From: Nereocystis luetkeana
Taxonomy: Eukaryota > Sar > Phaeophyceae > Laminariales > Laminariaceae
Assembly (NCBI GenBank): GCA_031213475.1
Contig: JARUPZ010000025.1
Span: 6,087,676 to 6,151,675 of the forward strand
DNA: 64,000 bases
Direction: 5' to 3'
This document shows, in pieces, positions 1-64,000 of the stretch (its first letter is position 1; every line of letters starts with the position of its first letter). The notes beneath the pieces are model-generated. The model saw only the letters and a program-made list of their open reading frames with translations, did no database searches and had not been told where the DNA came from. The position numbers and the translations under genes were made by a program.

Positions 1-85
1 GCCAACCGTGCCCCGCTTTTCCCCCCATAAATTAAGGGCCCGCCTTTTTTTCACTTCCTCCCCGTTTCGTATTCATGCCGATTAA

Positions 86-174
86 CCCCTTTCGAGCTGC
101 AGTCCCGTTTTGGGGACAAACCAGTCTAACTCCAAGTAGTTTGCACCCAAGACGGGACTGCAGTGCTAAACGGG
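86..174. mobile_element. Family A foldback MITE, copy 1
   Basis: This is the first of 22 copies of an element of about 89 bp whose two halves are almost perfect inverted repeats, so one strand folds into a single hairpin. The consensus left arm begins CCCTTTTAGGACTGCAGTCC and continues CGTTTTGGGGACAAA. The right arm is its complement and ends in GGG. The best copies are flanked by TTAA on both sides, which is the target duplication of piggyBac-type elements. Here the flanks are TTAA on the left and TCAA on the right. There is no coding capacity, so it must be non-autonomous. The superfamily assignment is inferred from the ends only. Confidence 0.85.
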
Positions 175-177
175 TCA

Positions 178-925
178 ATAGTACTTCAGTACCAGTTCGT
201 TAGGTATATAGATGATAGTGGTAAAAAAGCGCCCCCTTGCAAAAGAAGGGTAATCTATATCCCATGTACCGCACCTGGTAATTTTTTGCCATTATTGTTT
301 CTAGTTTATTCGCCAAGCGGCAATGTTTTTACTGCTTGATCCAATCACACCATCCACATATACACATATTAAGGGGATTCAAGGATCCGATGACTTCGGA
401 CATACTCGGGGAGAAATTACGTACCTGGTACACGTTTTCGCACTGCTGTGTGGAACTGTATGTATGCTCAGAAATCTGCATGACACACGCCTCCCACACT
501 GATCGGATCGCGCCCAGACCCCGACAGCGTGTCCGGGCGATCACCCCCCCCCCCCCCCCACCTTATAAAAACTTCTAGTTTTTTTCTCAAACGACGCGCG
601 CACGAAGAGACACCATCGAAAACAGACGAAACATGGACAGAATACAACTGCCGTACATGCCCTATGCCCCGAAAACTGCGCAGCACATGCTGTACGCACC
701 ATTGATTATTCCAGCTGCCACACAGCTCGAGCGATAAGTGCGGAAGGATTCGACCGATCCACGTCGTCCCTGACTTAGGCTCTCCCTTAGCGTCCAACGA
801 TATCCCGTGTCCAGGTACCCGCCAGTCCTCTGGCAGTAGTCAGACGCAGTATGTAGGGCCGAGAATGAGAATCAACCAATTGATATTAAGAACGCCGTCA
901 GACCCAAAATATTTTTGGGGGACAA
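178..925. other. No gene recognised
   Basis: The stretch holds a C-run at 543-559 and one TACCTGGTA palindrome at 422-430. Short open frames exist on both strands but show no family resemblance, no repeated use and no convincing splice context. Confidence 0.5.
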
Positions 926-927
926 CG

Positions 928-1039
928 CTATTGCGGGGTAAATTAGTATTCAGGACCTAGCATGCGTAGTAAAAATACTGCAGTATATAGGTTTCTGAGC
1001 GTACCGTGGGTCCCGATATTTGTGGTCTCCCCGCTATAG
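928..1039 (+). mobile_element. Family B MITE, degenerate copy
   Basis: A diverged copy of the TTACGGGGG...CCCCCGTAA family. The left end reads CTATTGCGGGG, the interior keeps the GTATATAGGTTT block, and the right end is GGTCTCCCCGCTATAG. It is recognisable only by comparison with the better copies between 45 and 62 kb. Confidence 0.6.
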
Positions 1040-1281
1040 TCCCGTCGGAATAATAAAAATGGTGCTCACAGCGGCGAGCGCTATTTTATTGCACCGCTGT
1101 GTTCACGGAATCCCCGCAGTAGGTGGGTGTGCGCGGTCCCTGAATTATAGATATTCGGGAGCCCGCCCCAGAGGCGAGCACTTCAGCCGGTGTCAAACCG
1201 ACATATATTTGAGAAAGGGCAGCGAAATTTTTCGAACATCACGATTCGCTTCAACCATGCGAATATCACAACTTGCTTCAA

Positions 1282-1381
1282 CCCTTTTTGGATCGCAGTC
1301 CCGTTTTAGGGGCAATTGGGGACAAAATACTTGAAAATTTGAGTGGTTTGCCTTCTAAACGGGACTGCGGTTCTAAAAGGG
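1282..1381. mobile_element. Family A foldback MITE, copy 2
   Basis: Both arms are present. The loop side is enlarged by an extra GGGGCAATT block, which makes this copy about 100 bp. Flanks are TCAA on the left and TTAA on the right. Confidence 0.85.
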
Positions 1382-1577
1382 TTAACTACGCCGACTGGCG
1401 CGGGTTCGTCATCGACTATCGTTTCACTTCGCTCTCCTGCGATACAATTGGTCCAGTTTTCGTGCTCGCCGAGCATAGACTACGAGCACAAAACGTGGTA
1501 CGCTTTTCGCATATTCAGCTCTGCTTGCAAGCCCTTGTTTGGCATTGGCGACGACTCGAAATAGACCACACCTCTCG

Positions 1578-1700
1578 ATGATCTACAGATAGATCATTAC
1601 CTAGATCATTTGGCTCCTTCGCTTGCCGTTGTCAAGGGGTTGTGCAGGATCTACATAGTAGTACAGGCCCAACCCAGGAAACAGGTGGCCACAGCTGTAC
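1578..1700 (+). repeat. Dispersed repeat family F, partial copy
   Basis: It shares the block GATCTACAGATAGATCAT and the downstream blocks TTGTGCAGGATC and CCAACCCAGGAAAC with copies near 45.6, 52.2 and 54.7 kb (the last reversed). The family is non-coding and of unknown type. It matters because its 52.2-kb and 1.6-kb copies preserve the empty target site of the family B insertion at 45.7 kb. Confidence 0.65.
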
Positions 1701-1746
1701 CATGTAACACCCATGTAACACTATCATACTATTAATAGGGTGGTAA

Positions 1747-1936
1747 GAGAACACACCCGGGGAAAAAATTCCCCCCCGGGCTTTCTGAAACATGCCTTAA
1801 GGGGCACACACAACGAAAATTGTGGCTTTGGAAATATTGCGTCGAGAAGGTTGCACGCATCGCTCGTCGTACTCAGTACGCCCTACCTATCGTCGAGAAT
1901 CTCAGCTTCGAAAATAGCCCGAGGGGGTGTGTTATC
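1747..1936 (+). mobile_element. Family D MITE, copy 1
   Basis: A repeat of about 190 bp starting AGAACACACCCGGGG and ending GAGGGGGTGTGTTATC, which are imperfect terminal inverted repeats. The interior blocks CATGCCTTAAGGGGCACAC and GTCGAGAAGGTTGCA recur at 16.4 kb. Reverse and partial relatives lie at 60.1 and 33.4 kb. Non-coding and non-autonomous. Confidence 0.7.
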
Positions 1937-2070
1937 TCATCACCCAGCGAGATAGTGTTACACCGTAAATCGCGTAGATTGTGCGGGTCCCACCGGGCAC
2001 CACTAGCTACTACCAGGTATACAACGAGTAGATCATACAGATCGGGAATGGAGACCTATCTGCTGCTTGA

Positions 2071-2159
2071 CCCTTTGAGGACCGCAGTCCCGTCTTGGGG
2101 ACAAAGTACTTGTAATATGAGTGGTTTGCCCCCCAACAGGGACTGCAGGCCTACAAGGG
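2071..2159. mobile_element. Family A foldback MITE, copy 3
   Basis: A full-length, diverged hairpin copy. The left end CCCTTTGAGGACCGCAGTCC pairs with a right end GGACTGCAGGCCTACAAGGG. Flanks are TTGA and TAGA, so the target duplication has decayed. Confidence 0.8.
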
Positions 2160-2690
2160 TAGAATCGACGATCTGCCTCTCCGAGGTGTGATATAATCTC
2201 CTCTTTCGCTGCAGCATTGTTACGCACCAGGCGCAGTATCATACCGCCGTGTTGAACTTTTGGCGACCAGAGAGAGAGAGAGACAGCTGGCATCTGTTTG
2301 TACCGTACGGTTGAGCACTGTTATTGGTGTGTAATAAACATGCCAATCATATGTTGTAAGTGTGTGGGGGGGTACCTACAACTAACTGCTGTATGGTGTT
2401 TGGGTCTGTCTTTTGTCTTCTGATAGCTGCCGGCATGGCCCACCTCTGCCGTAAGAGGGCGCTGCATGCTCTGGATGCCGGTACTTGTCAGAACACACAT
2501 AAAGGACATACCACGTTCTGGGTGCCGAAGGTTGTGATAGGAGTAACGATGTACTGCTGTAGTCCTATACCGCTCTTTTTAGCGGAACATCAGACCATTC
2601 ACCAGGTAAAGATTAAAAAAAAAACTACAGCCGAGAGATCGAGGATTCTGCCGAAATCCATCTTCGCAAGCTGTGTGTGATATGGTATTT
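2160..2690. other. No gene recognised
   Basis: Contains a short GA dinucleotide tract at 2270-2282. No exon with convincing splice sites and no repeat shared with the rest of the window was seen. Confidence 0.4.
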
Positions 2691-2699
2691 CGACTACCG

Positions 2700-2870
2700 T
2701 CTATCGCGAACGGGGCGGCGAGTAGCGCCCCCACGGGTCGAGGTATATCGCCAACGGTTCAAGATGTATTGTCAACGGGTTAAAAGATATCGTGAACGGG
2801 TCAAGATATACCAAACGGGTCGAAAGATATGGCGAACGGGTGCTGCTGTGGAACTTTCAACGGGTGCGGT
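2700..2870 (+). repeat. Minisatellite, about 20-bp unit
   Basis: Eight or so imperfect units of the type GCGAACGGGTCAAGATATA follow one another. The reading frame through the array is only a repeat translation and is not taken as a gene. Confidence 0.75.
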
Positions 2871-2899
2871 GGAATTAAAACTACAAACAAACAAATCTA

Positions 2900-3625
2900 T
2901 TACGTACGTATGTTGAAATACCCTACTGTGAGAAAGGACAAAACGTGGGGTCGTGGTCTCGCAGTACGTACAGTAGTGCCCGACGCGAGGAAGTGATATA
3001 GCCATCTACGACTATGTACAGGTTACTTGCGGAGTCATCACGGGGTATATGATCCTGGACGACATCTACTACTTACTACTGCTGTACTTGTACCAAAAAA
3101 AGATCTGCTTGTACTGGTAATTCGGCGGAAACACATCCACGCACGTACTCTAGTTTACGAATACTACTACTGTACGAGTACTACCTTTACGTCGTACGTA
3201 CTTGCTGTCGTGTCTTTCGGCAAGCATGTCTGAACTGTCTAATCCACACTGCTCTTATAGGAGACCGCGGTTTGACGCCCTGACTGACCTCTCCTCTCGG
3301 CTAAGTTCAGTAGAATAATCCCAAAAAAGATCTTGACGCGTCCAAAGAGGTCTTGGCGTGTCAAGAACTGCACGTACCCAATACAGCAGCACTTGTACTC
3401 TGTCATACCGTATTGAATACGGTATCTTTAACCATCGGTCGGCGAACTGCTGCACCCATAAACACCTTCGGTAGGTATGTACTCGTACCTCTGCATGCCA
3501 TCAGATACAACAGGAAGAGAAAAATAAGCGGCCTGTCTCGCCCTGCTTTTCTTGGACGAATGATATATCGCACGCCGATCTATCTCCCCGTCTCTTCTTC
3601 TACTACACCCTCAAACGAGCGGCAC
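2900..3625. other. No gene recognised
   Basis: Ordinary unique-looking sequence rich in GTACGTAC-type steps. No feature could be supported. Confidence 0.4.
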
Positions 3626-3630
3626 AACAG

Positions 3631-3698
<68 letters not shown>
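3626..3698 (+). repeat. CAG trinucleotide tract
   Basis: About 24 CAG or TAG triplets with two CAG-to-TAG substitutions. Because of the TAG interruptions it cannot encode polyglutamine, though one frame gives a serine run. No splice context supports coding here. Confidence 0.9.
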
Positions 3699-4311
3699 GT
3701 CACCCGCCTTGCCGGCTTTCTCAGGCTTACGGTATCAACTTATCACAAGGGTGACGGCGAGCCTCGATGTGGAGGGCATATACTGAAAAAATCCTCGTAT
3801 AGGCAGTGGCCTGATCAAATAGCAAGCAACCACTATCCACAAACACCATACGAACACGCAGTCAAAATCTCAGTACAATACGAGCACCAGGAACTGATGC
3901 AGTACCGGTCGTACGAATACAGGCTTCGTATCTATTAAAGAGTCGATGCGCAACACACCTCACCTATACTTTCCTTTCCCCATACTGCCGGCAAGGCCCT
4001 GCAACGACTTCAGACAACCGGCGCACAACCAAAGCCTGTCTGTGCTACCAATCGCACCACGAAAAAGCCTGTGAACGCAGCCACTAGAAAATACCAGGTA
4101 GCAGTATACTGGGTAGCACTGCTCTTAATTATTACCTGGTACATTAATACTACCACTATACCGCTGCTTGCTGCTGCGCCTGCTGCAGCTGTACATACAC
4201 ACAATCTACGCCATATCCCAGCAGCATCAACCTCGTATTATAGTAGTAGTGTTGAACACATCGATGTATCAATGGCCTGTCTGAGCTATTGCACCTCTCG
4301 TACGAACCTAC

Positions 4312-4371
4312 CTGGCTGCTGAACGAAGGGGATGTCTCTCACTTGGATGGAGGACACCTCCGGCAACGCCA

Positions 4372-4407
<36 letters not shown>

Positions 4408-4472
4408 AGCCGTCGCTAGAAGAGCCCTCCTTTACCTTCTTTGGCGGCTCTAGGACCAACGAAGGGCCACTG
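4312..4472 (-). CDS. Candidate internal exon, alanine tract
   Basis: On the minus strand an open frame reads SGPSLVLEPPKKVKEGSSSD, then a threonine and alanine tract encoded by the CAG repeat, then LPEVSSIQVRDIPFVQQP. It is bounded by a plausible acceptor (GTGGTAGCAG) and a plausible donor (CCAG followed by GTAGGT). Composition is protein-like outside the repeat. I do not recognise a family and found no partner exon, so this may be chance. The repeat tract itself is at 4371-4407. Confidence 0.3.
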
Positions 4473-4479
4473 CTACCAC

Positions 4480-5423
4480 GGGCACAGAACACACGAACGG
4501 CGATAGGGAGGATAAACCACAGGGAGATGTGAGCGACGCGGTAGCAGCTGCTCGGGGCCAGCCATGTCTTCGTCGGCATCCTGCTTAAAGAAGGAGAGGG
4601 GCAAAAATGGTAGGTGACACGAGTGCTACATTCTGCCGCTGCTGCTGCTGCTGCTGTGTACAGCTGTAGTAGTCTGCGTACTGCTGTCGTGAGTATCACA
4701 GCGAGACAGATGACGCGTGATGAGAAGTAATGCGCGTTTTGACCATGATGGCATGTTTTGATGGCTACCAGATGAAGAAAATAACAAAGCACGTCAGCTG
4801 TGAGTTCAACCGATCGGTCGATAATCGACTTTGCAATGCCCGTGAACCGTTCGCGCGTTTTCCATTTGTTCCCCCGCGATTGACTACTGGCCTTCGACTC
4901 CCCTGGATGCTACACCAGGGTCGACGAGACGATAATATGCCGGATTTCGAGGTGGAAACCAGGATACACACGACCAAATCCAGTACTTTTTCATACCAAG
5001 AGCCAGGAGAGGCCAAGAACATTTACTGAAATTATTGAGATGCACCCACGACGGCGTATAGTAGTACAGCAGTAGTACGTACGTGGTAGATATTCCTTCG
5101 TGTTCGTTCGTTCAGCACAAAATAATCCGTATGCGCCCAGCATGATGCATCGCAGATATGACTACTACTACCGCAGGTATTACCGAGGTCGCGCCTCATT
5201 ACCACCAGTTACTAGTACAAAGACTTACAGCAGGCTCTTTCTTAGCAGTGATCGACCGGTAGAGTTTTGAGGGTTTTATTATCAAACCACCTGCTGCAGT
5301 ATCCTACCTGTACATAGACCATCTACTACTGAACAATATCGAGCAGGTACGAGGTACCTCTAAATGAACAGGAAGTTTCCAAATATTTTTTTAATTCGTA
5401 TATATGTGGGTTCCAGGTTGCCG
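4480..5423. other. No gene recognised
   Basis: A plus-strand open frame at 4730-5029 has a fairly even amino-acid composition but no recognisable motif. The rest is low-complexity CTG or CAG patches (4640-4660) and AT-rich sequence. Confidence 0.35.
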
Positions 5424-5560
5424 GTCGCCCCGGCGGTTCAAGTGGTTAACCTTGAATTCTACTTGTGTTTTGAGTCCTGGGTTCGAGCCCCAGGTGGGTC
5501 GGACTTTCGACTTTATTTGCAAAAATATACCAAAAAGGATTCAATTGTTGAGAGCGCCTT
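5424..5560 (+). mobile_element. tRNA-derived SINE, 3'-truncated copy
   Basis: The head of a tRNA-derived SINE. It has a GCCCCGGCGGTTCAAGTGG start (A-box region), a perfect B box GGTTCGAGCC at 5480-5489, then the SINE body up to AGAGCGCCTT. The head is transcribed by RNA polymerase III in such families and mobilised by a partner LINE. The body and A-rich tail seen at 17.8 and 50.7 kb are missing here. Confidence 0.8.
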
Positions 5561-5572
5561 CAGCGTGTGTGT

Positions 5573-5662
5573 GTGTGTTCTTCACATTAAACCGTTCTTT
5601 CTACCCGTCGACATCCAGCACAACCAGTGTCCGTGCCGATTCTCCAATCCTAGAAGAGATAC
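5573..5662 (-). repeat. Dispersed repeat family H
   Basis: Reverse copy of a repeat whose plus-oriented core reads ATCGGCACGGACACTGG and later GGGTAGAAAGAACGG followed by TTTAATGTGAAGAACACACAC. It abuts the truncated SINE directly. Other copies lie near 26.1, 26.8, 61.1 and 63.4 kb. Confidence 0.7.
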
Positions 5663-6071
5663 AAGTTCTGTGGTCACAAAGCTACGCCACAGAGATACTA
5701 CCTTGCCACGTGTGCAGTATGCACTGCAGTGGGCAATGCAAGCCATGTCATCATACTAGATACGAAAGGCACGACATACGCAATCTATGAAATAGTGAAA
5801 CGAAAAGAAACAATCAAGGAGAAAACAAAAACAAGGTAGACAAATCCAAAGAGCGAAGGAAAAATAAATAAAAGCAAAAACTAGGAGAAACAATCTGCCG
5901 TGCCCCCCCCCCGCAGGCGAGGTGGCCAACACTCGAAAAATAACGAGCTCGAAAAAAGAAAATAAATAAAAAAACAACATTGCTTGCAAACAGAGTAAGA
6001 CAAAGAACCGAGGAAAAAAGTAACTAAGGAAAAATAACAGGCAGACCAAAGCCCAAAGCGCCTTCCAGGTG

Positions 6072-6480
6072 GCGGCAGCAGTTTGTGGTACGAGTAGTAT
6101 AGCCAGGTTCTCCCTGCTAATCCGCCTGGTACCTTTCTACCCAGACTGCCGTCTCCGCCCTGCGTTCATCATATATGCCCAGCCCCCTTGGCGTCAGACA
6201 ATACGAAACGAGCATAGCCGGGTTGTCATCCAACCACGCCACACGCAGTACGGCTTATCAATCAGAAAAGGAAGAGAAAAAAAATAAAATGAAAATCACA
6301 GAGAGTCAGCGCAAGAAAGAGTAAAAAACAAAACAAAAAGAGAAGACAAGGGAAGACCACGTTCGAAGCAGCTGCACCAGTTGGTAGCACTAGTAGTATC
6401 GTCATGTTCTACTTCCTAGTCGACTCGGTGCCTTGCTACCCTGTCTGCCATCTCCCTCCTACTTTCGTCTACCGCCGTTT
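6072..6480 (-). repeat. Tandem duplication inside LINE 3' UTR
   Basis: Two diverged copies, spaced about 300 bp apart, share the pattern GTAGTAT, CTACCC and CTGCCNTCTCC and an adjoining A-rich block (plus-strand view). Either the LINE family carries a repeated 3' UTR, or a 5'-truncated second LINE inserted next to the first. Confidence 0.6.
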
Positions 6481-6955
6481 CCCTTCTACCCCTCCTGTCC
6501 CCCCCCCTCTCCGCATTCCCTTGGTCGGGCTTTCTGTCACTTCTCCTGTTGCCCCCTCCACCCCCGTTCCCTTGGACACCATCCACGGCGGATGCGCGGC
6601 GCTGCCTACTCATCTCAGCCTCAGCCTCGTGCCACCTCACCATGAACCGTTCGGCTGCTTCAAGGATCCCCCGGTACCACTTCCCCGCCTTTTTGGCTGC
6701 AGTGGACCACAACGCGGTCTCAACTCCAAACACCAAGCGGGCAACTTCCGTTGACCCTTCGGTGGCTCGGAACTCCCTAAGGTCTTCGACTATGCATCTA
6801 TGCCAAGTCTTACACTGTCCGCCTGGTCTCGGGTTCTCCCCACCAGCTATCGTCCCGAACATTATCCGACTGGGCAATCGCTCCTTGCTTTGCCGTGCCA
6901 CGCCCCCCGCAAAGAAGAGCCGCCGTTTACGAATGGTCGTTTTATGCTCTCGCAA
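6416..6955 (-). pseudogene. LINE C-terminal segment, frame-shifted
   Basis: The third frame of the broken LINE. Residues near the start include [20 protein letters not shown], and further on KWYRGILEAAERFM. This is the conserved tail that follows the reverse transcriptase in this LINE type. It is joined to the RT frame by a one-base shift in the T run at 6940-6943 (an A run on the coding strand). The last third, rich in G, R and D, is probably beyond the natural stop. A related tail segment, with KAGRWFRRVEEGAEAFM, occurs at 29.3 kb. Confidence 0.75.
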
Positions 6956-8265
6956 CGTGTCATCTTGGGGGCCTTCGCGTACGAGAGGGTGGCATGGTCA
7001 GTACGAAGTCGGCGCTGGAAGCCAATGACTCGCAACAGGACTTGTTGGTGAGCCGTTCGAAGCTTGGCAAAGTGTTCCGCTCTGAGGGTCCACGTCACAC
7101 ACCCGTACAGCAGGGTCTCAATCACCTTGGCCTTCAGCATTCGGACTTTAAGGCTAAGGGGGGCGGTCGTCCTATCATACAACTCCGGGCCGAACCGTTT
7201 GAGGCATGCTCGCATGAGGCGGATCCGTCGGTCGATTTCGAGCGAGAGCGCAGCGTTTTCGTGGATAACGCCGCCTAGGTATAAGAACTGGGTCGTCTGC
7301 TTTTTATACCTCAGGCCTGCCGCTTCGATGACGAGCGGTGGTGCGAGGGTTGTCCGGTCTGGTGTTTGTAGGGCCATTGTCTCAGTCTTCTTTTCCGACA
7401 CCGTGAGGCCTGCTGCTTCGAAGACAGTCACGATGACTGTCATCATTTTTGCGAGCCCTTCAGCCGACTTCGAGACAATGCCTGCATCATCGGCGTATAA
7501 CATGCCCCATACAGACCTTCGCACGCACGCCAATAGCTCCTCCTTCCCTGTTCGAACTACTCCAGCTTCACTGAGTTGGACCAAATCCCTTACAATGGCT
7601 TCGTCTTGGCTGAAGCGTACTAGTACGACGTGTAACGCAGCAGCGAAGAACACGTTGAGCAGTAACGGTGATAGTACACAGCCTTGCCGCAGCCCCTGCG
7701 TGACATCAAACCATTCCGAGAGCTCGCCGTCATCAGTACGCACGCGAGCCCCCATGCCATCGTGGAAATTACGGATAATTCTCAGCATCTTGGTTGGTAC
7801 GCCAAAGCGTGTGAGTACCTTCCATAACAGCTCTCGGTCGACAGAGTCGTACGCTTTCTGCAGATCGATGAAGCACACGTGTGAGGGGATTTTGCTCTGT
7901 CGTGCGAGCTCTTGCAGCCGGCGCAGGACGAGCAACATATCAATCGTTGATCGTGCGGGGCGGAAGCCGCACTGTTCCTCAGGGAGTAGTTCCTCGGTCT
8001 CGCAGTACTTGCTGAGGCGGGACGCGACGATTTTCAATAACACTTTGCCTGCGTGGGCAACAAGCGAAACCCCTCTATAGTTGTTGCAGTCAGTTCGATC
8101 CTTCTTTTTGCGAAGGACCTTGATGATCGCATCTTTCCATTGCTGTGGGACTTCTCCTGTTAACCAAACATTGACAAGGATGTTGTGAAAAAATACTGGG
8201 CGAATGCCGGGTGGTCGATTTTTAGGAGTTCGACCGGGAGACCATCTGGCCCGACAGCCTTCCAA
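6862..8265 (-). pseudogene. LINE reverse transcriptase, frame-shifted
   Basis: This 467-residue frame carries the RT domain that copies the element RNA at the nicked target. Visible motifs in order: NNYRGVSL (61-68), CGFRPARST (99-107), AYDSVDR (138-144, first catalytic Asp), [10 protein letters not shown] (191-200) and YADD (257-260, the catalytic Asp pair). All catalytic residues are present. The first 23 or so residues are out of frame: the true upstream sequence lies in the endonuclease frame, and the shift is in a six-base A run at 8188-8193. A second shift near 6940 removes the C-terminus. Confidence 0.9.
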
Positions 8266-10058
8266 TTCGACATCCCCTTAAGTGCTTCTGTCATCTCGTC
8301 TATGGATGGTTCATCTTCAAGCGGCAGTTTAGGCGGTCGCGGTGGCAAGAGGTCGATGATCGTGGGATCGAGTTTCAGCGACTTCGTGTTCAAGAGTTTG
8401 TGGTAAAACCCCGCCCATCGTTCACGAATTCGCACCTTATCCCGTAAGATCGTGCCATCCTCGTCCCTAATGAACTGTTCGCTCCTCGCTTTAATCCCTT
8501 CCAATCCTACCGTACTTATAAGGTGCTTGTAAAAGCCTCTCTGGTCGTTGTTCGCTAGGAGTCGTTCGGTTTCGGCAAGGTACGCTTCGAAGTACGCATG
8601 CAGTCCTGCGGCAATCACCTTCTGCAGGTTCGCACACGCAGATCTCAGGGTCTTCCACGCGGTTCTGCCCCGGGGGTGGGCACGCAAGAATCGTCGTGCA
8701 TCCTCCCTCGCTGTCCATGCTGGTATGAATGCGGCCAAGGTTTCGGCAGATTCACACCACCCATGTCTGCGGTGGCGACGTGCAGGGGGTGGTACCTCTT
8801 TTTCGACCGCATCAAAAACAGCCGTAGTGAAAAACTCAACCATACCAGACGTATTACGGGGCTGGATAGGCTGGTTGAGAGTGGGGATGACTCTGGAGAC
8901 TACTCGTTCACGACACTTTCCATCGGACATAAAAAGCTGCCTGTCGAACTCTCGGCGTTTTGTCGGTCTACGTATTTGTCTGTTGGGCGCAAAATGACCA
9001 CATAGCCGGACTTTGATATACAAGATGTTGTGGTCTGAGTCAGCCTTAGCTGGGGCAGGAGGCTGTGGGACGACTTTCGCATCTTGTACTCTAGGTCGAT
9101 GGACTTGACGGGTTAGGATGTAGTCGATCCGCTTACGGTCATTCGGGCCGGTGCCGTTGTGAGTATGCGATATCCCACCCTTGCGCGTACTGAAAAACGT
9201 GTTGGTGAGAGCTAACTTGCAATTAGTGGCGAACGACAGGAGCCGTCTGCCATTATCGTTACGAACATCACGTCCATACGCTCCCAGCACTCTGCTTTCA
9301 TCATCACCGCACCCTTCCTTCCTCTGTCCAGTTCGCGCGTTGGCATCCATCAGTACAAACAGACACTCTTTCGTCGGATTTTTTTCCACCAAGTACTCCA
9401 GCTTCTGCCAGAAAATACGTTTCAGTTCGGCGTCCTTGGTACAACCAGTTGGAGCATACGCAACGACGAAATTGACTGCCTCGCATTTGCCAGCTAGCTC
9501 GAAGCGCAGAGACATTAGCCGCTCGTCAACGAACTGATGAGTATACACAGACTTACTGCACAACGATTCCTTGACAGCTAGGCCTACTCCGTACAGCCCT
9601 TGCCTGGTGGCTGTTGTTTCCTGTCCTGGACAGACAACACGATACCCTGCCGCACGGAACGTCGTGCTGCCGGACCTCCGAGTTTCCTGCAGGCCAATGA
9701 AGTCACAGCCGAATTGCCGTCCCTTCGCCAGTACACGCTCGTCATGTCCGTACCCGTTCTTCCCCTTTACAGCCAGGGTGCGCACATTGTAGGTCGCTAC
9801 CGCCACAAGTGCCTCCTTCTGTCTCTTACGAGCCTCGCGTGCTGCTTTCTTTGCCAGCCGACGTGAGGCTCGCCCCCGCCTCCTTTTTTCTTCTTTTGTT
9901 TCTTTTTTTTCTCTTTGGCGAAAGTGGCTCTCCGTTTCGTAGCCCGGTACGCGCCTTGGTTTCCGTTGGCTGGGTGCAGCCGTCCCAACCCACGCCGACA
10001 ATCCCATCCTTCCTGTCGTGCACGCATACCCACGCTGTGGCCAGCCTCTCCACTCCAC
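8160..10058 (-). pseudogene. LINE endonuclease plus RT N-terminus
   Basis: This 632-residue frame starts with a basic region (residues 45-82, rich in K, R and E). It is followed by an AP-type endonuclease domain that nicks target DNA: ATYNVRTL (88-95), GLQETR with the catalytic Glu (122-127), YAPTG (201-205), LMDANA (236-241), RIDYIL (310-315) and SDHNIL (341-346). After a linker it reaches the RT entry motif [14 protein letters not shown] (600-613), then frame-shifts. All endonuclease motifs look intact. The start codon is the first Met of the frame and the true 5' end may differ. Confidence 0.9.
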
Positions 10059-10320
10059 CGGCTGCCCACGTAGCGCTCTCTGCTGTGGTGATGTACCCGT
10101 CCCGCCTGGGGGATGAACTCCTCGCCGTCGGGGTCACGAATAAAAAGCATCACCACCACCCCACGCGGTCCTTAAAGCGAGCAGGCCACCAGCCGGACCG
10201 CGCAGGGTTCCCTACCTACCTAGTCCGAAGCTCGATGTTCGTGTGACTGTCGCTAGACCGCTGCAGGCCCTTGCGGACTTCCTCGGCCCATTCCAAGGAC
10301 GGGGCAGGCCGAAGGGTAGT

Positions 10321-10530
10321 GGGTAGGCACAATTCGATGCGAGTCGACGAGGGAAGAAAAGGCTGAAATCTTCTCGCGATAAAACTGAAGGCATGTACTG
10401 TAGCGGGAAGGGGGGAGAAGAACCTGCTACGTATGTGACCCCGGATCTGAGCTACGAGTTGGAAGGGGGGAGAGAAGGAAGATGGGCGAAGATAATAAAT
10501 GGGATGAGAAAAAAAGAAAAGAAAAAATAA
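10321..10530 (+). mobile_element. SINE body and A-rich tail, 5'-truncated
   Basis: Matches the body of the SINE seen complete at 17.8 and 50.7 kb, from GGGTAGGCACAATTCG through GATCTGAGCTACGAGTTGG to an A-rich tail at 10508-10529. The tRNA-like head is absent, as expected of 5' truncation during target-primed reverse transcription. It lies immediately beyond the LINE 5' leader. Confidence 0.75.
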
Positions 10531-10865
10531 GGGTTCTCGACCAGGCCGTCGAATGGGTATTGTCCCGCGGAGGTCCCACCATTCGCCGAGGTCGTGGATA
10601 TCCGTATCTTATTGTACGACTGTGGTCACCGATATTCCTGGACTATTTGTTGTTGTCAGCAGAGATGTCATCAGCAGTGACATTGTCCCGTGACAAGTAG
10701 CCACTGCAGATTGGAATGCAAGGACCGTGCCTTGCACACACACTCTTCCTCTCTATCATCGTTGATGGTCGTTTCGTGGGATCGTCCGTACCGATCCTAT
10801 ACCAAAACCAGGCGTGTCCTACACGCTACCTTCTAAGGAAAGGGAAGTGCCATATATATATCGAG

Positions 10866-10932
10866 TCGAACCTGGGGGCCCACCCCACATTGGGCGTCGA
10901 CGGCAGGACGAACCTGGGGGCCCACCCCACAT
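10866..10932 (+). repeat. Direct repeat of 24 bp
   Basis: The 24-base string beginning CGAACCTGGGGGCCCACCCC occurs exactly twice, at 10866-10889 and 10909-10932, separated by 19 bp. Confidence 0.85.
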
Positions 10933-11016
10933 ATAACGCATTTTTTTCTGCCCTTCATTCCGTGTGGCATCCTCGAATTGTTCTGCATATATATACTTGT
11001 ATACTATTGTACCTGG

Positions 11017-11073
11017 TATTGTATTGTATTGTATTGTATTGTATTGTATTGTATTGTATTGTATTGTATTGTA
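11017..11073 (+). repeat. TATTG pentanucleotide microsatellite
   Basis: About eleven uninterrupted GTATT units. The first unit is split by a TACCTGGTA at 11010-11018, which looks like a CCTGG insertion into a TA of the repeat. Confidence 0.9.
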
Positions 11074-11262
11074 TGCACGATTGCCACGACTATGGGTATT
11101 GAAGCAAAGCGGGGGAAATGTGTGTGAGCCTTGCTCGTGGAAATAATTGGCCAAAGTGCGAGCGGAAATGTTTGTCCAAAATTAGGTTATATACCTGCAC
11201 TTCTTTTCGGTGTACGCATCGACTACTTACGACAACAGCAGCAGCAGCAGTATAGTAGTGCT

Positions 11263-11311
11263 TACCTGGTACCTGGTATTTACCTGGTATTTATGACTTA
11301 TGTACCAGGTA
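11263..11311. repeat. Cluster of four TACCWGGTA palindromes
   Basis: Palindromes at 11263-11271, 11270-11278, 11281-11289 and 11303-11311. The first two overlap by TA, giving TA-CCTGG-TA-CCTGG-TA, which is what repeated insertion into a shared TA would produce. See the finding on this motif. Confidence 0.85.
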
Positions 11312-11670
11312 TATATATCGAACCCTCCTCTTGATTTGAGCTTTTTGTCTGTCGATATATCACACCGAGAACTCCCGTCTCGTTCGATTCTCGTCCGAAA
11401 CACGAGCGTATATCCACCCACATTTATTTCCCTTAATTATTATACTATGAAGGCCCCCCTTGGTGGTAGACAGAGATATCTTTACCCGTGGTATTACAAG
11501 GAGGAAACCTAAACAAATACCTGGTATGATTGATGGTACCAGCACCCTGCACGATATTCTGCGACACAACCTCTCTCTGGTGCTACGCACATCTTCAAGG
11601 AAAGTTCAGCAGCAACCAAATACTGTACTGCTAGGATACTGCCACGATGCGGTAGTGCATTGGCCCCTCT

Positions 11671-13150
11671 GTAGTGCGTTTAACGTTAGTGGATCACCAT
11701 GCTTAGTGGATCACATTGGGAAAAACGCGTAGTGGATCACCGGGCTAGTGGATCGCAAATCCGTTAGTGGATCACCATGCTTAGTGGGTCACATCGGGAA
11801 AAATGCGTAGTGGACCACCGGGCTAGTGGATCACATTAAAATTTTTCCAAAAATGAGTGGTGGATCACCGGGCTCGTGGATCACAATTAATTGCGAAAAT
11901 GAGTGGGAGATCTCCGGGCTAGTGGATCACAATTGCGAAAATATATGAGCCGCAGGAAGAGCGAGACGGCAGGGGCTCTCTCCTAGTCACTACCGATAGC
12001 AGTGTAGACCAGCAACACCGCACGACCTTCTGCGCGTTGAAACATGCGTGTAGCAGTAATAAACCAGCCATTTTGATGGACAGCGGGTTTTTGGTAGATG
12101 CTTCTTCGGAGGGGAGTGGTCGTTTTTTGGTGGACGAGATGAAGGGACGTTAGTTGTAGTAGTCTTCATGAGCGTCACATCAGTTCTGATTCGTCATAGG
12201 ATACTGCCGCGCTTTTGCTCTGGAGAGTTGTTCGCACTTTCTGTTTGTCGCTCATTAGAACAACACTACACATTGTCGGATGTCAAGCATAATAATAATG
12301 AGTGGTGGATCACAGGGCTGGTGGATCACAAATTCGAAACTAGCTGCTGGACCCCCCACACTACCACGGTGCAACAACGTCTCAACTTCACACTTCGTGA
12401 TACACTATCCTGTTTTCCAGCAATCATTCTCCCAGTGTGATTCACTAAGCATGGTGTTCGCTTTTCTCTGGTACGAAATCGTACTTCTTGTATCTTTTTC
12501 TGGTACGAAATAGAAAAAGCAACAATATACGATTTCGTACCAGAAAAAGATACAAGTATTAATAGTACGATTTCGTACCAGAGATAAACGAACACCATGC
12601 TTAGTGGATCATACTGGAAGAAAAACTGCTGGAAAACAGAGAAGAAGTAGAGAAATTGATGCAAAACAGCGTTATGAACTACCCTGGTAGACAACAACGA
12701 TTTCGAACCAGAAAAAGCATCGAGAAATAAACACGATTTCGTACCAGAAAAAAGTACAAGACGTGCGATTTCGTACCAGAAAATAATAACAAGACATACG
12801 ACTTCGTACCTGAAAAAAGTACAAGAAATACGATATCGGACCACAAAAAGATACAACAAGAAGTATACCGTTGTACCAGAGATAAACGAATAACATGCTT
12901 AGTGGGTCACACTGGAAAAAAAACTGCTGGAAAACAGGATAGAGCATCACAACAATGACATGTGTGAAGTTGAGGAGTTATTGCACCGTGGTAGTGGGGA
13001 ACCCAGCACTCATTTATTTTGGCAATTGTGATCCACTAGCCCGGTGATCTACCACTCATTTTTGGAAATGTGATCTACTAGCCCGGTGGTCCACTACGCA
13101 TTTTTCCCGATGTGATCCTTTAAGCACGGTGATCCACTAACGCACTACAC
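11671..13150. mobile_element. Foldback element with GTGGATCAC repeats
   Basis: The left arm (11671-11945) and right arm (13005-13150) are inverted copies built of short repeats such as TTAGTGGATCACCATGCTTAG and GGGCTAGTGGATCAC. The left arm carries an internal tandem duplication of about 75 bp. Between the arms sit nested smaller inverted repeats (TGTTTTCCAGCA against TGCTGGAAAACA) and a minisatellite of CGATTTCGTACCAGAAAAA units. No transposase frame is visible, so it is non-autonomous. The subterminal repeats resemble transposase-binding arrays of foldback or Mutator-like elements, but I cannot assign a superfamily. Confidence 0.75.
12470..12860 (+). repeat. Minisatellite CGATTTCGTACCAGAAAAA
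   Basis: Seven or so units of about 27-35 bp containing ACGATTTCGTACCAGAAAA, with two reverse-oriented units at the left (12473-12512), forming a hairpin in the centre of the foldback element. Long frames through it encode only the repeat. Confidence 0.8.
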
Positions 13151-13344
13151 CTCTATACCAGGTACACGATAGTGCCATTTTACAGCAGCCAATAATACCG
13201 GCCCTACGAAGAAAGCGGCAACCGGCACCAAACTCCGCACGCTACCAGTACCACAACAACATTGATTGGATATTCCCGTAGGTGTCAAACGATCTCGCCG
13301 GCATTCTGTAGGGCGCAGCCGGCACTGCTCAACTGGCACTAAGG

Positions 13345-13745
13345 CTCATTCTTATCGGAGAGCGTAAATTTTCCATAATTTTGAAAGATTGGAGATGCCT
13401 TTTCGTAGGAGTTACTTATCAATATACGGAGGGTTTCCATTTGTTTCCGAGGTTTTCTTCTTTCGGGAAAGTTATGAGTGATCGATGTTGATGATCATGC
13501 TGCACATTGTCGGATAGCAAGAGGAGTACATTAATATACGGAGGCGTCCTATACCACTATTCGTGAAATTCTCCACAATTTGTCAAGCAAACAAAATCAA
13601 GTTCGTTAAATTTCACAGATATATATGTAGAAAAAAATCTGGAAAACATGGAAGATTGAAAAATTGCGCGAACAAAATGTGGAAAATATATACACGAGTA
13701 TATATATATATGGAAAAAAAGCCTAACCCATAAGAATGACCCTAA
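13345..13745 (+). repeat. Repeat related to element C interior
   Basis: Shares blocks CTTATCGGAGAGCG, ATACGGAGGCGT, TATTCGTGAAATTCTCCA, AATCAAGTTCGTTAA and AAGATTGAAAAATTGCGCG with 40784-41030, which lies inside a TIR element. Terminal repeats were not found here, so this is a fragment or a copy with lost ends. Confidence 0.7.
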
Positions 13746-13807
13746 ATAGGGACCACTAGTAACACCGTACAAAAAACGCCCCTCACAGACTACCAGTATG
13801 TCCAAAT

Positions 13808-14345
13808 ATCAGTATTTTCAGCTTTCAGTACCCAAGGGACTCGCGCGATGACTCGGCCATTTCAGCTTTCAGCACCATAATAAGAACTCGCAAGGACCCA
13901 GTCATTTCAGCTATCAGTAAAATCTGGGGACTCGGGAAGACTCAAACCATTTCAGCTCCCGGTACACTGGGTATTCAGTACTTCAACACGACTCAGGCTC
14001 GCGAGTCGATGACTGAGTCCCAATGACAGAGACTGGTACTGGTATTTCTGACGACCGTTCGCACTGTATTTGGAAGGACGATGACGAAATAGACAAAAAA
14101 AACGTGTCTTCTTACTTGTTTAACCCTTTGGCTCGGTACTCGCTAGGACTCAGCCATTTCCGCTTTCAGTACCCTAGGGACTCGCGAGGACTCTCGCTGT
14201 CATTTCAGCTTCTGGTACCGTGGAGACTCGGGAGGACTCTGACAGTCATTTCAGCTTCCGGTATACCCAGGGGACTGGCGAGGACTCAGTCAACTTCCGG
14301 CACCCTGGGAACTCAGCATATATATACCTCAAAAGGACTCAGACT
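13808..14345 (+). repeat. Minisatellite TTTCAGCTTTCAGTACCC, about 45-bp unit
   Basis: Imperfect units of the form CATTTCAGCTTTCAGTACCC then GGGACTCGCGAGGACTCAG repeat from 13808, with a diverged interval at 14010-14130. The open frame across 14023-14649 is partly a translation of this array. Confidence 0.8.
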
Positions 14346-14869
14346 ATTATTATTATTATTCCTCTTGCCATCAGACAATGTGCAGCATGATCTTCAACAT
14401 GGATCACTCATAACTTTCCCGAAAGAAGAAAACCTCGGAAACAAAAGGAAACCCATGCACCAAGTCTACCTCCCTACTCAGACTATTGATAGCGGGTCAA
14501 TAAATGTCCGAGTCTCGACGACTCGGACTCGGGCTCTGACGACCTTCGCAGAGCACCCCTTCTCCACCCCTTTATACACTCCGAATAGCACTATATACTT
14601 GTTGACACGATGCTGTCGCCTGTGGCTGGTTCCTCCAGGGAGATCTTGACATGGTACCCTCATGGTTGCCAGTGGTTGTGGTGCATTGTCCCGCATCACT
14701 ATTACGAGCCCTTTCGTGTTATATGGGCGCCACATTGTTTTTTTGTTCTCTTGTTCGCAAGGTACCTATGGTCTGAAGCCCGAAGTCAAGTTGACTGTCG
14801 TCCGTCCATCTCCTGGCGGGGATACTTTGGCTCGGAAGTTAACCCTCCACATCTCAGACAGCTCATGAG

Positions 14870-15660
14870 CTAGATCATCTCTGCCGTATATAGCTCAAGC
14901 CTTCAAAATACGTGCAGATGAGCTGCCTCCCACACCGCTAAAGCCGAGGAAAACATGCATAGATCATGCAGCTCCCATTGCCTATTCTGGACCCCATAAA
15001 CAAGCTCATGTAGCGTAGCTCTTATAGCTCTTATAGCCCACCCTGTGAAAAAAGTGTTCTGAAACTCTGGGAACACGTGCAGATGAGCTATCACCCATAG
15101 GTCAAGCCGGGGGAAACATGTGCTGCTAATCATGTAGCTGGCTCATTCTGGGCAAGATGAGCAAGATCCTATATGGCTCCTATGACCCGCCTTGAACAAA
15201 TATGTGCAGATGAGCTACCGGTATAGTTTATAGCTCAAGCGTTCGAAACATGTGCAGATGAGCTATCTATCGCTTATCACTCAAGCCAGGGGGGGCTGTA
15301 CAGAGGAGCTATCGGCTACCAGGCATACCTCAAGCCTTCAAAACATGTGTAAATGAGCTATCACCTATATATAACTCAAGCCGGGGAAAACGCGTGAAGC
15401 CCATGTGACTCCTGCAGCTCGTCCTGGGGCAGATGAGCTACCGTAGCTCATCTATCGTGCATAGCTTGCGCCTTCAAAAACATGTGCATATGAACTATCA
15501 CCTAGATAATAGCTCGAACTTTGAAAACATGTGCAGATGAGCTATACCCTCCTATAGCCCAGGCCGGGAAAATCGGCGCAGCTCATGTAGCTCACGTAGC
15601 TCACCGGGAAGCTACCCTCGTGAAAAGAGTTGTAGCTCGAGCTATACTGAGCTGATTTTT
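14870..15660 (+). repeat. AGCT-rich minisatellite
   Basis: A long degenerate array in which AAACATGTGCAGATGAGCTA and ATAGCTCAAGCC alternate. Unit length drifts from about 50 to 80 bp. Nearly every unit carries one to three AGCT tetramers, giving dense palindromes. Confidence 0.8.
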
Positions 15661-16384
15661 ACTGTAGGTGTGTGACAGGTTTCACACATGGATAGATCAC
15701 AGTTCCCCATTTTCGCTATCTCGTATATTCCGGGAAATATATCTTCCTAGAATAAAACTACCTGAAACATCTGCGCATGTACTGTAGATATCACGTTTTT
15801 CGGTTGGAATCTTATGTGCGAGACAGTTCCTGCGCAAGCACTATACCTATGTACCAGGTACACGTTTGCAGTGTGGAATCTTGTTTTCAGTATGATACCG
15901 ACCTATGTTGCAAAACATATCACAACTAACAACACGAACCATACGGCCTTTAAACCCTGATCGTGTTCTCGACGTGTAGAACACAGCCAGCCGTTTGTAG
16001 TCCGATGCTCCTGCGGGGGTGTTCGGGTACGAGGGTTCGGCTCTTGCGGAGGGAGGGGGTAGGGCAGTAAGATAACGAACAGGGGGGGGTACATCGATAC
16101 TGTTGACAATTTTTGGTTGCTGGCAACATCGCGCCTTTGTTTCATAGGGGGGTCGGCATTTCGTTTTTTGGTATTACGGACATTCACGCCATATACCCGA
16201 ACACATTTAGCCATATGGCAAACGAAATATCAAGGTATGCAGCATTACCATCAACCCCATATCGGAAACTGAGAGGGGACAACAGACGATGAAAAACATT
16301 GGGACTTCGGAGGAAGAGGAAACCGGAGATATCCGCAAGGAGTCCTTCCGCATGGGCGCAACCTGTACCGGATACTATAATCAA
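15661..16384. other. No gene recognised
   Basis: Unique-looking sequence with one TACCAGGTA at 15852-15860. No supported exon, repeat or RNA gene. Confidence 0.4.
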
Positions 16385-16596
16385 GATAGCACACACACCC
16401 GGGAGGCGGGGACAAATTTCAGCCCCGCGTTTCCTCGAAAACATGCCTTAAGGGGGGCACAAACAACGAAAATGGTGGCTGTGGAAAGATCTAGTCGAGA
16501 AGGTTGCATAGACGCGTCGCTGGGCGTGTTCAGTACGCCCTCCCTGTTGTCGAGAAACGTAATATATGGGAAAATCGTCCGAGGGGATGTGTTATC
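16385..16596 (+). mobile_element. Family D MITE, copy 2
   Basis: The fullest copy of the family first seen at 1747. It begins GATAGCACACACCCGGG and ends CCGAGGGGATGTGTTATC, which are imperfect terminal inverted repeats, about 212 bp in all. A TACCTGGTA follows at 16614. Confidence 0.75.
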
Positions 16597-16884
16597 TTGC
16601 GTGTTATGCGGTATACCTGGTATATATTTTTCCCGCTCGTACGTCTTGGCGCTCACGCTTTTCCCGTAGGTGGCTGACAGCATCAAAGATACATATACCT
16701 GGTACGTATCAATTGCTTCGCTGTCCCGGGTTTTCCTGCGGGGAGACGTCTCTCGTCGTCCCGCAATCGGTGTATTTCGGCCGCGGGGCGGTGCGTCCCA
16801 AGTGTTTGAGCCCGCCCTTCCGTGATAGGGGGAATTATCAGGTACATATATATATATATAATACATATACATACAGTGCACGCA

Positions 16885-17180
16885 AAGCTCTCATGCTTGG
16901 CATCATGGTGCACACTTCATGGTTCATGCCTTATGCGGCAACCCACAAGGCTCGACGCGGGGCCACCCACGGATACGCCCCACGAAAAAAAACATGGGGT
17001 AGTCTATGGGTGAACCCATCGAGTAGGTATGCACGGCCGTTTGCTTTCCAGGGGGTGCGTCATGCAGAGCACACCACGGACTGACCCATTCATGGGCGAT
17101 CGCGTGCAGTCCCACCATCGGACACACGGCACGGAGGCCCTCCACGTCAAACCACCACGGGGTGAACAGTGGTGCGCATT
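16885..17180 (+). repeat. CCATGG-type satellite, outlying degenerate block
   Basis: Contains decayed units (CATGGTGCACAC, TTCATGGTTCATG, CACCACGGAC, TTCATGGGCG) of the satellite described at 18405-22335. Few intact CCATGG hexamers remain. Confidence 0.5.
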
Positions 17181-17477
17181 GCTTGCTGTTGTGTTACATC
17201 AGACGCAAGGGGGCGCGGCAGACGAGGCGTGTTACGATATGAGTAGTGACACTGATTTGCCCAAAATATGTCACTGGGACTGACCGGGCTTCTTAACCCA
17301 GCATCGTCGGAATACCCCTGCGAAGTTTTTCAAAATAAAATTCGTGTTATACCTAGGGTTACGTTTTGGGATTGATCGGGGAGCGCTTTTAGATTCTCTC
17401 CTCATCAGGTTTTGGGTAGTGTATGTAGCTAATCAAGTGGGGAGTATAAAAATGCAGCTTAGGCGATACCCCTGTGA

Positions 17478-17756
17478 GGCAAACACCCGCCGGACGCCTG
17501 CTATGATGTGGTACGGCTGATGCGCCGACATGTTTCTGAGGCTCCCGATTACTTGAAGAGGTTTATATGGGAAATTGAACGCGGGGAATCTAGGCCCATT
17601 GTGGGGCGGGAATATATTCTGGACGTGCTTCATGGGAGGCACGCTTGGCTGGGCGATATAATAGAAAGAGGGCTAGCGGGATTGAAGTTTGAACGTATCA
17701 CCTGTGTGACACTGCCCACGAAAATGCTTGATGTTGTCAAATCTCTTGACAAAGAG
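17478..17756 (+). pseudogene. Coding-like fragment cut by a SINE
   Basis: An open frame of about 90 codons with an even, protein-like composition, including APDYLKRFIWEIERGESRP and ITCVTLPTKMLDVVKSLDKE, and no low-complexity sequence. It ends abruptly at the T-run of a reverse-oriented SINE at 17757. A TGA closes the frame upstream at 17475-17477. An alternative frame with an ATG at 17454 runs alongside it and would join only by a one-base shift. No domain recognised. It could be a relic of a gene or of a transposon protein. Confidence 0.35.
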
Positions 17757-17757
17757 A

Positions 17758-17791
<34 letters not shown>

Positions 17792-18110
17792 CTTCCCATT
17801 CATTATCTTCGCACATCTTCTTCTCTCTCTCCTTCCAACTCGTAACTCAGATCCGGGGTCACATAGCAGGCTCTTCTCCCCCCTTCCCGCTACGGTACGT
17901 GCCTTCATTTTTATCGCGAGAAGATTTCAGCCTTTTCTTCCCTCGTCGACTCGCATCGAATTGTGCCTACCCACGCTGCAAGGCGCTCTCAACAATTGAA
18001 TCCCTTTTTTTATTTTTGCAAATAAAGTCAAAGTCCGACCCTCCTAGGGCTCGAACCCAGGACTCAAACAAGTAGAATTCGAGGTTAACCACTTGAACCA
18101 CCGGGGCGAC
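17757..18110 (-). mobile_element. tRNA-derived SINE, full-length copy
   Basis: The most complete SINE, about 350 bp, reversed. On the minus strand it has a tRNA-like head beginning TCGCCCCGGTGGTTCAAGTGG, a B box (GGCTCGAACC in plus view at 18048-18057), a body, and an A tail seen as about 30 T at 17761-17791. The sequence GACATT is found next to both ends and may be part of a target duplication. Other copies: 5.4, 10.3, 50.7 and 63.1 kb. Confidence 0.85.
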
Positions 18111-18167
18111 ATTGGAACCACGTCTACCCCCGTCTTTTTTCTTATAGAACATTTCGCTTTCTGTCTT

Positions 18168-18335
18168 AGCTCCGAGCTGTTCCTTTTGCCCAATAGGCAG
18201 ATATGAGCTCCTTGGTGCACTCCCGATAGTGTGCTAAAGCGACGGCATTTCCGTCTCCTCCTTCGAGGCCGATCTCGTCGCTGAAGCTTGAAAATGTGGT
18301 TCTAGGCGCTTGAATTTCGAGTTCCTTGTAGCTGG
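18168..18335 (-). pseudogene. Coding-like fragment beside the SINE
   Basis: The minus-strand frame reads SYKELEIQAPRTTFSSFSDE, then IGLEGGDGNAVALAHYRECT and KELISAYWAKGTARS before a stop. Composition is protein-like and not repetitive, but no family is recognised. Upstream the frame runs into CCATGG satellite. It lies on the opposite strand to the fragment at 17478, so the two are not simply halves of one gene. Confidence 0.3.
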
Positions 18336-18761
18336 CTGGCGCACACCGGCACCATAGAGGGGCCAGTACACAAACTGACCCCTCCCATAACACGCCAAGG
18401 CACGTGGAGTTCATCATGGGATGCCAGATAGGGTGCGCCATGACAGTTTCCGTCCCACGGGAAGCCCTACATAGGGTCATTCCGTGGACCAATAGGCATA
18501 TACCCCGTGCCGAAAAGGCCCCTCCATGGGTCATGCAATGGGACACTTTATGGAGCACGATGTGGGCGACACTTTTTTGTACTCCATGTTATACGTCTAA
18601 CCACGCCCCATGGTGTGTACCACGGGGCTCACCATGGGCTCCTTACGGGCTAGCCTGTGGTATCCACCAAGACAGGGTTTGTCCCATGGGGTGTTCCATG
18701 GTCAATTCCATGGTGCTGCATACCAGGAAACGTTGACGGGGAAAGAGGTCTTCAACTTCTC

Positions 18762-18897
18762 ACTGGCCGGGTCCGGCCAGGTCGGGTCGATTCGGGTCAG
18801 GAGATCTTCAAAGTTTCACGCGTCGGGTCGGGGTCAGATACAGTAGCACGGCCCGACAGGCGCGTTTTAACCCGACCCGTGAGCAGCCGTGCGAAAT
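18762..18897. repeat. Family G GGGTCGGG foldback repeat, copy 1
   Basis: GGTCGGGTCGATTCGGGTCA on the left faces TAACCCGACCCGTGAGCAGC on the right, with GAGATCTTCAAAGTTTCACGCG inside. Related copies lie at 41.8, 45.4 and 53.1 kb. The ends are inverted, so it can fold back. Confidence 0.65.
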
Positions 18898-19605
18898 ACA
18901 TACCCCGTGGCATACAAGTTCCACCATGGAACGATGTCGTGGGACACCCCACGGATCACACCATGGGATAGCGCATGGAACACATACTACAAACACAGGA
19001 TGTAGACCACAGCGCGTACCACGGGATGCTCCACAGACTACGGGTACCGTGGTAATCCCAAACCCCTGGATTTCGCCAGGGGTCTCCCAGGGGCGTATAC
19101 CACGGGCGGTCGCACGTGCCACACGAAGGGACAAGGTGAGGCGCCCCATGGGATATGAGCGCTTCTAGAGTCCAGGATGGGATACTCTATGGGGGATTCA
19201 ATGCGGCACACTTCATCGGAAAAAACTATTCTCCGTGTCCCACGGCATGTCGCATCGACATGGGATATTGTATGGTGCATTGTGGGTGTGCACCATGGAG
19301 ACCTCCGTGGTGCATACCACCTACTGGTTAGAACCCCATGGAACGTGGCATAGGGACCGTCCATGGCCTGAGCCACGTGCAGCACAATAATGACCATGGA
19401 TTAAACCACGGGGTCTCGTAGGGGGAACAAACACGGCATACTTCATGGGCAAGCCAAACCTCATGGGTACCACGGGTCACACCATGGGATGTCTAATGGA
19501 GGGTTGCGTATGTATCTCTCATCGGTTGGATTATGGGCTATACCGTGGGACGCATGTTACGGTATAGGGGTGCACACATTTTGTCCCTGAGACTCCTCAC
19601 TATAA

Positions 19606-19980
19606 TATAATTAACGGAGACCATAGTGAACAGGACTCGTCATACAAAGAGTCCCCCGCACGGTGGGGGTTGAACGTTATGGGCCAAAAGTTTCTGACCG
19701 ATTGAGTTCCTAAGTGAAGAACTAGCAGTTAGGATGAAATGTTTACTCGCATATTCGTTTTAGGATTAGCGCACACAAGTGCCGGTCGGGTGGCACGAAG
19801 TAATTTCTTCCAACTATTACTATTGTATCGGGTTGGATATTGAGCTCCTAATACAAGGGGCTCAGGAACGTCTGGTGCACCCCTATTGTGGGATGGCTCC
19901 AAACTAAAACCTACGTACCTGGTTTTCCATTATGGTTACATAGCATTTTCGGTCCTGATTACTGTGTTCCCCCGTATTCG
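19606..19980 (+). mobile_element. Long relative of family B
   Basis: The left end TAACGGAGACCATAGTGAAC and the right end GGTCCTGATTACTGTGTTCC with CCCGTATT mirror the family B termini but enclose about 375 bp instead of about 110. The right part matches the degenerate copy at 53.2-53.3 kb. At 19915 the sequence CCTACGTACCTGGTTTTCC corresponds to CCTACGTATTCC at 53.3 kb, that is, a CCTGG-containing insertion at a TA. Confidence 0.55.
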
Positions 19981-20540
19981 TTACTCACCCGAAACATGGC
20001 TTCCGAAAAAAACGAGAGCGCAACTCAGCGAACAGTCCCATGCCGACGCGTTTTACACTAGTGGACGGCTTCGTTTTGTGCAAGCCAAAGCGTTTCTGAG
20101 GGACACGGCTCATCAACTCTCCAACTACCCAATATTGTAACGTTTTGCTATGCTTTTCGTCCGATATCCCCAACTAACTCCATGGGTGAATCCCTCCGGT
20201 TTTCTCGCTCGTGCTATTCAGAGAATGAAAAAGAAGGATGATGTAAGGAGCTACAGAAAAAAAGGAAAACAAAATGAAACTACGTACCACCCCTCTCGTA
20301 GCCCGCACATCTTGCGTACAGCAGGTGCGCAGTGACTTGGTTGAAAATAGTATGCGGTATTTAGTTCAAGGGCATTGGGCAGTTTCCTCAATTTCGTCTG
20401 AGGGTCAGAGCCAAGTTGGCTGAAACAAACGTGCTACGAACTCCCATAGCAGCAAGCGTCGTGGTCCAACCGATAGAGCGCACCCCACGACATCCACAAT
20501 ACAATAACTAACGGATTGCACCACTCCCGGCACAGCTCTT
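19981..20540. other. No gene recognised
   Basis: Unique-looking sequence between satellite blocks. Open frames of 60-85 codons exist on both strands at 19985-20173, and neither is supported. Confidence 0.35.
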
Positions 20541-21093
20541 AACCCCGAGGGGTACCCAATCGGCTGCTCCATGGGAGGCGCCAGGGGAGTGTCTATCCCA
20601 TGCCATTGTCTCGCGTCATCCTGCGGCATACTCAGAGGTTAGAGTCACTACTATAGGGGCAGGGTTCCGAGTACGCCATGGTGTTCCCCGGGGCCCCGTG
20701 GCTGATGTTTCCCGTTGGTGGGCATAAGGGTATACGACGGGGTCATATGCTCCATGGTAATATCCCGAAGATACACCATGTGACAAACCATGGGATGTAT
20801 TACGGATGACATGAGCCTTGGCGTACACCACGGGGCATACAATGGCATGAAGAATTCCGTCGAGGCCCACGAGATTTATACAACGGGTAACCGTGTAGGC
20901 CTATTCAATATACACCATGGGATCAGGTTTTGTGACGTTAGAGGTGGCATAGGATACCACACGGTGTGCATGATAGGGGCATTTTCGCCTTTATAATGTG
21001 CATGGGACACGCCATGCAACGGGCCATGGGAACAGTAGAGCATACTGTATATTCAATATTCGGGCTGGCTGGCCCAGGGTCAGGATTAGGGAT

Positions 21094-21206
21094 GGTCTGA
21101 TTGGCTCGGGGTTAGGGTTAGGTTTGGTCTGACTGGCTTGGGGACAGGGCTAGGGTTGCTCTGATTGGTTTAGGGTTAGGGTAAGCGTTACAGGGTGATT
21201 GGTTAG
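21094..21206 (+). repeat. 32-bp tandem repeat with TTAGGG motifs
   Basis: Three exact-length units (21094-21125, 21126-21157, 21158-21189) and a partial fourth, each of the form GGTCTGATTGGCTCGGGGTT then AGGGTTAGGTTT. TTAGGG appears in several units. It resembles interstitial telomere-like DNA but the 32-bp higher period shows it is a minisatellite, not a telomere. Confidence 0.75.
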
Positions 21207-22339
21207 TTCTGTTCGTCTCGTGCACAGGGTGTGTCAACCACTTTCCCGAAAACTAGTAAGCAGCACTCCATGATCACCCCGTAGGATCAGTTATCCATGG
21301 CGTAAAACATGGGGTACATCATTGAATATTCCATGCGGGACAACCAGTGGGCAGACCCATGGAGTACAACACGGTAGCATTTCTCCCGGGGTAGGGCATG
21401 TGGGACGTGCAAACAGATACCCCGTTATAAAGCGAGATCCCGTGGAATACACCATGGCGTACACCATTGGACATGCCGTGGAGTATGCCATGAGGTGACA
21501 CCGCGAAAACCTTTCTCCGTGGGGTGTGCCGTGTGATATTGCTGTGGACTACACCATGGGACGTGCCATGAGACCCCAACTGAGGTCATTTGGCCCATCG
21601 GATACTACTTGGGGCGCACCGCGAAGAAACCCATGAGACAAACCATGCGACAAGCAATACCATGGGCTTGTCCATGGGACACGTCATGGATCCCATTTCC
21701 TCATGGATGGGTGATTCTATGGGGTGTTCCAAGATCCATGATAGGTACCGTGGGAGATTTCCCCCATGCAGAACGTCCCATGGATTACCTTTCGGAAGGT
21801 CATGGTATACGCCGAGTGTATGTTCAATGGGCATGGGATATCTCATGGAATATCCTATGGTATACACAACGGGCGAGTTAATCTCACCGAGTCTACTATG
21901 GGATGACTGACCGTCCGCGGTCGACCCCTGCTACCACCCAAAGAACACACTCCCCGATACGCACCAGGTATGCCGAACGGGTACTATTGCACATCCCGCG
22001 GAATGATTCGTGGGCGTGTCTCATGGGACCACGATATACCGTTCCATACCCAATGGAACCTGCCATTGGATACCATGGCAAGCCCCAGAGATTATTCAAT
22101 TTCGTGGGGTGCTCCATGGAATCAACGTCTGCCATGACATTAGGACGCTCTATCGGAAACTCCATGGCGTGCCCTATGGGATGCCTTGAGGTTAACAATG
22201 TGATACAAACATACCTTGTCATAATCCATGGCAAACACCATAAGGCACGATTTTGCCGCGGGGGTATCCCATGGTGCACCGTCACGCATGCCACGGGGTT
22301 ATATGGATCGACCCCTCGTGTGCCTCATGGAGTTTCCAA

Positions 22340-22690
22340 CTAATTTACACCAGTCTGCTATTAATAGTGCGTAGCCGAAATGGCGGTATGACACCGATGA
22401 AACTGACAATAAATATGAAACCACGTAGAGTTTGAGCATGGCACACATCATGAATGAAGTAGGCGGGGGCGGGCGGGCACTCTTCGGTGGCCGTGCGCAA
22501 TGTAGATACGTGAGACGTAAGAGGCGCACGGAGCAAGGAGGCCACCTCTACCATACATGCTACTGCTAATAGCTTTTGGATTGTGTACAAAGCAAATATT
22601 TGCAACTTCAAGAACTCGTGCGTACTGTTCTGTGGTACGAAATATTTCCGTTGATGGGGTGTTGACCCGTCCAGGCCTCCTTAGACATAC
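22340..22690. other. No gene recognised
   Basis: Contains a TATTAATA at 22359-22366 within CTATTAATAG. Otherwise unremarkable. Confidence 0.35.
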
Positions 22691-22695
22691 TTTAG

Positions 22696-22784
22696 CCCTT
22701 TTAAAAACGCAGTCCCGTTTTGGGGACAAACCACTCAAATTTCAAGTAGTTTGTCCCCAAAACGGGACTGCGGTTCTAAATGGG
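22696..22784. mobile_element. Family A foldback MITE, copy 4
   Basis: A well-preserved hairpin copy of 89 bp flanked by TTAG on the left and TTAA on the right. Confidence 0.9.
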
Positions 22785-22907
22785 TTAAGTACTGCATACT
22801 ATTTGTAGTGTAGAGAGTTCCTTGATGCCAAGGTTGTCCGTCAAGGGTCGAGAGTGATGCCGTCAGTCATCGCATCTCCTGTATGTATGTACAAGGCGCT
22901 TCGCTCC

Positions 22908-22929
22908 GCGGGCGGCCTACGCCGCCCGC
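22908..22929. repeat. GC-rich perfect hairpin
   Basis: GCGGGCGGC, a four-base loop CTAC, then the exact complement GCCGCCCGC. It lies in a locally GC-rich patch and no following T-run or gene end was recognised. Confidence 0.6.
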
Positions 22930-22939
22930 TACGCTCGCT

Positions 22940-24040
22940 CAGGAAGGAAAAACGTACATCAAATTATGCGAAGCGAACAGAGGTCCACGATTGAGTTTAG
23001 TGTTTTCAAGGATCGTAATCACAAACCGGCGACTTGATAATGCCAAGAGTCCCGCCTCCATGCTTCAGGAAAAAACAGCTCCGACGTCAGCTTGGATGCC
23101 ACATATACGCTTCGCGTCGCGAATGTCGCACGTACGTACATACACCCCAGGTAGGGTACTACTGTCTGTACTTATTTTCTTCTTTCGATATGCTCTATGT
23201 CTGTACTGTATGTACGAAGAAAGCGAAAGCACAGCACGGCACAGCAGCAAAAACAATGAAAATGAAACCGAAAACTCCGAAAGGAAAAAAAATCCTCGTC
23301 CCCTCTCGTGTAATATTTTTCTGCCTGATTGGAACACCTTACACCCGGGTCGAAAAGAAGAAAAGAAAAATCGCAGAGAAAAGCTTCTCTCTCAGCCTCG
23401 TACGCCGCCCACCCCTCTCGCGACCACCTCGCTACCGATTCGGTCCGGGTAAAGCTTTCATCACTCTCTGCCACAATCAGCCCCGTCGCCCGCCCCGCGT
23501 GAAGCCCGGTGCTCACCGTGGCCTTCGTTCGCCAGCTCGATAACGTTGGTGTTCAAACTGCACACCTCCCTCTTTCAACTTCAGCGTGGTCGCAAAAATA
23601 AGCACCGCTTGAACATTATGTTGCCCTCCCGAACGACCTTTATAAACTCGTACATACTCTATCAACAATCATAAATCGAAGCCAGACAAAGCCCGTTCAT
23701 GCATCCCTCGTGTCTCGAGGCACACGCGACGCCTAGGCACGATAGCGGCGACCGCGCTCCTTGCAACCCCCCCTCTACCCGCCAGCACCCGCTGGCACCC
23801 GCGACGGTGCCGGGTCCTCCCGCGATGCCGTGCTCGGAGAACACGCACGCACACGAAACGAAAGAAGAAAAAAGGAAGATATGACCGAGAAAACGAAGAA
23901 CTGCAGGAAAGGTCCGGCAAGTAATGAAAGGAGGCGGTTTGGAAGTGGGAGCTCTGAGAGGCCAGGGATGCACCAACCGAGCACGCTCAGGGGTTGTGAT
24001 CTAAGTATGTAGTTCTATATTCTGTGAAAAGGCTGGAGAA
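22940..24040. other. No gene recognised
   Basis: Mixed composition with A-rich patches near 23220-23380. Several open frames of 80-190 codons overlap one another on both strands without motif, signal sequence or convincing splice sites. Confidence 0.35.
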
Positions 24041-24861
24041 TAGGCCCTAGCCTTTGAGGCGCGAGGCAGGCGGGACAAATGAGATCCAGGCGAATGCCTG
24101 AATACCTGAATGCCACCTATATGTCCAAGACAATGCTTTCCACGTGCCTGAACCTATCAGATGCTATATCCAACGCTACTTTCAAGTATTTGATAAGAAC
24201 CTTTTCAGGAAAAGATAAAATGCCTGAAACTTGCCTGAAAATATATACGACTACTTTAGTTAAAAAGGCAGAAAAAAGAGAGGCTATGTTCATGCCTTAG
24301 TCACTCCAGGGTATTTTTCAGACAAGCACATACCCTGCATTTTGATTCGACCTATATGCAGCTGCACCCTGCACCAAACTTTGTGCAATATGCGGGGGTC
24401 TTGTTGGTCAAGGCGAGTCTTTCGGCCGCTCGGCTTCTTTATATAAAAACGCCACAAAAACACGCGACGGAGCCGCGTGACTGCCCCTGCCGACCTCGGC
24501 CCCCCCACAGGGTTAAGGATAAGGGTTAGAGTTGGGGTTATAAGGGTCAGGCCTGGGGTCGGATTGGTTTGGGTCCACGCGCAAGGTTGGAATATACGCC
24601 ACACGCCCTGTTTTCGTGCAGGACGCAGCTATACATAGCGGGTACCCTGCATTCTATTTATATCCTCTTCCCGCTGATGATGTTGGGAGTTCCGGACTAG
24701 CGGGTTCACTTACGCGTGGCTGAAAGTCCCTGTCTAGGCGTGTGCCTGAAATGAAAGGTCGTCAAGATCGGCACACAAACTTAATAGTACTTCAGACACG
24801 CCTGTTTTAGAAACGGTACGGACGTCAGGTTTTTCAAACATGCCTCAAACGCTAGGGCCTA
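24041..24861. mobile_element. Element E, 20-bp terminal inverted repeats
   Basis: TAGGCCCTAGCCTTTGAGGC at 24041-24060 and its complement with one mismatch at 24842-24861 bound an 821-bp element. The interior repeats TGCCTGAA-type words and has no transposase frame. The terminal TA may be the target duplication. Confidence 0.6.
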
Positions 24862-25046
24862 CTGCTGCTGGTACTGCTATTGTTCTTGATTTCACATGAT
24901 GAACTCATCGCCCAAAACATCGTGTGTGGTCACACGACAGGCTCCAAAAACAAATGAGGTGGAAGAATACGTCCATACCTGGCAAATACTGTTCGATTTA
25001 TATTATACTCGTACCCGTCACAATATATATGGGGGTGAACTTTCTA

Positions 25047-25047
<1 letters not shown>

Positions 25048-25080
<33 letters not shown>
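25048..25080 (+). repeat. GTT trinucleotide tract
   Basis: Eleven uninterrupted GTT triplets in a non-coding context. Confidence 0.9.
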
Positions 25081-25525
25081 CTCACAATACAATGCAGTCC
25101 GTGGGCGCAGGACTATACCCCTAATGGGGGGTACGTTTGTTGTTATTAATAGCGATGGTACTGACCACTGAACAGCACTACAAGGCGGCCTAGCTTTAAA
25201 CTACAATTACGAAGAAAAAAAACAGAAATTGCGGAATCTGAAATTTTTGTACTATGTGTTCAGAACGAAATTTCGTCTCCCCCAATAAAATGAGAAAAAT
25301 TGTTTTCAGGCAAGAACAACGCCACCGCACCCCACCAATTATCTTCGTATTAATACTGGCTGGGGACTCCCCTGAATGCTACTTACTCCTACCCGAGGGC
25401 GGACGAGGCTATAATTTATAATTCGACTTCCAATTGATTTCGGCCCGTACCATCTCGTGCGCCGTTACTCAGTACCGGTAGCAGTTTATAATAACGTAGA
25501 AGATGCCTGGTATCTGTGTTGGCGC

Positions 25526-25616
25526 AGCAAACAACGCAACCTGCACACCTCGCGCCGCAGTAGCCGCGTTGGCACCGGCCTCCGGCGACCTGCTCTCGTC
25601 GGACATCCCGAACTCA
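25526..25616 (+). CDS. Candidate terminal exon, alanine-rich
   Basis: After a possible acceptor (GTGTTGGCGCAG) the frame reads NNATCTPRAAVAALAPASGD and LLSSDIPNSN before TAG. It is short and GC-rich relative to its surroundings, and has no recognised family and no linked exon. Confidence 0.2.
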
Positions 25617-26069
25617 AACTAGTCTGTATTACACCTTGAACCTGTAGCGTTGCCTCTGCTTCACTGCGCTGTTGCGTGTAGGCTGCGGCTACGTACCAGA
25701 CAAGGTGTATGTACCAAGGGCTACGATTCATGCTACCGTGAAACATGGCATTCATCTGATTGGCTAAACTTCTTACGTACGTACCAGGTACAAAACTCAA
25801 TATTCTCTCATTCTTCCGAGAATACTCTGCATCTGGTATCAATCAATCGATCAACAATCGGCGTCTTTGACTCTTCTATTAATAGTGACAAGAACGGACC
25901 TCGTATCCAGATCTTAATATTTACGTCCACGTAATATCAGACATACGAATATTCACAGCAATACGACTTCACAGAATAGGTGTACTATTTACGTATACCT
26001 GGTATATACATTTTACAGTCAGTACGTAGAGAGTATCACAATATTAATATAACTGTTTTTTGTGGCACG

Positions 26070-26180
26070 TACCGTATCTCGTCTAGGATTGCAGAATCGG
26101 CACGGACACTGGTTGTTTTTTGTGCTGGATGACGACGGGTAGAAAGAACGGTTAATTGAAATGTGAAAAACACGCACACA
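26070..26180 (+). repeat. Dispersed repeat family H
   Basis: Contains GAATCGGCACGGACACTGG and GGGTAGAAAGAACGG as in the reverse copy at 5.6 kb. Confidence 0.7.
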
Positions 26181-26323
26181 CCCTACATCCAGCATCCAGT
26201 TATGACTTATGACGTTGTATTGCAGAAATGAATTCATACGTATATACGTACTCCTACGTATTTTTGCTTTTTCTCTCTCTCTCCGTCATAAACAGTCTGT
26301 GACGACAGAATTAGAATTACCTT

Positions 26324-26437
26324 TAATACGGGGGACTACATTGAATAGGACCTACGGTATAGACAAAACCTATACCAGGTATATTTCACTTTTTTTACAA
26401 ACAATATCTGGTCCTATTAATAATGGCCCCCCGTAAT
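26324..26437 (-). mobile_element. Family B MITE, reverse copy
   Basis: Both termini are present (ATACGGGGGAC... and ...GGCCCCCCGTAATA). The interior AACCTATATATTTC of the family is interrupted as AACCTATACCAGGTATATTTC, so the TACCAGGTA at 26373-26381 is an insertion of CCAGG with a duplicated TA. Confidence 0.8.
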
Positions 26438-26804
26438 AAATAATGTACCTGGCATTAATTTATACTGGTACCAACCTGGTATTAATAGTACTTTATCATC
26501 ACAAAAATATAGGACCATATATACCTCTACCCCTCATAAAAATAATCAGGACATACACTGGATGTACCATCGATGAAGCAGGTACAAATAAGAAGACAAC
26601 ACACAACACAACACATCACTTGCTGCTGCAGCTGCTGTGTTTTTTTCATTCGTTTTTTTTAAAATATTGATAGATTATTGATACAGCAGTTATTAATATT
26701 AATAGTTGCTTGTGTTGTGCTCTCGTACCCGGTACGCTGGCATTTTCACTTGCTTGACACTTGAATTTGCGATTATTTATTATTGTTTTAGTCTTCCTCT
26801 GTCT

Positions 26805-26935
26805 CACAGTCTGTGACCAAAGAAGAATCAGTACCTCTCTAGGATAGGGAATCAGAACGGACACTGGGTGTACTGATGAAGCTGGGTAGAAAGGACGATT
26901 TAATGTGAAGACAACAACACAATAACAGCAGCAGT
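26805..26935 (+). repeat. Dispersed repeat family H
   Basis: Diverged copy with GAACGGACACTGGG, GGGTAGAAAGGACGATTTAA and TGTGAAGACAACAACAC, running into a short CAG or TAG tract. Confidence 0.65.
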
Positions 26936-27112
26936 AGTAGTAGTCCCCCCCCCACCCGGTAAATGTTTCGCTCCTGCGTAGTCTGCACTTGCATAAGCGA
27001 CCCGGGGGATGACGATTCTCGGGCTTGGCGCTCTCGGAGTACGGTTCGCGATTGTTGCGCTCACGGCTTTCGGCGGTTCCTGCGGAGGGCTGATTATGTC
27101 TCTGCACCTACA

Positions 27113-27131
27113 GCAGTAGTAGTAGTATTAT

Positions 27132-27190
<59 letters not shown>
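27113..27190 (+). repeat. TAG trinucleotide tract
   Basis: About 25 AGT or TAG triplets with one ATT interruption near 27127. It cannot be read through in the TAG frame. Confidence 0.9.
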
Positions 27191-27191
<1 letters not shown>

Positions 27192-27370
27192 GTGGGAGCA
27201 GGGTACCAAATGGGAGCTAATCCGGCTGGGATCATCCTCCGGGTGAGAGCAGAGGGTGCGACCCTGCTCGTTCTTGTCATAATAAAGTGCCCCCCTTTGG
27301 CGCTCTCTCCCACCCGCTGACCTGATCCCACCCGGACCTGACTCAATTTGACACCCTACTCCCATCCACA
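27190..27370 (+). repeat. Dispersed repeat with CTGATCCCACCCGGACCTGA
   Basis: Shares GATCCCACCCGGACCTGA and GCTCCCA-type words with 58.7-58.9 kb, where a family B element is inserted in it. Non-coding. Confidence 0.45.
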
Positions 27371-27708
27371 ACAAGAAGAGGAGGAGAAACACACGTGTTA
27401 CGAAGCCCATCCACATCGGGTGGGGAAACACACGTGGGCGCGAAGCGCGAAGCGTAGACCAAGAGCGCAAAGCGCGCACGTGTCGGTCATGGTGAGCGTC
27501 GAGTATTCACAGTAAAACCGTTCAGCATCATCTATCTCATGACGACCTCATGCATGCGTGATTTGCCCGAGGTGGCAAGCGCGACTCGACCACGAGGCAG
27601 GAGGGCCTCTCTACTATCAGATAATCTGTACTTTTTTGGGTTAGGCTCTCAATCTACCTGGAACCTGGTACCAATTACTGGCACCAGGTACCTGGTATTT
27701 ATTTACCA

Positions 27709-27815
27709 GCTCGAAGAGAAGGACAGTGCGGGTGACACAAGGAAGAGCTTCGATAAAACGGCCACCATCACCCTCGCCGCGCTCTTCTTGCTCGATCTTC
27801 TGGGGCTACTATGAA
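27709..27815. CDS. Candidate exon, strand unresolved
   Basis: GC-rich open stretch. On the plus strand, after TTTATTTACCAG, it reads LEEKDSAGDTRKSFDKTATI then TLAALFLLDLLGLL and stop, with a hydrophobic end. On the minus strand, between an AG and a GTAAAT donor, it reads KIEQEERGEGDGGRFIEALP then CVTRTVLLFEL. The minus reading would place it downstream of the 28.4-29.0 kb first exon, but the phases I tried do not join cleanly. Confidence 0.3.
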
Positions 27816-28216
27816 TAGACGATACCTTTCATCACTGATGTTGAGTAGTGCCTACGTTCTGTCTCGCCTACCAGGTATGTATCAAACCATGCAGGGAGGA
27901 CCTTGTGTGTCTCTCGAGAAAAAAATGATCTTGCTTGAAGTTGTTGCGTGGGAGCCCTCCTCCCTGCCGCGTAAAAGATGAGGATACACAGCAGTAGCAT
28001 TATTGAATACCTGGTACGAGTTGTCCGTACCTATCAGTACGTGTAATAGCACATGGTGCTGCTGTTGTTGCGGTAGTTTGTATACCAGTACGTACATGAA
28101 TAGTGCAATTCTGATCTCAGCTACGCAAGGTCGAACACAAGACACAAAAATCTTCATGTATATTGCTGCTGCTGTGTGACCAGATAAGGTTGAAGTCCAG
28201 ACACTCTATTATTAGA

Positions 28217-28306
28217 CCTGTTACGGCTGCAGTCCCGATTCGGGCATAAATTACTTAGATTGTGAATGGTTTGCCCCAAAAAAGGGACTGCGGTAATAAA
28301 ACAGGG
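28217..28306. mobile_element. Family A foldback MITE, copy 5
   Basis: A diverged hairpin copy with the arms GGCTGCAGTCCCGATTCGGG and AAAAAAGGGACTGCGG. Right flank TGAA; left flank TTAG. Confidence 0.7.
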
Positions 28307-28387
28307 TGAACAGGTAAAAATTGGGAATTTTGTCAGTCCTCGCGAGCGAAGACGCACAGGAGGAGCAGTTTGGGTTCTACGACGTAC

Positions 28388-28610
28388 ACGAGATGCAGAA
28401 CGGCAGAACGGCGGTCTGTGTGGGATCCGCAGAAAAGACTTGCTGCGCTACTTGCCTGTTGTTGGTGCTAGAAGCCGCAGCAGCTCCTTCCACGCTTAGC
28501 ACGCCGGCGCTGTCGTCTTTGGTAGCCCTCCTCGCAGTCGAGCTCGCCGAAGGCCCGTCGGAATCCCACACGTTGCCCCCTGGCAATAATGCTGCCGCTG
28601 CTGCTGCTGG

Positions 28611-28648
<38 letters not shown>

Positions 28649-29024
28649 GTGTCCTCTGAACCCCCATTTCCTTTGCCAGGCGATCAATTTTTCGTCTTTC
28701 CCCTGCCACCCCCCTGCCTTCCTCAGGTATACCCGCCGCGCTGTGCGCTGGTAGTCGTGTGCTCGCGGCGATAGCATCAGCTTTATCAGCACCGCGGTAT
28801 TGGGCAGTGCCATCCTCACGAGAAACGCCAGAAGAGGGCAGGGCCAGCCGTGCTCTGTTCGGCGCCTCTTGTGCGGAAGGCTGATAGACAGCGATAGAAA
28901 AGGCTGCCAGTGACAACAGCAAAGCCAGCAACGTCGCCGTGCTGCCGCCACCATGAGCTTGCGGCGAGGTCATCCGTCTTCTTCTTGGATTGACGGTTTC
29001 TTCGTGGCCTGGAGGCAGCCTCAT
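28388..29024 (-). CDS. First exon, type II membrane protein candidate
   Basis: The best protein-coding candidate. From the ATG at 29024-29022 the minus strand encodes a short basic N-terminus (RRRR at 14-17), a hydrophobic segment at about residues 28-47 (TATLLALLLSLAAFSIAV), then a stem-like region rich in S, A and P. An alanine tract near residues 128-147 is encoded by a GCT/CAG repeat. This layout fits a Golgi-type signal-anchored protein such as a glycosyltransferase, but the catalytic part would be in later exons not identified. A GTACGT donor lies at 28387-28382, just before an in-frame stop. A TATA-like box is upstream at 29100-29108. Family assignment is speculation. Confidence 0.5.
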
Positions 29025-29099
29025 GGTTTCGACGTACTACTGCTACTACTACTACTACTGGAGTTATTGTAGCTCCAAACGTGTGCCTCCAGTCCCACC

Positions 29100-29108
29100 T
29101 ATTTTATA
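29100..29108 (-). promoter_or_regulatory. TATA-like box for the 28.4-29.0 kb exon
   Basis: On the minus strand TATAAAATA lies about 75 bp upstream of the ATG, leaving room for a start site about 30 bp downstream and a leader of about 45 bp. The leader contains a short TAG/CAG triplet run. Position fits a core promoter, though single TATA matches are common by chance. Confidence 0.35.
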
Positions 29109-29281
29109 GAATGAAGAGCAATCATTTTTGGAGGAGCGGTAGCATGCAGTTTGTTTTGTTGTTGCTATTTTTTGCTGGGATCTATCTCAGTCTGTTCCAA
29201 GTTCCAAACCCCCACCGGATAAAACCGACAACAGGAACCGCCATAACCGAACTTGCTGGTTGAGAGTTCATACCATAGGTT

Positions 29282-29314
29282 CTATTAATGTTTAAAATGT
29301 GGTCCCCCGTAATT
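29282..29314 (+). mobile_element. Family B MITE, right-end fragment
   Basis: Only the TGTGGTCCCCCGTAAT end remains, joined directly to ATTATTACCTGGTAC, so the element end and a TACCTGGTA (29317-29325) abut. Confidence 0.5.
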
Positions 29315-29338
29315 ATTACCTGGTACTTAGTAAGTGTG

Positions 29339-29990
29339 GCGCGAGGCAGCACAGAAAGCCGGCAGATGGTTCCGACGGGTCGAGGAAGGGGCGGAGGCCT
29401 TTATGCGGAAATGGCATACAGATGAGAAGGAGGCATCGATCGGCAGAACGGCATAGAATAGCTGCAATCACGACCACAGAGGTTGACGCCAACGCGAGTG
29501 CGCAGTATGGCAGGGAAGAGGCGGGGGCGAAAGGGGGACGAGGGGGAATGGGGGGGGGGGAGGGGGGGGAGGCGGTCTGCCCAACAGACTGAAGCCTGGT
29601 TATGGCCATCATCGCCATGATGCACTCCCTTCTTTGGGACCCAAGTAACTAGCATGGTGCCACCTGGGCAACTTTGCGTGTCTATATATATTCTCCAGTG
29701 CCTGCCTTTCGTATTTTATTTCCCCCCCCGCCCGTGACTATCGCTTTTTTGTCCCTTCTTTTTTTCATCCCTCTTTCATTCCCGTTTGTACCTCTTTGTG
29801 TCTCTGTTAGTATGGTCCGTTTTGCCTGTTTTTGCGTTTTGCTATCTGCTTCTGTTTTTGTTTAATTTTTTTTTGCTTCGCTTCATCTTCTTTTTTTGGT
29901 TCTTGTCTGCTATGAATATTCTCTTTTTTGCGTCCCTGGTGTCTGCAGTGGTGGAGTGCGTATGCTTGTTTTTGTTCTACTCCAGAGTTA
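29339..29990 (+). mobile_element. 5'-truncated LINE tail
   Basis: The plus-strand frame from 29339 reads AAQKAGRWFRRVEEGAEAFM then RKWHTDEKEASIGRTA and stops at TAG. This is clearly related to KKAGKWYRGILEAAERFM in the C-terminal segment of the 6-10 kb LINE. It is followed by a G-rich block and a long T-rich tract (29680-29930) like the 3' UTR of that LINE. So this is a second, heavily truncated LINE insertion on the opposite strand. Confidence 0.7.
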
Positions 29991-30700
29991 TTGCTGTCCT
30001 GCGACCACGGACTGCGTTGTATTGTGAGTCAATGTGAGAACAACAACAAACAAACAACAACATAGGAAAAATAGAACAAACGTCGTACCAGGTACAAATT
30101 ATTTTTAGTCGTACCAGGTACCAGATACGAGTACGAGTACGAGCACAATAATAAATGTAGGCAAGGGCTCTCCGCATGGATTGGTGCCTGCCGGCACCCA
30201 TGCTCCGGATAGGGAAGTATTATAATACCTCAGTGCCAATTCGTGATCACTTTCAAGCAAGTTGGCATAAATTCACCATTCGATCTTATCACTAACAGGA
30301 GCAGGTGTCAAAAGGTCAATGCCAACTGGTGCGTGAAAAAGGCATGCAATCAGTGCCAGTTCTCAGTTTTTGTATCTATCTGTCTCACCAAAATTTATGG
30401 CATTTTTTTTGCGATCATATTTATTTCTGTCTTTTTCCGCTTTTTTTTTGGTTCATTACTTTTTTTACTTTCCAGACTAGATCGTAGGAGGTTTTTCCCT
30501 CGGCGATCTTCTCGACAAGCCTATGTACCGGTAGTATGTTGAGCTCAAAAATCAGAACCGTCTGCGTATTGTAAAAGGAAAACCACCGATACTTTTGATC
30601 TTACAGTTGCTGGAGGGGGCAGAAATCACTCAGTTCCGATAGGGTTTTCATATTTATCAGAACTGAGATTACGTGAACGGTATTAATTACTGGTATTATT
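29991..30700. other. No gene; T-rich block
   Basis: Two TACCAGGTA palindromes at 30086 and 30112, then a T-rich stretch at 30360-30480 similar in texture to the LINE 3' UTR, perhaps a further decayed LINE tail. No gene seen. Confidence 0.35.
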
Positions 30701-30738
30701 TTAGTATTAATAGCAGTTGCTGCCCTTTGTTTGCCCAG

Positions 30739-30961
30739 CTGCCAAGTACCCAATCCACGCCGCAGCATCACACCTACCTATATATCTACGGCGAGCTGTA
30801 CTGACCGCCAACGGCGCTTGTGCAGAAGAGATGGCCTCTCCCTCGCACATGAAAGCGATATGGCAGTCGCTTGCCCTGTTTCACGGTGAGAGTCTGGTAC
30901 CGAGAAACAAAAGTAGTGAATCAAGCAGCAGATCGTCTGAGACAGCGCCCCGGCAAGATAA
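30739..30961 (+). CDS. Candidate internal exon
   Basis: A good pyrimidine-rich acceptor (GCCCTTTGTTTGCCCAG) precedes a frame containing RRAVLTANGACAEEMASPSH and MKAIWQSLALFHGESLVPRN then a serine-rich end. It is followed by AAG and a GTACGG donor. Protein-like composition, no recognised family, no linked exon. Confidence 0.3.
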
Positions 30962-31384
30962 GGTACGGCAAGAGGAGAATGCGATTTACGTAGGAGCACA
31001 GTACAGCAGCAAGCCAGACCATTCGTCCCATCCACCCTCGCGTGTCCGACACACTAACCCTCTCGCCCTCCGGTAAATTAAGCTCGCACATGGATTAATA
31101 TTGTCAGAAAAATCATGCCATCCGAACTCATATGAACCACCCCCCCCCTCCTCCGCCCCCCGCCGCGTCATGCATTCACGGGGACCCCTATGGTCAGAGT
31201 ACGCAGGAGGGAGAGGTTATAGTGTTTTCAGCTCAAACAGCATGGTCCGTTTGCATGTACAAATACAGCAAGACATTTCACCGCATGAATCAGATTACCA
31301 GCCTCGCGACGTGCATACACCACCATGGTCCAGCAATAACCCAGAAGAAGGGAGTACTTGTTGAAAGGGTTTTTCTGCCTTAAC

Positions 31385-31640
31385 AGAGGGCCATATTACC
31401 CCACTTAATGGGGACAGTACCGAGGTCGCGGAAGGTTCAGTACAGCAGGCTTGGTGTGAGCAGAGGGCCAGATTACCCCCTTCCGACCGAAGCCGAGACA
31501 GCAGTATCGGCGACGCGGAAGGCTCACACTACAGCACAGAACAGCTTGAGCAGAGGGCCAGATTGCCCCGCTTTCACGCGAATCGATACAGTAACGATAC
31601 CGCAGAAGGCTCGAATCGGGAGCGCCGTCCACCCATTCAG
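31385..31640 (+). repeat. Minisatellite, about 83-bp unit, three copies
   Basis: Units begin GAGCAGAGGGCCAGATTACC and include GACGCGGAAGGCTCACACTA. They start near 31385, 31468 and 31551. The reading frames across it on both strands are repeat translations. Confidence 0.8.
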
Positions 31641-31974
31641 TACACAGAAATCCCCACAGCAGCACAGACGCCACACATAATTTGGCAGAGAGAACAGGTA
31701 CGACCAACCACCCTTGCAGCAGTCAGCTGAACCCACGTTCGTTTCGGCAGACGCGCGAGAGAGTGTGAACGGCGGGAATCTCCGCCTCGTCGACGTCTGG
31801 CCCGCGTGCAGTCTGGACCCCAACATCAACACCTTGTCCAGCTCGCCAATGGAGAAAGTCATAGCACCCCTCGAGTGCCTCCTCCAGTCCCTCCCCGGTC
31901 GTGCCCTCACTAACACCAGCCGAATGCAAGAGAGAGGTTTCGAGTCCTTACTGGCGGCGGCGGACCATCCCTTG

Positions 31975-32442
31975 TTAGTCCTCCGGGCGTCCGCACCTCC
32001 ACATTTCCCTGCCAGCGTTGGAGACGATGCCCGTCCACACGAAAGGTTCGCCGATGTTCTCACGGCGGCCGTGCATGTTCCACCCCCCGTCCGAGTTTCT
32101 CTCGAGATCGATAGGGAGGTCCTTCTCCTCGAGTTCAAACAGGGAGTGGCCGGCGCCACCAGCTACCCAGAAGCTCCTCTGGTAATTACCTGAGTACGGA
32201 AATCGTACCACCTCGTCGCAGCCGCCCCCTGGGGACCCATACGAACGAAATTTACCCAGAGGAAGCTCGATAGATCCTCGGGTTAGCCGTGCCCTCGTCA
32301 TCGCCCACTTTCCCTCGGCAGAGTAAATTCCTGTGAATTCATCGAAACCTAAGCGACCCATCATGACCGGGCGCGCTGTAGTCGATGCCGGTGTCGCCAA
32401 CGGTGCCCACTTGGGCCTCAACATCGCCGCCGTAAAAGGCAA
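31975..32442 (-). CDS. Uncharacterised open frame, possible exon
   Basis: A 155-residue minus-strand frame with even composition rich in F, W, Y and acidic residues, for example GFDEFTGIYSAEGKWAMTRA, GGCDEVVRFPYSGNYQRSFW and ENIGEPFVWTGIVSNAGREM. It sits in a GC-rich patch where a plus-strand frame (31714-32193) overlaps it, so the coding strand is not certain. No family recognised. It could be an exon with flanking introns or the decayed remnant of a mobile element protein. Confidence 0.3.
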   Translation of the reverse strand: MPFTAAMLRPKWAPLATPASTTARPVMMGRLGFDEFTGIYSAEGKWAMTRARLTRGSIELPLGKFRSYGSPGGGCDEVVRFPYSGNYQRSFWVAGGAGHSLFELEEKDLPIDLERNSDGGWNMHGRRENIGEPFVWTGIVSNAGREMWRCGRPED

Positions 32443-32479
32443 TCGTTGATCGGCGCCTGTCGTTGGGCCATGCTGGATG

Positions 32480-33400
32480 GTGGGCTACGCGGAGGACAAG
32501 GTTTGTTGCTCACCCAGCTCGAGCCGCTTTACGGTCGGCTCGGAGCCAGGCTTGGGCGTCCGCACCGCCGGGGAGGGCTTTAGTGGGCATCGAGTCGAGA
32601 GGTGTGTTGCACTCACCAACCTTGGCCGTTCTGCCTTGTTAAAGGGCTTCCCTCACGCCTCCCACAGAGCGTCTTCGACTTGCCTCCATTAGACCGGAGC
32701 CGGCGCGCAGAACCCGCCCCGGCTTGCTTACCGGGCACGTCTGGTGTTTTCGTGGCTGGGCAGCCCTCCACATCTCGCACACCGCCATGGTCGGAGCAGG
32801 GTCATGCAGCCGGTCTCGCGCTTGTCGCGCCCGGTATATCCCGAGTCGACGGGACACCCTGTGTCGCTTCTGACCCCGGGCAATCGCTCAACATTCAACC
32901 TCCGGGGAGGCGTGCGTAGCCCACTGCGGGACAGCTCGTGACACGACTTCCGCGGTGTCGGTGGACGTGACTGAGCGTGATTTCCGTGCGCTAGAGTTAA
33001 CACATGTCGTGCTGCACCACCGCGGAAACCTGAGGTGAGATAAGCGAGCAGACGCACGGCGCGTCCGGAACTACCGGTGAGTATATACGTTTTGGTCACG
33101 ACGCACTAACATGTATACGCGTTGGTGGCTCTTACGTTTAACGGTGATGAGTGTCTTGCCGGGAGAGTAAACAAACCTTTTGCACCCCACAGGGTGAGCA
33201 CGAATGCGAAGCCGGCAGCCTAAAGGCGGTGCGACCCGCGTGAGTCTCCCGTGGCGTTGTTTCGTCGGGGTGTGCCTGCTCAACGTTTTTGCTTCAACGT
33301 ACAACTCCGGGTGGGGTGTAGGTGAAGCTGCTCAAACTAGGAACCCCAGAAAAATCAGGTGCTGAACCCCTAAGGTAGCAAGCGCCAAGGGTCTGTACCT
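32480..33400. other. GC-rich stretch without recognised gene
   Basis: Several overlapping open frames, as expected of GC-rich DNA. None shows a motif, signal or splice pair that I can defend. Confidence 0.35.
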
Positions 33401-33417
33401 TGACATGTATGTGTCGG

Positions 33418-33502
33418 AAGCTCTCGTCGAGGTATATTTCCATAGAAAACAACGCTCGGCGTTTTAGCACCCTCCTCGCTGTCGAAAAATCAGCCTCGTG
33501 CA
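33418..33502 (+). mobile_element. Family D fragment
   Basis: Shares CGCTCGGCGTTTTAGCACC and AAAAATCAGCCTCG with the reverse family D copy at 60.1 kb. Ends are lost. A TATATAAAGG follows at about 33515, which I do not interpret as a promoter without a gene. Confidence 0.5.
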
Positions 33503-33601
33503 CTTTTTCTGTAGTATATAAAGGGGTGGTAGACACCTATTTCGGGGCTTAGCCCCTCTACAGAAACCCTTCCGCCCCCCTCTAGAGGAGCATTCGTCCT
33601 G

Positions 33602-33642
33602 CCCCCCCCCCCCCCCGCCCCCCCCCCCCCCCCCCCCCCCCA
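33602..33642 (+). repeat. Poly-C tract
   Basis: Nearly 40 C residues with a single G interruption. Length is likely to be unreliable in any assembly. Confidence 0.9.
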
Positions 33643-33649
33643 CCTCCTT

Positions 33650-36600
33650 CTGAAATCATCCCTGTTTTGGAACGCAGCGTGCCCATCTAGGCCTTTCGCT
33701 TCGCCTTTCGTCTTTCCCGGCGTTTCTGGTGCTGCCCGTCCGCTCCGTGTTGATGTGTGGTCGGTTATTTAGGCTGCTGTACATGCAACAAAACAAGCGG
33801 GGGGTGGACTGATGCATGTGTTAAGGCTCACGACGGTGTCAATCGTTCGCTCTACGACCTGTCTGGTGACGTCTGGGTCATCCCAGGATATCGTAGCGGG
33901 ATCCCCACTGACATGTAGGCAAGCATGCGGCATGCATACGTGCTGGGATGTCCCCAGATGATATCACTCCGTCTTCTGCTGCCGGTGCGTGATTCCGCGA
34001 GTCCCACCTATCTAGCAGAGTGTGCAGCGATGATGGCTGCCTTCACCCAGCCAAGTTCGGGGGGATAAAATGCGTGGAGGTAAGGCTGGCCCCTTCCTCT
34101 TTGCACGCCCCATATGAACCTTTTCGTTCCGAAAAAGAGGAGGAAAGAAAAACGGGAAACGACTTCAAAGCATACTAAGCCTTGTTACACCCTGCCAACA
34201 AGACACTGAAAGCACTAAATCCAAGTAAGCAGTTTTTGCCCGAAAGACCCTTTTCGGCAAGGGGTGGACACCCTGTCGGTGATAGTGAATGGTTCACGGA
34301 GGCCTTTGGGCTTGGCGCCCAAAGCCAACCGCCCGACCCGAACCCCATCGCGAACCCTGAGCCTGTGGTCAGACACACGACACGAAATTGGAACGTGTAA
34401 GTGTGGTGAGCTTAAGCTTTATTTATACCAGTCCGCCGCCGGATTAATATATACGAAGTATATATAGATATGTGGTCAGTGCTGGGATGCTGTGCTTGGT
34501 AAGCCTCTAGTTTGACTCGGCCGGCTTGGATGCTGTGGTTGAAAAGACACTACACGAGTAGATTGCTTCGGCTCGTTCGGGATACTGTGATCGGGAATAG
34601 TGCAGGTTGGTTAACCCGCGTATAGTATATACCCCTTAGCCGATCAGAGTACGCAAACAGTCTGCCCCGGAAAGATTCGCGATCACCAGGTGTCCACTGC
34701 TGCTACTTCTCACCACGAGAGGCGGACTTATTTTGGGGGGAGACGAAGTACGAGAATGACTTCTTCCGGGGAAAAAAGCGCTGCGATGATTTCGGAAAAC
34801 GATTTATAGCAAGAACCTCAAACCCTTTTTACACCCGAAAAACAGACCCGCCGTGAAACCTGCAAACAGGCGCGCAAACGCCTACCTGCGAACGGAACCA
34901 ACTCGAAACCCAAGTGCATTTCCCCCGGAAAGTGGGTGAAAGGGAAGTTAGGACTGCAGCAATCAAATGTCCGACACAAATTCCTGAATCAGGGTTGTCG
35001 ACAAACACGTGGGGACGCAAATGTGACCCAAGAGGTGTTTAAGACCGACCTCATCATATGACTTTAACGGTGAGGGGTTCAAGACCAACCTCATCATCAT
35101 CGTGATCTTAACATGATCAAGAGCGGCATCTACCTCGGCGGCCTTCATCCCTGACATACGTTGAACGGGCAATACCCAGACATTGCGAAAAACACCCGGC
35201 AAAAATCCCCAAGAACAGTCTACCCTCACACACAGCGATGCGTATATACCTATGTTGATAACCCTTATTTCACAATGTGCAGCGGGAAGCGAAGCAGCAC
35301 ACGTACTGCGTGCAAAACCGCACGTTCACTTCGCTGGTTTCATAAAAAAATATGCAAAGCTCAAAAAGTGTAGTGTAGTGCCCCTTGGAGTTACCGCAGT
35401 CCTCCTGGAGCCGCATCATCACACCGGCCGGCGGCCTAATGAAGATGCTGCATCTCCAAGGCGGTGCATTATAGCCACTGCCTGCCTTGTCTAAACACCA
35501 AAACACAGGAACTATTTGCAGACACGCGCCCGTCAAACGAATATAAAAAAAACGCAGGTCGGTTCGTTTCCTCGCCCCGCCTTCACTTGACACCCGAACC
35601 CCACGCTGACCTCATCACGCCCGGATCTGGGGCCTCCAAACTGACCGTGGGTACACACGTTGCCACCGGCAGGGCTCACCAAGCCACTCTGATCCCAAGC
35701 GAATTTACCCACCAGAATCGGGGTTTCCACCAGAATGGCCACATCAAAAAAGGGAGCATGACGAAAACTACTGGAAGTATACTATTCGTGCCCGATCCCC
35801 AGATTTCCCCGTAAAGGCTCGAGGCTGCAAATACATGCTTGCGCACGATAGAAAGTGTCCTGCGTGCGGTACTTCGGGCGTACTGTCCCAATAGCAGAGC
35901 TGTTGCTGCACCGGTACTATCCAATAGTACTTGTCGCGCGTTGCCTGTTTGAGCAGCTGGTTGCTGCGGCAATCCAAGGAACACCACTCCAACGGTACAA
36001 ACACCCCCCCCCCCCCCCCCGAAAGTCTCTCTCGTGTGTTATTCGCTGCACTATGTTACCTGTTAAAGCAGCTCGAACCCATAAAAACGAGACCTTCACT
36101 ATTCATTCATTCGTGCCGATCCTGCGCGTTGGAGCAACAAGCAACACGACACGCACACTCCATCCCACCATACCACTGTCCGTTGATCACGCAGAGATAA
36201 AAGCTCACAACTGAGAACGCAAGTCCGCCAAACCAACAAACGCCAAACACACGCAACTTCCGACACCTACAAACCACCGGATGAAGGATAGCAAAATTTC
36301 CAAGAACAGATAACAGGAATAGACGTACAACATAATAATAGCAATGTATGAGGCAAAAAATAGCACCTTCCCCCAACCCCGAAAATTGTCCAAAACACCG
36401 CTTCCTGGAACACTCCCTGACAGTTGCTGAAAAAAGACACGCCCCAGGGAGATCAGAGACCGATGGCGTAGGTCAGCGCCTCTGTTGGGCGGTCTACGGC
36501 AATATGGCGAAGGCTTCTGCATATCTCTTCCTTTCTACTGCAATAACAGTAAACCTCATCAGCAAGGCGGTAGTCTCGGCTCGAAAAAACTGAGCTTCGT

Positions 36601-37234
36601 CTACTCGTGGAGCCGATTTCCATTCCGGTGTCCTCCTAACCTTGTTGTCGAGCAAAGCCTCAGGAGGTTCACCGGAAAACCTACAGTGGAACTCCATCCT
36701 CTGCTAACCCTTGGTACAGCCGCAAACAGTGTCCCACACGAAATCCAGGTGATTTTTCGAAGAAACAAAGGTGGGTGCATCGCATGCATGCAGCTTGAAA
36801 GGTGTCGAAACCCCAAAGCTTACCGGAAGCACTTTTAGTACGTACAACTCCCTCTTTTTTATATCCGTGCTCGTCTATCGAGTATCTCGACTCCTACGGT
36901 GGAACTGGACGTCCAAACCGAAGCAAAGAGGCCCGCGATTCGCGTCGTCCAAATTGACCAAAACGCGATGTAGGGATCCCAATCACCCCGCTGACTACCT
37001 GTTGCGATTTTACGTCGCGATTCGAAGAGAAAGCCGTTGCGTACACCGCGCCTTACCTCAGGGTGTGTTCAGCACCTGCCAGGGTCATGTATGCTCTGGA
37101 TGTACTCGGATATGACCGAACTGATCAGATTCGGTAACCGAGCAACCCCCCAGGGTATGTACGAAATATCTCCCCCACTGAATACTCTACACACACCCTG
37201 GCAACCCTTTATTGGCATGCTCCGCCGCCCCGCG
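33650..37234. other. No gene or shared repeat recognised
   Basis: About 3.6 kb of unique-looking sequence. There is a C-run at 36003-36020. No family A, B, D or SINE copies and no TACCWGGTA occur here, which makes it the longest stretch free of the window's repeats. Scattered open frames up to 119 codons have no recognisable content. It could be intron of a long minus-strand gene whose exons might lie at 37-44 kb. Confidence 0.4.
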
Positions 37235-37603
37235 CTACCACAGGTTGTGCCCGGATGAGCGAAGAGCAACCTTAATCGGCATGTTCCCGGTACTTTTTCC
37301 GCCGCCACCACCATCACCAACGGTCCTGCCAGAGGAAACTGTCGGCCTGGTGTAGGAACTGGCCGAAGGCGTAGGCTTGGAGTAGGAACTGGCGACAGCG
37401 GCGGCCGACGGGGCCGGCGGCGGCGATGCCTTCGCGCTGGCTGAGGCCTGCGAACTCGAATACCCTCCACCCGCCGAAGCTGGCATAGGGTACCCCACGC
37501 CTGACGCAGCCGGCTTCGAGTACCCGACTCCTGCAGCTGGCTTCGAATACCCGAATCCTGTAGCTGGCTTCGAAGCAGCAACGCCCCCACCTCCACCTGC
37601 TCG
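37235..37603 (-). CDS. Candidate exon, repeated SKPA-G-GYSKP
   Basis: After an acceptor (CGTTACAG or CGAGCAG) the minus strand encodes a G, S, A and P-rich segment with repeats of the type ATGFGYSKPAAGVGYSKPAA, then SSYSKPTPSASSYTRPTVSS, a glycine run and NMPIKVALRSSGHNLW before TAG. The repeat is clearest at the protein level. It could be the disordered tail of a regulatory or cytoskeletal protein. A GTACCG donor just before the final segment is an alternative end. Confidence 0.35.
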   Translation of the reverse strand, partial: RAGGGGGVAASKPATGFGYSKPAAGVGYSKPAASGVGYPMPASAGGGYSSSQASASAKASPPPAPSAAAVASSYSKPTPSASSYTRPTVSSGRTVGDGGGGGKSTGNMPIKVALRSSGHNLW

Positions 37604-38737
37604 CTGTAACGGTGCATGCATCAACAGGAGGGAGGAGGGGGCTTTAAGAGTCCACAACATCGGAGAGGTCACGGTCTACCTGTAGGTCACCTGGACCCCA
37701 ACCCTCCCCTGTCACGGAAGGTTGTGCGGGACATGTACGGTACAGGTTCAACCCATGAACACATGCCCCATTAGGCCGTGCCGACTAAGCGCGGATCCCA
37801 TCCGGAGATATAGACCTCGCAGACCATGAAAAAAAAACCCCAGTAACATAGGGTATTCCCTAAAACATCTTGATGATCAAGCAACCGGGGATCGGTGATC
37901 TATCCCTATCCACCCGATCTATTGAGAGAGTCTTGTCTTCGGGTGGTAGAACGGCTGGCGGAACAGCGTGGAGAGAGTGCGCCGCTGTTGGCGGGTCGCC
38001 AAAAACGTTTCACAAAACGCGGGGGCGAGCGGGCCGGTGTCTCAGCTTCTGGCCGGACGGCTGCTGGGAAGCGTAGAGCGCACCGCCGTGGATGGGCCGT
38101 GTACATCACTGGATTGGTGTGCCGGCCTGCCAACAGGGTCGAGAAATATGTGCAAGGCTCATTTGTTTGTGCCAACCATCCTTCACCATCCTTCAGCGTA
38201 GACTACCAGAATCGTCCTTAGTGTAGCCGTCGCCGCTGAGCACGATTCCCCCATAAAATCCTCTCACACGGACGCCCCCCAAAAGGTGAGCCTCGTGCTA
38301 TTTTCAGGCCCTTCCTTATTCGTGTCGCCTATACTGCTGTAAGCGATCGGCTGCGGCGTCATCTAGATCCCCCATCAGCCGTTGTCAGCTGCTTCGTAGT
38401 GCAAGAGCTGCATCGTACAGATCAAGCATGCGCGCAAAGAGCTGCGCCGTACAGATCCACCCCTCCCGGCAAACAGGCGCGCAAGAGCTGTTCCATACGA
38501 ATCCCACCCGGAGAAAAAACATGTGTGAAAGAGCTGTGCCATACTGACCCATCCCGCCCGGCAAAAACATGGTTTAGAAACATGCAGACCGGATCGTACA
38601 TACTCCAGGTAATATATCTGCCCCAAACGATCTACGTAGATGCTGACGTCAGGACCTGTCCAATCTGTTCCATTTGCGGAAAAATAAGACATCTGTGTAT
38701 CAAGTCCTCCAGAGGTGGTGCAAGAAAAAATTGTCAC

Positions 38738-39008
38738 CGTTTTCGTAGCAGAACTGAAGCTGCTGCTGCTGCTGCCGTTGCTGCTTCTGCTGCTCCCGTT
38801 GCTGCTTCTGCTGCTCCCGTTGCTGCTTCTGCCGGTGGTGGTGGTGGTGGTGGTGGTGGTGCCGTTAGCGGCGACGGAACCTTCTTTGTCCTTGTCCTTG
38901 TCCTTGTCGAGGCCTAAGGCGGCCCGTTGCTTCTCCGCCGAGATAGGTTCCTTCCCTTTGCCGGCCACAAGCAATTTCCGCGGGCCCGTCTGTTTTTTAC
39001 CAGGCGGC
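38738..39008 (-). CDS. Candidate exon, Lys/Asp then Thr/Ser tracts
   Basis: Bounded by an acceptor (ACGTCTCACAG) and a GTGACA donor, the minus strand reads RPPGKKQTGPRKLLVAGKGK then EPISAEKQRAALGLDKDKDK. A threonine tract from the GGT repeat at 38833-38860 and repeated RSSNGS units follow. The non-repetitive first 40 residues are the strongest argument for coding. It may belong with the exons at 37.2 and 43.5 kb, but reading-frame continuity cannot be tested here. Confidence 0.35.
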
Positions 39009-39460
39009 CTGTGAGACGTGGCAGTGACAGCTATAGATCGTTAGAGAAATTACGACACTATCTTCCGTGGGCTAGTCTATGTTGTTCGAAAGGCCCTGTG
39101 ATGCGTTTAGCCCCGTGAGGCGTCGTGTTGGAGTAGGCGTCTAGAAAACTAAAAAAAGACCCGTCTGAAGTACTGGGCATCAACTAGGACACGGTTTCCG
39201 TCGGCCTGCCTATCTTTATCGAACGAGCGTGTGAGACGCGGCAGTGGTAGTTTAGATTACTAGATGACTACTGTAGGGCACAGGGTTTTCTACGGGTATT
39301 GTCTGTTTTTTCGCAAAGGGCCTGCAAGAGGTCGGGGCGGTCGCAGTCGAAAAATTGACAATTTGGACACGGTTTTTCCGTTGACCTGTCTGTTTTTGTT
39401 CCATAAGCCCTGTGACATGCTGCAGCATCGATAAAATCATTAGAGCTTCGAGACACGATT
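38985..39460 (+). repeat. Diverged tandem repeat, about 175-225 bp
   Basis: Three units contain GTGAGACGTGGCAGTG or GTGACATGCTGCAGCA, preceded by GACACGGTTTCCGT and TGTCTGTTTTT blocks, near 39010, 39230 and 39410. The first unit borders the candidate exon. Confidence 0.55.
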
Positions 39461-39882
39461 CGCGATACTGCCTGCACCCACGTATTTGGGCACAAACAAC
39501 CCGGAACTAGGAGGGAATATTTTTTGCATCAACACCAGAGACGGATTATCTAGTGAATGACGACTGGACCGTCGTGTGTGGTGGCGAGACAACGAAACAA
39601 AAAAACGATAAAAATACGGTGCCGTCATGAAACGGCAAAAACGATTACACACCCATTAATTAACAAATCCCCCGTGCGAAGAAATGAGTGAGCTCACCTA
39701 GGGCGTTCCGCTTTCGGTTCTCTCCCGTTGCCCCCCGACATCTCGGCGCCATTGCTCGCAGCCGATGGTTCGCTCGACCCTGCAGGATCACGGTAATCAC
39801 GGGAGAGAGGCGACGTCTTCAGGCACCATAACCATCGCCACGAGGGAGCTTTGCCACGTGGTGCTGTGGTTGCTGTGTTTAC

Positions 39883-40520
39883 TGTGGAGGCATTCTACGT
39901 TAGGGGGAGCCTTAGGAGGCGTGCTACCGGAGAGGTAGAATTATTATTAAGGGGTGTTCTACGGTAGAGGTAGCCTATGGAGGCATGTGACGGTAGGGGT
40001 AGCATGGTACCTATGGAGGCGTTCATAAATACGGAAGCGTGCAACGGTAGGGGTAGCATGATTACGATGGAGGCGTGCAACGGTAGGGGTAGCATGATTA
40101 ATCTGGAGGCGTTCTACGGTATGGGTCGTATGGTTGCTCTGGAGGCATTTTACGTAAGGGGTGCTAGTACTATGGAGGCGTTGACGGTAGGGTTAGCACG
40201 ATTACTATGAAGGCGTTATACGGTAGGGGTTGCACGATTACTTTGAAGGCATGCAACAGCAGGGGTGGCATGAGTACTGTGGAAGTGTTCTACGGTAGGG
40301 GCAGTTTATGGAGGCGTGCTACGGTAGGGGTAGCATGATTACTATGGAGGCGTTCTACGGTAGGGCTATGATAGCATAATACTGTGGAGGCGTTCTTGGT
40401 GGGGGTAGCATGATTACTATTGAGGTGTTCTACGGTAGGGCTGTAATAGCATGATTGCTATGGAGGCGTGGTACGATAGGGGTAGCATAACCACTACGGA
40501 GGCGTCTTACGGTAGGGGGG
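39883..40520 (+). repeat. 36-bp minisatellite GGAGGCGTTCTACGGTAGGG
   Basis: About seventeen units of the form GGAGGCGTTCTACGGTAGGG then GTAGCATGATTACTAT, some with internal deletions. The same word GGAGGCGTTCT occurs singly inside element C (40.86 kb) and GAGGCGTTCTACGATAGAGG occurs at 55.62 kb. Confidence 0.85.
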
Positions 40521-40626
40521 ATGGCACATACTGCTGGTGAAACTCCTCGCGCGAAGAGCATAAACCTCCGTTCAAAACTACATTAAACAGCAAGATGTGC
40601 CCGATGGGCAAATTCCATGGGCTTAT

Positions 40627-41323
40627 ACCGCACGTTATCGTACCACTTTGTGGCTCTCTCATCTTGACATCAGAAATATGGCGCCAAACTAAGTGGCGCT
40701 GCACCTCGCATAGACACCAATGTTGGTCCACCAGGCTCCCAATATGTGAAAAACCGACAAAAAAGGGCCTTTTGCCACCATCTAAGGTTCACTCTTATCG
40801 GAAAGCGTTTTCCCCGTATTTCCCAAAGTTTGGGAATATTTGGAGATATGTATCAACATACGGAGGCGTTCTGTCAGTATTCGTGAAATTCTCCATAAGC
40901 AAAAAAATCAAGTTCGTTAAGGTTTACATATTTGGAAAAAAAAAAATCAGGAAAATGTGCAAGATTGAAAATTTGCGCGAAATAATTGTGTCGAAATTAT
41001 GGACAAAAAACTCTCGGATAAGAATACCCCTAACCCTCGAGATGTTGGCGAGTACAATACGTCACTATCTTTTCGCCGCGTTTTTTGTTCCGCAAGCATC
41101 TACGACAATAAACGCCCGGGTGCTATATATATACGAGAATGATATGTAAAGTTTGTACGTATGGCGTATATATACCTGGTCCTACCTATAAGAACGACAC
41201 GTATAATAGTTGAAAATATGTACGGGTACCATGCTCACTGCTGTTACACAGCCTGTTCACTTTCGTTGGCGAAATCATATCAGTAAAATAATAGAGCCAC
41301 AAAGTGGTACGATAAAGTGCGGT
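40627..41323. mobile_element. Element C with 31-bp terminal inverted repeats
   Basis: Positions 40627-40657 and 41293-41323 are inverted copies with a single mismatch (30 of 31). The core is TATCGTACCACTTTGTGGCT. The interior has no transposase frame and shares about 250 bp with 13345-13745. It directly follows the 36-bp minisatellite. A non-autonomous DNA transposon of unassigned superfamily. Confidence 0.8.
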
Positions 41324-41439
41324 TTCGACGTAAACAGGTGCTTACGAAACGCGGTGTTCACAACAGATGGGACAAGGCGCGCGTTCTCGGATATACATTA
41401 TGTCATCAGAACCTTTGAGGAACTCCGTCAGCCCGAAAC

Positions 41440-41780
41440 AGTTGGGGCTGAAAGGCGAGTGTGTCACTATCGTAGCCCGCGTCCGCTCTAGCCGAGTGGT
41501 GCTAGTGATCACGATGGGAGCGCTCTGCAGCAGTGACCTCGCTCAGCACCATGCGCGCCCCGAGCGAACACTTCCTTTCCGAAACCGCGGATAATCGCCC
41601 CCAAGTGATCCTGCAAACAGTGTACTTACTAGCGGCGCCACGATGCCAGGTGGTGTGGATTTTTCATCACTATCCGAGCTCCGCAATGAACTCGCTAGGC
41701 ACCGTGCGCAGCCCAAGCGCACACTCGTCTAAGCGACGGAGAATTTCCCGAGCGATCCCGCGAGAGCAGTGTATATCAGG
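41440..41780 (+). repeat. Diverged direct duplication, about 144 bp
   Basis: CTCGCTCAGCACCATGCGCG at 41546 and CTCGCTAGGCACCGTGCGCA at 41690 begin two related stretches that both run through CGAGCGAACAC- or CAAGCGCACAC-type words to a GTGTAcTT or GTGTATATC end. Confidence 0.5.
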
Positions 41781-41799
41781 GATCTTGAGGGGCCATGAC

Positions 41800-41995
41800 C
41801 CCTACTCATGGGTCGGGCCAGGAAGTGTTCGAAATCTCACGGGTCGGGTCGGGTTGGGCCGGCTCGGGTCGGGCAACAAGGTCTTTGACATTATCACGGG
41901 TCGGGGCCTGGTCACCGTTACCCGACCCGACCCGACCCGACCCGCCTTGACCGGCCAGGAGCCGGCCCGGCCCGGCCCGACCCGTTAACAGCTCT
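41800..41995. repeat. Family G GGGTCGGG foldback repeat, copy 2
   Basis: GGGTCGGGTCGGGTTGGGCC faces CCCGACCCGACCCGACCCG with AAGGTCTTTGACATTATCACG between. It ends CCCGTTAACAGC, comparable to GTGAACAGCC and GTGAGCAGCC in other copies. Confidence 0.7.
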
Positions 41996-42354
41996 GGCGT
42001 GGACGACTTTGAGCCGCCTCGAACAAGTAGCTGAATATAAAGCAGTTTAACTTCCGACCCCAACGCCAACCCCAACCGCAGATACTACGGGGGGAACTTA
42101 CTGTGGTACAGTACTGTTCCCTTTATAGTCCCGGTTCAGAAGTGTCACTACTCGCCCCGCCATGGTGCCTGTGGAATCGCTGCACACATACGGAAATCGC
42201 CAATGTGGCACGTGCGCGTCGAGTAAATAGTGCCGGTCGCCGCTAGAATGCAGCTGCTTGTATCTGCTGCGCAGGGTGGGTTGGGTGATAAATGATACAA
42301 TGGGGCGTTTAAGGATCTCCCCTCTAACTACCGCCCCTATATACTTGAATGATG

Positions 42355-42725
42355 GTTTTCGCCGGGAAATGCCACTCGTGACGCAGTTGATAACCACAGC
42401 CGGGAACTAACCGTGAAACGTCACGAGGAATAGATACCGTGCCGGGAAAACGCGAGTTATTGCCGATATTGTTCAACAAAACCATATCGTACCGTGAAAT
42501 GCCACGAGTAGCGATCATGCCCGGATTACCGCGAATATTGCCAATGCTTCTCAACAAAACCTCGCCGTACCGTGAAACGCCACCACAAGACGAGACCACC
42601 CCGGGAAAACGCAACGCGGGTATCGCTGAAGTTGTTTGAAAAAAAAACAATACGCACCGTGCCGCGATTCCACGCCCGCGAGAACGACGAGCATGGCCAA
42701 TGTTATTCAACAACAAAACCATGCA
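42355..42725 (+). repeat. Minisatellite, about 82-bp unit, four copies
   Basis: Units contain CCGTGAAACGCCACGAG, then GCCGGGAAAACGCGA and TTCAACAAAACCATA, starting near 42408, 42490, 42570 and 42655. The minus-strand open frame across it gives repeated peptide blocks and is not taken as a gene. Confidence 0.75.
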
Positions 42726-42995
42726 TTGCAGTATTCGTTTGCAGACGACGGGAGCGCCATATTGCTACAGCAGGGTTTGCCAAAAACTTCTACCCAGCGG
42801 CCGAGCCGTCTTCAACCGACGGGATAACCCAATGTAATCAGGGTACGGAGCGATGCATTCGAGGGGTGGCGAGCGATTGTCTGAGCTCCTCACATGAAGA
42901 GCTTCACGTTTCACCCCCGAAACGCGACTTTCGAAGAGATTCGATCGACGAGTGTTAACCAGACCAAGATTTATACCAAGACCTATGGATAGTCC

Positions 42996-43115
42996 TATTA
43001 CGGGGGACCATAGTAAATAGGACCAAATAGTGTTGGTAAAAATAGCGAAATATATAGGATTTTGTATGTGCCGAAGTTCCTATTTAATATGGTACCTGGT
43101 ACATTATTGGTAATA
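42996..43115 (+). mobile_element. Family B MITE, right end altered
   Basis: The left end TATTACGGGGGACCATAGT is intact. At the right end the expected GGTCCCCCGTAATAG is replaced by GGTACCTGGTACATTATTGG then TAATAG, so a TACCTGGTA (43093-43101) disrupts the terminus. Confidence 0.8.
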
Positions 43116-43119
43116 GTAT

Positions 43120-43544
43120 CACACTTACAGGCAGTTACTAACCTTGAGTAGATCAAGCGGCCAAATAGTCAGTATTGCCTCCGAAGGCAAAAAGTGCGAC
43201 CTTTCCCGTTGGATGAGTCTACGATGAACGCTTCACGTACATGGTACCTATAAAATCGCTACAGTAGCCCGTGGAAGTGTTTCGTCGGGCTTGATAACGA
43301 TGATGATACTCTCGCATTATATAGCTCATCTCCCTGAAATCTAACCCTGAAATCTAAAACAGCAAGGGGTTCACACATGGCTTACGCAACTCACCTTTTT
43401 TCTCACAAAGTCCATTGTTGGGCGATATAATCACAGAAATGAATGCATCCATCCCGACGGTCAGTACCGTAGGCATGCGTCAACATCACCAACAATAGCA
43501 TGGAAAAAAAAAGGGAAGGCTGTTCTTCACTCTTCAGTACGCAC
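43120..43544. other. No gene recognised
   Basis: Unique-looking sequence that would be intron if the exon at 43545-44007 is real. Confidence 0.3.
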
Positions 43545-44007
43545 CGTTAGAAGCCGCGCTCCGCGCAGAGCCTCCCACGGAACGCTTCGAGCCGGCTTCA
43601 GACGCCAGGCCGTTACCGACTTGTCCGGAACTCCCGTTTCCTCCCCCACCGCTACCAGCAGCGAAAGCGGCGCCAGCGGCTGCTCCTGCCCCCCCCGCAT
43701 CCAATGACGTTTTAGACGACGATGATGGCTGGTGGGACTCCGTCGCCGGCGAAGCACCATAAGCTTTTCTTGACCCCCCAAAAGCGGTGGAAACCGCGGG
43801 TTTGTTGTGGACCGCCTGGCTCGCTCTGTGGTCGGACGCTCCAGCCCTGGGGGCCGTGCTGGAGCTAGACGAGGGCGCCTGGTTGACGCGTGTAGACTGT
43901 TGGGAGACCCACGTGGGGGCGCCCGAACCACCGCTTCCGGCGGTGCGGATGCCGCTTCCGGCTTCATTGTTACAGCCGAACGCGGCAATTTTATCGCGCA
44001 CGCTCAT
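43545..44007 (-). CDS. Candidate first exon, MSVRDKIAAFG protein
   Basis: The minus-strand ATG at 44007-44005 opens with MSVRDKIAAFGCNNEAGSG and continues 150 residues rich in S, G, A and Q. A GTGCGT donor lies at 43544-43539, before the in-frame stop. The opening motif is a plausible conserved N-terminus and the rest looks disordered. No family is assigned. With the exon-like segments at 38.7 and 37.2 kb it could form one minus-strand gene with introns of several kb, but that is inference. Confidence 0.4.
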
Positions 44008-44834
44008 CTCACAAAAAGAAAGCGTGGGTTTTTTTCTGCCACGGCCCGCAGCCCAGTAGTCAAGGGAACGCTAGACTTTGGGCGGTTTCGCTCGTACGGC
44101 CTTTCTTTTGTTAATTCGCTGCCTGTGAGCCTGTGCTGTGTCTGCCCCCCGCGCGGGATAGACAAAAGGCGGTCTCGAAAAACGCCTGCTCCGGTGATCT
44201 TCCTGTGGCAAAGGTGAAGCGGGAGAGGGAGACACTGGGGTCGTCATGCACTAGTTACCCCGACGACACAATATTGGACAATACTTGATACGTTGAAGCC
44301 AAGGTATGCACATTGTGGTACGGATAAATCTATTCACAAGCAGCATCAGCAGTTAGTTCGACCGGCAAAAACGCTAGTACATAGTGGTACTGCAGTCGAA
44401 AACACATAGCTGGTACGGTATTCATACCGGGCATATTTTTCTATTCGCAACCTCCGTGATATGTCGACACGCATGAATGGGCTGTTCGCCGTGGACTTAC
44501 TTACATCCAATACGTTCCGGCCAATAGTACAACAAGACACTTACCAGGTATGATAACAGAACATCATGGGAATGGAGACGAGGTGAAAAAAAAAAGAAAA
44601 AAAAAAAAAAGAAAGGGGGACGACACGCTGACAGAGAAAAGATCTGATGTCGTCGACGTTTACCATGGGTGGCCAGAGAGTATATACGCCGGCAGCGCTT
44701 ACCATGGATGCCCGTAGCGCGTAAAATCAACTGAAAACTAAGTTCAGAACGAACCAGCCCAGGCCTGAGCCCCCAGCCATAAGGCTCGACGAATAGAGGA
44801 CTTCACCGTAGTGGACTTTCCGTGTTTTCAACAG

Positions 44835-44959
44835 AGCTGCCATGGTTGACGCACACTGACCGAGTTCGATACGAACAGGGCTGGTCCCCAACAATGGTTG
44901 GTCGCTTTCGGGTCAAGACAGTAAGCTACCCCCCCGGGATGAAACGCGAAGCGCTTCAG
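44835..44959 (+). CDS. Candidate internal exon
   Basis: A strong acceptor (TTTCCGTGTTTTCAACAG) precedes a plus-strand frame reading LPWLTHTDRVRYEQGWSPTM then VGRFRVKTVSYPPGMKREAL, closed by CAG and a GTATGG donor. Composition is protein-like. No family recognised, and an opposing minus-strand frame is also open. Confidence 0.3.
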
Positions 44960-45344
44960 GTATGGCTTCATCGGACTATCGATGTTTACATATTCCAACA
45001 ATGGTACTATTCCGACGGGAAAAAATGATAACAACAACAGCGCCCATGGGGCATTCGGTCAAGCGATGAGCCTGGGTAAACAAGAGGCCCACCAGCTTCG
45101 TCGCGTAAACCTAGTAGACCCCGTCGAGGGAGCCGAGTGAGGGTACACGTTTGCAACAGCGAGGAACACGGATACATGTTGATAGGACATCCAAATGAAA
45201 GTTCAAGTCAACTTTCCTCCGGAAGATAAGAGCTTGAAGGGAGCGAGCGCACCATGGAGAATATCATACCAACCTAGCACCGAAATACCACTGATCCCCG
45301 CCACCACCGCATCCAATTCTAACCGCAACACGCGTCAAATTCCA

Positions 45345-45515
45345 CAGCTGTTTACGGGTCGCGACCCAACCAGCGGGTCGGGTCAGCATGCCCTCGATAC
45401 ACGACGGGCCGGGTAGGGTCGGATCGGGAGGTCTTAAAAAATCTCACGCATGGGGTCGGGGTGGACTTTTGAACCCAACCCGCGAGTTTGGAGCCCACCC
45501 GTGAACAGCCCGGTC
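45345..45515. repeat. Family G GGGTCGGG foldback repeat, copy 3
   Basis: Contains GGGTCGGGTCAGCATGCC, GGGAGGTCTTAAAAAATCTC and a right part AACCCAACCCGCGAG ending GTGAACAGCCCGG. Diverged from the 41.8-kb copy but with the same order of blocks. Confidence 0.65.
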
Positions 45516-45574
45516 ATTACAACCTTTGACCAGCTTGCCTTCAAACTTCGCACTCGTCGGGCAGAGGGGTCCTC

Positions 45575-45970
45575 AACAGCTAGGTCGTCTAGATAATCTA
45601 CAGATAGATCGTCTACAGATAGATTCTCGACATCACCTATAGTAGAATCCTAACCCGACCGTCCCGAGGTGCCGTGCAAGATCTGTTAACGTATTACGGG
45701 GGACCATAGTTATTAGGGCCAAATATTGTTACCTGGTAGTAAATATGGTTTTATGTATACCACAGTTCCTAGTAACTATGGTCCCCCGAAATAGTACAGA
45801 CCCAATCTAGGAAACGTGTCCTAGAGCATGCAGATTAAAACGTCTCCCACCGGGAAACATGGGCAAATGCAAACCTGAACTATTGAATGGCTCATACATA
45901 ATACATAGATCATACAGATCATACAGACCATACAGGTCATACAGATCATACAGATCATGGATCCATCCCC
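45575..45970 (+). repeat. Family F copy interrupted by a MITE
   Basis: Begins with ATCTACAGATAGATCGTC and GTGCAAGATC, is interrupted at 45692-45793 by a family B element, then resumes with GTACAGACCCAATCTAGGAA. It ends in a 9-bp microsatellite (CATACAGAT units, 45895-45958). The same order without the interruption is found at 52.16-52.40 kb. Confidence 0.75.
45692..45793 (+). mobile_element. Family B MITE with mapped insertion site
   Basis: TTACGGGGGACC...GGTCCCCCGAAA flanked by TA on both sides. The surrounding family F sequence GTTAACG-TA-GTACAGA matches uninterrupted GTTAATA-TA-GTACGGA near 52.27 kb, so the element inserted at and duplicated TA. Its interior also holds TACCTGGTA at 45730-45738 where other copies read TTGTTAGTAAA, a nested CCTGG insertion with its own TA duplication. 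Confidence 0.85.
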
Positions 45971-46217
45971 CTTGAACGATCCAAATTATGCAGTGGGAGC
46001 CGATCGTCCGTCTGGTGTGCAAAAACCTTGGGTTTCGTTGGACAGCAGTAGCAGGCAGCCCCGTTCTTTCGGGACTGGAACTCTCTAACGAAGTTTCCAA
46101 CATTCCTCACCAGAGTCGGTGCCGGCCCCTTACGGTCACCAGCGGGCAAAAAGGGTGGGCATGCAATCGAGGTACCACATACACTGACCGTTTTTCCTTA
46201 TCACGGGGTCTCATCAA

Positions 46218-46306
46218 CCTTTCAGGAGCGCAGTCCCGTTTTGGGGGACAGACCAGTCAAATTCCAAGTAGTTCTTCCACAAAACGGGATGCGTTCCTAA
46301 AGGGGG
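46218..46306. mobile_element. Family A foldback MITE, copy 6
   Basis: Full length with a damaged right arm (GTAGTTCTTCCACAAAACGG). Flanks TCAA and TGAA. Confidence 0.8.
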
Positions 46307-46309
46307 TGA

Positions 46310-47390
46310 AAGAGGATATTTTATACCAAATGGAAGGGGCGAAATCCTTCCTACAACTACCATGCGTGAACGTGTCCCACGCATGAATAATTCCGCGATG
46401 AATTCGTCCGCAAAACACCGGTATATATATATCTACATGTAGAAGTATTGCCAAGGGGGGGGGGGGGTGTAAAACAGTTCCCACGCCGGAGGCCTTGGCG
46501 CGGAGGGTAAGCCTGCCGAGAAAAAAGTTGCCACACAGCGTACACGGGACGAGTAGAACCAACCCTATGGCCCGAACCCTGAGCCAATCAGACCCAATCA
46601 ATCAACCGGTGGTGTCGCTAGGGGTCCACCCATCAGGCGGTCCTAGTCAGACGGTATCTCGATGTATAAGGCGGTCAGAACCGCTTGGGTACGACTGGAG
46701 AATAGCACGCTCATAAACCGGAACAAACGAGACGGGTTCTCCCAATAACAAAGGGAGCGATATCGCTCTGGCACACCACCGCCTTACCGGGGGGACCTCT
46801 AACGTTTGCATCGTACCCACCGGTGTGGGCCAACCCGTTCCTCGAGAGGACGGAAAGCTGCACTGCCCGCGCTTGCCGCACTCACCCCCCCCCCCCCCCC
46901 CAACGGCCAAGTAGACAGGGTTTGCAGTGGGAAGGTCGCAGCTACACGCACCACCGCTACAAGGGAGCACAGGGCGCCTATGAAATAGGAAACGGGAGAC
47001 CTGGCCAAAGGCTGGCTTCTTGCTTGAGAATGGGCGGGTTTTCGTGTACGGACTCCAGTGCTACGACTCCAGAATTTCTTCTTTTTTTTTTCTGGTGGAT
47101 CTCAGTCTGCCTTCCTTGTTGCTCGTTCTCGTGGCGGCTGTCCTGTCCCGTACCGCCATCGGGCTGGCCTTACCATCTATATGGTGGCAAGGAGCCATCA
47201 CAACAGAATAAAAAAACAAGGGTGTTTTTTTTTCCAGGCCATCCGGATTCGTGCGATGCCTCTCGAACGGGTTGCACGCGGGCAAACACCGCGCCACCTG
47301 TAGCGTTGGTGAAATTTATGCCACAGCCTTGGTTTGTTCTTTCCCGATCGGGTTGGCGCTTTTGTCGACGTGGTTGTCCTTGACGCCGCT
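46310..47390. other. No gene recognised
   Basis: Contains G- and C-runs (46456-46466, 46886-46901) and unique-looking sequence. Open frames overlap on both strands without motif. Confidence 0.35.
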
Positions 47391-47960
47391 CTGCTTTTGG
47401 CGTTGATGATGTCGTTGGTGATGTTACAGCTGCTGCTGCTGCCGTTGTTGTTGCTGCCGTACTCTAGGGCTTCGTTGCTCTATCTAACGTTGCTGTTGGT
47501 GTTGCTGATGAAATTGGCACAGCTATTATGTAACAGGTCGTTGCTGCTGCTGCGGCTGCTGCCGCTGGCGCTCCTGCTGCTGCCGCTGTTTGTTGCCGCT
47601 GCCGCTGTTTGTTGCTGAAGCTGGTGTTGGTACTGACGTTGTTACTGCTGCTGCTGTTGTTTCTTCGGGTGTCGTTGATGTTGCTGCCGCAGAGCTTCGT
47701 TTTCGCCGTTGCTGTCGATGTTGGTATTGCTGTTGTATTTGGTGGCGTTCTTTCCTGCTCCTGCTGATGTTGGCGTTGCTGCTGCTATTGCTGCTGCTGT
47801 CGTTATCGATTTCGCCGACGTAGAACTTCGTCGTTGCCATTCCTGTTGGAGTTGCTACTGTATATTGTTGCTATTGACAGTTGAATGATTTGGGGTTGTT
47901 GTTGCAGCTCCGGAAGTTGCTCACTGTCCATGCTGCTGTTGTCATTTGCCCCCGTGGTTG
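47390..47960. repeat. Long interrupted CTG/GTT triplet region
   Basis: About 570 bp dominated by CTG, GTT and CGT-type triplets. The minus strand at 47526-47840 gives a Q, S, N and T-rich frame starting MATTKFYVGEIDNDSSSNSS. It could be a disordered coding exon, but every frame is biased here, so I treat it as a decayed triplet repeat. Confidence 0.55.
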
Positions 47961-48260
47961 CTGTTGATACGCACAGCAAGCACAGCAGTAGCTCATCCCT
48001 AAACATATTAGTTTGAGCAATGCCACTCGAGACAGCCTCACATATCACCGTAAAACGGTAGAACATCGAACACCACCTGTACCAAAAGAGTCTTGAGTCC
48101 GCACAGGCAGGGTCGCGATCGTTTTTCAGATCTCGATTATTTCAGGACTGGAAGGACTTCAGTACCGAACAAAGGAGGCGTTTTCGGAACCATCCAGTTG
48201 AGAGAGAGGAGAGCCTTCCGAAAACGTAACGTTCGGCCTTAGCACCTCCATCGCTGTTTA

Positions 48261-48356
48261 CCCTTTAGGGCAAACTGCAGTCAGTCCCGTTGTGGGGACA
48301 AACCACTCAAATTCCAAGTAATCTGTCCCCAAAAGGGGACTGCAGCCCTAAAAGGG
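48261..48356. mobile_element. Family A foldback MITE, copy 7
   Basis: A hairpin copy with a small insertion in the left arm (CAAACTGCAGTCAGTCCCG). The loop CAAACCACTCAAATTCCAAG matches other copies. Confidence 0.8.
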
Positions 48357-48711
48357 TTCGAAGATAAAACTACAGTGGCGCCGAAACCGATCGGACCCTG
48401 CGCGGACTCAACGCTCCTCACGGCGTGTTTTTCCCAGTGCGCCCTGCCGTGCACCGCCATCGCCCATGACGACAATGCGAACAAACCCTCGGCTGTCAAA
48501 ACATGCCGAGAATTGCCAACTATCAACCAAGCAGCGCCAGTGCGCCCCCCCCCCTCTATACCCTCGATCGGTCCAGCTCACCCTCATTTTAGCCAGCTGC
48601 AAAGGAAGCTGAGAATTCGACCCCCCCCAAACCCGGTAAAACGTGCGAAAGAATAATCCATTTGGTGGGGTTGAAATATGTCGGTGAATATAATGCTCGT
48701 GTTGTATTTAA

Positions 48712-48800
48712 CCCTTTTAGGACCGCAGTCCCGTTTTGGGGACAGACTACTAGAAATTTGACTGGTTTGTCCCCAAAACGGGACTGCAGTCCTAAAAGGG
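48712..48800. mobile_element. Family A foldback MITE, copy 8 (near consensus)
   Basis: The best example: 89 bp, CCCTTTTAGGACCGCAGTCC on the left and the complement of CCCTTTTAGGACTGCAGTCC on the right, flanked by TTAA at 48708-48711 and 48801-48804. Arms pair nearly perfectly over the whole length. Confidence 0.95.
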
Positions 48801-48804
48801 TTAA

Positions 48805-50640
48805 CATAAGAGAAACACAAAAGGTAGTACAGTCCCGGCGAGAGTGGTACGAGTAACTACATCCGTCAACATCGCAAGTTGAAGTTGCTTGGTTGCAACT
48901 TCGTCCAGCCCGCGACTTTTATGTCTCGCCCTTATGCTATCGGGAAGCAAAGTTTCACGGTCTTCAACTATAGCAGGAGGCCTCCTCTCGCCCCACTTCC
49001 CCGCTATGATACAGGACAGGGAAGATGGTGAAAAAAACGGACGCATAACTTCGACCTATCGTAGGCGTTGTTCGAATAATATTGTAGCACGAAACGAGAT
49101 AAACGAAGTTGGGTACGTCCTCAGTTCAGGACCCGCACCGTCAGTCGAGGTATCCAGCCGAAAAATGCGCAGCCCGCGTCCACTGTAGAAATAAACAGAC
49201 TGGATATTAGAGGAGGAAATCGGGGGCGTTTTACGTACCAGGTACTAACTTGAGAGATATGATAACATTCAAGTTTCGTGTAAACTTCAAGTTTCCTGCA
49301 CCCATCAGCCTATTTTTCCCCTAGTGCTCGCTTTCTTAGAACTTTATTTCGGGAGGTACACTTGGTAGGTGTGACACACTGGATGGTTTGAACGTCTGTC
49401 TCGTTCATCAAGAACTCGACCGCAGAAGCCACCATCACGAACAATTTCGAAACCAAGTCATGCAAAAAAAAAAAAAAGTTACGTCTTCATACACGGGCAC
49501 ATAGCAATACCTGGTGCGGCTCTACTCTGTTGTACGGGGAGTTATAACTGCAATAATTGTCCTAACCAATCGAGAGGAGGATATCAGACCCTTGCCTCGA
49601 CTTGCTCACGTCGATAGTGCTTACTCCCACAGCTACACTGCTCGATGGCCCTACCTCGCGGATCATTCATTTCCTCCCATAACTACTCAGTTGCTACACC
49701 CTTACTCCCGTAACCACCCAAAAAGCATACCCACTCTTCCTCCCGCAACCACCCACTAAATATCGACCTTCGCGTGGTATTGATATTTCAAGGGCCCTCA
49801 AAAGAAATAATTGCAAGCACGAAACACTTTCCCGGTATACATCGCATCACGCTGCTAGAAAAAAAAAAAGCCGAAACCAGAAAACACGGACTACGATCAT
49901 CGCGTACGAGAAACTGCCCGCATAACCTTTAATTTATCCTCACGATCCTTCCTCGCGGCGGCAGGACGGAGTTGTTGCCGGCCAAATCCACCAAGCACCT
50001 AGTTTTCCAGTGCTCGTACTCCGCCGTATGCGTCGCTCGTCTAGTACCCGCCGCACCCTCGCCTTTCTCTCTCTCTCTCTATCTCTCTCTCTCTCTGTTG
50101 CTTCTCTCTTGCTTCTCTCCGGAATGCGAGCTCTCAACCTCAACCCCGCTGCGCGCTCCACCCAACACGAAAAACCTCAACAACCTTCGAGCACACTCTC
50201 TCTAATCCAACCATGTATCCCCGAACTAAAACATGCCTCCAGTATATCAAGAGTCAACATCACGCCGCTCCACAACAACCATAGCTCCTACTGCTGTACA
50301 GTGCGCAGATACCTTCAGTCACCCCTTCGAGATCGAGCCCCCTTCTTTTCTCCTCACCCGCCCGCCCGCCCGCCCGCCCGCCCGCTCTCCCGGGTGCGGG
50401 GCGGTAGAAAAAAAACAGGCAGAAAAAAAAATGCCGGCGGCGCAAACGGCGCATCTTTTCGGACGCCGTATTTTTACGCTGTTTTCAAACGGCGGAAAAA
50501 TTGCGTGGCACTGGAATTCGTCGTAGGCAGTGTGTTGTATCCTTATCAGCTGTGTGATAGAATAGTGTGATACCGCCACCACTCCATGATGAAAGGTCGC
50601 CACAGAGGGATACATAACGTCTCAGAAGAGTACACCAGGT
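48805..50640. other. No gene recognised; microsatellites
   Basis: Holds a CT tract at about 50068-50098, a CCCG tetranucleotide tract at 50357-50385 and a TACCAGGTA at 49236-49244. Open frames near 50010-50570 are largely these tracts. Confidence 0.4.
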
Positions 50641-50739
50641 ATATAGCAGCCTCTACACTGCCAAGAATACTACTGTAGCCTCTGCAGATATACGGTAAAA
50701 CACGCTATATCACAACAGACCCCCCTCTTTACACTAATA

Positions 50740-51076
50740 TTTTTTTTTTTTTTTTTTTCCATCCCATTCATTATCTTCGCACATCTTCTTCTCTCTCTCC
50801 TTCCAACTCGTAACTCAGATCCGGGGTCACATAGCAGGCTCTTCTCCCCCCTTCCCGCTACGGTACGTGCCTTCATTTTTATCGCGAGAAGATTTCAGCC
50901 TTTTCTTCCCTCGTCGACTCGCATCGAATTGTGCCTACCCACGCTGCAAGGCGCTCTCAACAATTGAATCCCTTTTTTATTTTTGCAAATAAAGTCAAAG
51001 TCCGACCCTCCTAGGGCTCGAACCCAGGACTCAAACAAGTAGAATTCGAGGTTAACCACTTGAACCACCGGGGCGA
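50740..51076 (-). mobile_element. tRNA-derived SINE, full-length copy
   Basis: Nearly identical to the copy at 17.8 kb from the T-run (50740-50758) through the body and the B box to the head, ending at GGGGCGA. The high similarity of two distant copies suggests relatively recent activity. Confidence 0.88.
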
Positions 51077-51322
51077 TGTACAGCACTGTAGCCTCCACGA
51101 ATATACCGTGAAACACGCATTCAGACGACACACACCCCACCCTAAAACTGTTACATCTAGTACTGCAGCCTCCATGATAATTACACCGCAAATCACGCTG
51201 TAAAACAACACACAAGCCTCCGCAACGCTAAAGATAGTACTGCAGCCTCTACAAACACCAGGGTATACTTTAAAACAAGCTACAAAACAAGACACATCAC
51301 ACTCCTATACCAGTATATATTG

Positions 51323-51436
51323 TATTGCGGGGGACCATAGTAAATAGGACCAAATATTGTTGGTAAAAATAGCTAAATATACCTGGTATGGTTTTGTGTG
51401 TACATTAGGTCCTATTTAATATGGCCCCCCGTAATA
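51323..51436 (+). mobile_element. Family B MITE inside minisatellite
   Basis: Both ends are intact and flanked by TA. The interior AAATATATAGG of other copies reads AAATATACCTGGTATGG, placing a TACCTGGTA at 51380-51388 as a nested insertion. Confidence 0.85.
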
Positions 51437-51866
51437 GTACGGCAGCCTCTACCGTAAAAAACGCTATTAAAAATCACACCTTCCACCCGACACTGCTACC
51501 AATAGTACTGCAGCCCCCACATACCACGGTCTACGGTAAAACACGCTGTAAGACAACGCCCCACCTAGGATGCTGGTTTCGAGCTGATCTCCTCCAAAAA
51601 ACAAGGCAGGCCACACACGAACAAGGATGGTGGCTCGCTCGGGGTGTACGCCTCTCCCGGTTGTGGACGAAACCAGCCTCGAAATTCGTCCGTGGGGAGG
51701 CGTGTTCGCTCTCGTGCGTGTTATAACATACCAGGTAGCTATATACTCCGGATGTAGGCTACTTCTGTAACCCTAACACGATTCGCCCCTTACCTCGACT
51801 GTCCCGCTTACGTCTGACCTGCGTGCGAAAACAGAACTCAACAGAGCACTCTTGTATCTAGACTGA

Positions 51867-51956
51867 CCCTTTGTGGACCGCAGTTCCGTTTTGAGGACAA
51901 ACTACTCGGAATTCGAGTGGTTTGTCCCCAGCACGGGGCTGCCGTTCTAAAAGGGG
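51867..51956. mobile_element. Family A foldback MITE, copy 9
   Basis: Full-length diverged copy with arms GGACCGCAGTTCCG and ACGGGGCTGCCGTTC. Flanks CTGA and CTCG. Confidence 0.8.
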
Positions 51957-52079
51957 CTCGAGAATCAACGCGCCGTGCCTGTTCGCTGAGAAACTTCCGT
52001 CGCGAAAGCAAGGCCTCGATCGATTCCGTTAACATTCGCCCGTAGTGCCGTACTACTGCGAAGGGTTTCCTCTCTTGTA

Positions 52080-52148
52080 CCCCTTGTTTGGACTTTACTC
52101 AAATTTCAAGTAGTTTGTCCCCAAAACGGGACTGCGGCCCTGAAAGGG
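52080..52148. mobile_element. Family A MITE, internally deleted copy 10
   Basis: The left arm is reduced to CCCTTGTTTGGAC and joined to the loop ACTTTACTCAAATTTCAAG, while the right arm is intact (ends GAAAGGG, flank TTGA). An internal deletion of about 20 bp. Confidence 0.75.
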
Positions 52149-52164
52149 TTGAAGTATCTTAAAA

Positions 52165-52400
52165 CGTCGGACAGATCAGATAGATCATCTACAGATATGT
52201 CATCTACAGATGGGTCATCTGGATCCTAGACTTCCGTCAGGAGATGTTGTGCAGGATCGTTAATATAGTACGGATCCAACCCAGGAAACCTGAACTAGAT
52301 CATGCATATTATGAGGCGGCTCCCACGCGGCACCATGAGCTACATACATATCATACAGCTCACACAGATCATGCATATCATACATATCAGGAATACGTCT
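52165..52400 (+). repeat. Family F copy with empty TA site
   Basis: Uninterrupted counterpart of the 45.6-kb copy: ATCTACAGAT words, TTGTGCAGGATCGTTAATAT, AGTACGGATCCAACCCAGGA, and a run of CATAC and ATCAT words at 52340-52390. Confidence 0.7.
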
Positions 52401-53059
52401 GCCCTGAAAGACACAAATCATGAGGTAGTATCTCCCCGATGTGTGAAGCACTTTGACCCCGACATACACGGATACGAACACTGGGAGCAGCTCGTCAAGA
52501 ATCAATTCCGAAATCAACGATCCGTGGAACAAAACCCAAGGGGGCCCACGTGAACCGCACCGCCGCTTTGACTCCTAAAGCAGTCACCGCCGGCTTTCAG
52601 CGCCGTTCTTGCTGGCTCAAGCGTGCGGGACAACTATTTGTCGGCGCGCATCGCCTTGAGGTTGTTTTCATCTACATCACAGTGCAACCCGTCTAGTGCT
52701 ACACTGCTGTACATGAATCTATAAACAAGACACTATTTTCAAGTGTTTTGGTTCCCGCAATAAGAGAGTGCACTCCTAAAGAGAAATGAAAGTATTTAGC
52801 TGCTACCTGGTGTATCATTTTCACTTAAAGCGGGGGAGAGGAGGGAGGGGGGGGGGGGGGAGGGGGGGGCTCCGTCCCCTCACCCCGATACGCACCGTCT
52901 CTTTGACCCTGAGGCAACCGCCGGCTTTCAGTGGTAATCTGGCTCGCTCGGCGCGCGGGACATCAATTCGTCTGCTCACATCTCCTTGAAGTGGAATTAT
53001 CTGTATCCTCGCAAGACGTTCGCTTTATCTATAATATGAGGCTTTCCAACTCTCGCGCA
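52400..53059. other. No gene recognised
   Basis: G-run at 52838-52868, otherwise unique-looking. Confidence 0.35.
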
Positions 53060-53145
53060 TCCGGTCGGCTCACCCTTATCCGCTCCGACCCGACCCGACC
53101 CCACCTGACCCGCGAGGTGAAGACCTGACCCGTGCACAGCCCACC
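53060..53145. repeat. Family G repeat, right-end fragment
   Basis: TCCGACCCGACCCGACCCC, then GAGGTGAAGACCTGACCCGTG and CACAGCCC, matching the right part of the other family G copies. Confidence 0.55.
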
Positions 53146-53241
53146 ACTTTTCCCTTTAGTGATATTAACCAGCAGACGGGGATGCTAAGGTTACACGCCC
53201 GCCTTATGCGCGCGATCAAAGCACCATGCGCAGCTTGCTGT

Positions 53242-53346
53242 CACGGGTGCCCATAGTAATCGGGGCCCGTTACAAACACAAAAGCCTACGTATTCCATTC
53301 ATTTTATAAAGCATATTTTGGTCCTAATTACTAAGTTTCCCCGTGA
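53242..53346 (+). mobile_element. Family B MITE, degenerate copy
   Basis: Recognised by similarity of its right part (GGTCCTAATTACTAAGTTTC then CCCGTGATT) to the long relative at 19.9 kb. It provides the unfilled counterpart (CCTACGTATTCC) to the CCTGG insertion there. Confidence 0.55.
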
Positions 53347-53349
53347 TTT

Positions 53350-54590
53350 TCGACGATATTGCTTTTTCGATCTCGCAGCTGAAGGATTGTCTTTGAACAA
53401 AACCTCCTACAAAACGCAGCTATATACACAACAGGTGGGTCACCTTTTTTTTGCGCTGGGTGAAGCAGGATAACAGCCCCTAGCGCAAGTATCTGCCCGA
53501 GTTTTTTTTATGAAGAGAAAAAAAAACTGCAGTGCTTTTTTTTCGCAAATACTTCGAACCATGTCCCCCCCAAACCAGCGCACACAGAAGAAGTTCGCCA
53601 CAGCTATAAGCAGCCATCAGTACGAACCCCTCCGTCTCGAAATCGATGCGTGGTCAATGGTAACATGACTCGAGGCAAGAGCTCGGCATCTCAAGCGCTC
53701 CGGTGACTATGGTGCAGGGGGGTAGGCGATACGTAAGTACCCGCTTTTATAATCGCCTCGCCTCTCTTCATCGGCGAAAGTCTCTTTGTATGCCTTTTGT
53801 CATCTTGGACTTTACTGCGGCGTCTCATTTGGTGTGGGTGTGTTCACGGGCGTCGAAGCCGCGCTCTCTTACATCGAATCGAATTGAGGTTACCCATGCA
53901 CCTGGCACGTCAGAGCTCGAGGTAGCAGAACGATATGGCGCGCGCAAAGTTTTGTAGAGTCGAGACTCTCGGATTGATCACACGTCGCACTACGTGACTA
54001 AATCTGGTATCAGTGCTGTTCCGTTAATTCCGGTATGGGTTTGGGTATGGGGGGGGGGGGGGGCACATTTAAGCTTGAAACATCGTGAAACAAAATCGGA
54101 ACAATAGAGTTCCCCCGCAGACTCGGGTCTACAACCCAGGTTATCTCGACGTATGATCTGCGCACAGTACACCTACGTAGTACGTACCACTATGTCCGAA
54201 GAAAGAAGGGTCGCCTGGGTGTCCCTACGAATACAGAAGCGGTAGTCACATAACAGAGTGGTACTGAGCGTGTTCGTTGTATGCGCCAGCCGTCCACACA
54301 ATAAACCGCTCTTCTTTACCGAAAAAGGCAAAACACACGGGAGAAAAAAGAATGCCGAATGTTCTTTTCGACGTCAGGAAAACGTTCCGCACGGAATCAG
54401 AAAGAAAACGAAACCGACACGTCCAAAGGGGTGTGAGGCAGTTCCTCCGCGCGGAGGTTCGCAGGGGGGGGAAAAAACGCGGTTACAATGCATGCAGACT
54501 CATTAACACTCCCACGTGTAACTGCTACTTGAAAAAAAGCTGTGAAAAAAAATAAAACAAAGCAGCACGATGCGTAGGGGTCACGCCTCG
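53350..54590. other. No gene recognised
   Basis: G-run at 54050-54063 and A-rich patches near 54300-54550. A plus-strand frame at 53703-53957 has even composition but no recognisable motif. Confidence 0.35.
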
Positions 54591-54594
54591 GACG

Positions 54595-54815
54595 GACAAT
54601 CGATTCCTACTTCCATGATTTGGGTATGTCAGGGTGGGTGCATCCCTGGTCGGTGTGACCTATCTCATTGTTACCGGGATGGAAGCCTCAAAACTTGCAT
54701 GATCTACTGCGTTAGCACGTGTTCCCTGGGTTGGATCTGCACTGCACAGATTCTGCGCAGCACATTCTGTCGGCAGGTCAGGATCTGGATTCAGATGATC
54801 TACAAATCATGATCT
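54595..54815 (-). repeat. Family F, reverse copy
   Basis: Reverse-oriented blocks CCTGGGTTGGATCTG, TCAGATGATCTACAAATCAT and GGTGGGTGCATCCC correspond to the family F copies at 45.6 and 52.2 kb. Confidence 0.6.
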
Positions 54816-54858
54816 GCCCGATATATGAAAGGGTTTATATATAGTAAAAAGGGTTTAA

Positions 54859-54950
54859 CCCTTCACATACCACAGCAGTCCCGTTTTGGGGACGAACTAC
54901 TTGGAATTTGAGGGGTTTGTCCCCAACATGGGACTGCAGTGCTAAAAGGG
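54859..54950. mobile_element. Family A foldback MITE, copy 11
   Basis: A hairpin copy with TTAA on both sides (54855-54858 and 54951-54954). The left end is diverged (CCCTTCACATACCACAGCAG). Confidence 0.9.
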
Positions 54951-55264
54951 TTAACCTATAAAACCCCGCCGTGATTTCAAGCGAGAAAGGCGTGGCAACA
55001 AGGTGATGACGATGGCATCAGCCAGCCACACTAGAGCAGCCCCACCTGTTGAGGTAGGCGTGAGGGGGTGGGTGTACTCGAGCTAATAGGTAAGGCAACA
55101 TTTTGCGAGGGCGCATTCGACACAAGCAGCGTGCTACATATTCGAGCCGCTCGCTGCGCGTACCCACTAGACCGCTAAAAAAGTCGCACCTGAAAATACA
55201 TTTGGTCGCTATTACCTACACTATTAATAGCATGTCCCAAAAGGGTGCACCGCTGCAACTATAA

Positions 55265-55354
55265 CCCTTTTAGGACTGCAGTCCCGTTGAGAGGACAAAA
55301 CACTTGGAATTAAACTGTTTTGTTCCCCAAAAGGGGCCGCAGTCCTTTAGAGGG
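55265..55354. mobile_element. Family A foldback MITE, copy 12
   Basis: Full length. The left arm is near consensus and the right arm is altered (AAAAGGGGCCGCAGTCC). Flanks ATAA and TTAG. Confidence 0.85.
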
Positions 55355-55359
55355 TTAGG

Positions 55360-55930
55360 GGAGGTGTGGTAAAGGCCGCAAATACCACTCCTAACTATTG
55401 TACAGTAGTAGCGTTCTCCCGTGTGCACAGCGGGAACTGTATAGCTTTGGTGTACGCGGGTCCAGCGGATGTAGCATTTTCCTAACTGCACTAACCGTGC
55501 AGTCCTACGTACCCCTCGCGCAGCCTTGGCAAAGTTATGTAACCGACAACGGGACAGAATTACTCATCGCGCAGCCTGCGATTTTTTTTGTAACCGCCAT
55601 TGCGGTAGAACTCGCAGCTGAGGCGTTCTACGATAGAGGATCACCCTTAATTTTCTGAGGCTCCATACCTCACCCGAAAAATGACTTTAGCAAAACTCAG
55701 ATTGCATTTCGATTAATACTCACATGGCCCAACAATACGAAAACGCCTTTTTTCTAAACAAGATTGGTATCCCGACGATTTTCGGGTCAAGGAACCCCGT
55801 CGTCCAGGAAACATTTTAGAGGGAAAGTGCCATCTCTAGCGTAAAACGCGTCAGATGACAAATACTCTCGACTGCAGCAACACCAAGCAAAACAGGGCAA
55901 GCACAGAGAAAGAGGCGCGGAGAAGGCTCG
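55360..55930. other. No gene recognised
   Basis: Unique-looking, with an isolated GAGGCGTTCTACGATAGAGG at 55620, a single-unit match to the 36-bp minisatellite at 40 kb. Confidence 0.35.
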
Positions 55931-55931
55931 A

Positions 55932-56002
55932 CCTTTTTAGGACTGCAGCACCATTTGGGACACAGACCACTCAAGGTGTAAGCAGCGGTACTTTAAGGGG
56001 GG
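55932..56002. mobile_element. Family A MITE, decayed copy 13
   Basis: The left arm CCTTTTTAGGACTGCAG and the loop ACCACTCAA are recognisable. The right arm is shortened and mutated. Confidence 0.6.
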
Positions 56003-56009
56003 AAATAAT

Positions 56010-56740
56010 CAAAACAAAGTCACCATCCCAGCGCCGTGTACCGGCTGCACTATGACAATGTAAGATATCGTGTTTCTTGGACCGAGCATAAGACAAACAT
56101 TACTGGCGAATATGCTGGCCGGGTCAATCAGTGGACTACTACTGCCAGTACATATTGTGCCAGTACCCAGCCCTAACGGTAACCCTAATGGTAGCCGACA
56201 CTGCTGCGCTCGCTCGACCCCTGCACGGTACGTACCCCCTCACCAGACAGACCGGTCTCGCTATGTTCGTCTCGAGCAGGTTAATCTGTATACATACAGC
56301 TGTGAGTCGCCGGCATTTCACGACTAACGACCAATCGGTAGGTTCCGTTAACCAGCTATAACAGGCCTAACAGTCGGCAAGCCAGACGACTTTTCTCCAA
56401 CTCAAGTAGGGCGAGCGAAGCGACGCGCGCGACGAGTCGCTGGAAATATCGCCGCGGGCTCGCCTTCAAAGGGGGAAAAGGGACGGCGACTACAACGACT
56501 ACAACTTGCCGATACTTCCAACGAAAAAATGACAAGAAATAAATCCGTGCGCGCGAGCCAACGTGGTCTGGAATCGCCCCAACGAGCCAGCCTTCAAAAT
56601 TGCAACGATAGCAGCAGCCCCTGCTTTTGTGGAACGACAGCAAGCAGCGCCTGATATACAGTGTGGAACGACAGCAGCAGCGCCTGATGTAGAGCGTGGA
56701 GCATCGCAATCTTCAACCCTTAGCTCTTTTTAGTGATACG
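56010..56740. other. No gene recognised
   Basis: Unique-looking, with a short direct repeat GTGGAACGACAGCAGC at about 56629 and 56662. Confidence 0.35.
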
Positions 56741-56746
56741 GTTAGT

Positions 56747-56860
56747 GTTACGGGGGACCATAGTTAATAGGACCAAAAAGTCTTACTAATAGTGAAAACA
56801 GGTAAATATATAGGTTGTTATGTATACCGTAGGTCCTATTTACTGTGGTCCCCCGCTATA
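56747..56860 (+). mobile_element. Family B MITE
   Basis: Intact ends (GTTACGGGGGACCATAGT and GGTCCCCCGCTATAG). The interior carries a small insertion (ACTAATAGTGAAAACAGG). Confidence 0.88.
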
Positions 56861-57031
56861 GTACTGAACTGCTGTAAAGAAAAATATGCATGACTCTAAT
56901 CTCAAGTGATTATCCTTGAAACGGCAGCGCCGTCGTCCTGAACGGGTTGATATAATACCGAAAACAGAGTCCCACACAAAATTCACAAAAAAATGTCCCA
57001 CGCGAAATGTTCGCAGCCCCTGAAGGTCAGC

Positions 57032-57141
57032 TATTACGGGGGACCATAGTTAATAGGGCCGAATATTGTCAGTAAAAATAGGGAATTGTATAGGTTTTTA
57101 TGTGTACCAATAGGTCCCATTGACTATGGCCCCCCGTAATA
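57032..57141 (+). mobile_element. Family B MITE
   Basis: Near-consensus copy of 110 bp within CTA...TAG, terminal inverted repeats of about 29 bp. Confidence 0.92.
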
Positions 57142-57542
57142 GGAGCTGCGCGGCATAAGCGTCGTTCGTTGTAACCAGTGTAATTAATGTGTACCAGTAG
57201 CCTTTATTTTGAACCAATTAACCGCTTCGGGACTTGAGGGGGAAAGGGGTCGAACAAAACAAACAAAGCAGTTTACTCGTACAGGCTAGAGTTGGTTGTG
57301 CGATGACCATCCATTCGGCACTACTGCGACGCTTGACGCCCACTGCTTGCGAGGCGAAGAGAACCGCAGCAGCAAAACAGTAGTGGTGCACCCATTCAAA
57401 GATCACGGCCATAGAACAGACAGGACCAGGCAAATCGGCTTGTCGCGATCAAAAAGAAAATATCTGGATTTAGAGTGGGATGGAATTTCGGGTGATGCCA
57501 CAACAGAGACACGACCGCTTTTTTTGGGCTAGTCGCGGACTG

Positions 57543-57632
57543 CCCCTTTAGGGCCGCAGTCCCGTTTCGGGGAAAAGCCTGTCAAATTCTAAAGTGCTTG
57601 TCCCTAAAACGGGGTTTGCCGTCCTCAAAGGG
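57543..57632. mobile_element. Family A foldback MITE, copy 14
   Basis: Full length with several arm mismatches. TTAA follows at 57633-57636, while the left flank is CTGC. Confidence 0.8.
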
Positions 57633-57639
57633 TTAAAAT

Positions 57640-58510
57640 GGTGTTTCCGCCACAGCTGCATGTAGCCCCTACACATGGGCTGATCGCGTTGAGGTTGCTC
57701 GTGGTAAGTAAGGGATGTCAGTGGAAAGCTCCCTTCAACCAACAGTGACGTACGTCTGACTGCATCACGAGAACCGGCCACACGGTGCAGCCCGGCCTGA
57801 GTAGGGATGCGTCTGGAGTGAACAAAGCAACAACCGTTGAAAAAAAAAAAGGCCCACGTAAAAATAAAGCACGCGTGAAGGATGATGATACGACGACAGA
57901 CCAAGCAATACCTTCAGGGGGTGGCACCTTACTATTCTCTGAGCTCAGCGCAGGGGAAGCTCAATGCCCTCACTCGAAACATGGCTACGAAGAAGTTTGC
58001 TCACGCGACCCGACCAACATTTCCACGCGCTAGTCCTAAAACTAACACCTCGTGTACTGCAGTAGGGGGCGTATAATACTAACCGGTATTCTAAAAAATA
58101 ATAGTCCCTCGCTTGACGAGCTCAACCGGTCAGAGAATATTGCCTCAAAAGGCGAGAAGTTCAGCCCCTACCGCCGGATATAGTCGACAAATATGCTGGA
58201 CTTTATCGCGCTCTTCCTAGAAGGCTGACATAACACCGCGCTTGCCGCTGTTTAATGTGTATTAAGGCCCCTATATTCGGGTTCCAAAGAATGCCTCGAA
58301 TGCCTCTACAAATTCATGGCATCTCATCCGCTTACAGCATATCACCTGGCGCCAAGTATAATTATCGCGCATGTGGAAGCGGGCGATTTTCGGGAAGCAA
58401 ACATTTTCAGCCTTTACCCACACTAAAGATATACCAGGGTATCCCTCTCGTGCATAACAACAGTAGTACTCGACGGCGCCTATTTACAACCTATGAACTG
58501 TACCACTTGG
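57640..58510. other. No gene recognised
   Basis: Unique-looking sequence with no defensible exon. Confidence 0.35.
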
Positions 58511-58518
58511 GCGATTTA

Positions 58519-58604
58519 GGGCTGTTAGGACTGCAGTCCCGTTCTGGGGACAAACTACTCAAAGTCCAAGTAGTTTGTCTCCGAAACGGGACTGCGGTAC
58601 TACC
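58519..58604. mobile_element. Family A foldback MITE, copy 15
   Basis: Arms intact (GGACTGCAGTCCCGTTCTGG and ACGGGACTGCGGT) but the outermost CCC and GGG are lost or altered. Confidence 0.8.
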
Positions 58605-58744
58605 AGTCCACACGCTACTACGCTACTTCGAGAGTCTTAGTGCTCTCGGGGTGAAACGGGGTGCCCGATAGACTAAACCTCCATTTTAATTGGTCAACAT
58701 CTCGACTAGGATCCCACCCGGGCGTTTAATTGGTTAATACCTCT

Positions 58745-58852
58745 ATTACGGGGGGCCATAGTTAACAGGACCAAATATTGTTAGTAAAAATGGTTAAACA
58801 TATAGGTTTTTATGTATACCATAGGTCCTGTTAACTATGGTCCCCCGTAATA
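58745..58852 (+). mobile_element. Family B MITE (near consensus)
   Basis: Inserted in CTA...TAG inside the CCCACCCGG repeat shared with 27.2 kb. The terminal arms pair almost perfectly and the interior GTATACCATAGGTCCTG is typical. Confidence 0.92.
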
Positions 58853-58859
58853 GTCTGAT

Positions 58860-59496
58860 CCCACCCGGGTCTATAATCGGGCAACACCTCTACCCTGATC
58901 CCATCCGGACCTGATCTTATGTGGCCCCCTGCTCCCAAATAGTGGTGTACAAATATAGTCAGCCCTGCGAAGGATTAAAATCGCCCGAGGCCGACAGCGC
59001 AAAGTGCGAACCGAAATACCGTATGAACGGTCCATGGATTGTAAATAGTAAATAGTTACGCCCGTAGCGATCGGCCTCAGCACTCTTGGGGTCTTAGTTT
59101 TTCGGCGCTGTCCTATTTACTGCTGTAGAACCTCGCATTCGCTCATAATAGTTACCGGTGTATCCTATAGGTACTGCTGTAGACCGTAACACGTGTCACA
59201 GCTGGCATGGTGTGCGTATCACACTTTGCTTGCGTTCTCCGAGACAGCAGTTTTGATCAGAAACTGCCGCGGTTTGGCTTGTTCCAAGAACAGATGCATG
59301 ACAGATGATGGACGTGTTTTCTTCGCTTATAAAGCCGTTCTTCCTACCTGGTATAATTTCTTGTATACCTGGTACATGGTACAAAGTAACCAGAAATATA
59401 TGCACGTGCATCGTATACGTACATAGATGAGCATATGTATGTTTGTCCAACTTTCGTTCGTTTCAAACGTATATCTTCGTACGAGCACTTGTTCGG
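58860..59496. other. No gene recognised
   Basis: Two TACCTGGTA palindromes at 59345 and 59366. Otherwise unremarkable. Confidence 0.35.
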
Positions 59497-59512
59497 CTAA
59501 AAGCTACGTTAA

Positions 59513-59614
59513 CCCCTTTAGAACTCCAGTCCGGTTTTGGGGACAAGGCTCTCAAATTCCTAGTAATTTGTTCCCAATTGTCCCCAAAACGAGACTGCAG
59601 TCCTAAAAGCTACG
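59513..59614. mobile_element. Family A MITE copy 16, 18-bp flanking repeat
   Basis: A hairpin copy with a short duplication in the loop side (TTGTTCCCAATTGTCCCC). The 18-mer CTAAAAGCTACGTTAACC occurs both across its left edge (59497-59514) and across its right edge (59603-59620). This is far longer than a TTAA duplication and includes element end sequence. Confidence 0.85.
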
Positions 59615-59945
59615 TTAACCGACCCGGGAAGCCCGTCCGGAGACATTGGTCGAGGTCCGGGCGCGATCCGTGCAGTGTGGGGCGTCGTGTCGTGGCAAGC
59701 GCTCACATTTTTTTCTCCTGCGAGAGCGCGGAAGACGATACATGTCCCGGGTTCCTGTCAAAGAATTTCTTCTTGACCATGCATATTTTCTCTCCCCAGC
59801 GGCACAAACGCCTCCACCAGCGCATGAGGCTCACAAGGAAAACCCAAGGGTCAGTCCCCCGAGACAACTTCGATGTTATATTGGTGCTTCGTATGTAAGT
59901 ACATATATGTGTATATATACCACCATGTTATTCCTCGTATATATC

Positions 59946-60095
59946 CGAATACGACGCAGGATACATCATACACCATAAAAATATGTATCATGCCTGGTAC
60001 AGCACCGTACAATTACTATACGAATACGACGTAGGATACATCATACATCATACAAATATGTATCATACCTGGTACAGCACCGTACAATTACTCGT
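59946..60095 (+). repeat. 75-bp tandem duplication
   Basis: Two units start CGAATACGACG at 59946 and 60021. Both contain a CCTGGTACAGCACCGTACAA stretch, preceded by G in the first (GCCTGGTA) and A in the second (TACCTGGTA). Confidence 0.85.
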
Positions 60096-60120
60096 ATGTA
60101 TATAACGCGTGTTGTGCTAC

Positions 60121-60290
60121 GATAACACACCCTCGGAAGCACGATCGTCGAGGCTGATTTTCGCGACAACAGGGGAAGGTGCAAACGCCGAGCGATGCGT
60201 CTGTTGTGGAAATCTCTCTCGACGAGATATATATCTTCTCGAAGCCCCAAGTTTCGCCGTGCGTGCCGCCCTTCAGCTTTTTTTTTGTGG
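60121..60290 (-). mobile_element. Family D MITE, reverse copy
   Basis: Begins GATAACACACCCTCGG, the complement of the family D right end, and contains the complements of the CGAGAAGG, CATCGCTCG and CAGCCTCG blocks. The far end is decayed. Confidence 0.65.
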
Positions 60291-60299
60291 AGAAAATCG

Positions 60300-60960
60300 G
60301 CTCTGAATCGAATCCCAAGTGTGTTTTTTCTACTGCTGCACTATGTACATCTTGACCGTGTTACCTTGCGTGTCGTCACGTCATACACACCGACCCGCAT
60401 CGATCGCCCCTCTCTCTCGTACAAAAACAGACAACAAAAAATCTAGAGTTTAACGTAGAATTACAGTAGAAAATACGTACAAAAGTAGATGGCCCATGTA
60501 CGCCCTCGTCTATGGGGAATTGTAATCCATCTACCCCCTTCTTGCTCAGCCAGAAAAACGATGTTAGCTTAATACGCGTGCTGTAACGCCTGATGTCAGG
60601 TTTTTCACCAGGGGACCCACAGAGCTCAAATTGTGGTAAATATCACATGTATATACGGCAGTGCAGCAGCGGTCAACCGGAAAAATCTATGTTTTTGGTT
60701 TCGGGGAGGACGCAGAGACTTTTTGTGTTATTACACTCCTCCCAACACTTTTTCGATTCGTATTTTTTTCGCCTCATTCGATTTATCTCCCTTCGAACAT
60801 GTACGTATGACGTGCCTGTCGTATCCAGTACGATGGCACGGCATTGCATTTCGACTGCTGCTTGCTGTATATCCGCAAACAATGTACTGCTGCTGTAGCA
60901 TCTCTGCTGTGTCGTATTTACAGTGATAGTTTTGTGTGCACAGAGCTTGTATCTCTGTTA
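60300..60960. other. No gene recognised
   Basis: Unique-looking. Open frames up to 101 codons at 60593-60926 lack motifs. Confidence 0.35.
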
Positions 60961-60967
60961 CGATCAA

Positions 60968-61056
60968 CCCTTTTAGGACCCCAGTACCGTTTTGGGGACA
61001 AATCACTTGGAATTAGACTGGTTCGTCCCCAAATCGGGACTGCGGTACTAAAGGGG
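60968..61056. mobile_element. Family A foldback MITE, copy 17
   Basis: Full length, 89 bp, flanked by TCAA and TTAA. It is followed immediately by a family H repeat. Confidence 0.9.
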
Positions 61057-61061
61057 TTAAG

Positions 61062-61138
61062 GAGTCGGCACGGACACTAGCTGTGATGGATGTCCACGGG
61101 TAGAAAGAACGGTTTAATGTGAGGAACACACACACACT
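61062..61138 (+). repeat. Dispersed repeat family H
   Basis: GAGTCGGCACGGACACTAG, GGGTAGAAAGAACGGTTTAA and GTGAGGAACACACACAC, the clearest short copy of the family. Confidence 0.75.
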
Positions 61139-61802
61139 CCGTGCGTTGTGTGTAACTTCTCCTCACCCCCGTCCCTCCTTGAGCCCAAACGCCTCCCTCG
61201 TTGATAAATGCTGACGAGATGCTCTGGAATTACAGGCCCAATATTATGAAAGAACTTGTATGTCCTGCATGATACTCGGGTTTTTGAGGGAACATTCGAC
61301 ATCACCACAGCTTCGAGTTGTGTTATTTTTTCACATAATATCAAAAGAGCAATTCGGGGGAAAATATTATTTCTTGTAGTTAACTGCCCTTAATCGGGAT
61401 GGACACGATCGGACGAGAACCGAGTCCGATTGTTTACCAATAAACGAATCATCACGTACAAGGCAGTAATAGTCCCTCGTATATATAGTGCCGGTATTGC
61501 CGGTATGTATGCGCCAGACAACAGCATGGGCACTAAAGGGACAATCGGCACAAACTACTCCGCACACTAACACACTCTGGTAAATCCCCTCCGTGCCTAC
61601 TAACAGCGATCCCACACACACTTCTATATAACGGGGCAACCAGGCACTGTGTCTACAGGCACTATAGAGGAGCACCCACTCCTGTTGTCGTATATACTGT
61701 ACCATGGTAGTCGATACACTGGTGCCTGGTATTTACATTTTCAGATGTAAAATATGTCGAGATTTGTCGTTCAGTTTATGTCTACGTAATATACCCTAAA
61801 TC

Positions 61803-61820
61803 GGGGGGGGGGGGGGGGGG
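61803..61820 (+). repeat. Poly-G tract
   Basis: Eighteen G residues. Confidence 0.9.
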
Positions 61821-61858
61821 ACGGGGGATGCCACGGGGTGAAGGGCTAAACAGCTTAA

Positions 61859-61946
61859 CCGTACTAGGACCAAGTCCCCTTCTGGGGACAAACCAGTCAA
61901 AGTCCAAGTAGTTTGTCCCGAAAACGGGACTGCGGTCTTAAAAGGG
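61859..61946. mobile_element. Family A foldback MITE, copy 18
   Basis: Flanked by TTAA on both sides (61855-61858 and 61947-61950). The left end is diverged (CCGTACTAGGACCAAGTCCC). Confidence 0.9.
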
Positions 61947-62161
61947 TTAACAGAGAACGGAGTGGAAAACGCACACCTGTAGCTTACACCTGGTACATAC
62001 CAGGTATGCAACGTTCGATATTATGCTACGTCGATATTTCGACAACTCGAAGTTTTGAAGTATCGGTACGAGCATGCCATGCACAACACAGAACAGAACG
62101 CGCATTTGGCACTGACCACTCTGCACTATACCAGGTACACCATTTAATAGTACCAGTATAG

Positions 62162-62272
62162 TACTGCGGGGGACCATAGTAAATAGGACCAAATATTGTT
62201 AGTAAAAAAAGGTAGTTATATGGTATGTTTTTGTATGTACCGTAGGTCCTATTAACTATGGTCCCCGGTAAT
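62162..62272 (+). mobile_element. Family B MITE
   Basis: Full-length copy with ends TACTGCGGGGGACC and GGTCCCCGGTAATAG. The interior TATATGGTATG is altered relative to TATATAGG. Confidence 0.9.
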
Positions 62273-62442
62273 AGCTCAACAGGAAGGTCCTTCTGCGAAC
62301 GAAAAGGTGTAAATTCGCAGCCACGGAACTTGCATAATATCATACTATTAATAGGCATATACCTGATACGTGTATGATACGTGTAAGAGTATACGAGGAC
62401 CCACAGCAGCAGTGGTATTAAAAGTAGATACCTGGTACAGCA

Positions 62443-62533
62443 CTTTAGAACCGCAATCCCTTTTTGGGGACAAACTACTCGGAATTTGAATGAATGGTAT
62501 GTCCCCAAAAACGGGACTGCGGTTCTAAAAGGG
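62443..62533. mobile_element. Family A foldback MITE, copy 19
   Basis: Full length apart from the left-most bases, preceded by TACCTGGTACAG at 62429. The loop has a 4-bp duplication (GAATGAAT). Confidence 0.85.
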
Positions 62534-62701
62534 CGCCCTATGTGTTAAGAAACATCAATTTGGCGTCCAGGCTCCGTGTCTTTTTTTTCGACCTCGACCA
62601 AACTCTGTTGTATACCAAAATTTAGAGTTGGCCCCACTGTTGAGCTGTGGTTCTTGACCCAATTTTCTCATTGTTCCTGCCGATCTGCCTATTTTTCTTA
62701 G

Positions 62702-62788
62702 CCCCTTTCGTACTGCAGTCCCAATTTGGGGAGGAACGAATCTAATTCCAACTTGTTTCTACCCAAAACGGGACTGCAGTACTAAAAA
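62702..62788. mobile_element. Family A foldback MITE, copy 20
   Basis: Diverged hairpin copy with left flank TTAG. The right terminal GGG is lost. Confidence 0.8.
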
Positions 62789-63049
62789 TGCCGGCGGCTA
62801 CTGCTGTACAATCAGTAGCGGTCCCTCCATAGTGCTGGAAGAGTAGTGTGCATCAGCCGACAAAAATACCAACACTATACTCGTAGAGGCAACCGGCGCT
62901 CCTCCGCGCAATACCATACCACACCCTGCCGAATCCCATCTGTGACAAGCGATTGCACAGGCACTTGTAGCGGGCGACTGGCACTACTCAACCACCACTA
63001 CACAGGGACCACTACTCTGTACTCACTGCTCTGTACCAGGTATCGCTCT

Positions 63050-63306
63050 CTTTTTTTTTTCCTTTTTTTTTCATCCCATTAATTATCTTCGCACATCTTC
63101 TTCTCTCTCTCCTTCCAACTCGTAACTCAGATCCGGGGTCACATAGCAGGCTGTTCTCCCCCCTTCCCGCTGCGGTACGTGCCTTCATTTAATTGAATAC
63201 CTTTTTTTTATTTTTTTGCAAATAAAAAGTCCGACCCTCCTGGGGCTCGAATCCAGGACTCAAACAAGTAGAATTCGAGTTTAACCACTTGAACCACCGG
63301 GGCGAC
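63050..63306 (-). mobile_element. tRNA-derived SINE, internally deleted copy
   Basis: T-run, tail, head and B box all match the 17.8-kb copy, but about 90-100 bp of the body between TGCCTTCATTT and AATTGAATACC is missing. A deletion variant such as this can be mobilised like the parent. Confidence 0.85.
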
Positions 63307-63360
63307 CGGCTCTAGAGAGAGACGATTTATGCCTGGTACGAAGTAAGAGGATATGTATAC

Positions 63361-63655
63361 GTACGAAAGAAGAATCAGTGCCATAGATGTTAGATGTACG
63401 GTACGGAGCCAGGCTGTGCACTGGGTGCTGAGAAGGGATGAGTTGCCAATGATGCAGGAGGCCGTTGGGTAGAAACACCGGTTTACTGCTGCGAAAAAAA
63501 TGTGAAGACCACACCACCAACGAGAACAACAACAATAGCAGCAGCAGCAGCAGCAGCAGCAGCCAGCAGACTCTCAATGCCTCTGGCAGAGTGTGCTGGT
63601 ATTGTGGTGTGTGTTCTTCAGAATATACTTTTCTTTCTACCCGTCGACATCTTGA
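63361..63655. repeat. Inverted pair of family H repeats around CAG tract
   Basis: A plus copy (GGGTAGAAACACCGGTTTAC and ATGTGAAGACCACAC at 63470-63515) and a minus copy (GTGTGTGTTCTTCAG and TTTCTACCCGTCGAC at 63607-63650) flank a CAG tract at 63537-63562. The locus can fold into a hairpin with the triplets in the loop. Confidence 0.65.
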
Positions 63656-63707
63656 TGCATTGCTATGCTGCTGTACAGCAGTAGTAATGTACCAGGTAGT
63701 TCTTTAA

Positions 63708-63796
63708 CCCCTTTAGAACCGCAGTCCCGTTTGGGGACAAAACTACTTTAAATTTGACTGGTTTGTCCCCAGAACGGGACTGCGGTTCTAAAAGGG
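63708..63796. mobile_element. Family A foldback MITE, copy 21 (near consensus)
   Basis: 89 bp, TTAA on both sides (63704-63707 and 63797-63800). Arms pair almost completely. Confidence 0.95.
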
Positions 63797-63892
63797 TTAA
63801 GCAGGATGACTACCACCCTGTTGCCATACCTGGCAGGTAGACAGCAAGAACAAGGCGCATCTCGGTGTATCCGCTGATTTTAGGGCTGCTTT

Positions 63893-64000
63893 GTAATAGT
63901 CTGCAGTCTCGTTTTGGGGACAAACCAGCAATATTCCTGAAAGCAAATACCTGGTACAGCAGTACCCGTAGTACTCTGTAGTTTTTTCCCTAAACAGGAC
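63893..64000. mobile_element. Family A MITE copy 22, at window edge
   Basis: The left arm GTCTGCAGTCTCGTTTTGGG and the loop start are clear. The loop side then contains extra sequence with TACCTGGTA at 63948-63956, and a decayed right arm runs off the window. Confidence 0.6.

Follow-up and report, generated by a model that had tools for sequence, protein, structure and literature searches.

Genome-wide TACCWGGTA insertion scars at TA sites of Nereocystis luetkeana: probable excision footprints of a TA-targeting DNA transposon

The window, the whole stretch of 64,000 nt analyzed here, contains 38 copies of the palindromic nonamer TACCWGGTA by exact count. About 0.5 to 0.8 would be expected, in agreement with the initial annotation, which had put the figures at about 38 and about 0.5. 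TACCTGGTA accounts for 21 copies and TACCAGGTA for 17, and Markov models of orders 1 to 3 gave an expectation of 0.24 to 0.42 for each W-centered 9-mer in the window. The copies of TACCTGGTA, recorded without strand, lie at 422..430, 4133..4141, 11010..11018 (within a TATTG microsatellite), 11263..11271 and 11270..11278 (a tandem pair), 11281..11289, 11518..11526, 16614..16622, 16696..16704, 25996..26004, 27689..27697, 28008..28016, 29317..29325, 43093..43101, 45730..45738 and 51380..51388 (each within a repeat), 59345..59353, 59366..59374, 60066..60074 (within a 75-bp tandem repeat), 62429..62437, and 63948..63956. Those of TACCAGGTA, likewise without strand, lie at 2011..2019, 4092..4100, 11303..11311, 13156..13164, 15852..15860, 25782..25790, 26373..26381 (within a repeat), 27869..27877, 30086..30094, 30112..30120, 44542..44550, 49236..49244, 51729..51737, 61998..62006, 62129..62137, 63034..63042, and 63690..63698. 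The near absence of C- or G-centered forms was borne out, with one TACCCGGTA and no TACCGGGTA in the window, although the former lies at 26726 and not at 26728 as first given. Scans of the window for tRNA and Rfam families returned no matches.

The excess extends to the whole 465-Mb genome, in which TACCWGGTA occurs 182,395 times (about 0.39 per kb), compared to 1,744 times for a reversed-pattern control. To look at the surroundings of the motif, we used a non-redundant sample of 315.6 kb with 146 exact sites. The 6-bp flanks were distinct at 145 of these 146, so the flanks are indeed unrelated, as had been claimed, and conserved flanking sequence was not seen. An independence filter applied to a list of enriched TA-X-TA words proved too strict, keeping only 8/146 sites of the motif itself, and was used for other words only. 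A seeming second palindromic TA-flanked 5-mer, TAGGACCTA, was rejected as one conserved repeat family with flanks alike in 12/12 cases.

We compared filled sites with repeat copies that lack the motif. Under a strict test, 7 of 143 motif sites had an empty copy and 3 others had a filled copy, while 1,153 control TAN5TA sites gave a shorter copy at 10 and a same-length copy at 111 (Fisher p = 1.7e-5, with ten informative sites on the motif side). The control is slightly impure, as one of its 10 shorter sites, TACCTCGTA, is one base off the motif and another overlaps a motif site. In the best empty copy, TA was kept at the join at 6 of the 7 sites. A gap scan detected 46 insertions of 7 bp, seven of them with TA duplication, and the motif made up five of these seven, three of the five coming from stretches fetched because they held the motif. 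TA duplication is thus found here as in Tc1/mariner (IS630) elements. The scan also recovered a 6-bp insertion, TACCGGTA, relative to its copies. TA duplication accompanied 33 of 61 insertions of 6 bp; by eye, many of these TA-duplicating insertions resemble degenerate (TAN)n arrays and not scars.

The individual comparisons made in the initial annotation fared unequally. The empty site for 45730 was confirmed in the strict test, with 11 empty alignments in the sample, and a looser test found copies without the 7 bp for 26373 and 51380, the former also appearing in the gap scan. Counting each site itself, filled-like alignments in the looser test numbered 13 for 45730 and 5 each for 26373 and 51380. 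The comparison of 19917 with 53306 holds in part: a similar stretch near 53290 has only TA where 19916..19924 (without strand) reads TACCTGGTT, which is thus a scar with T in place of its final A and not the exact motif. At 11010 the evidence is weak, the sole empty match being a low-complexity 70% alignment to another locus. Since repeat copies exist that lack exactly these 7 bp, the motif is an insertion at TA. Together, the empty sites, a mirror-image target preference (below), and the genome-wide excess show that TACCWGGTA is an insertion scar with a net gain of 7 bp. Three outcomes that would have refuted the initial annotation, namely lack of a genome-wide excess, conserved flanking sequence, and an absence of paralogous empty sites, were looked for and not observed.

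The sole feature common to the flanks is this preference, W(-7) R(-6) ... R(-1)-TA-Y ... Y W, which peaks at positions -7, -6, and -1. A symmetric A/T-rich preference around TA is again a property of Tc1/mariner (IS630) elements. With this context required, CCWGG was found at 40,709 loci in the genome and CCSGG at 1,204, or 3% as many. Single-base variants of the motif also retain the context, at an estimated 62 per 146 exact copies. In agreement with the earlier claim that clusters have common TA boundaries, one TA belongs to both the scar at 11263 and that at 11270. Such tandem scars number 15,917 in the genome; uniform insertion predicts 1,277 to 2,555, and insertion with the measured preference 7,074 to 14,147, so that their number roughly fits re-insertion by the same preference.

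Minor scars of other lengths occur in the same context. The shorter ones, by one base, are CCAG and CCGG, and the longer ones, also by one base, are CCAGGG and CCATGG; CCTG and CCTGGG hardly figure among them. In the window, the longer class is represented by TACCAGGGTA at 58432..58441 on the + strand, identified in the analysis of variant classes. The share of sites with a context score above 1 was 0.13 for all TA, 0.71 for CCWGG, and 0.08 for CCSGG; for the 4-nt classes, it was 0.43 for CCAG, 0.50 for CCGG, and 0.14 for CCTG, and for the 6-nt classes, 0.55 for CCAGGG and 0.75 for CCATGG. Among the genome matches listed, CCAGGG gave 26/43 distinct versus 1 for CCTGGG, and CCAG gave 20/61 distinct versus 3 for CCTG. 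In the sample alone, the difference in context between CCAG and CCTG was not significant (p = 0.096).

We consider it likely that TACCWGGTA was left behind on excision of a cut-and-paste DNA transposon that targets TA, ends in CCAGG, and is cut with a stagger of 5 nt, which is unusual. According to our model, a transposon with ends 5'-CCAGG...CCTGG-3' would insert at TA, and upon excision a cut in one strand would fall 5 nt within each end, leaving both flanks with single-stranded CCAGG beside their TA. The two overhangs would pair through their CC and GG, with a single A:A mismatch in the middle, and repair of the mismatch to A or T would leave TA-CCWGG-TA, a net gain of 7 bp. If the overhangs annealed with a shift of one base, the result would be a 4-nt class (CCAG, CTGG, CCGG, and CTAG) or a 6-nt class (CCAGGG, CCCTGG, CCATGG, and CCCGGG). 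Both the main and the minor classes are what two CCAGG overhangs would give if they annealed either exactly or shifted by one base and the A:A mismatch was then repaired. The directionality of the minor classes points to CCAGG overhangs, which would in turn explain why the center is only A or T. What was observed comprises the excess of the motif, the gain of 7 bp at TA, the preferred target context, the A/T center, and the directionality of the minor classes; from these we infer the transposon, its overhangs, and the repair steps. One scar would be left per hop and copy number need not rise; therefore, at least 182,000 scars could come from few copies over a long time.

The initial annotation had proposed a search for full elements with termini of the type TACCWGG...CCWGGTA and for a linked IS630/Tc1/mariner transposase. 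Neither a full element nor a terminal inverted repeat beyond CCAGG was found in the 315.6-kb sample, where all TA-flanked inverted-repeat pairs with CCAGG ends involved scars or a pair at 15317/16614 in the window. That pair was rejected as a donor, as its similarity ends after about 17 bp; its pattern had 212 matches in the genome, and the 100 listed were mostly scars (with T after CCAGG, hence TACCAGGTA) followed by TACC.CA. Among 100 listed TACCWGGGV ends, A and T were about equally frequent, with no visible excess of TACCAGGG, and no element emerged from the class of 187 to 247 bp, which numbered 165 loci with 163 expected. A profile search for the Tc1-type DDE_3 domain (PF13358) gave no match; the mariner profile (PF01359) gave none either, its control being equally silent. 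The pogo-type DDE_1 profile (PF03184) gave 28 matches, none tied to scars, and the one DDE_1 stretch inspected (L051) had no recognizable ends. The claim of an excision footprint gains support from the directional minor classes, while the donor escaped the search; for that reason, excision is deduced from the scars and we make no assignment to Tc1/mariner.

The negative donor search would also suit an enzyme that breaks TA open and inserts, by addition or capture, a 5-bp CCAGG duplex, with no larger element ever involved, and a single 5-mer placed in one orientation or the other would likewise yield the mixture of CCAGG and CCTGG. However, the variants CCAG, CCGG, CCAGGG, and CCATGG are the ones that annealing of two overhangs predicts, and we know of no mechanism for so short an insertion at TA; we regard this explanation as very improbable. 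Programmed or host-controlled excision seems very improbable. Here, a domesticated transposase would remove TA-bounded elements during the life cycle, and the assembly would represent the healed sites, as with the internal eliminated sequences of ciliates, whose density is of the order of the 0.39 per kb of the scars. The scars do far exceed the detectable elements, but they decay like inherited sequence, as indicated by the low proportion of CCSGG and the many variants that keep the context, which argues against scars remade in each generation, since these should not decay. Finally, a protein-binding or methylation site spread or maintained by selection is extremely unlikely. CCWGG is indeed short and nearly palindromic, but sister repeat copies lack precisely the 7-bp unit, and the +1/-1 variants show the flank preference of the main class; the motif also occurs in tandem with a common TA and has unrelated flanks.

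If the scars are transposon footprints, one genome records at least 182,000 transposition events, which mark about 0.7% of the TA sites estimated for it and have enlarged it by 1.28 Mb. It would become possible to measure, in nature and without the element, how targets are chosen, how overhangs are repaired, and how old the hops are, and a transposon could reshape a genome far beyond what its surviving copies suggest, leaving scars that copy-based repeat annotation would miss. A bolder extension, which we hold to be possible but doubtful, is hit-and-run mobile DNA, either domesticated or resident in very few copies, whose 5-nt staggered excision would be a new chemistry. Its self-complementary CCAGG overhangs would lead to near-uniform repair; it would visit hundreds of thousands of TAs and almost always leave, and its scars would rebuild preferred half-sites to which the element returns.

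The footprints of Sleeping Beauty and other Tc1/mariner elements resemble these scars in that TA is duplicated and a few terminal bases remain between the TAs. In those footprints, the A/T center derives from one central mismatch, as our model would have it here. Sleeping Beauty, however, leaves 3 nt (CAG) and not 5; the overhang proposed here would be almost self-complementary, with four G:C pairs, and more than 180,000 copies lie in one genome whose donor was not found. Tc1/mariner elements are described as cutting one strand inside the end, leaving an end-joining footprint, and duplicating TA (PMC2170065, PMC8151067), and end-joining of short 3' overhangs (PMC8151067) is also what our model supposes. 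The cut in the non-transferred strand lies 2 to 3 nt inside the end in the account of the superfamily cited (PMC2170065); the 5 nt suggested here by scar length alone would be longer, and testable given a donor. In Ectocarpus, probably from a related host group, 17 Mariner-Tc1 families have been reported, in a paper whose main text contains neither "footprint" nor "excision" (PMC12477816). A limited literature search with the exact motif string and with brown-algal and genome-wide footprint topics, judged by titles and abstract openings, gave no account of these scars in the papers listed. Tc1 of Caenorhabditis elegans inserts at TA with the symmetric preference CAYATATRTG (PMC9635669), which resembles the inner part of what is preferred in our data (A at -3, T at -2, R at -1). 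However, the strongest positions here, -7 and -6, fall beyond that consensus, and the search for a Tc1-type transposase was negative. In plants, the mariner-like Stowaway and Osmar elements likewise duplicate 2 bp (TA) and leave footprints built from terminal bases (PMC1925063, PMC4561436), but their footprints are described as variable, with 1 to 4 bp (PMC1925063), whereas here one 5-nt product dominates.

We counted TACCWGGTA, here called the scar, exactly in the window. TACCTGGTA occurred 21 times and TACCAGGTA 17 times, against 0.24-0.42 expected of each spelling under Markov models of order 1 to 3, and there were one TACCCGGTA and no TACCGGGTA. These counts bear out the initial annotation, which had claimed an excess of the motif and a near absence of a C or G centre. 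In the whole assembly (465,085,209 bp in 1,987 contigs), the count that it had called for gave 182,395 scars compared to 1,744 for the reversed control, a density of 0.39 per kb, equal in number to about 0.7% of the TA sites (an estimated 26 million). The observation is thus confirmed and extends across the genome.

For close analysis, we used a non-redundant sample of 315,559 bp. It comprised the window, twenty 10-kb stretches, one from each of contigs C1-C20 and always at 1.00-1.01 Mb, and merged stretches of C1 picked for holding the motif. The latter contribute 31 of the 146 sites having 20 bp of flank, which biases density and not the flanks. At the 143 sites with 60 bp of flank, the 7 bp were deleted, and repeat copies matching over the join were sought, excluding self matches and simple-sequence flanks. 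An empty copy was found for 7 sites and a filled copy for 3 others; 133 had neither. At other TAN5TA sites a 7-bp-shorter copy was found for 10 of 1,153 and a same-length copy for 111 (Fisher p = 1.7e-5). Related unfilled sites, as previously claimed, therefore exist. The best empty copy kept TA at the join for six of the seven sites; that of the seventh (C1_18502:1501) had TG there, in a short alignment (57 columns, 77%). A looser test returned empty matches at 27 of 143 sites, several of low complexity and some at sites with filled-like matches too. A separate gap scan of the alignments gave 46 insertions 7 bp long, of which seven duplicate TA; the motif accounts for five of these seven, three of the five coming from motif-selected stretches. 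Together, these results show that TACCWGGTA is an insertion. Its reading as a scar is well supported, and we infer the excision step.

The flanks are otherwise unrelated, being distinct in 145 of the 146 sites. They nevertheless carry a strong mirror-image skew on both sides: A or T at -7 (G statistic 95.5 left, 56.9 right), A or G at -6 (50.4 and 48.1) and A or G at -1 (14.6 and 73.3). The skew is weaker from -2 to -5, and pooled G is at most 11.3 farther out than -8. This pattern resembles site choice by an integrating enzyme. Each scar itself has two TAs, both with a good half-site, as TACCWGG-TA fits W R .... R-TA. The tandem form TACCWGGTACCWGGTA occurs 15,917 times genome-wide, compared to 1,277-2,555 expected under uniform insertion and 7,074-14,147 when the observed target preference is taken into account, tandem flanks having been left out of its calculation. 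The rough match to the latter range supports the view that independent events hit the same spots more than once, and local duplication may have produced part of the tandem scars.

Genome-wide, the loose context pattern WR....R TA X TA Y....YW contained 40,709 CCWGG and 1,204 CCSGG loci, the latter 3.0% of the former. An estimated 62 or so single-base variants are real per 146 exact scars. With these values, scars look inherited and decaying, with a mean divergence of a few percent, and not remade in every generation. In the sample, a context score above 1 was reached by 0.13 of all 17,635 TA and by 0.71 of CCWGG sites (n = 146), a circular value since the score was derived from these sites. 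The values for scars one base shorter or longer are independent: CCAG 0.43 (n = 35), CCGG 0.50 (n = 16), CCAGGG 0.55 (n = 11) and CCATGG 0.75 (n = 4). CCTG (0.14, n = 14) and CCSGG (0.08, n = 12) lay near background. One 6-bp TACCGGTA insertion in the gap scan is an instance of a minor class. Among the genome-wide matches listed, all from the beginning of C1 and with alike rows merged (50 to 43 and 74 to 61), the 43 distinct CCNNGG rows comprised CCAGGG 26, CCCGGG 5, CCATGG 3, CCTGGG 1 and others 8; the 61 distinct CNNG rows comprised CCAG 20, CGAG 16, CCGG 6, CGCG 6, CTAG 3, CCTG 3 and others 7. CGAG was absent from the context-enriched 4-mers listed for the sample. These lists agree with the context scores.

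We infer a mechanism in which excision would leave a 3' CCAGG on both flanks. The two overhangs would anneal via CC and GG, leaving one A:A mismatch, whose repair to A or T would give exactly CCWGG and never CCSGG. A one-base shift in register would give CCAG, CTGG, CCGG or CTAG as the shorter product and CCAGGG, CCCTGG, CCATGG or CCCGGG as the longer one; the minor classes so predicted correspond to those seen. CCTGG overhangs would instead yield CCTG and CCTGGG, yet neither is enriched. A W centre would also arise from both orientations of one 5-mer and so, taken by itself, is no proof of mismatch repair.

The initial annotation had suggested looking for full elements with CCWGG termini and for an associated IS630/Tc1/mariner transposase; the searches described here yielded no full element and no transposase tied to the scars. 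An inverted-repeat pair at window 15317/16614 was rejected as donor. Beyond it and pairs involving scars, a search of the sample for CCAGG-ended inverted repeats flanked by TA (matching at 12 of 14 bases, at most 15 kb apart) found nothing; rare elements, those longer than a piece or those with short repeats would escape such a search. TACCWGGGV with one-sided context gave 4,497 matches, with A about as frequent as T among the 100 listed. Candidate elements of 187-247 bp numbered 165 loci versus 163 expected, with no preferred length among the 50 matches listed. The DDE_3 profile had no match in the genome, and the mariner profile had none there or in the control genomes, which leaves that negative without weight. 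The DDE_1 (pogo type) profile matched 28 times, best at C1:8320630-8321181 (-) and C35:5112140-5112694 (+); five matches had identical scores, four of them on small contigs. In L051, the C1 stretch and the single DDE_1 stretch examined, recognisable ends were not found. A low-copy element that moved over a long period would leave many scars and few copies, so this imbalance alone does not argue against the model.

Other repeats were also recorded. A LINE retrotransposon at window 6862-10133 (-), with endonuclease (8160-10133) and reverse transcriptase (6862-8277) domains in two overlapping frames, contains no exact scar, the nearest being at 4133 and 11010; among the 120 matches listed of 1,534 for its reverse transcriptase, the one relative with an organism name is from Ectocarpus, which makes a brown-algal source likely. 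TACGAGTA/TACTCGTA occurred 47 times with 47 distinct flanks in the 315.6-kb sample (for example, in the window and stretches L031-L050), with about 14 expected under an order-3 model and no target context seen there; it is possibly another motif or footprint. TAGGACCTA belongs to a conserved repeat family, with flanks alike in 12 of 12 (window, L031, L036, L038, L044, L048 and C1 stretches). Inverted repeats TGGYCCCCCGTAAT adjoining TA, in pairs kilobases apart (window 45779, 51422, 56760, 57046 and 58758; L036 194-8206), are perhaps another MITE family. A 36-bp imperfect tandem repeat spans window 40033-40518 (13.6 copies).

A survey of Ectocarpus transposable elements lists 17 Mariner-Tc1 families, and its main text contains neither the word "footprint" nor "excision" (PMC12477816). 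For Tc1/mariner elements, cleavage is described as falling 2-3 nt within the element at the 5' end and right at its boundary at the 3' end (PMC2170065). Sleeping Beauty is described as leaving the footprint CAG (PMC8151067), and plant mariner-like elements as leaving variable footprints that retain 1-4 bp (PMC1925063). The scars here would work alike, except that they keep 5 nt and a single product dominates. We did not file them as Tc1/mariner, since a 5-nt stagger departs from that pattern and no transposase is tied to the scars. The inner part of their target preference is similar to the Tc1 target consensus given as CAYATATRTG (PMC9635669).
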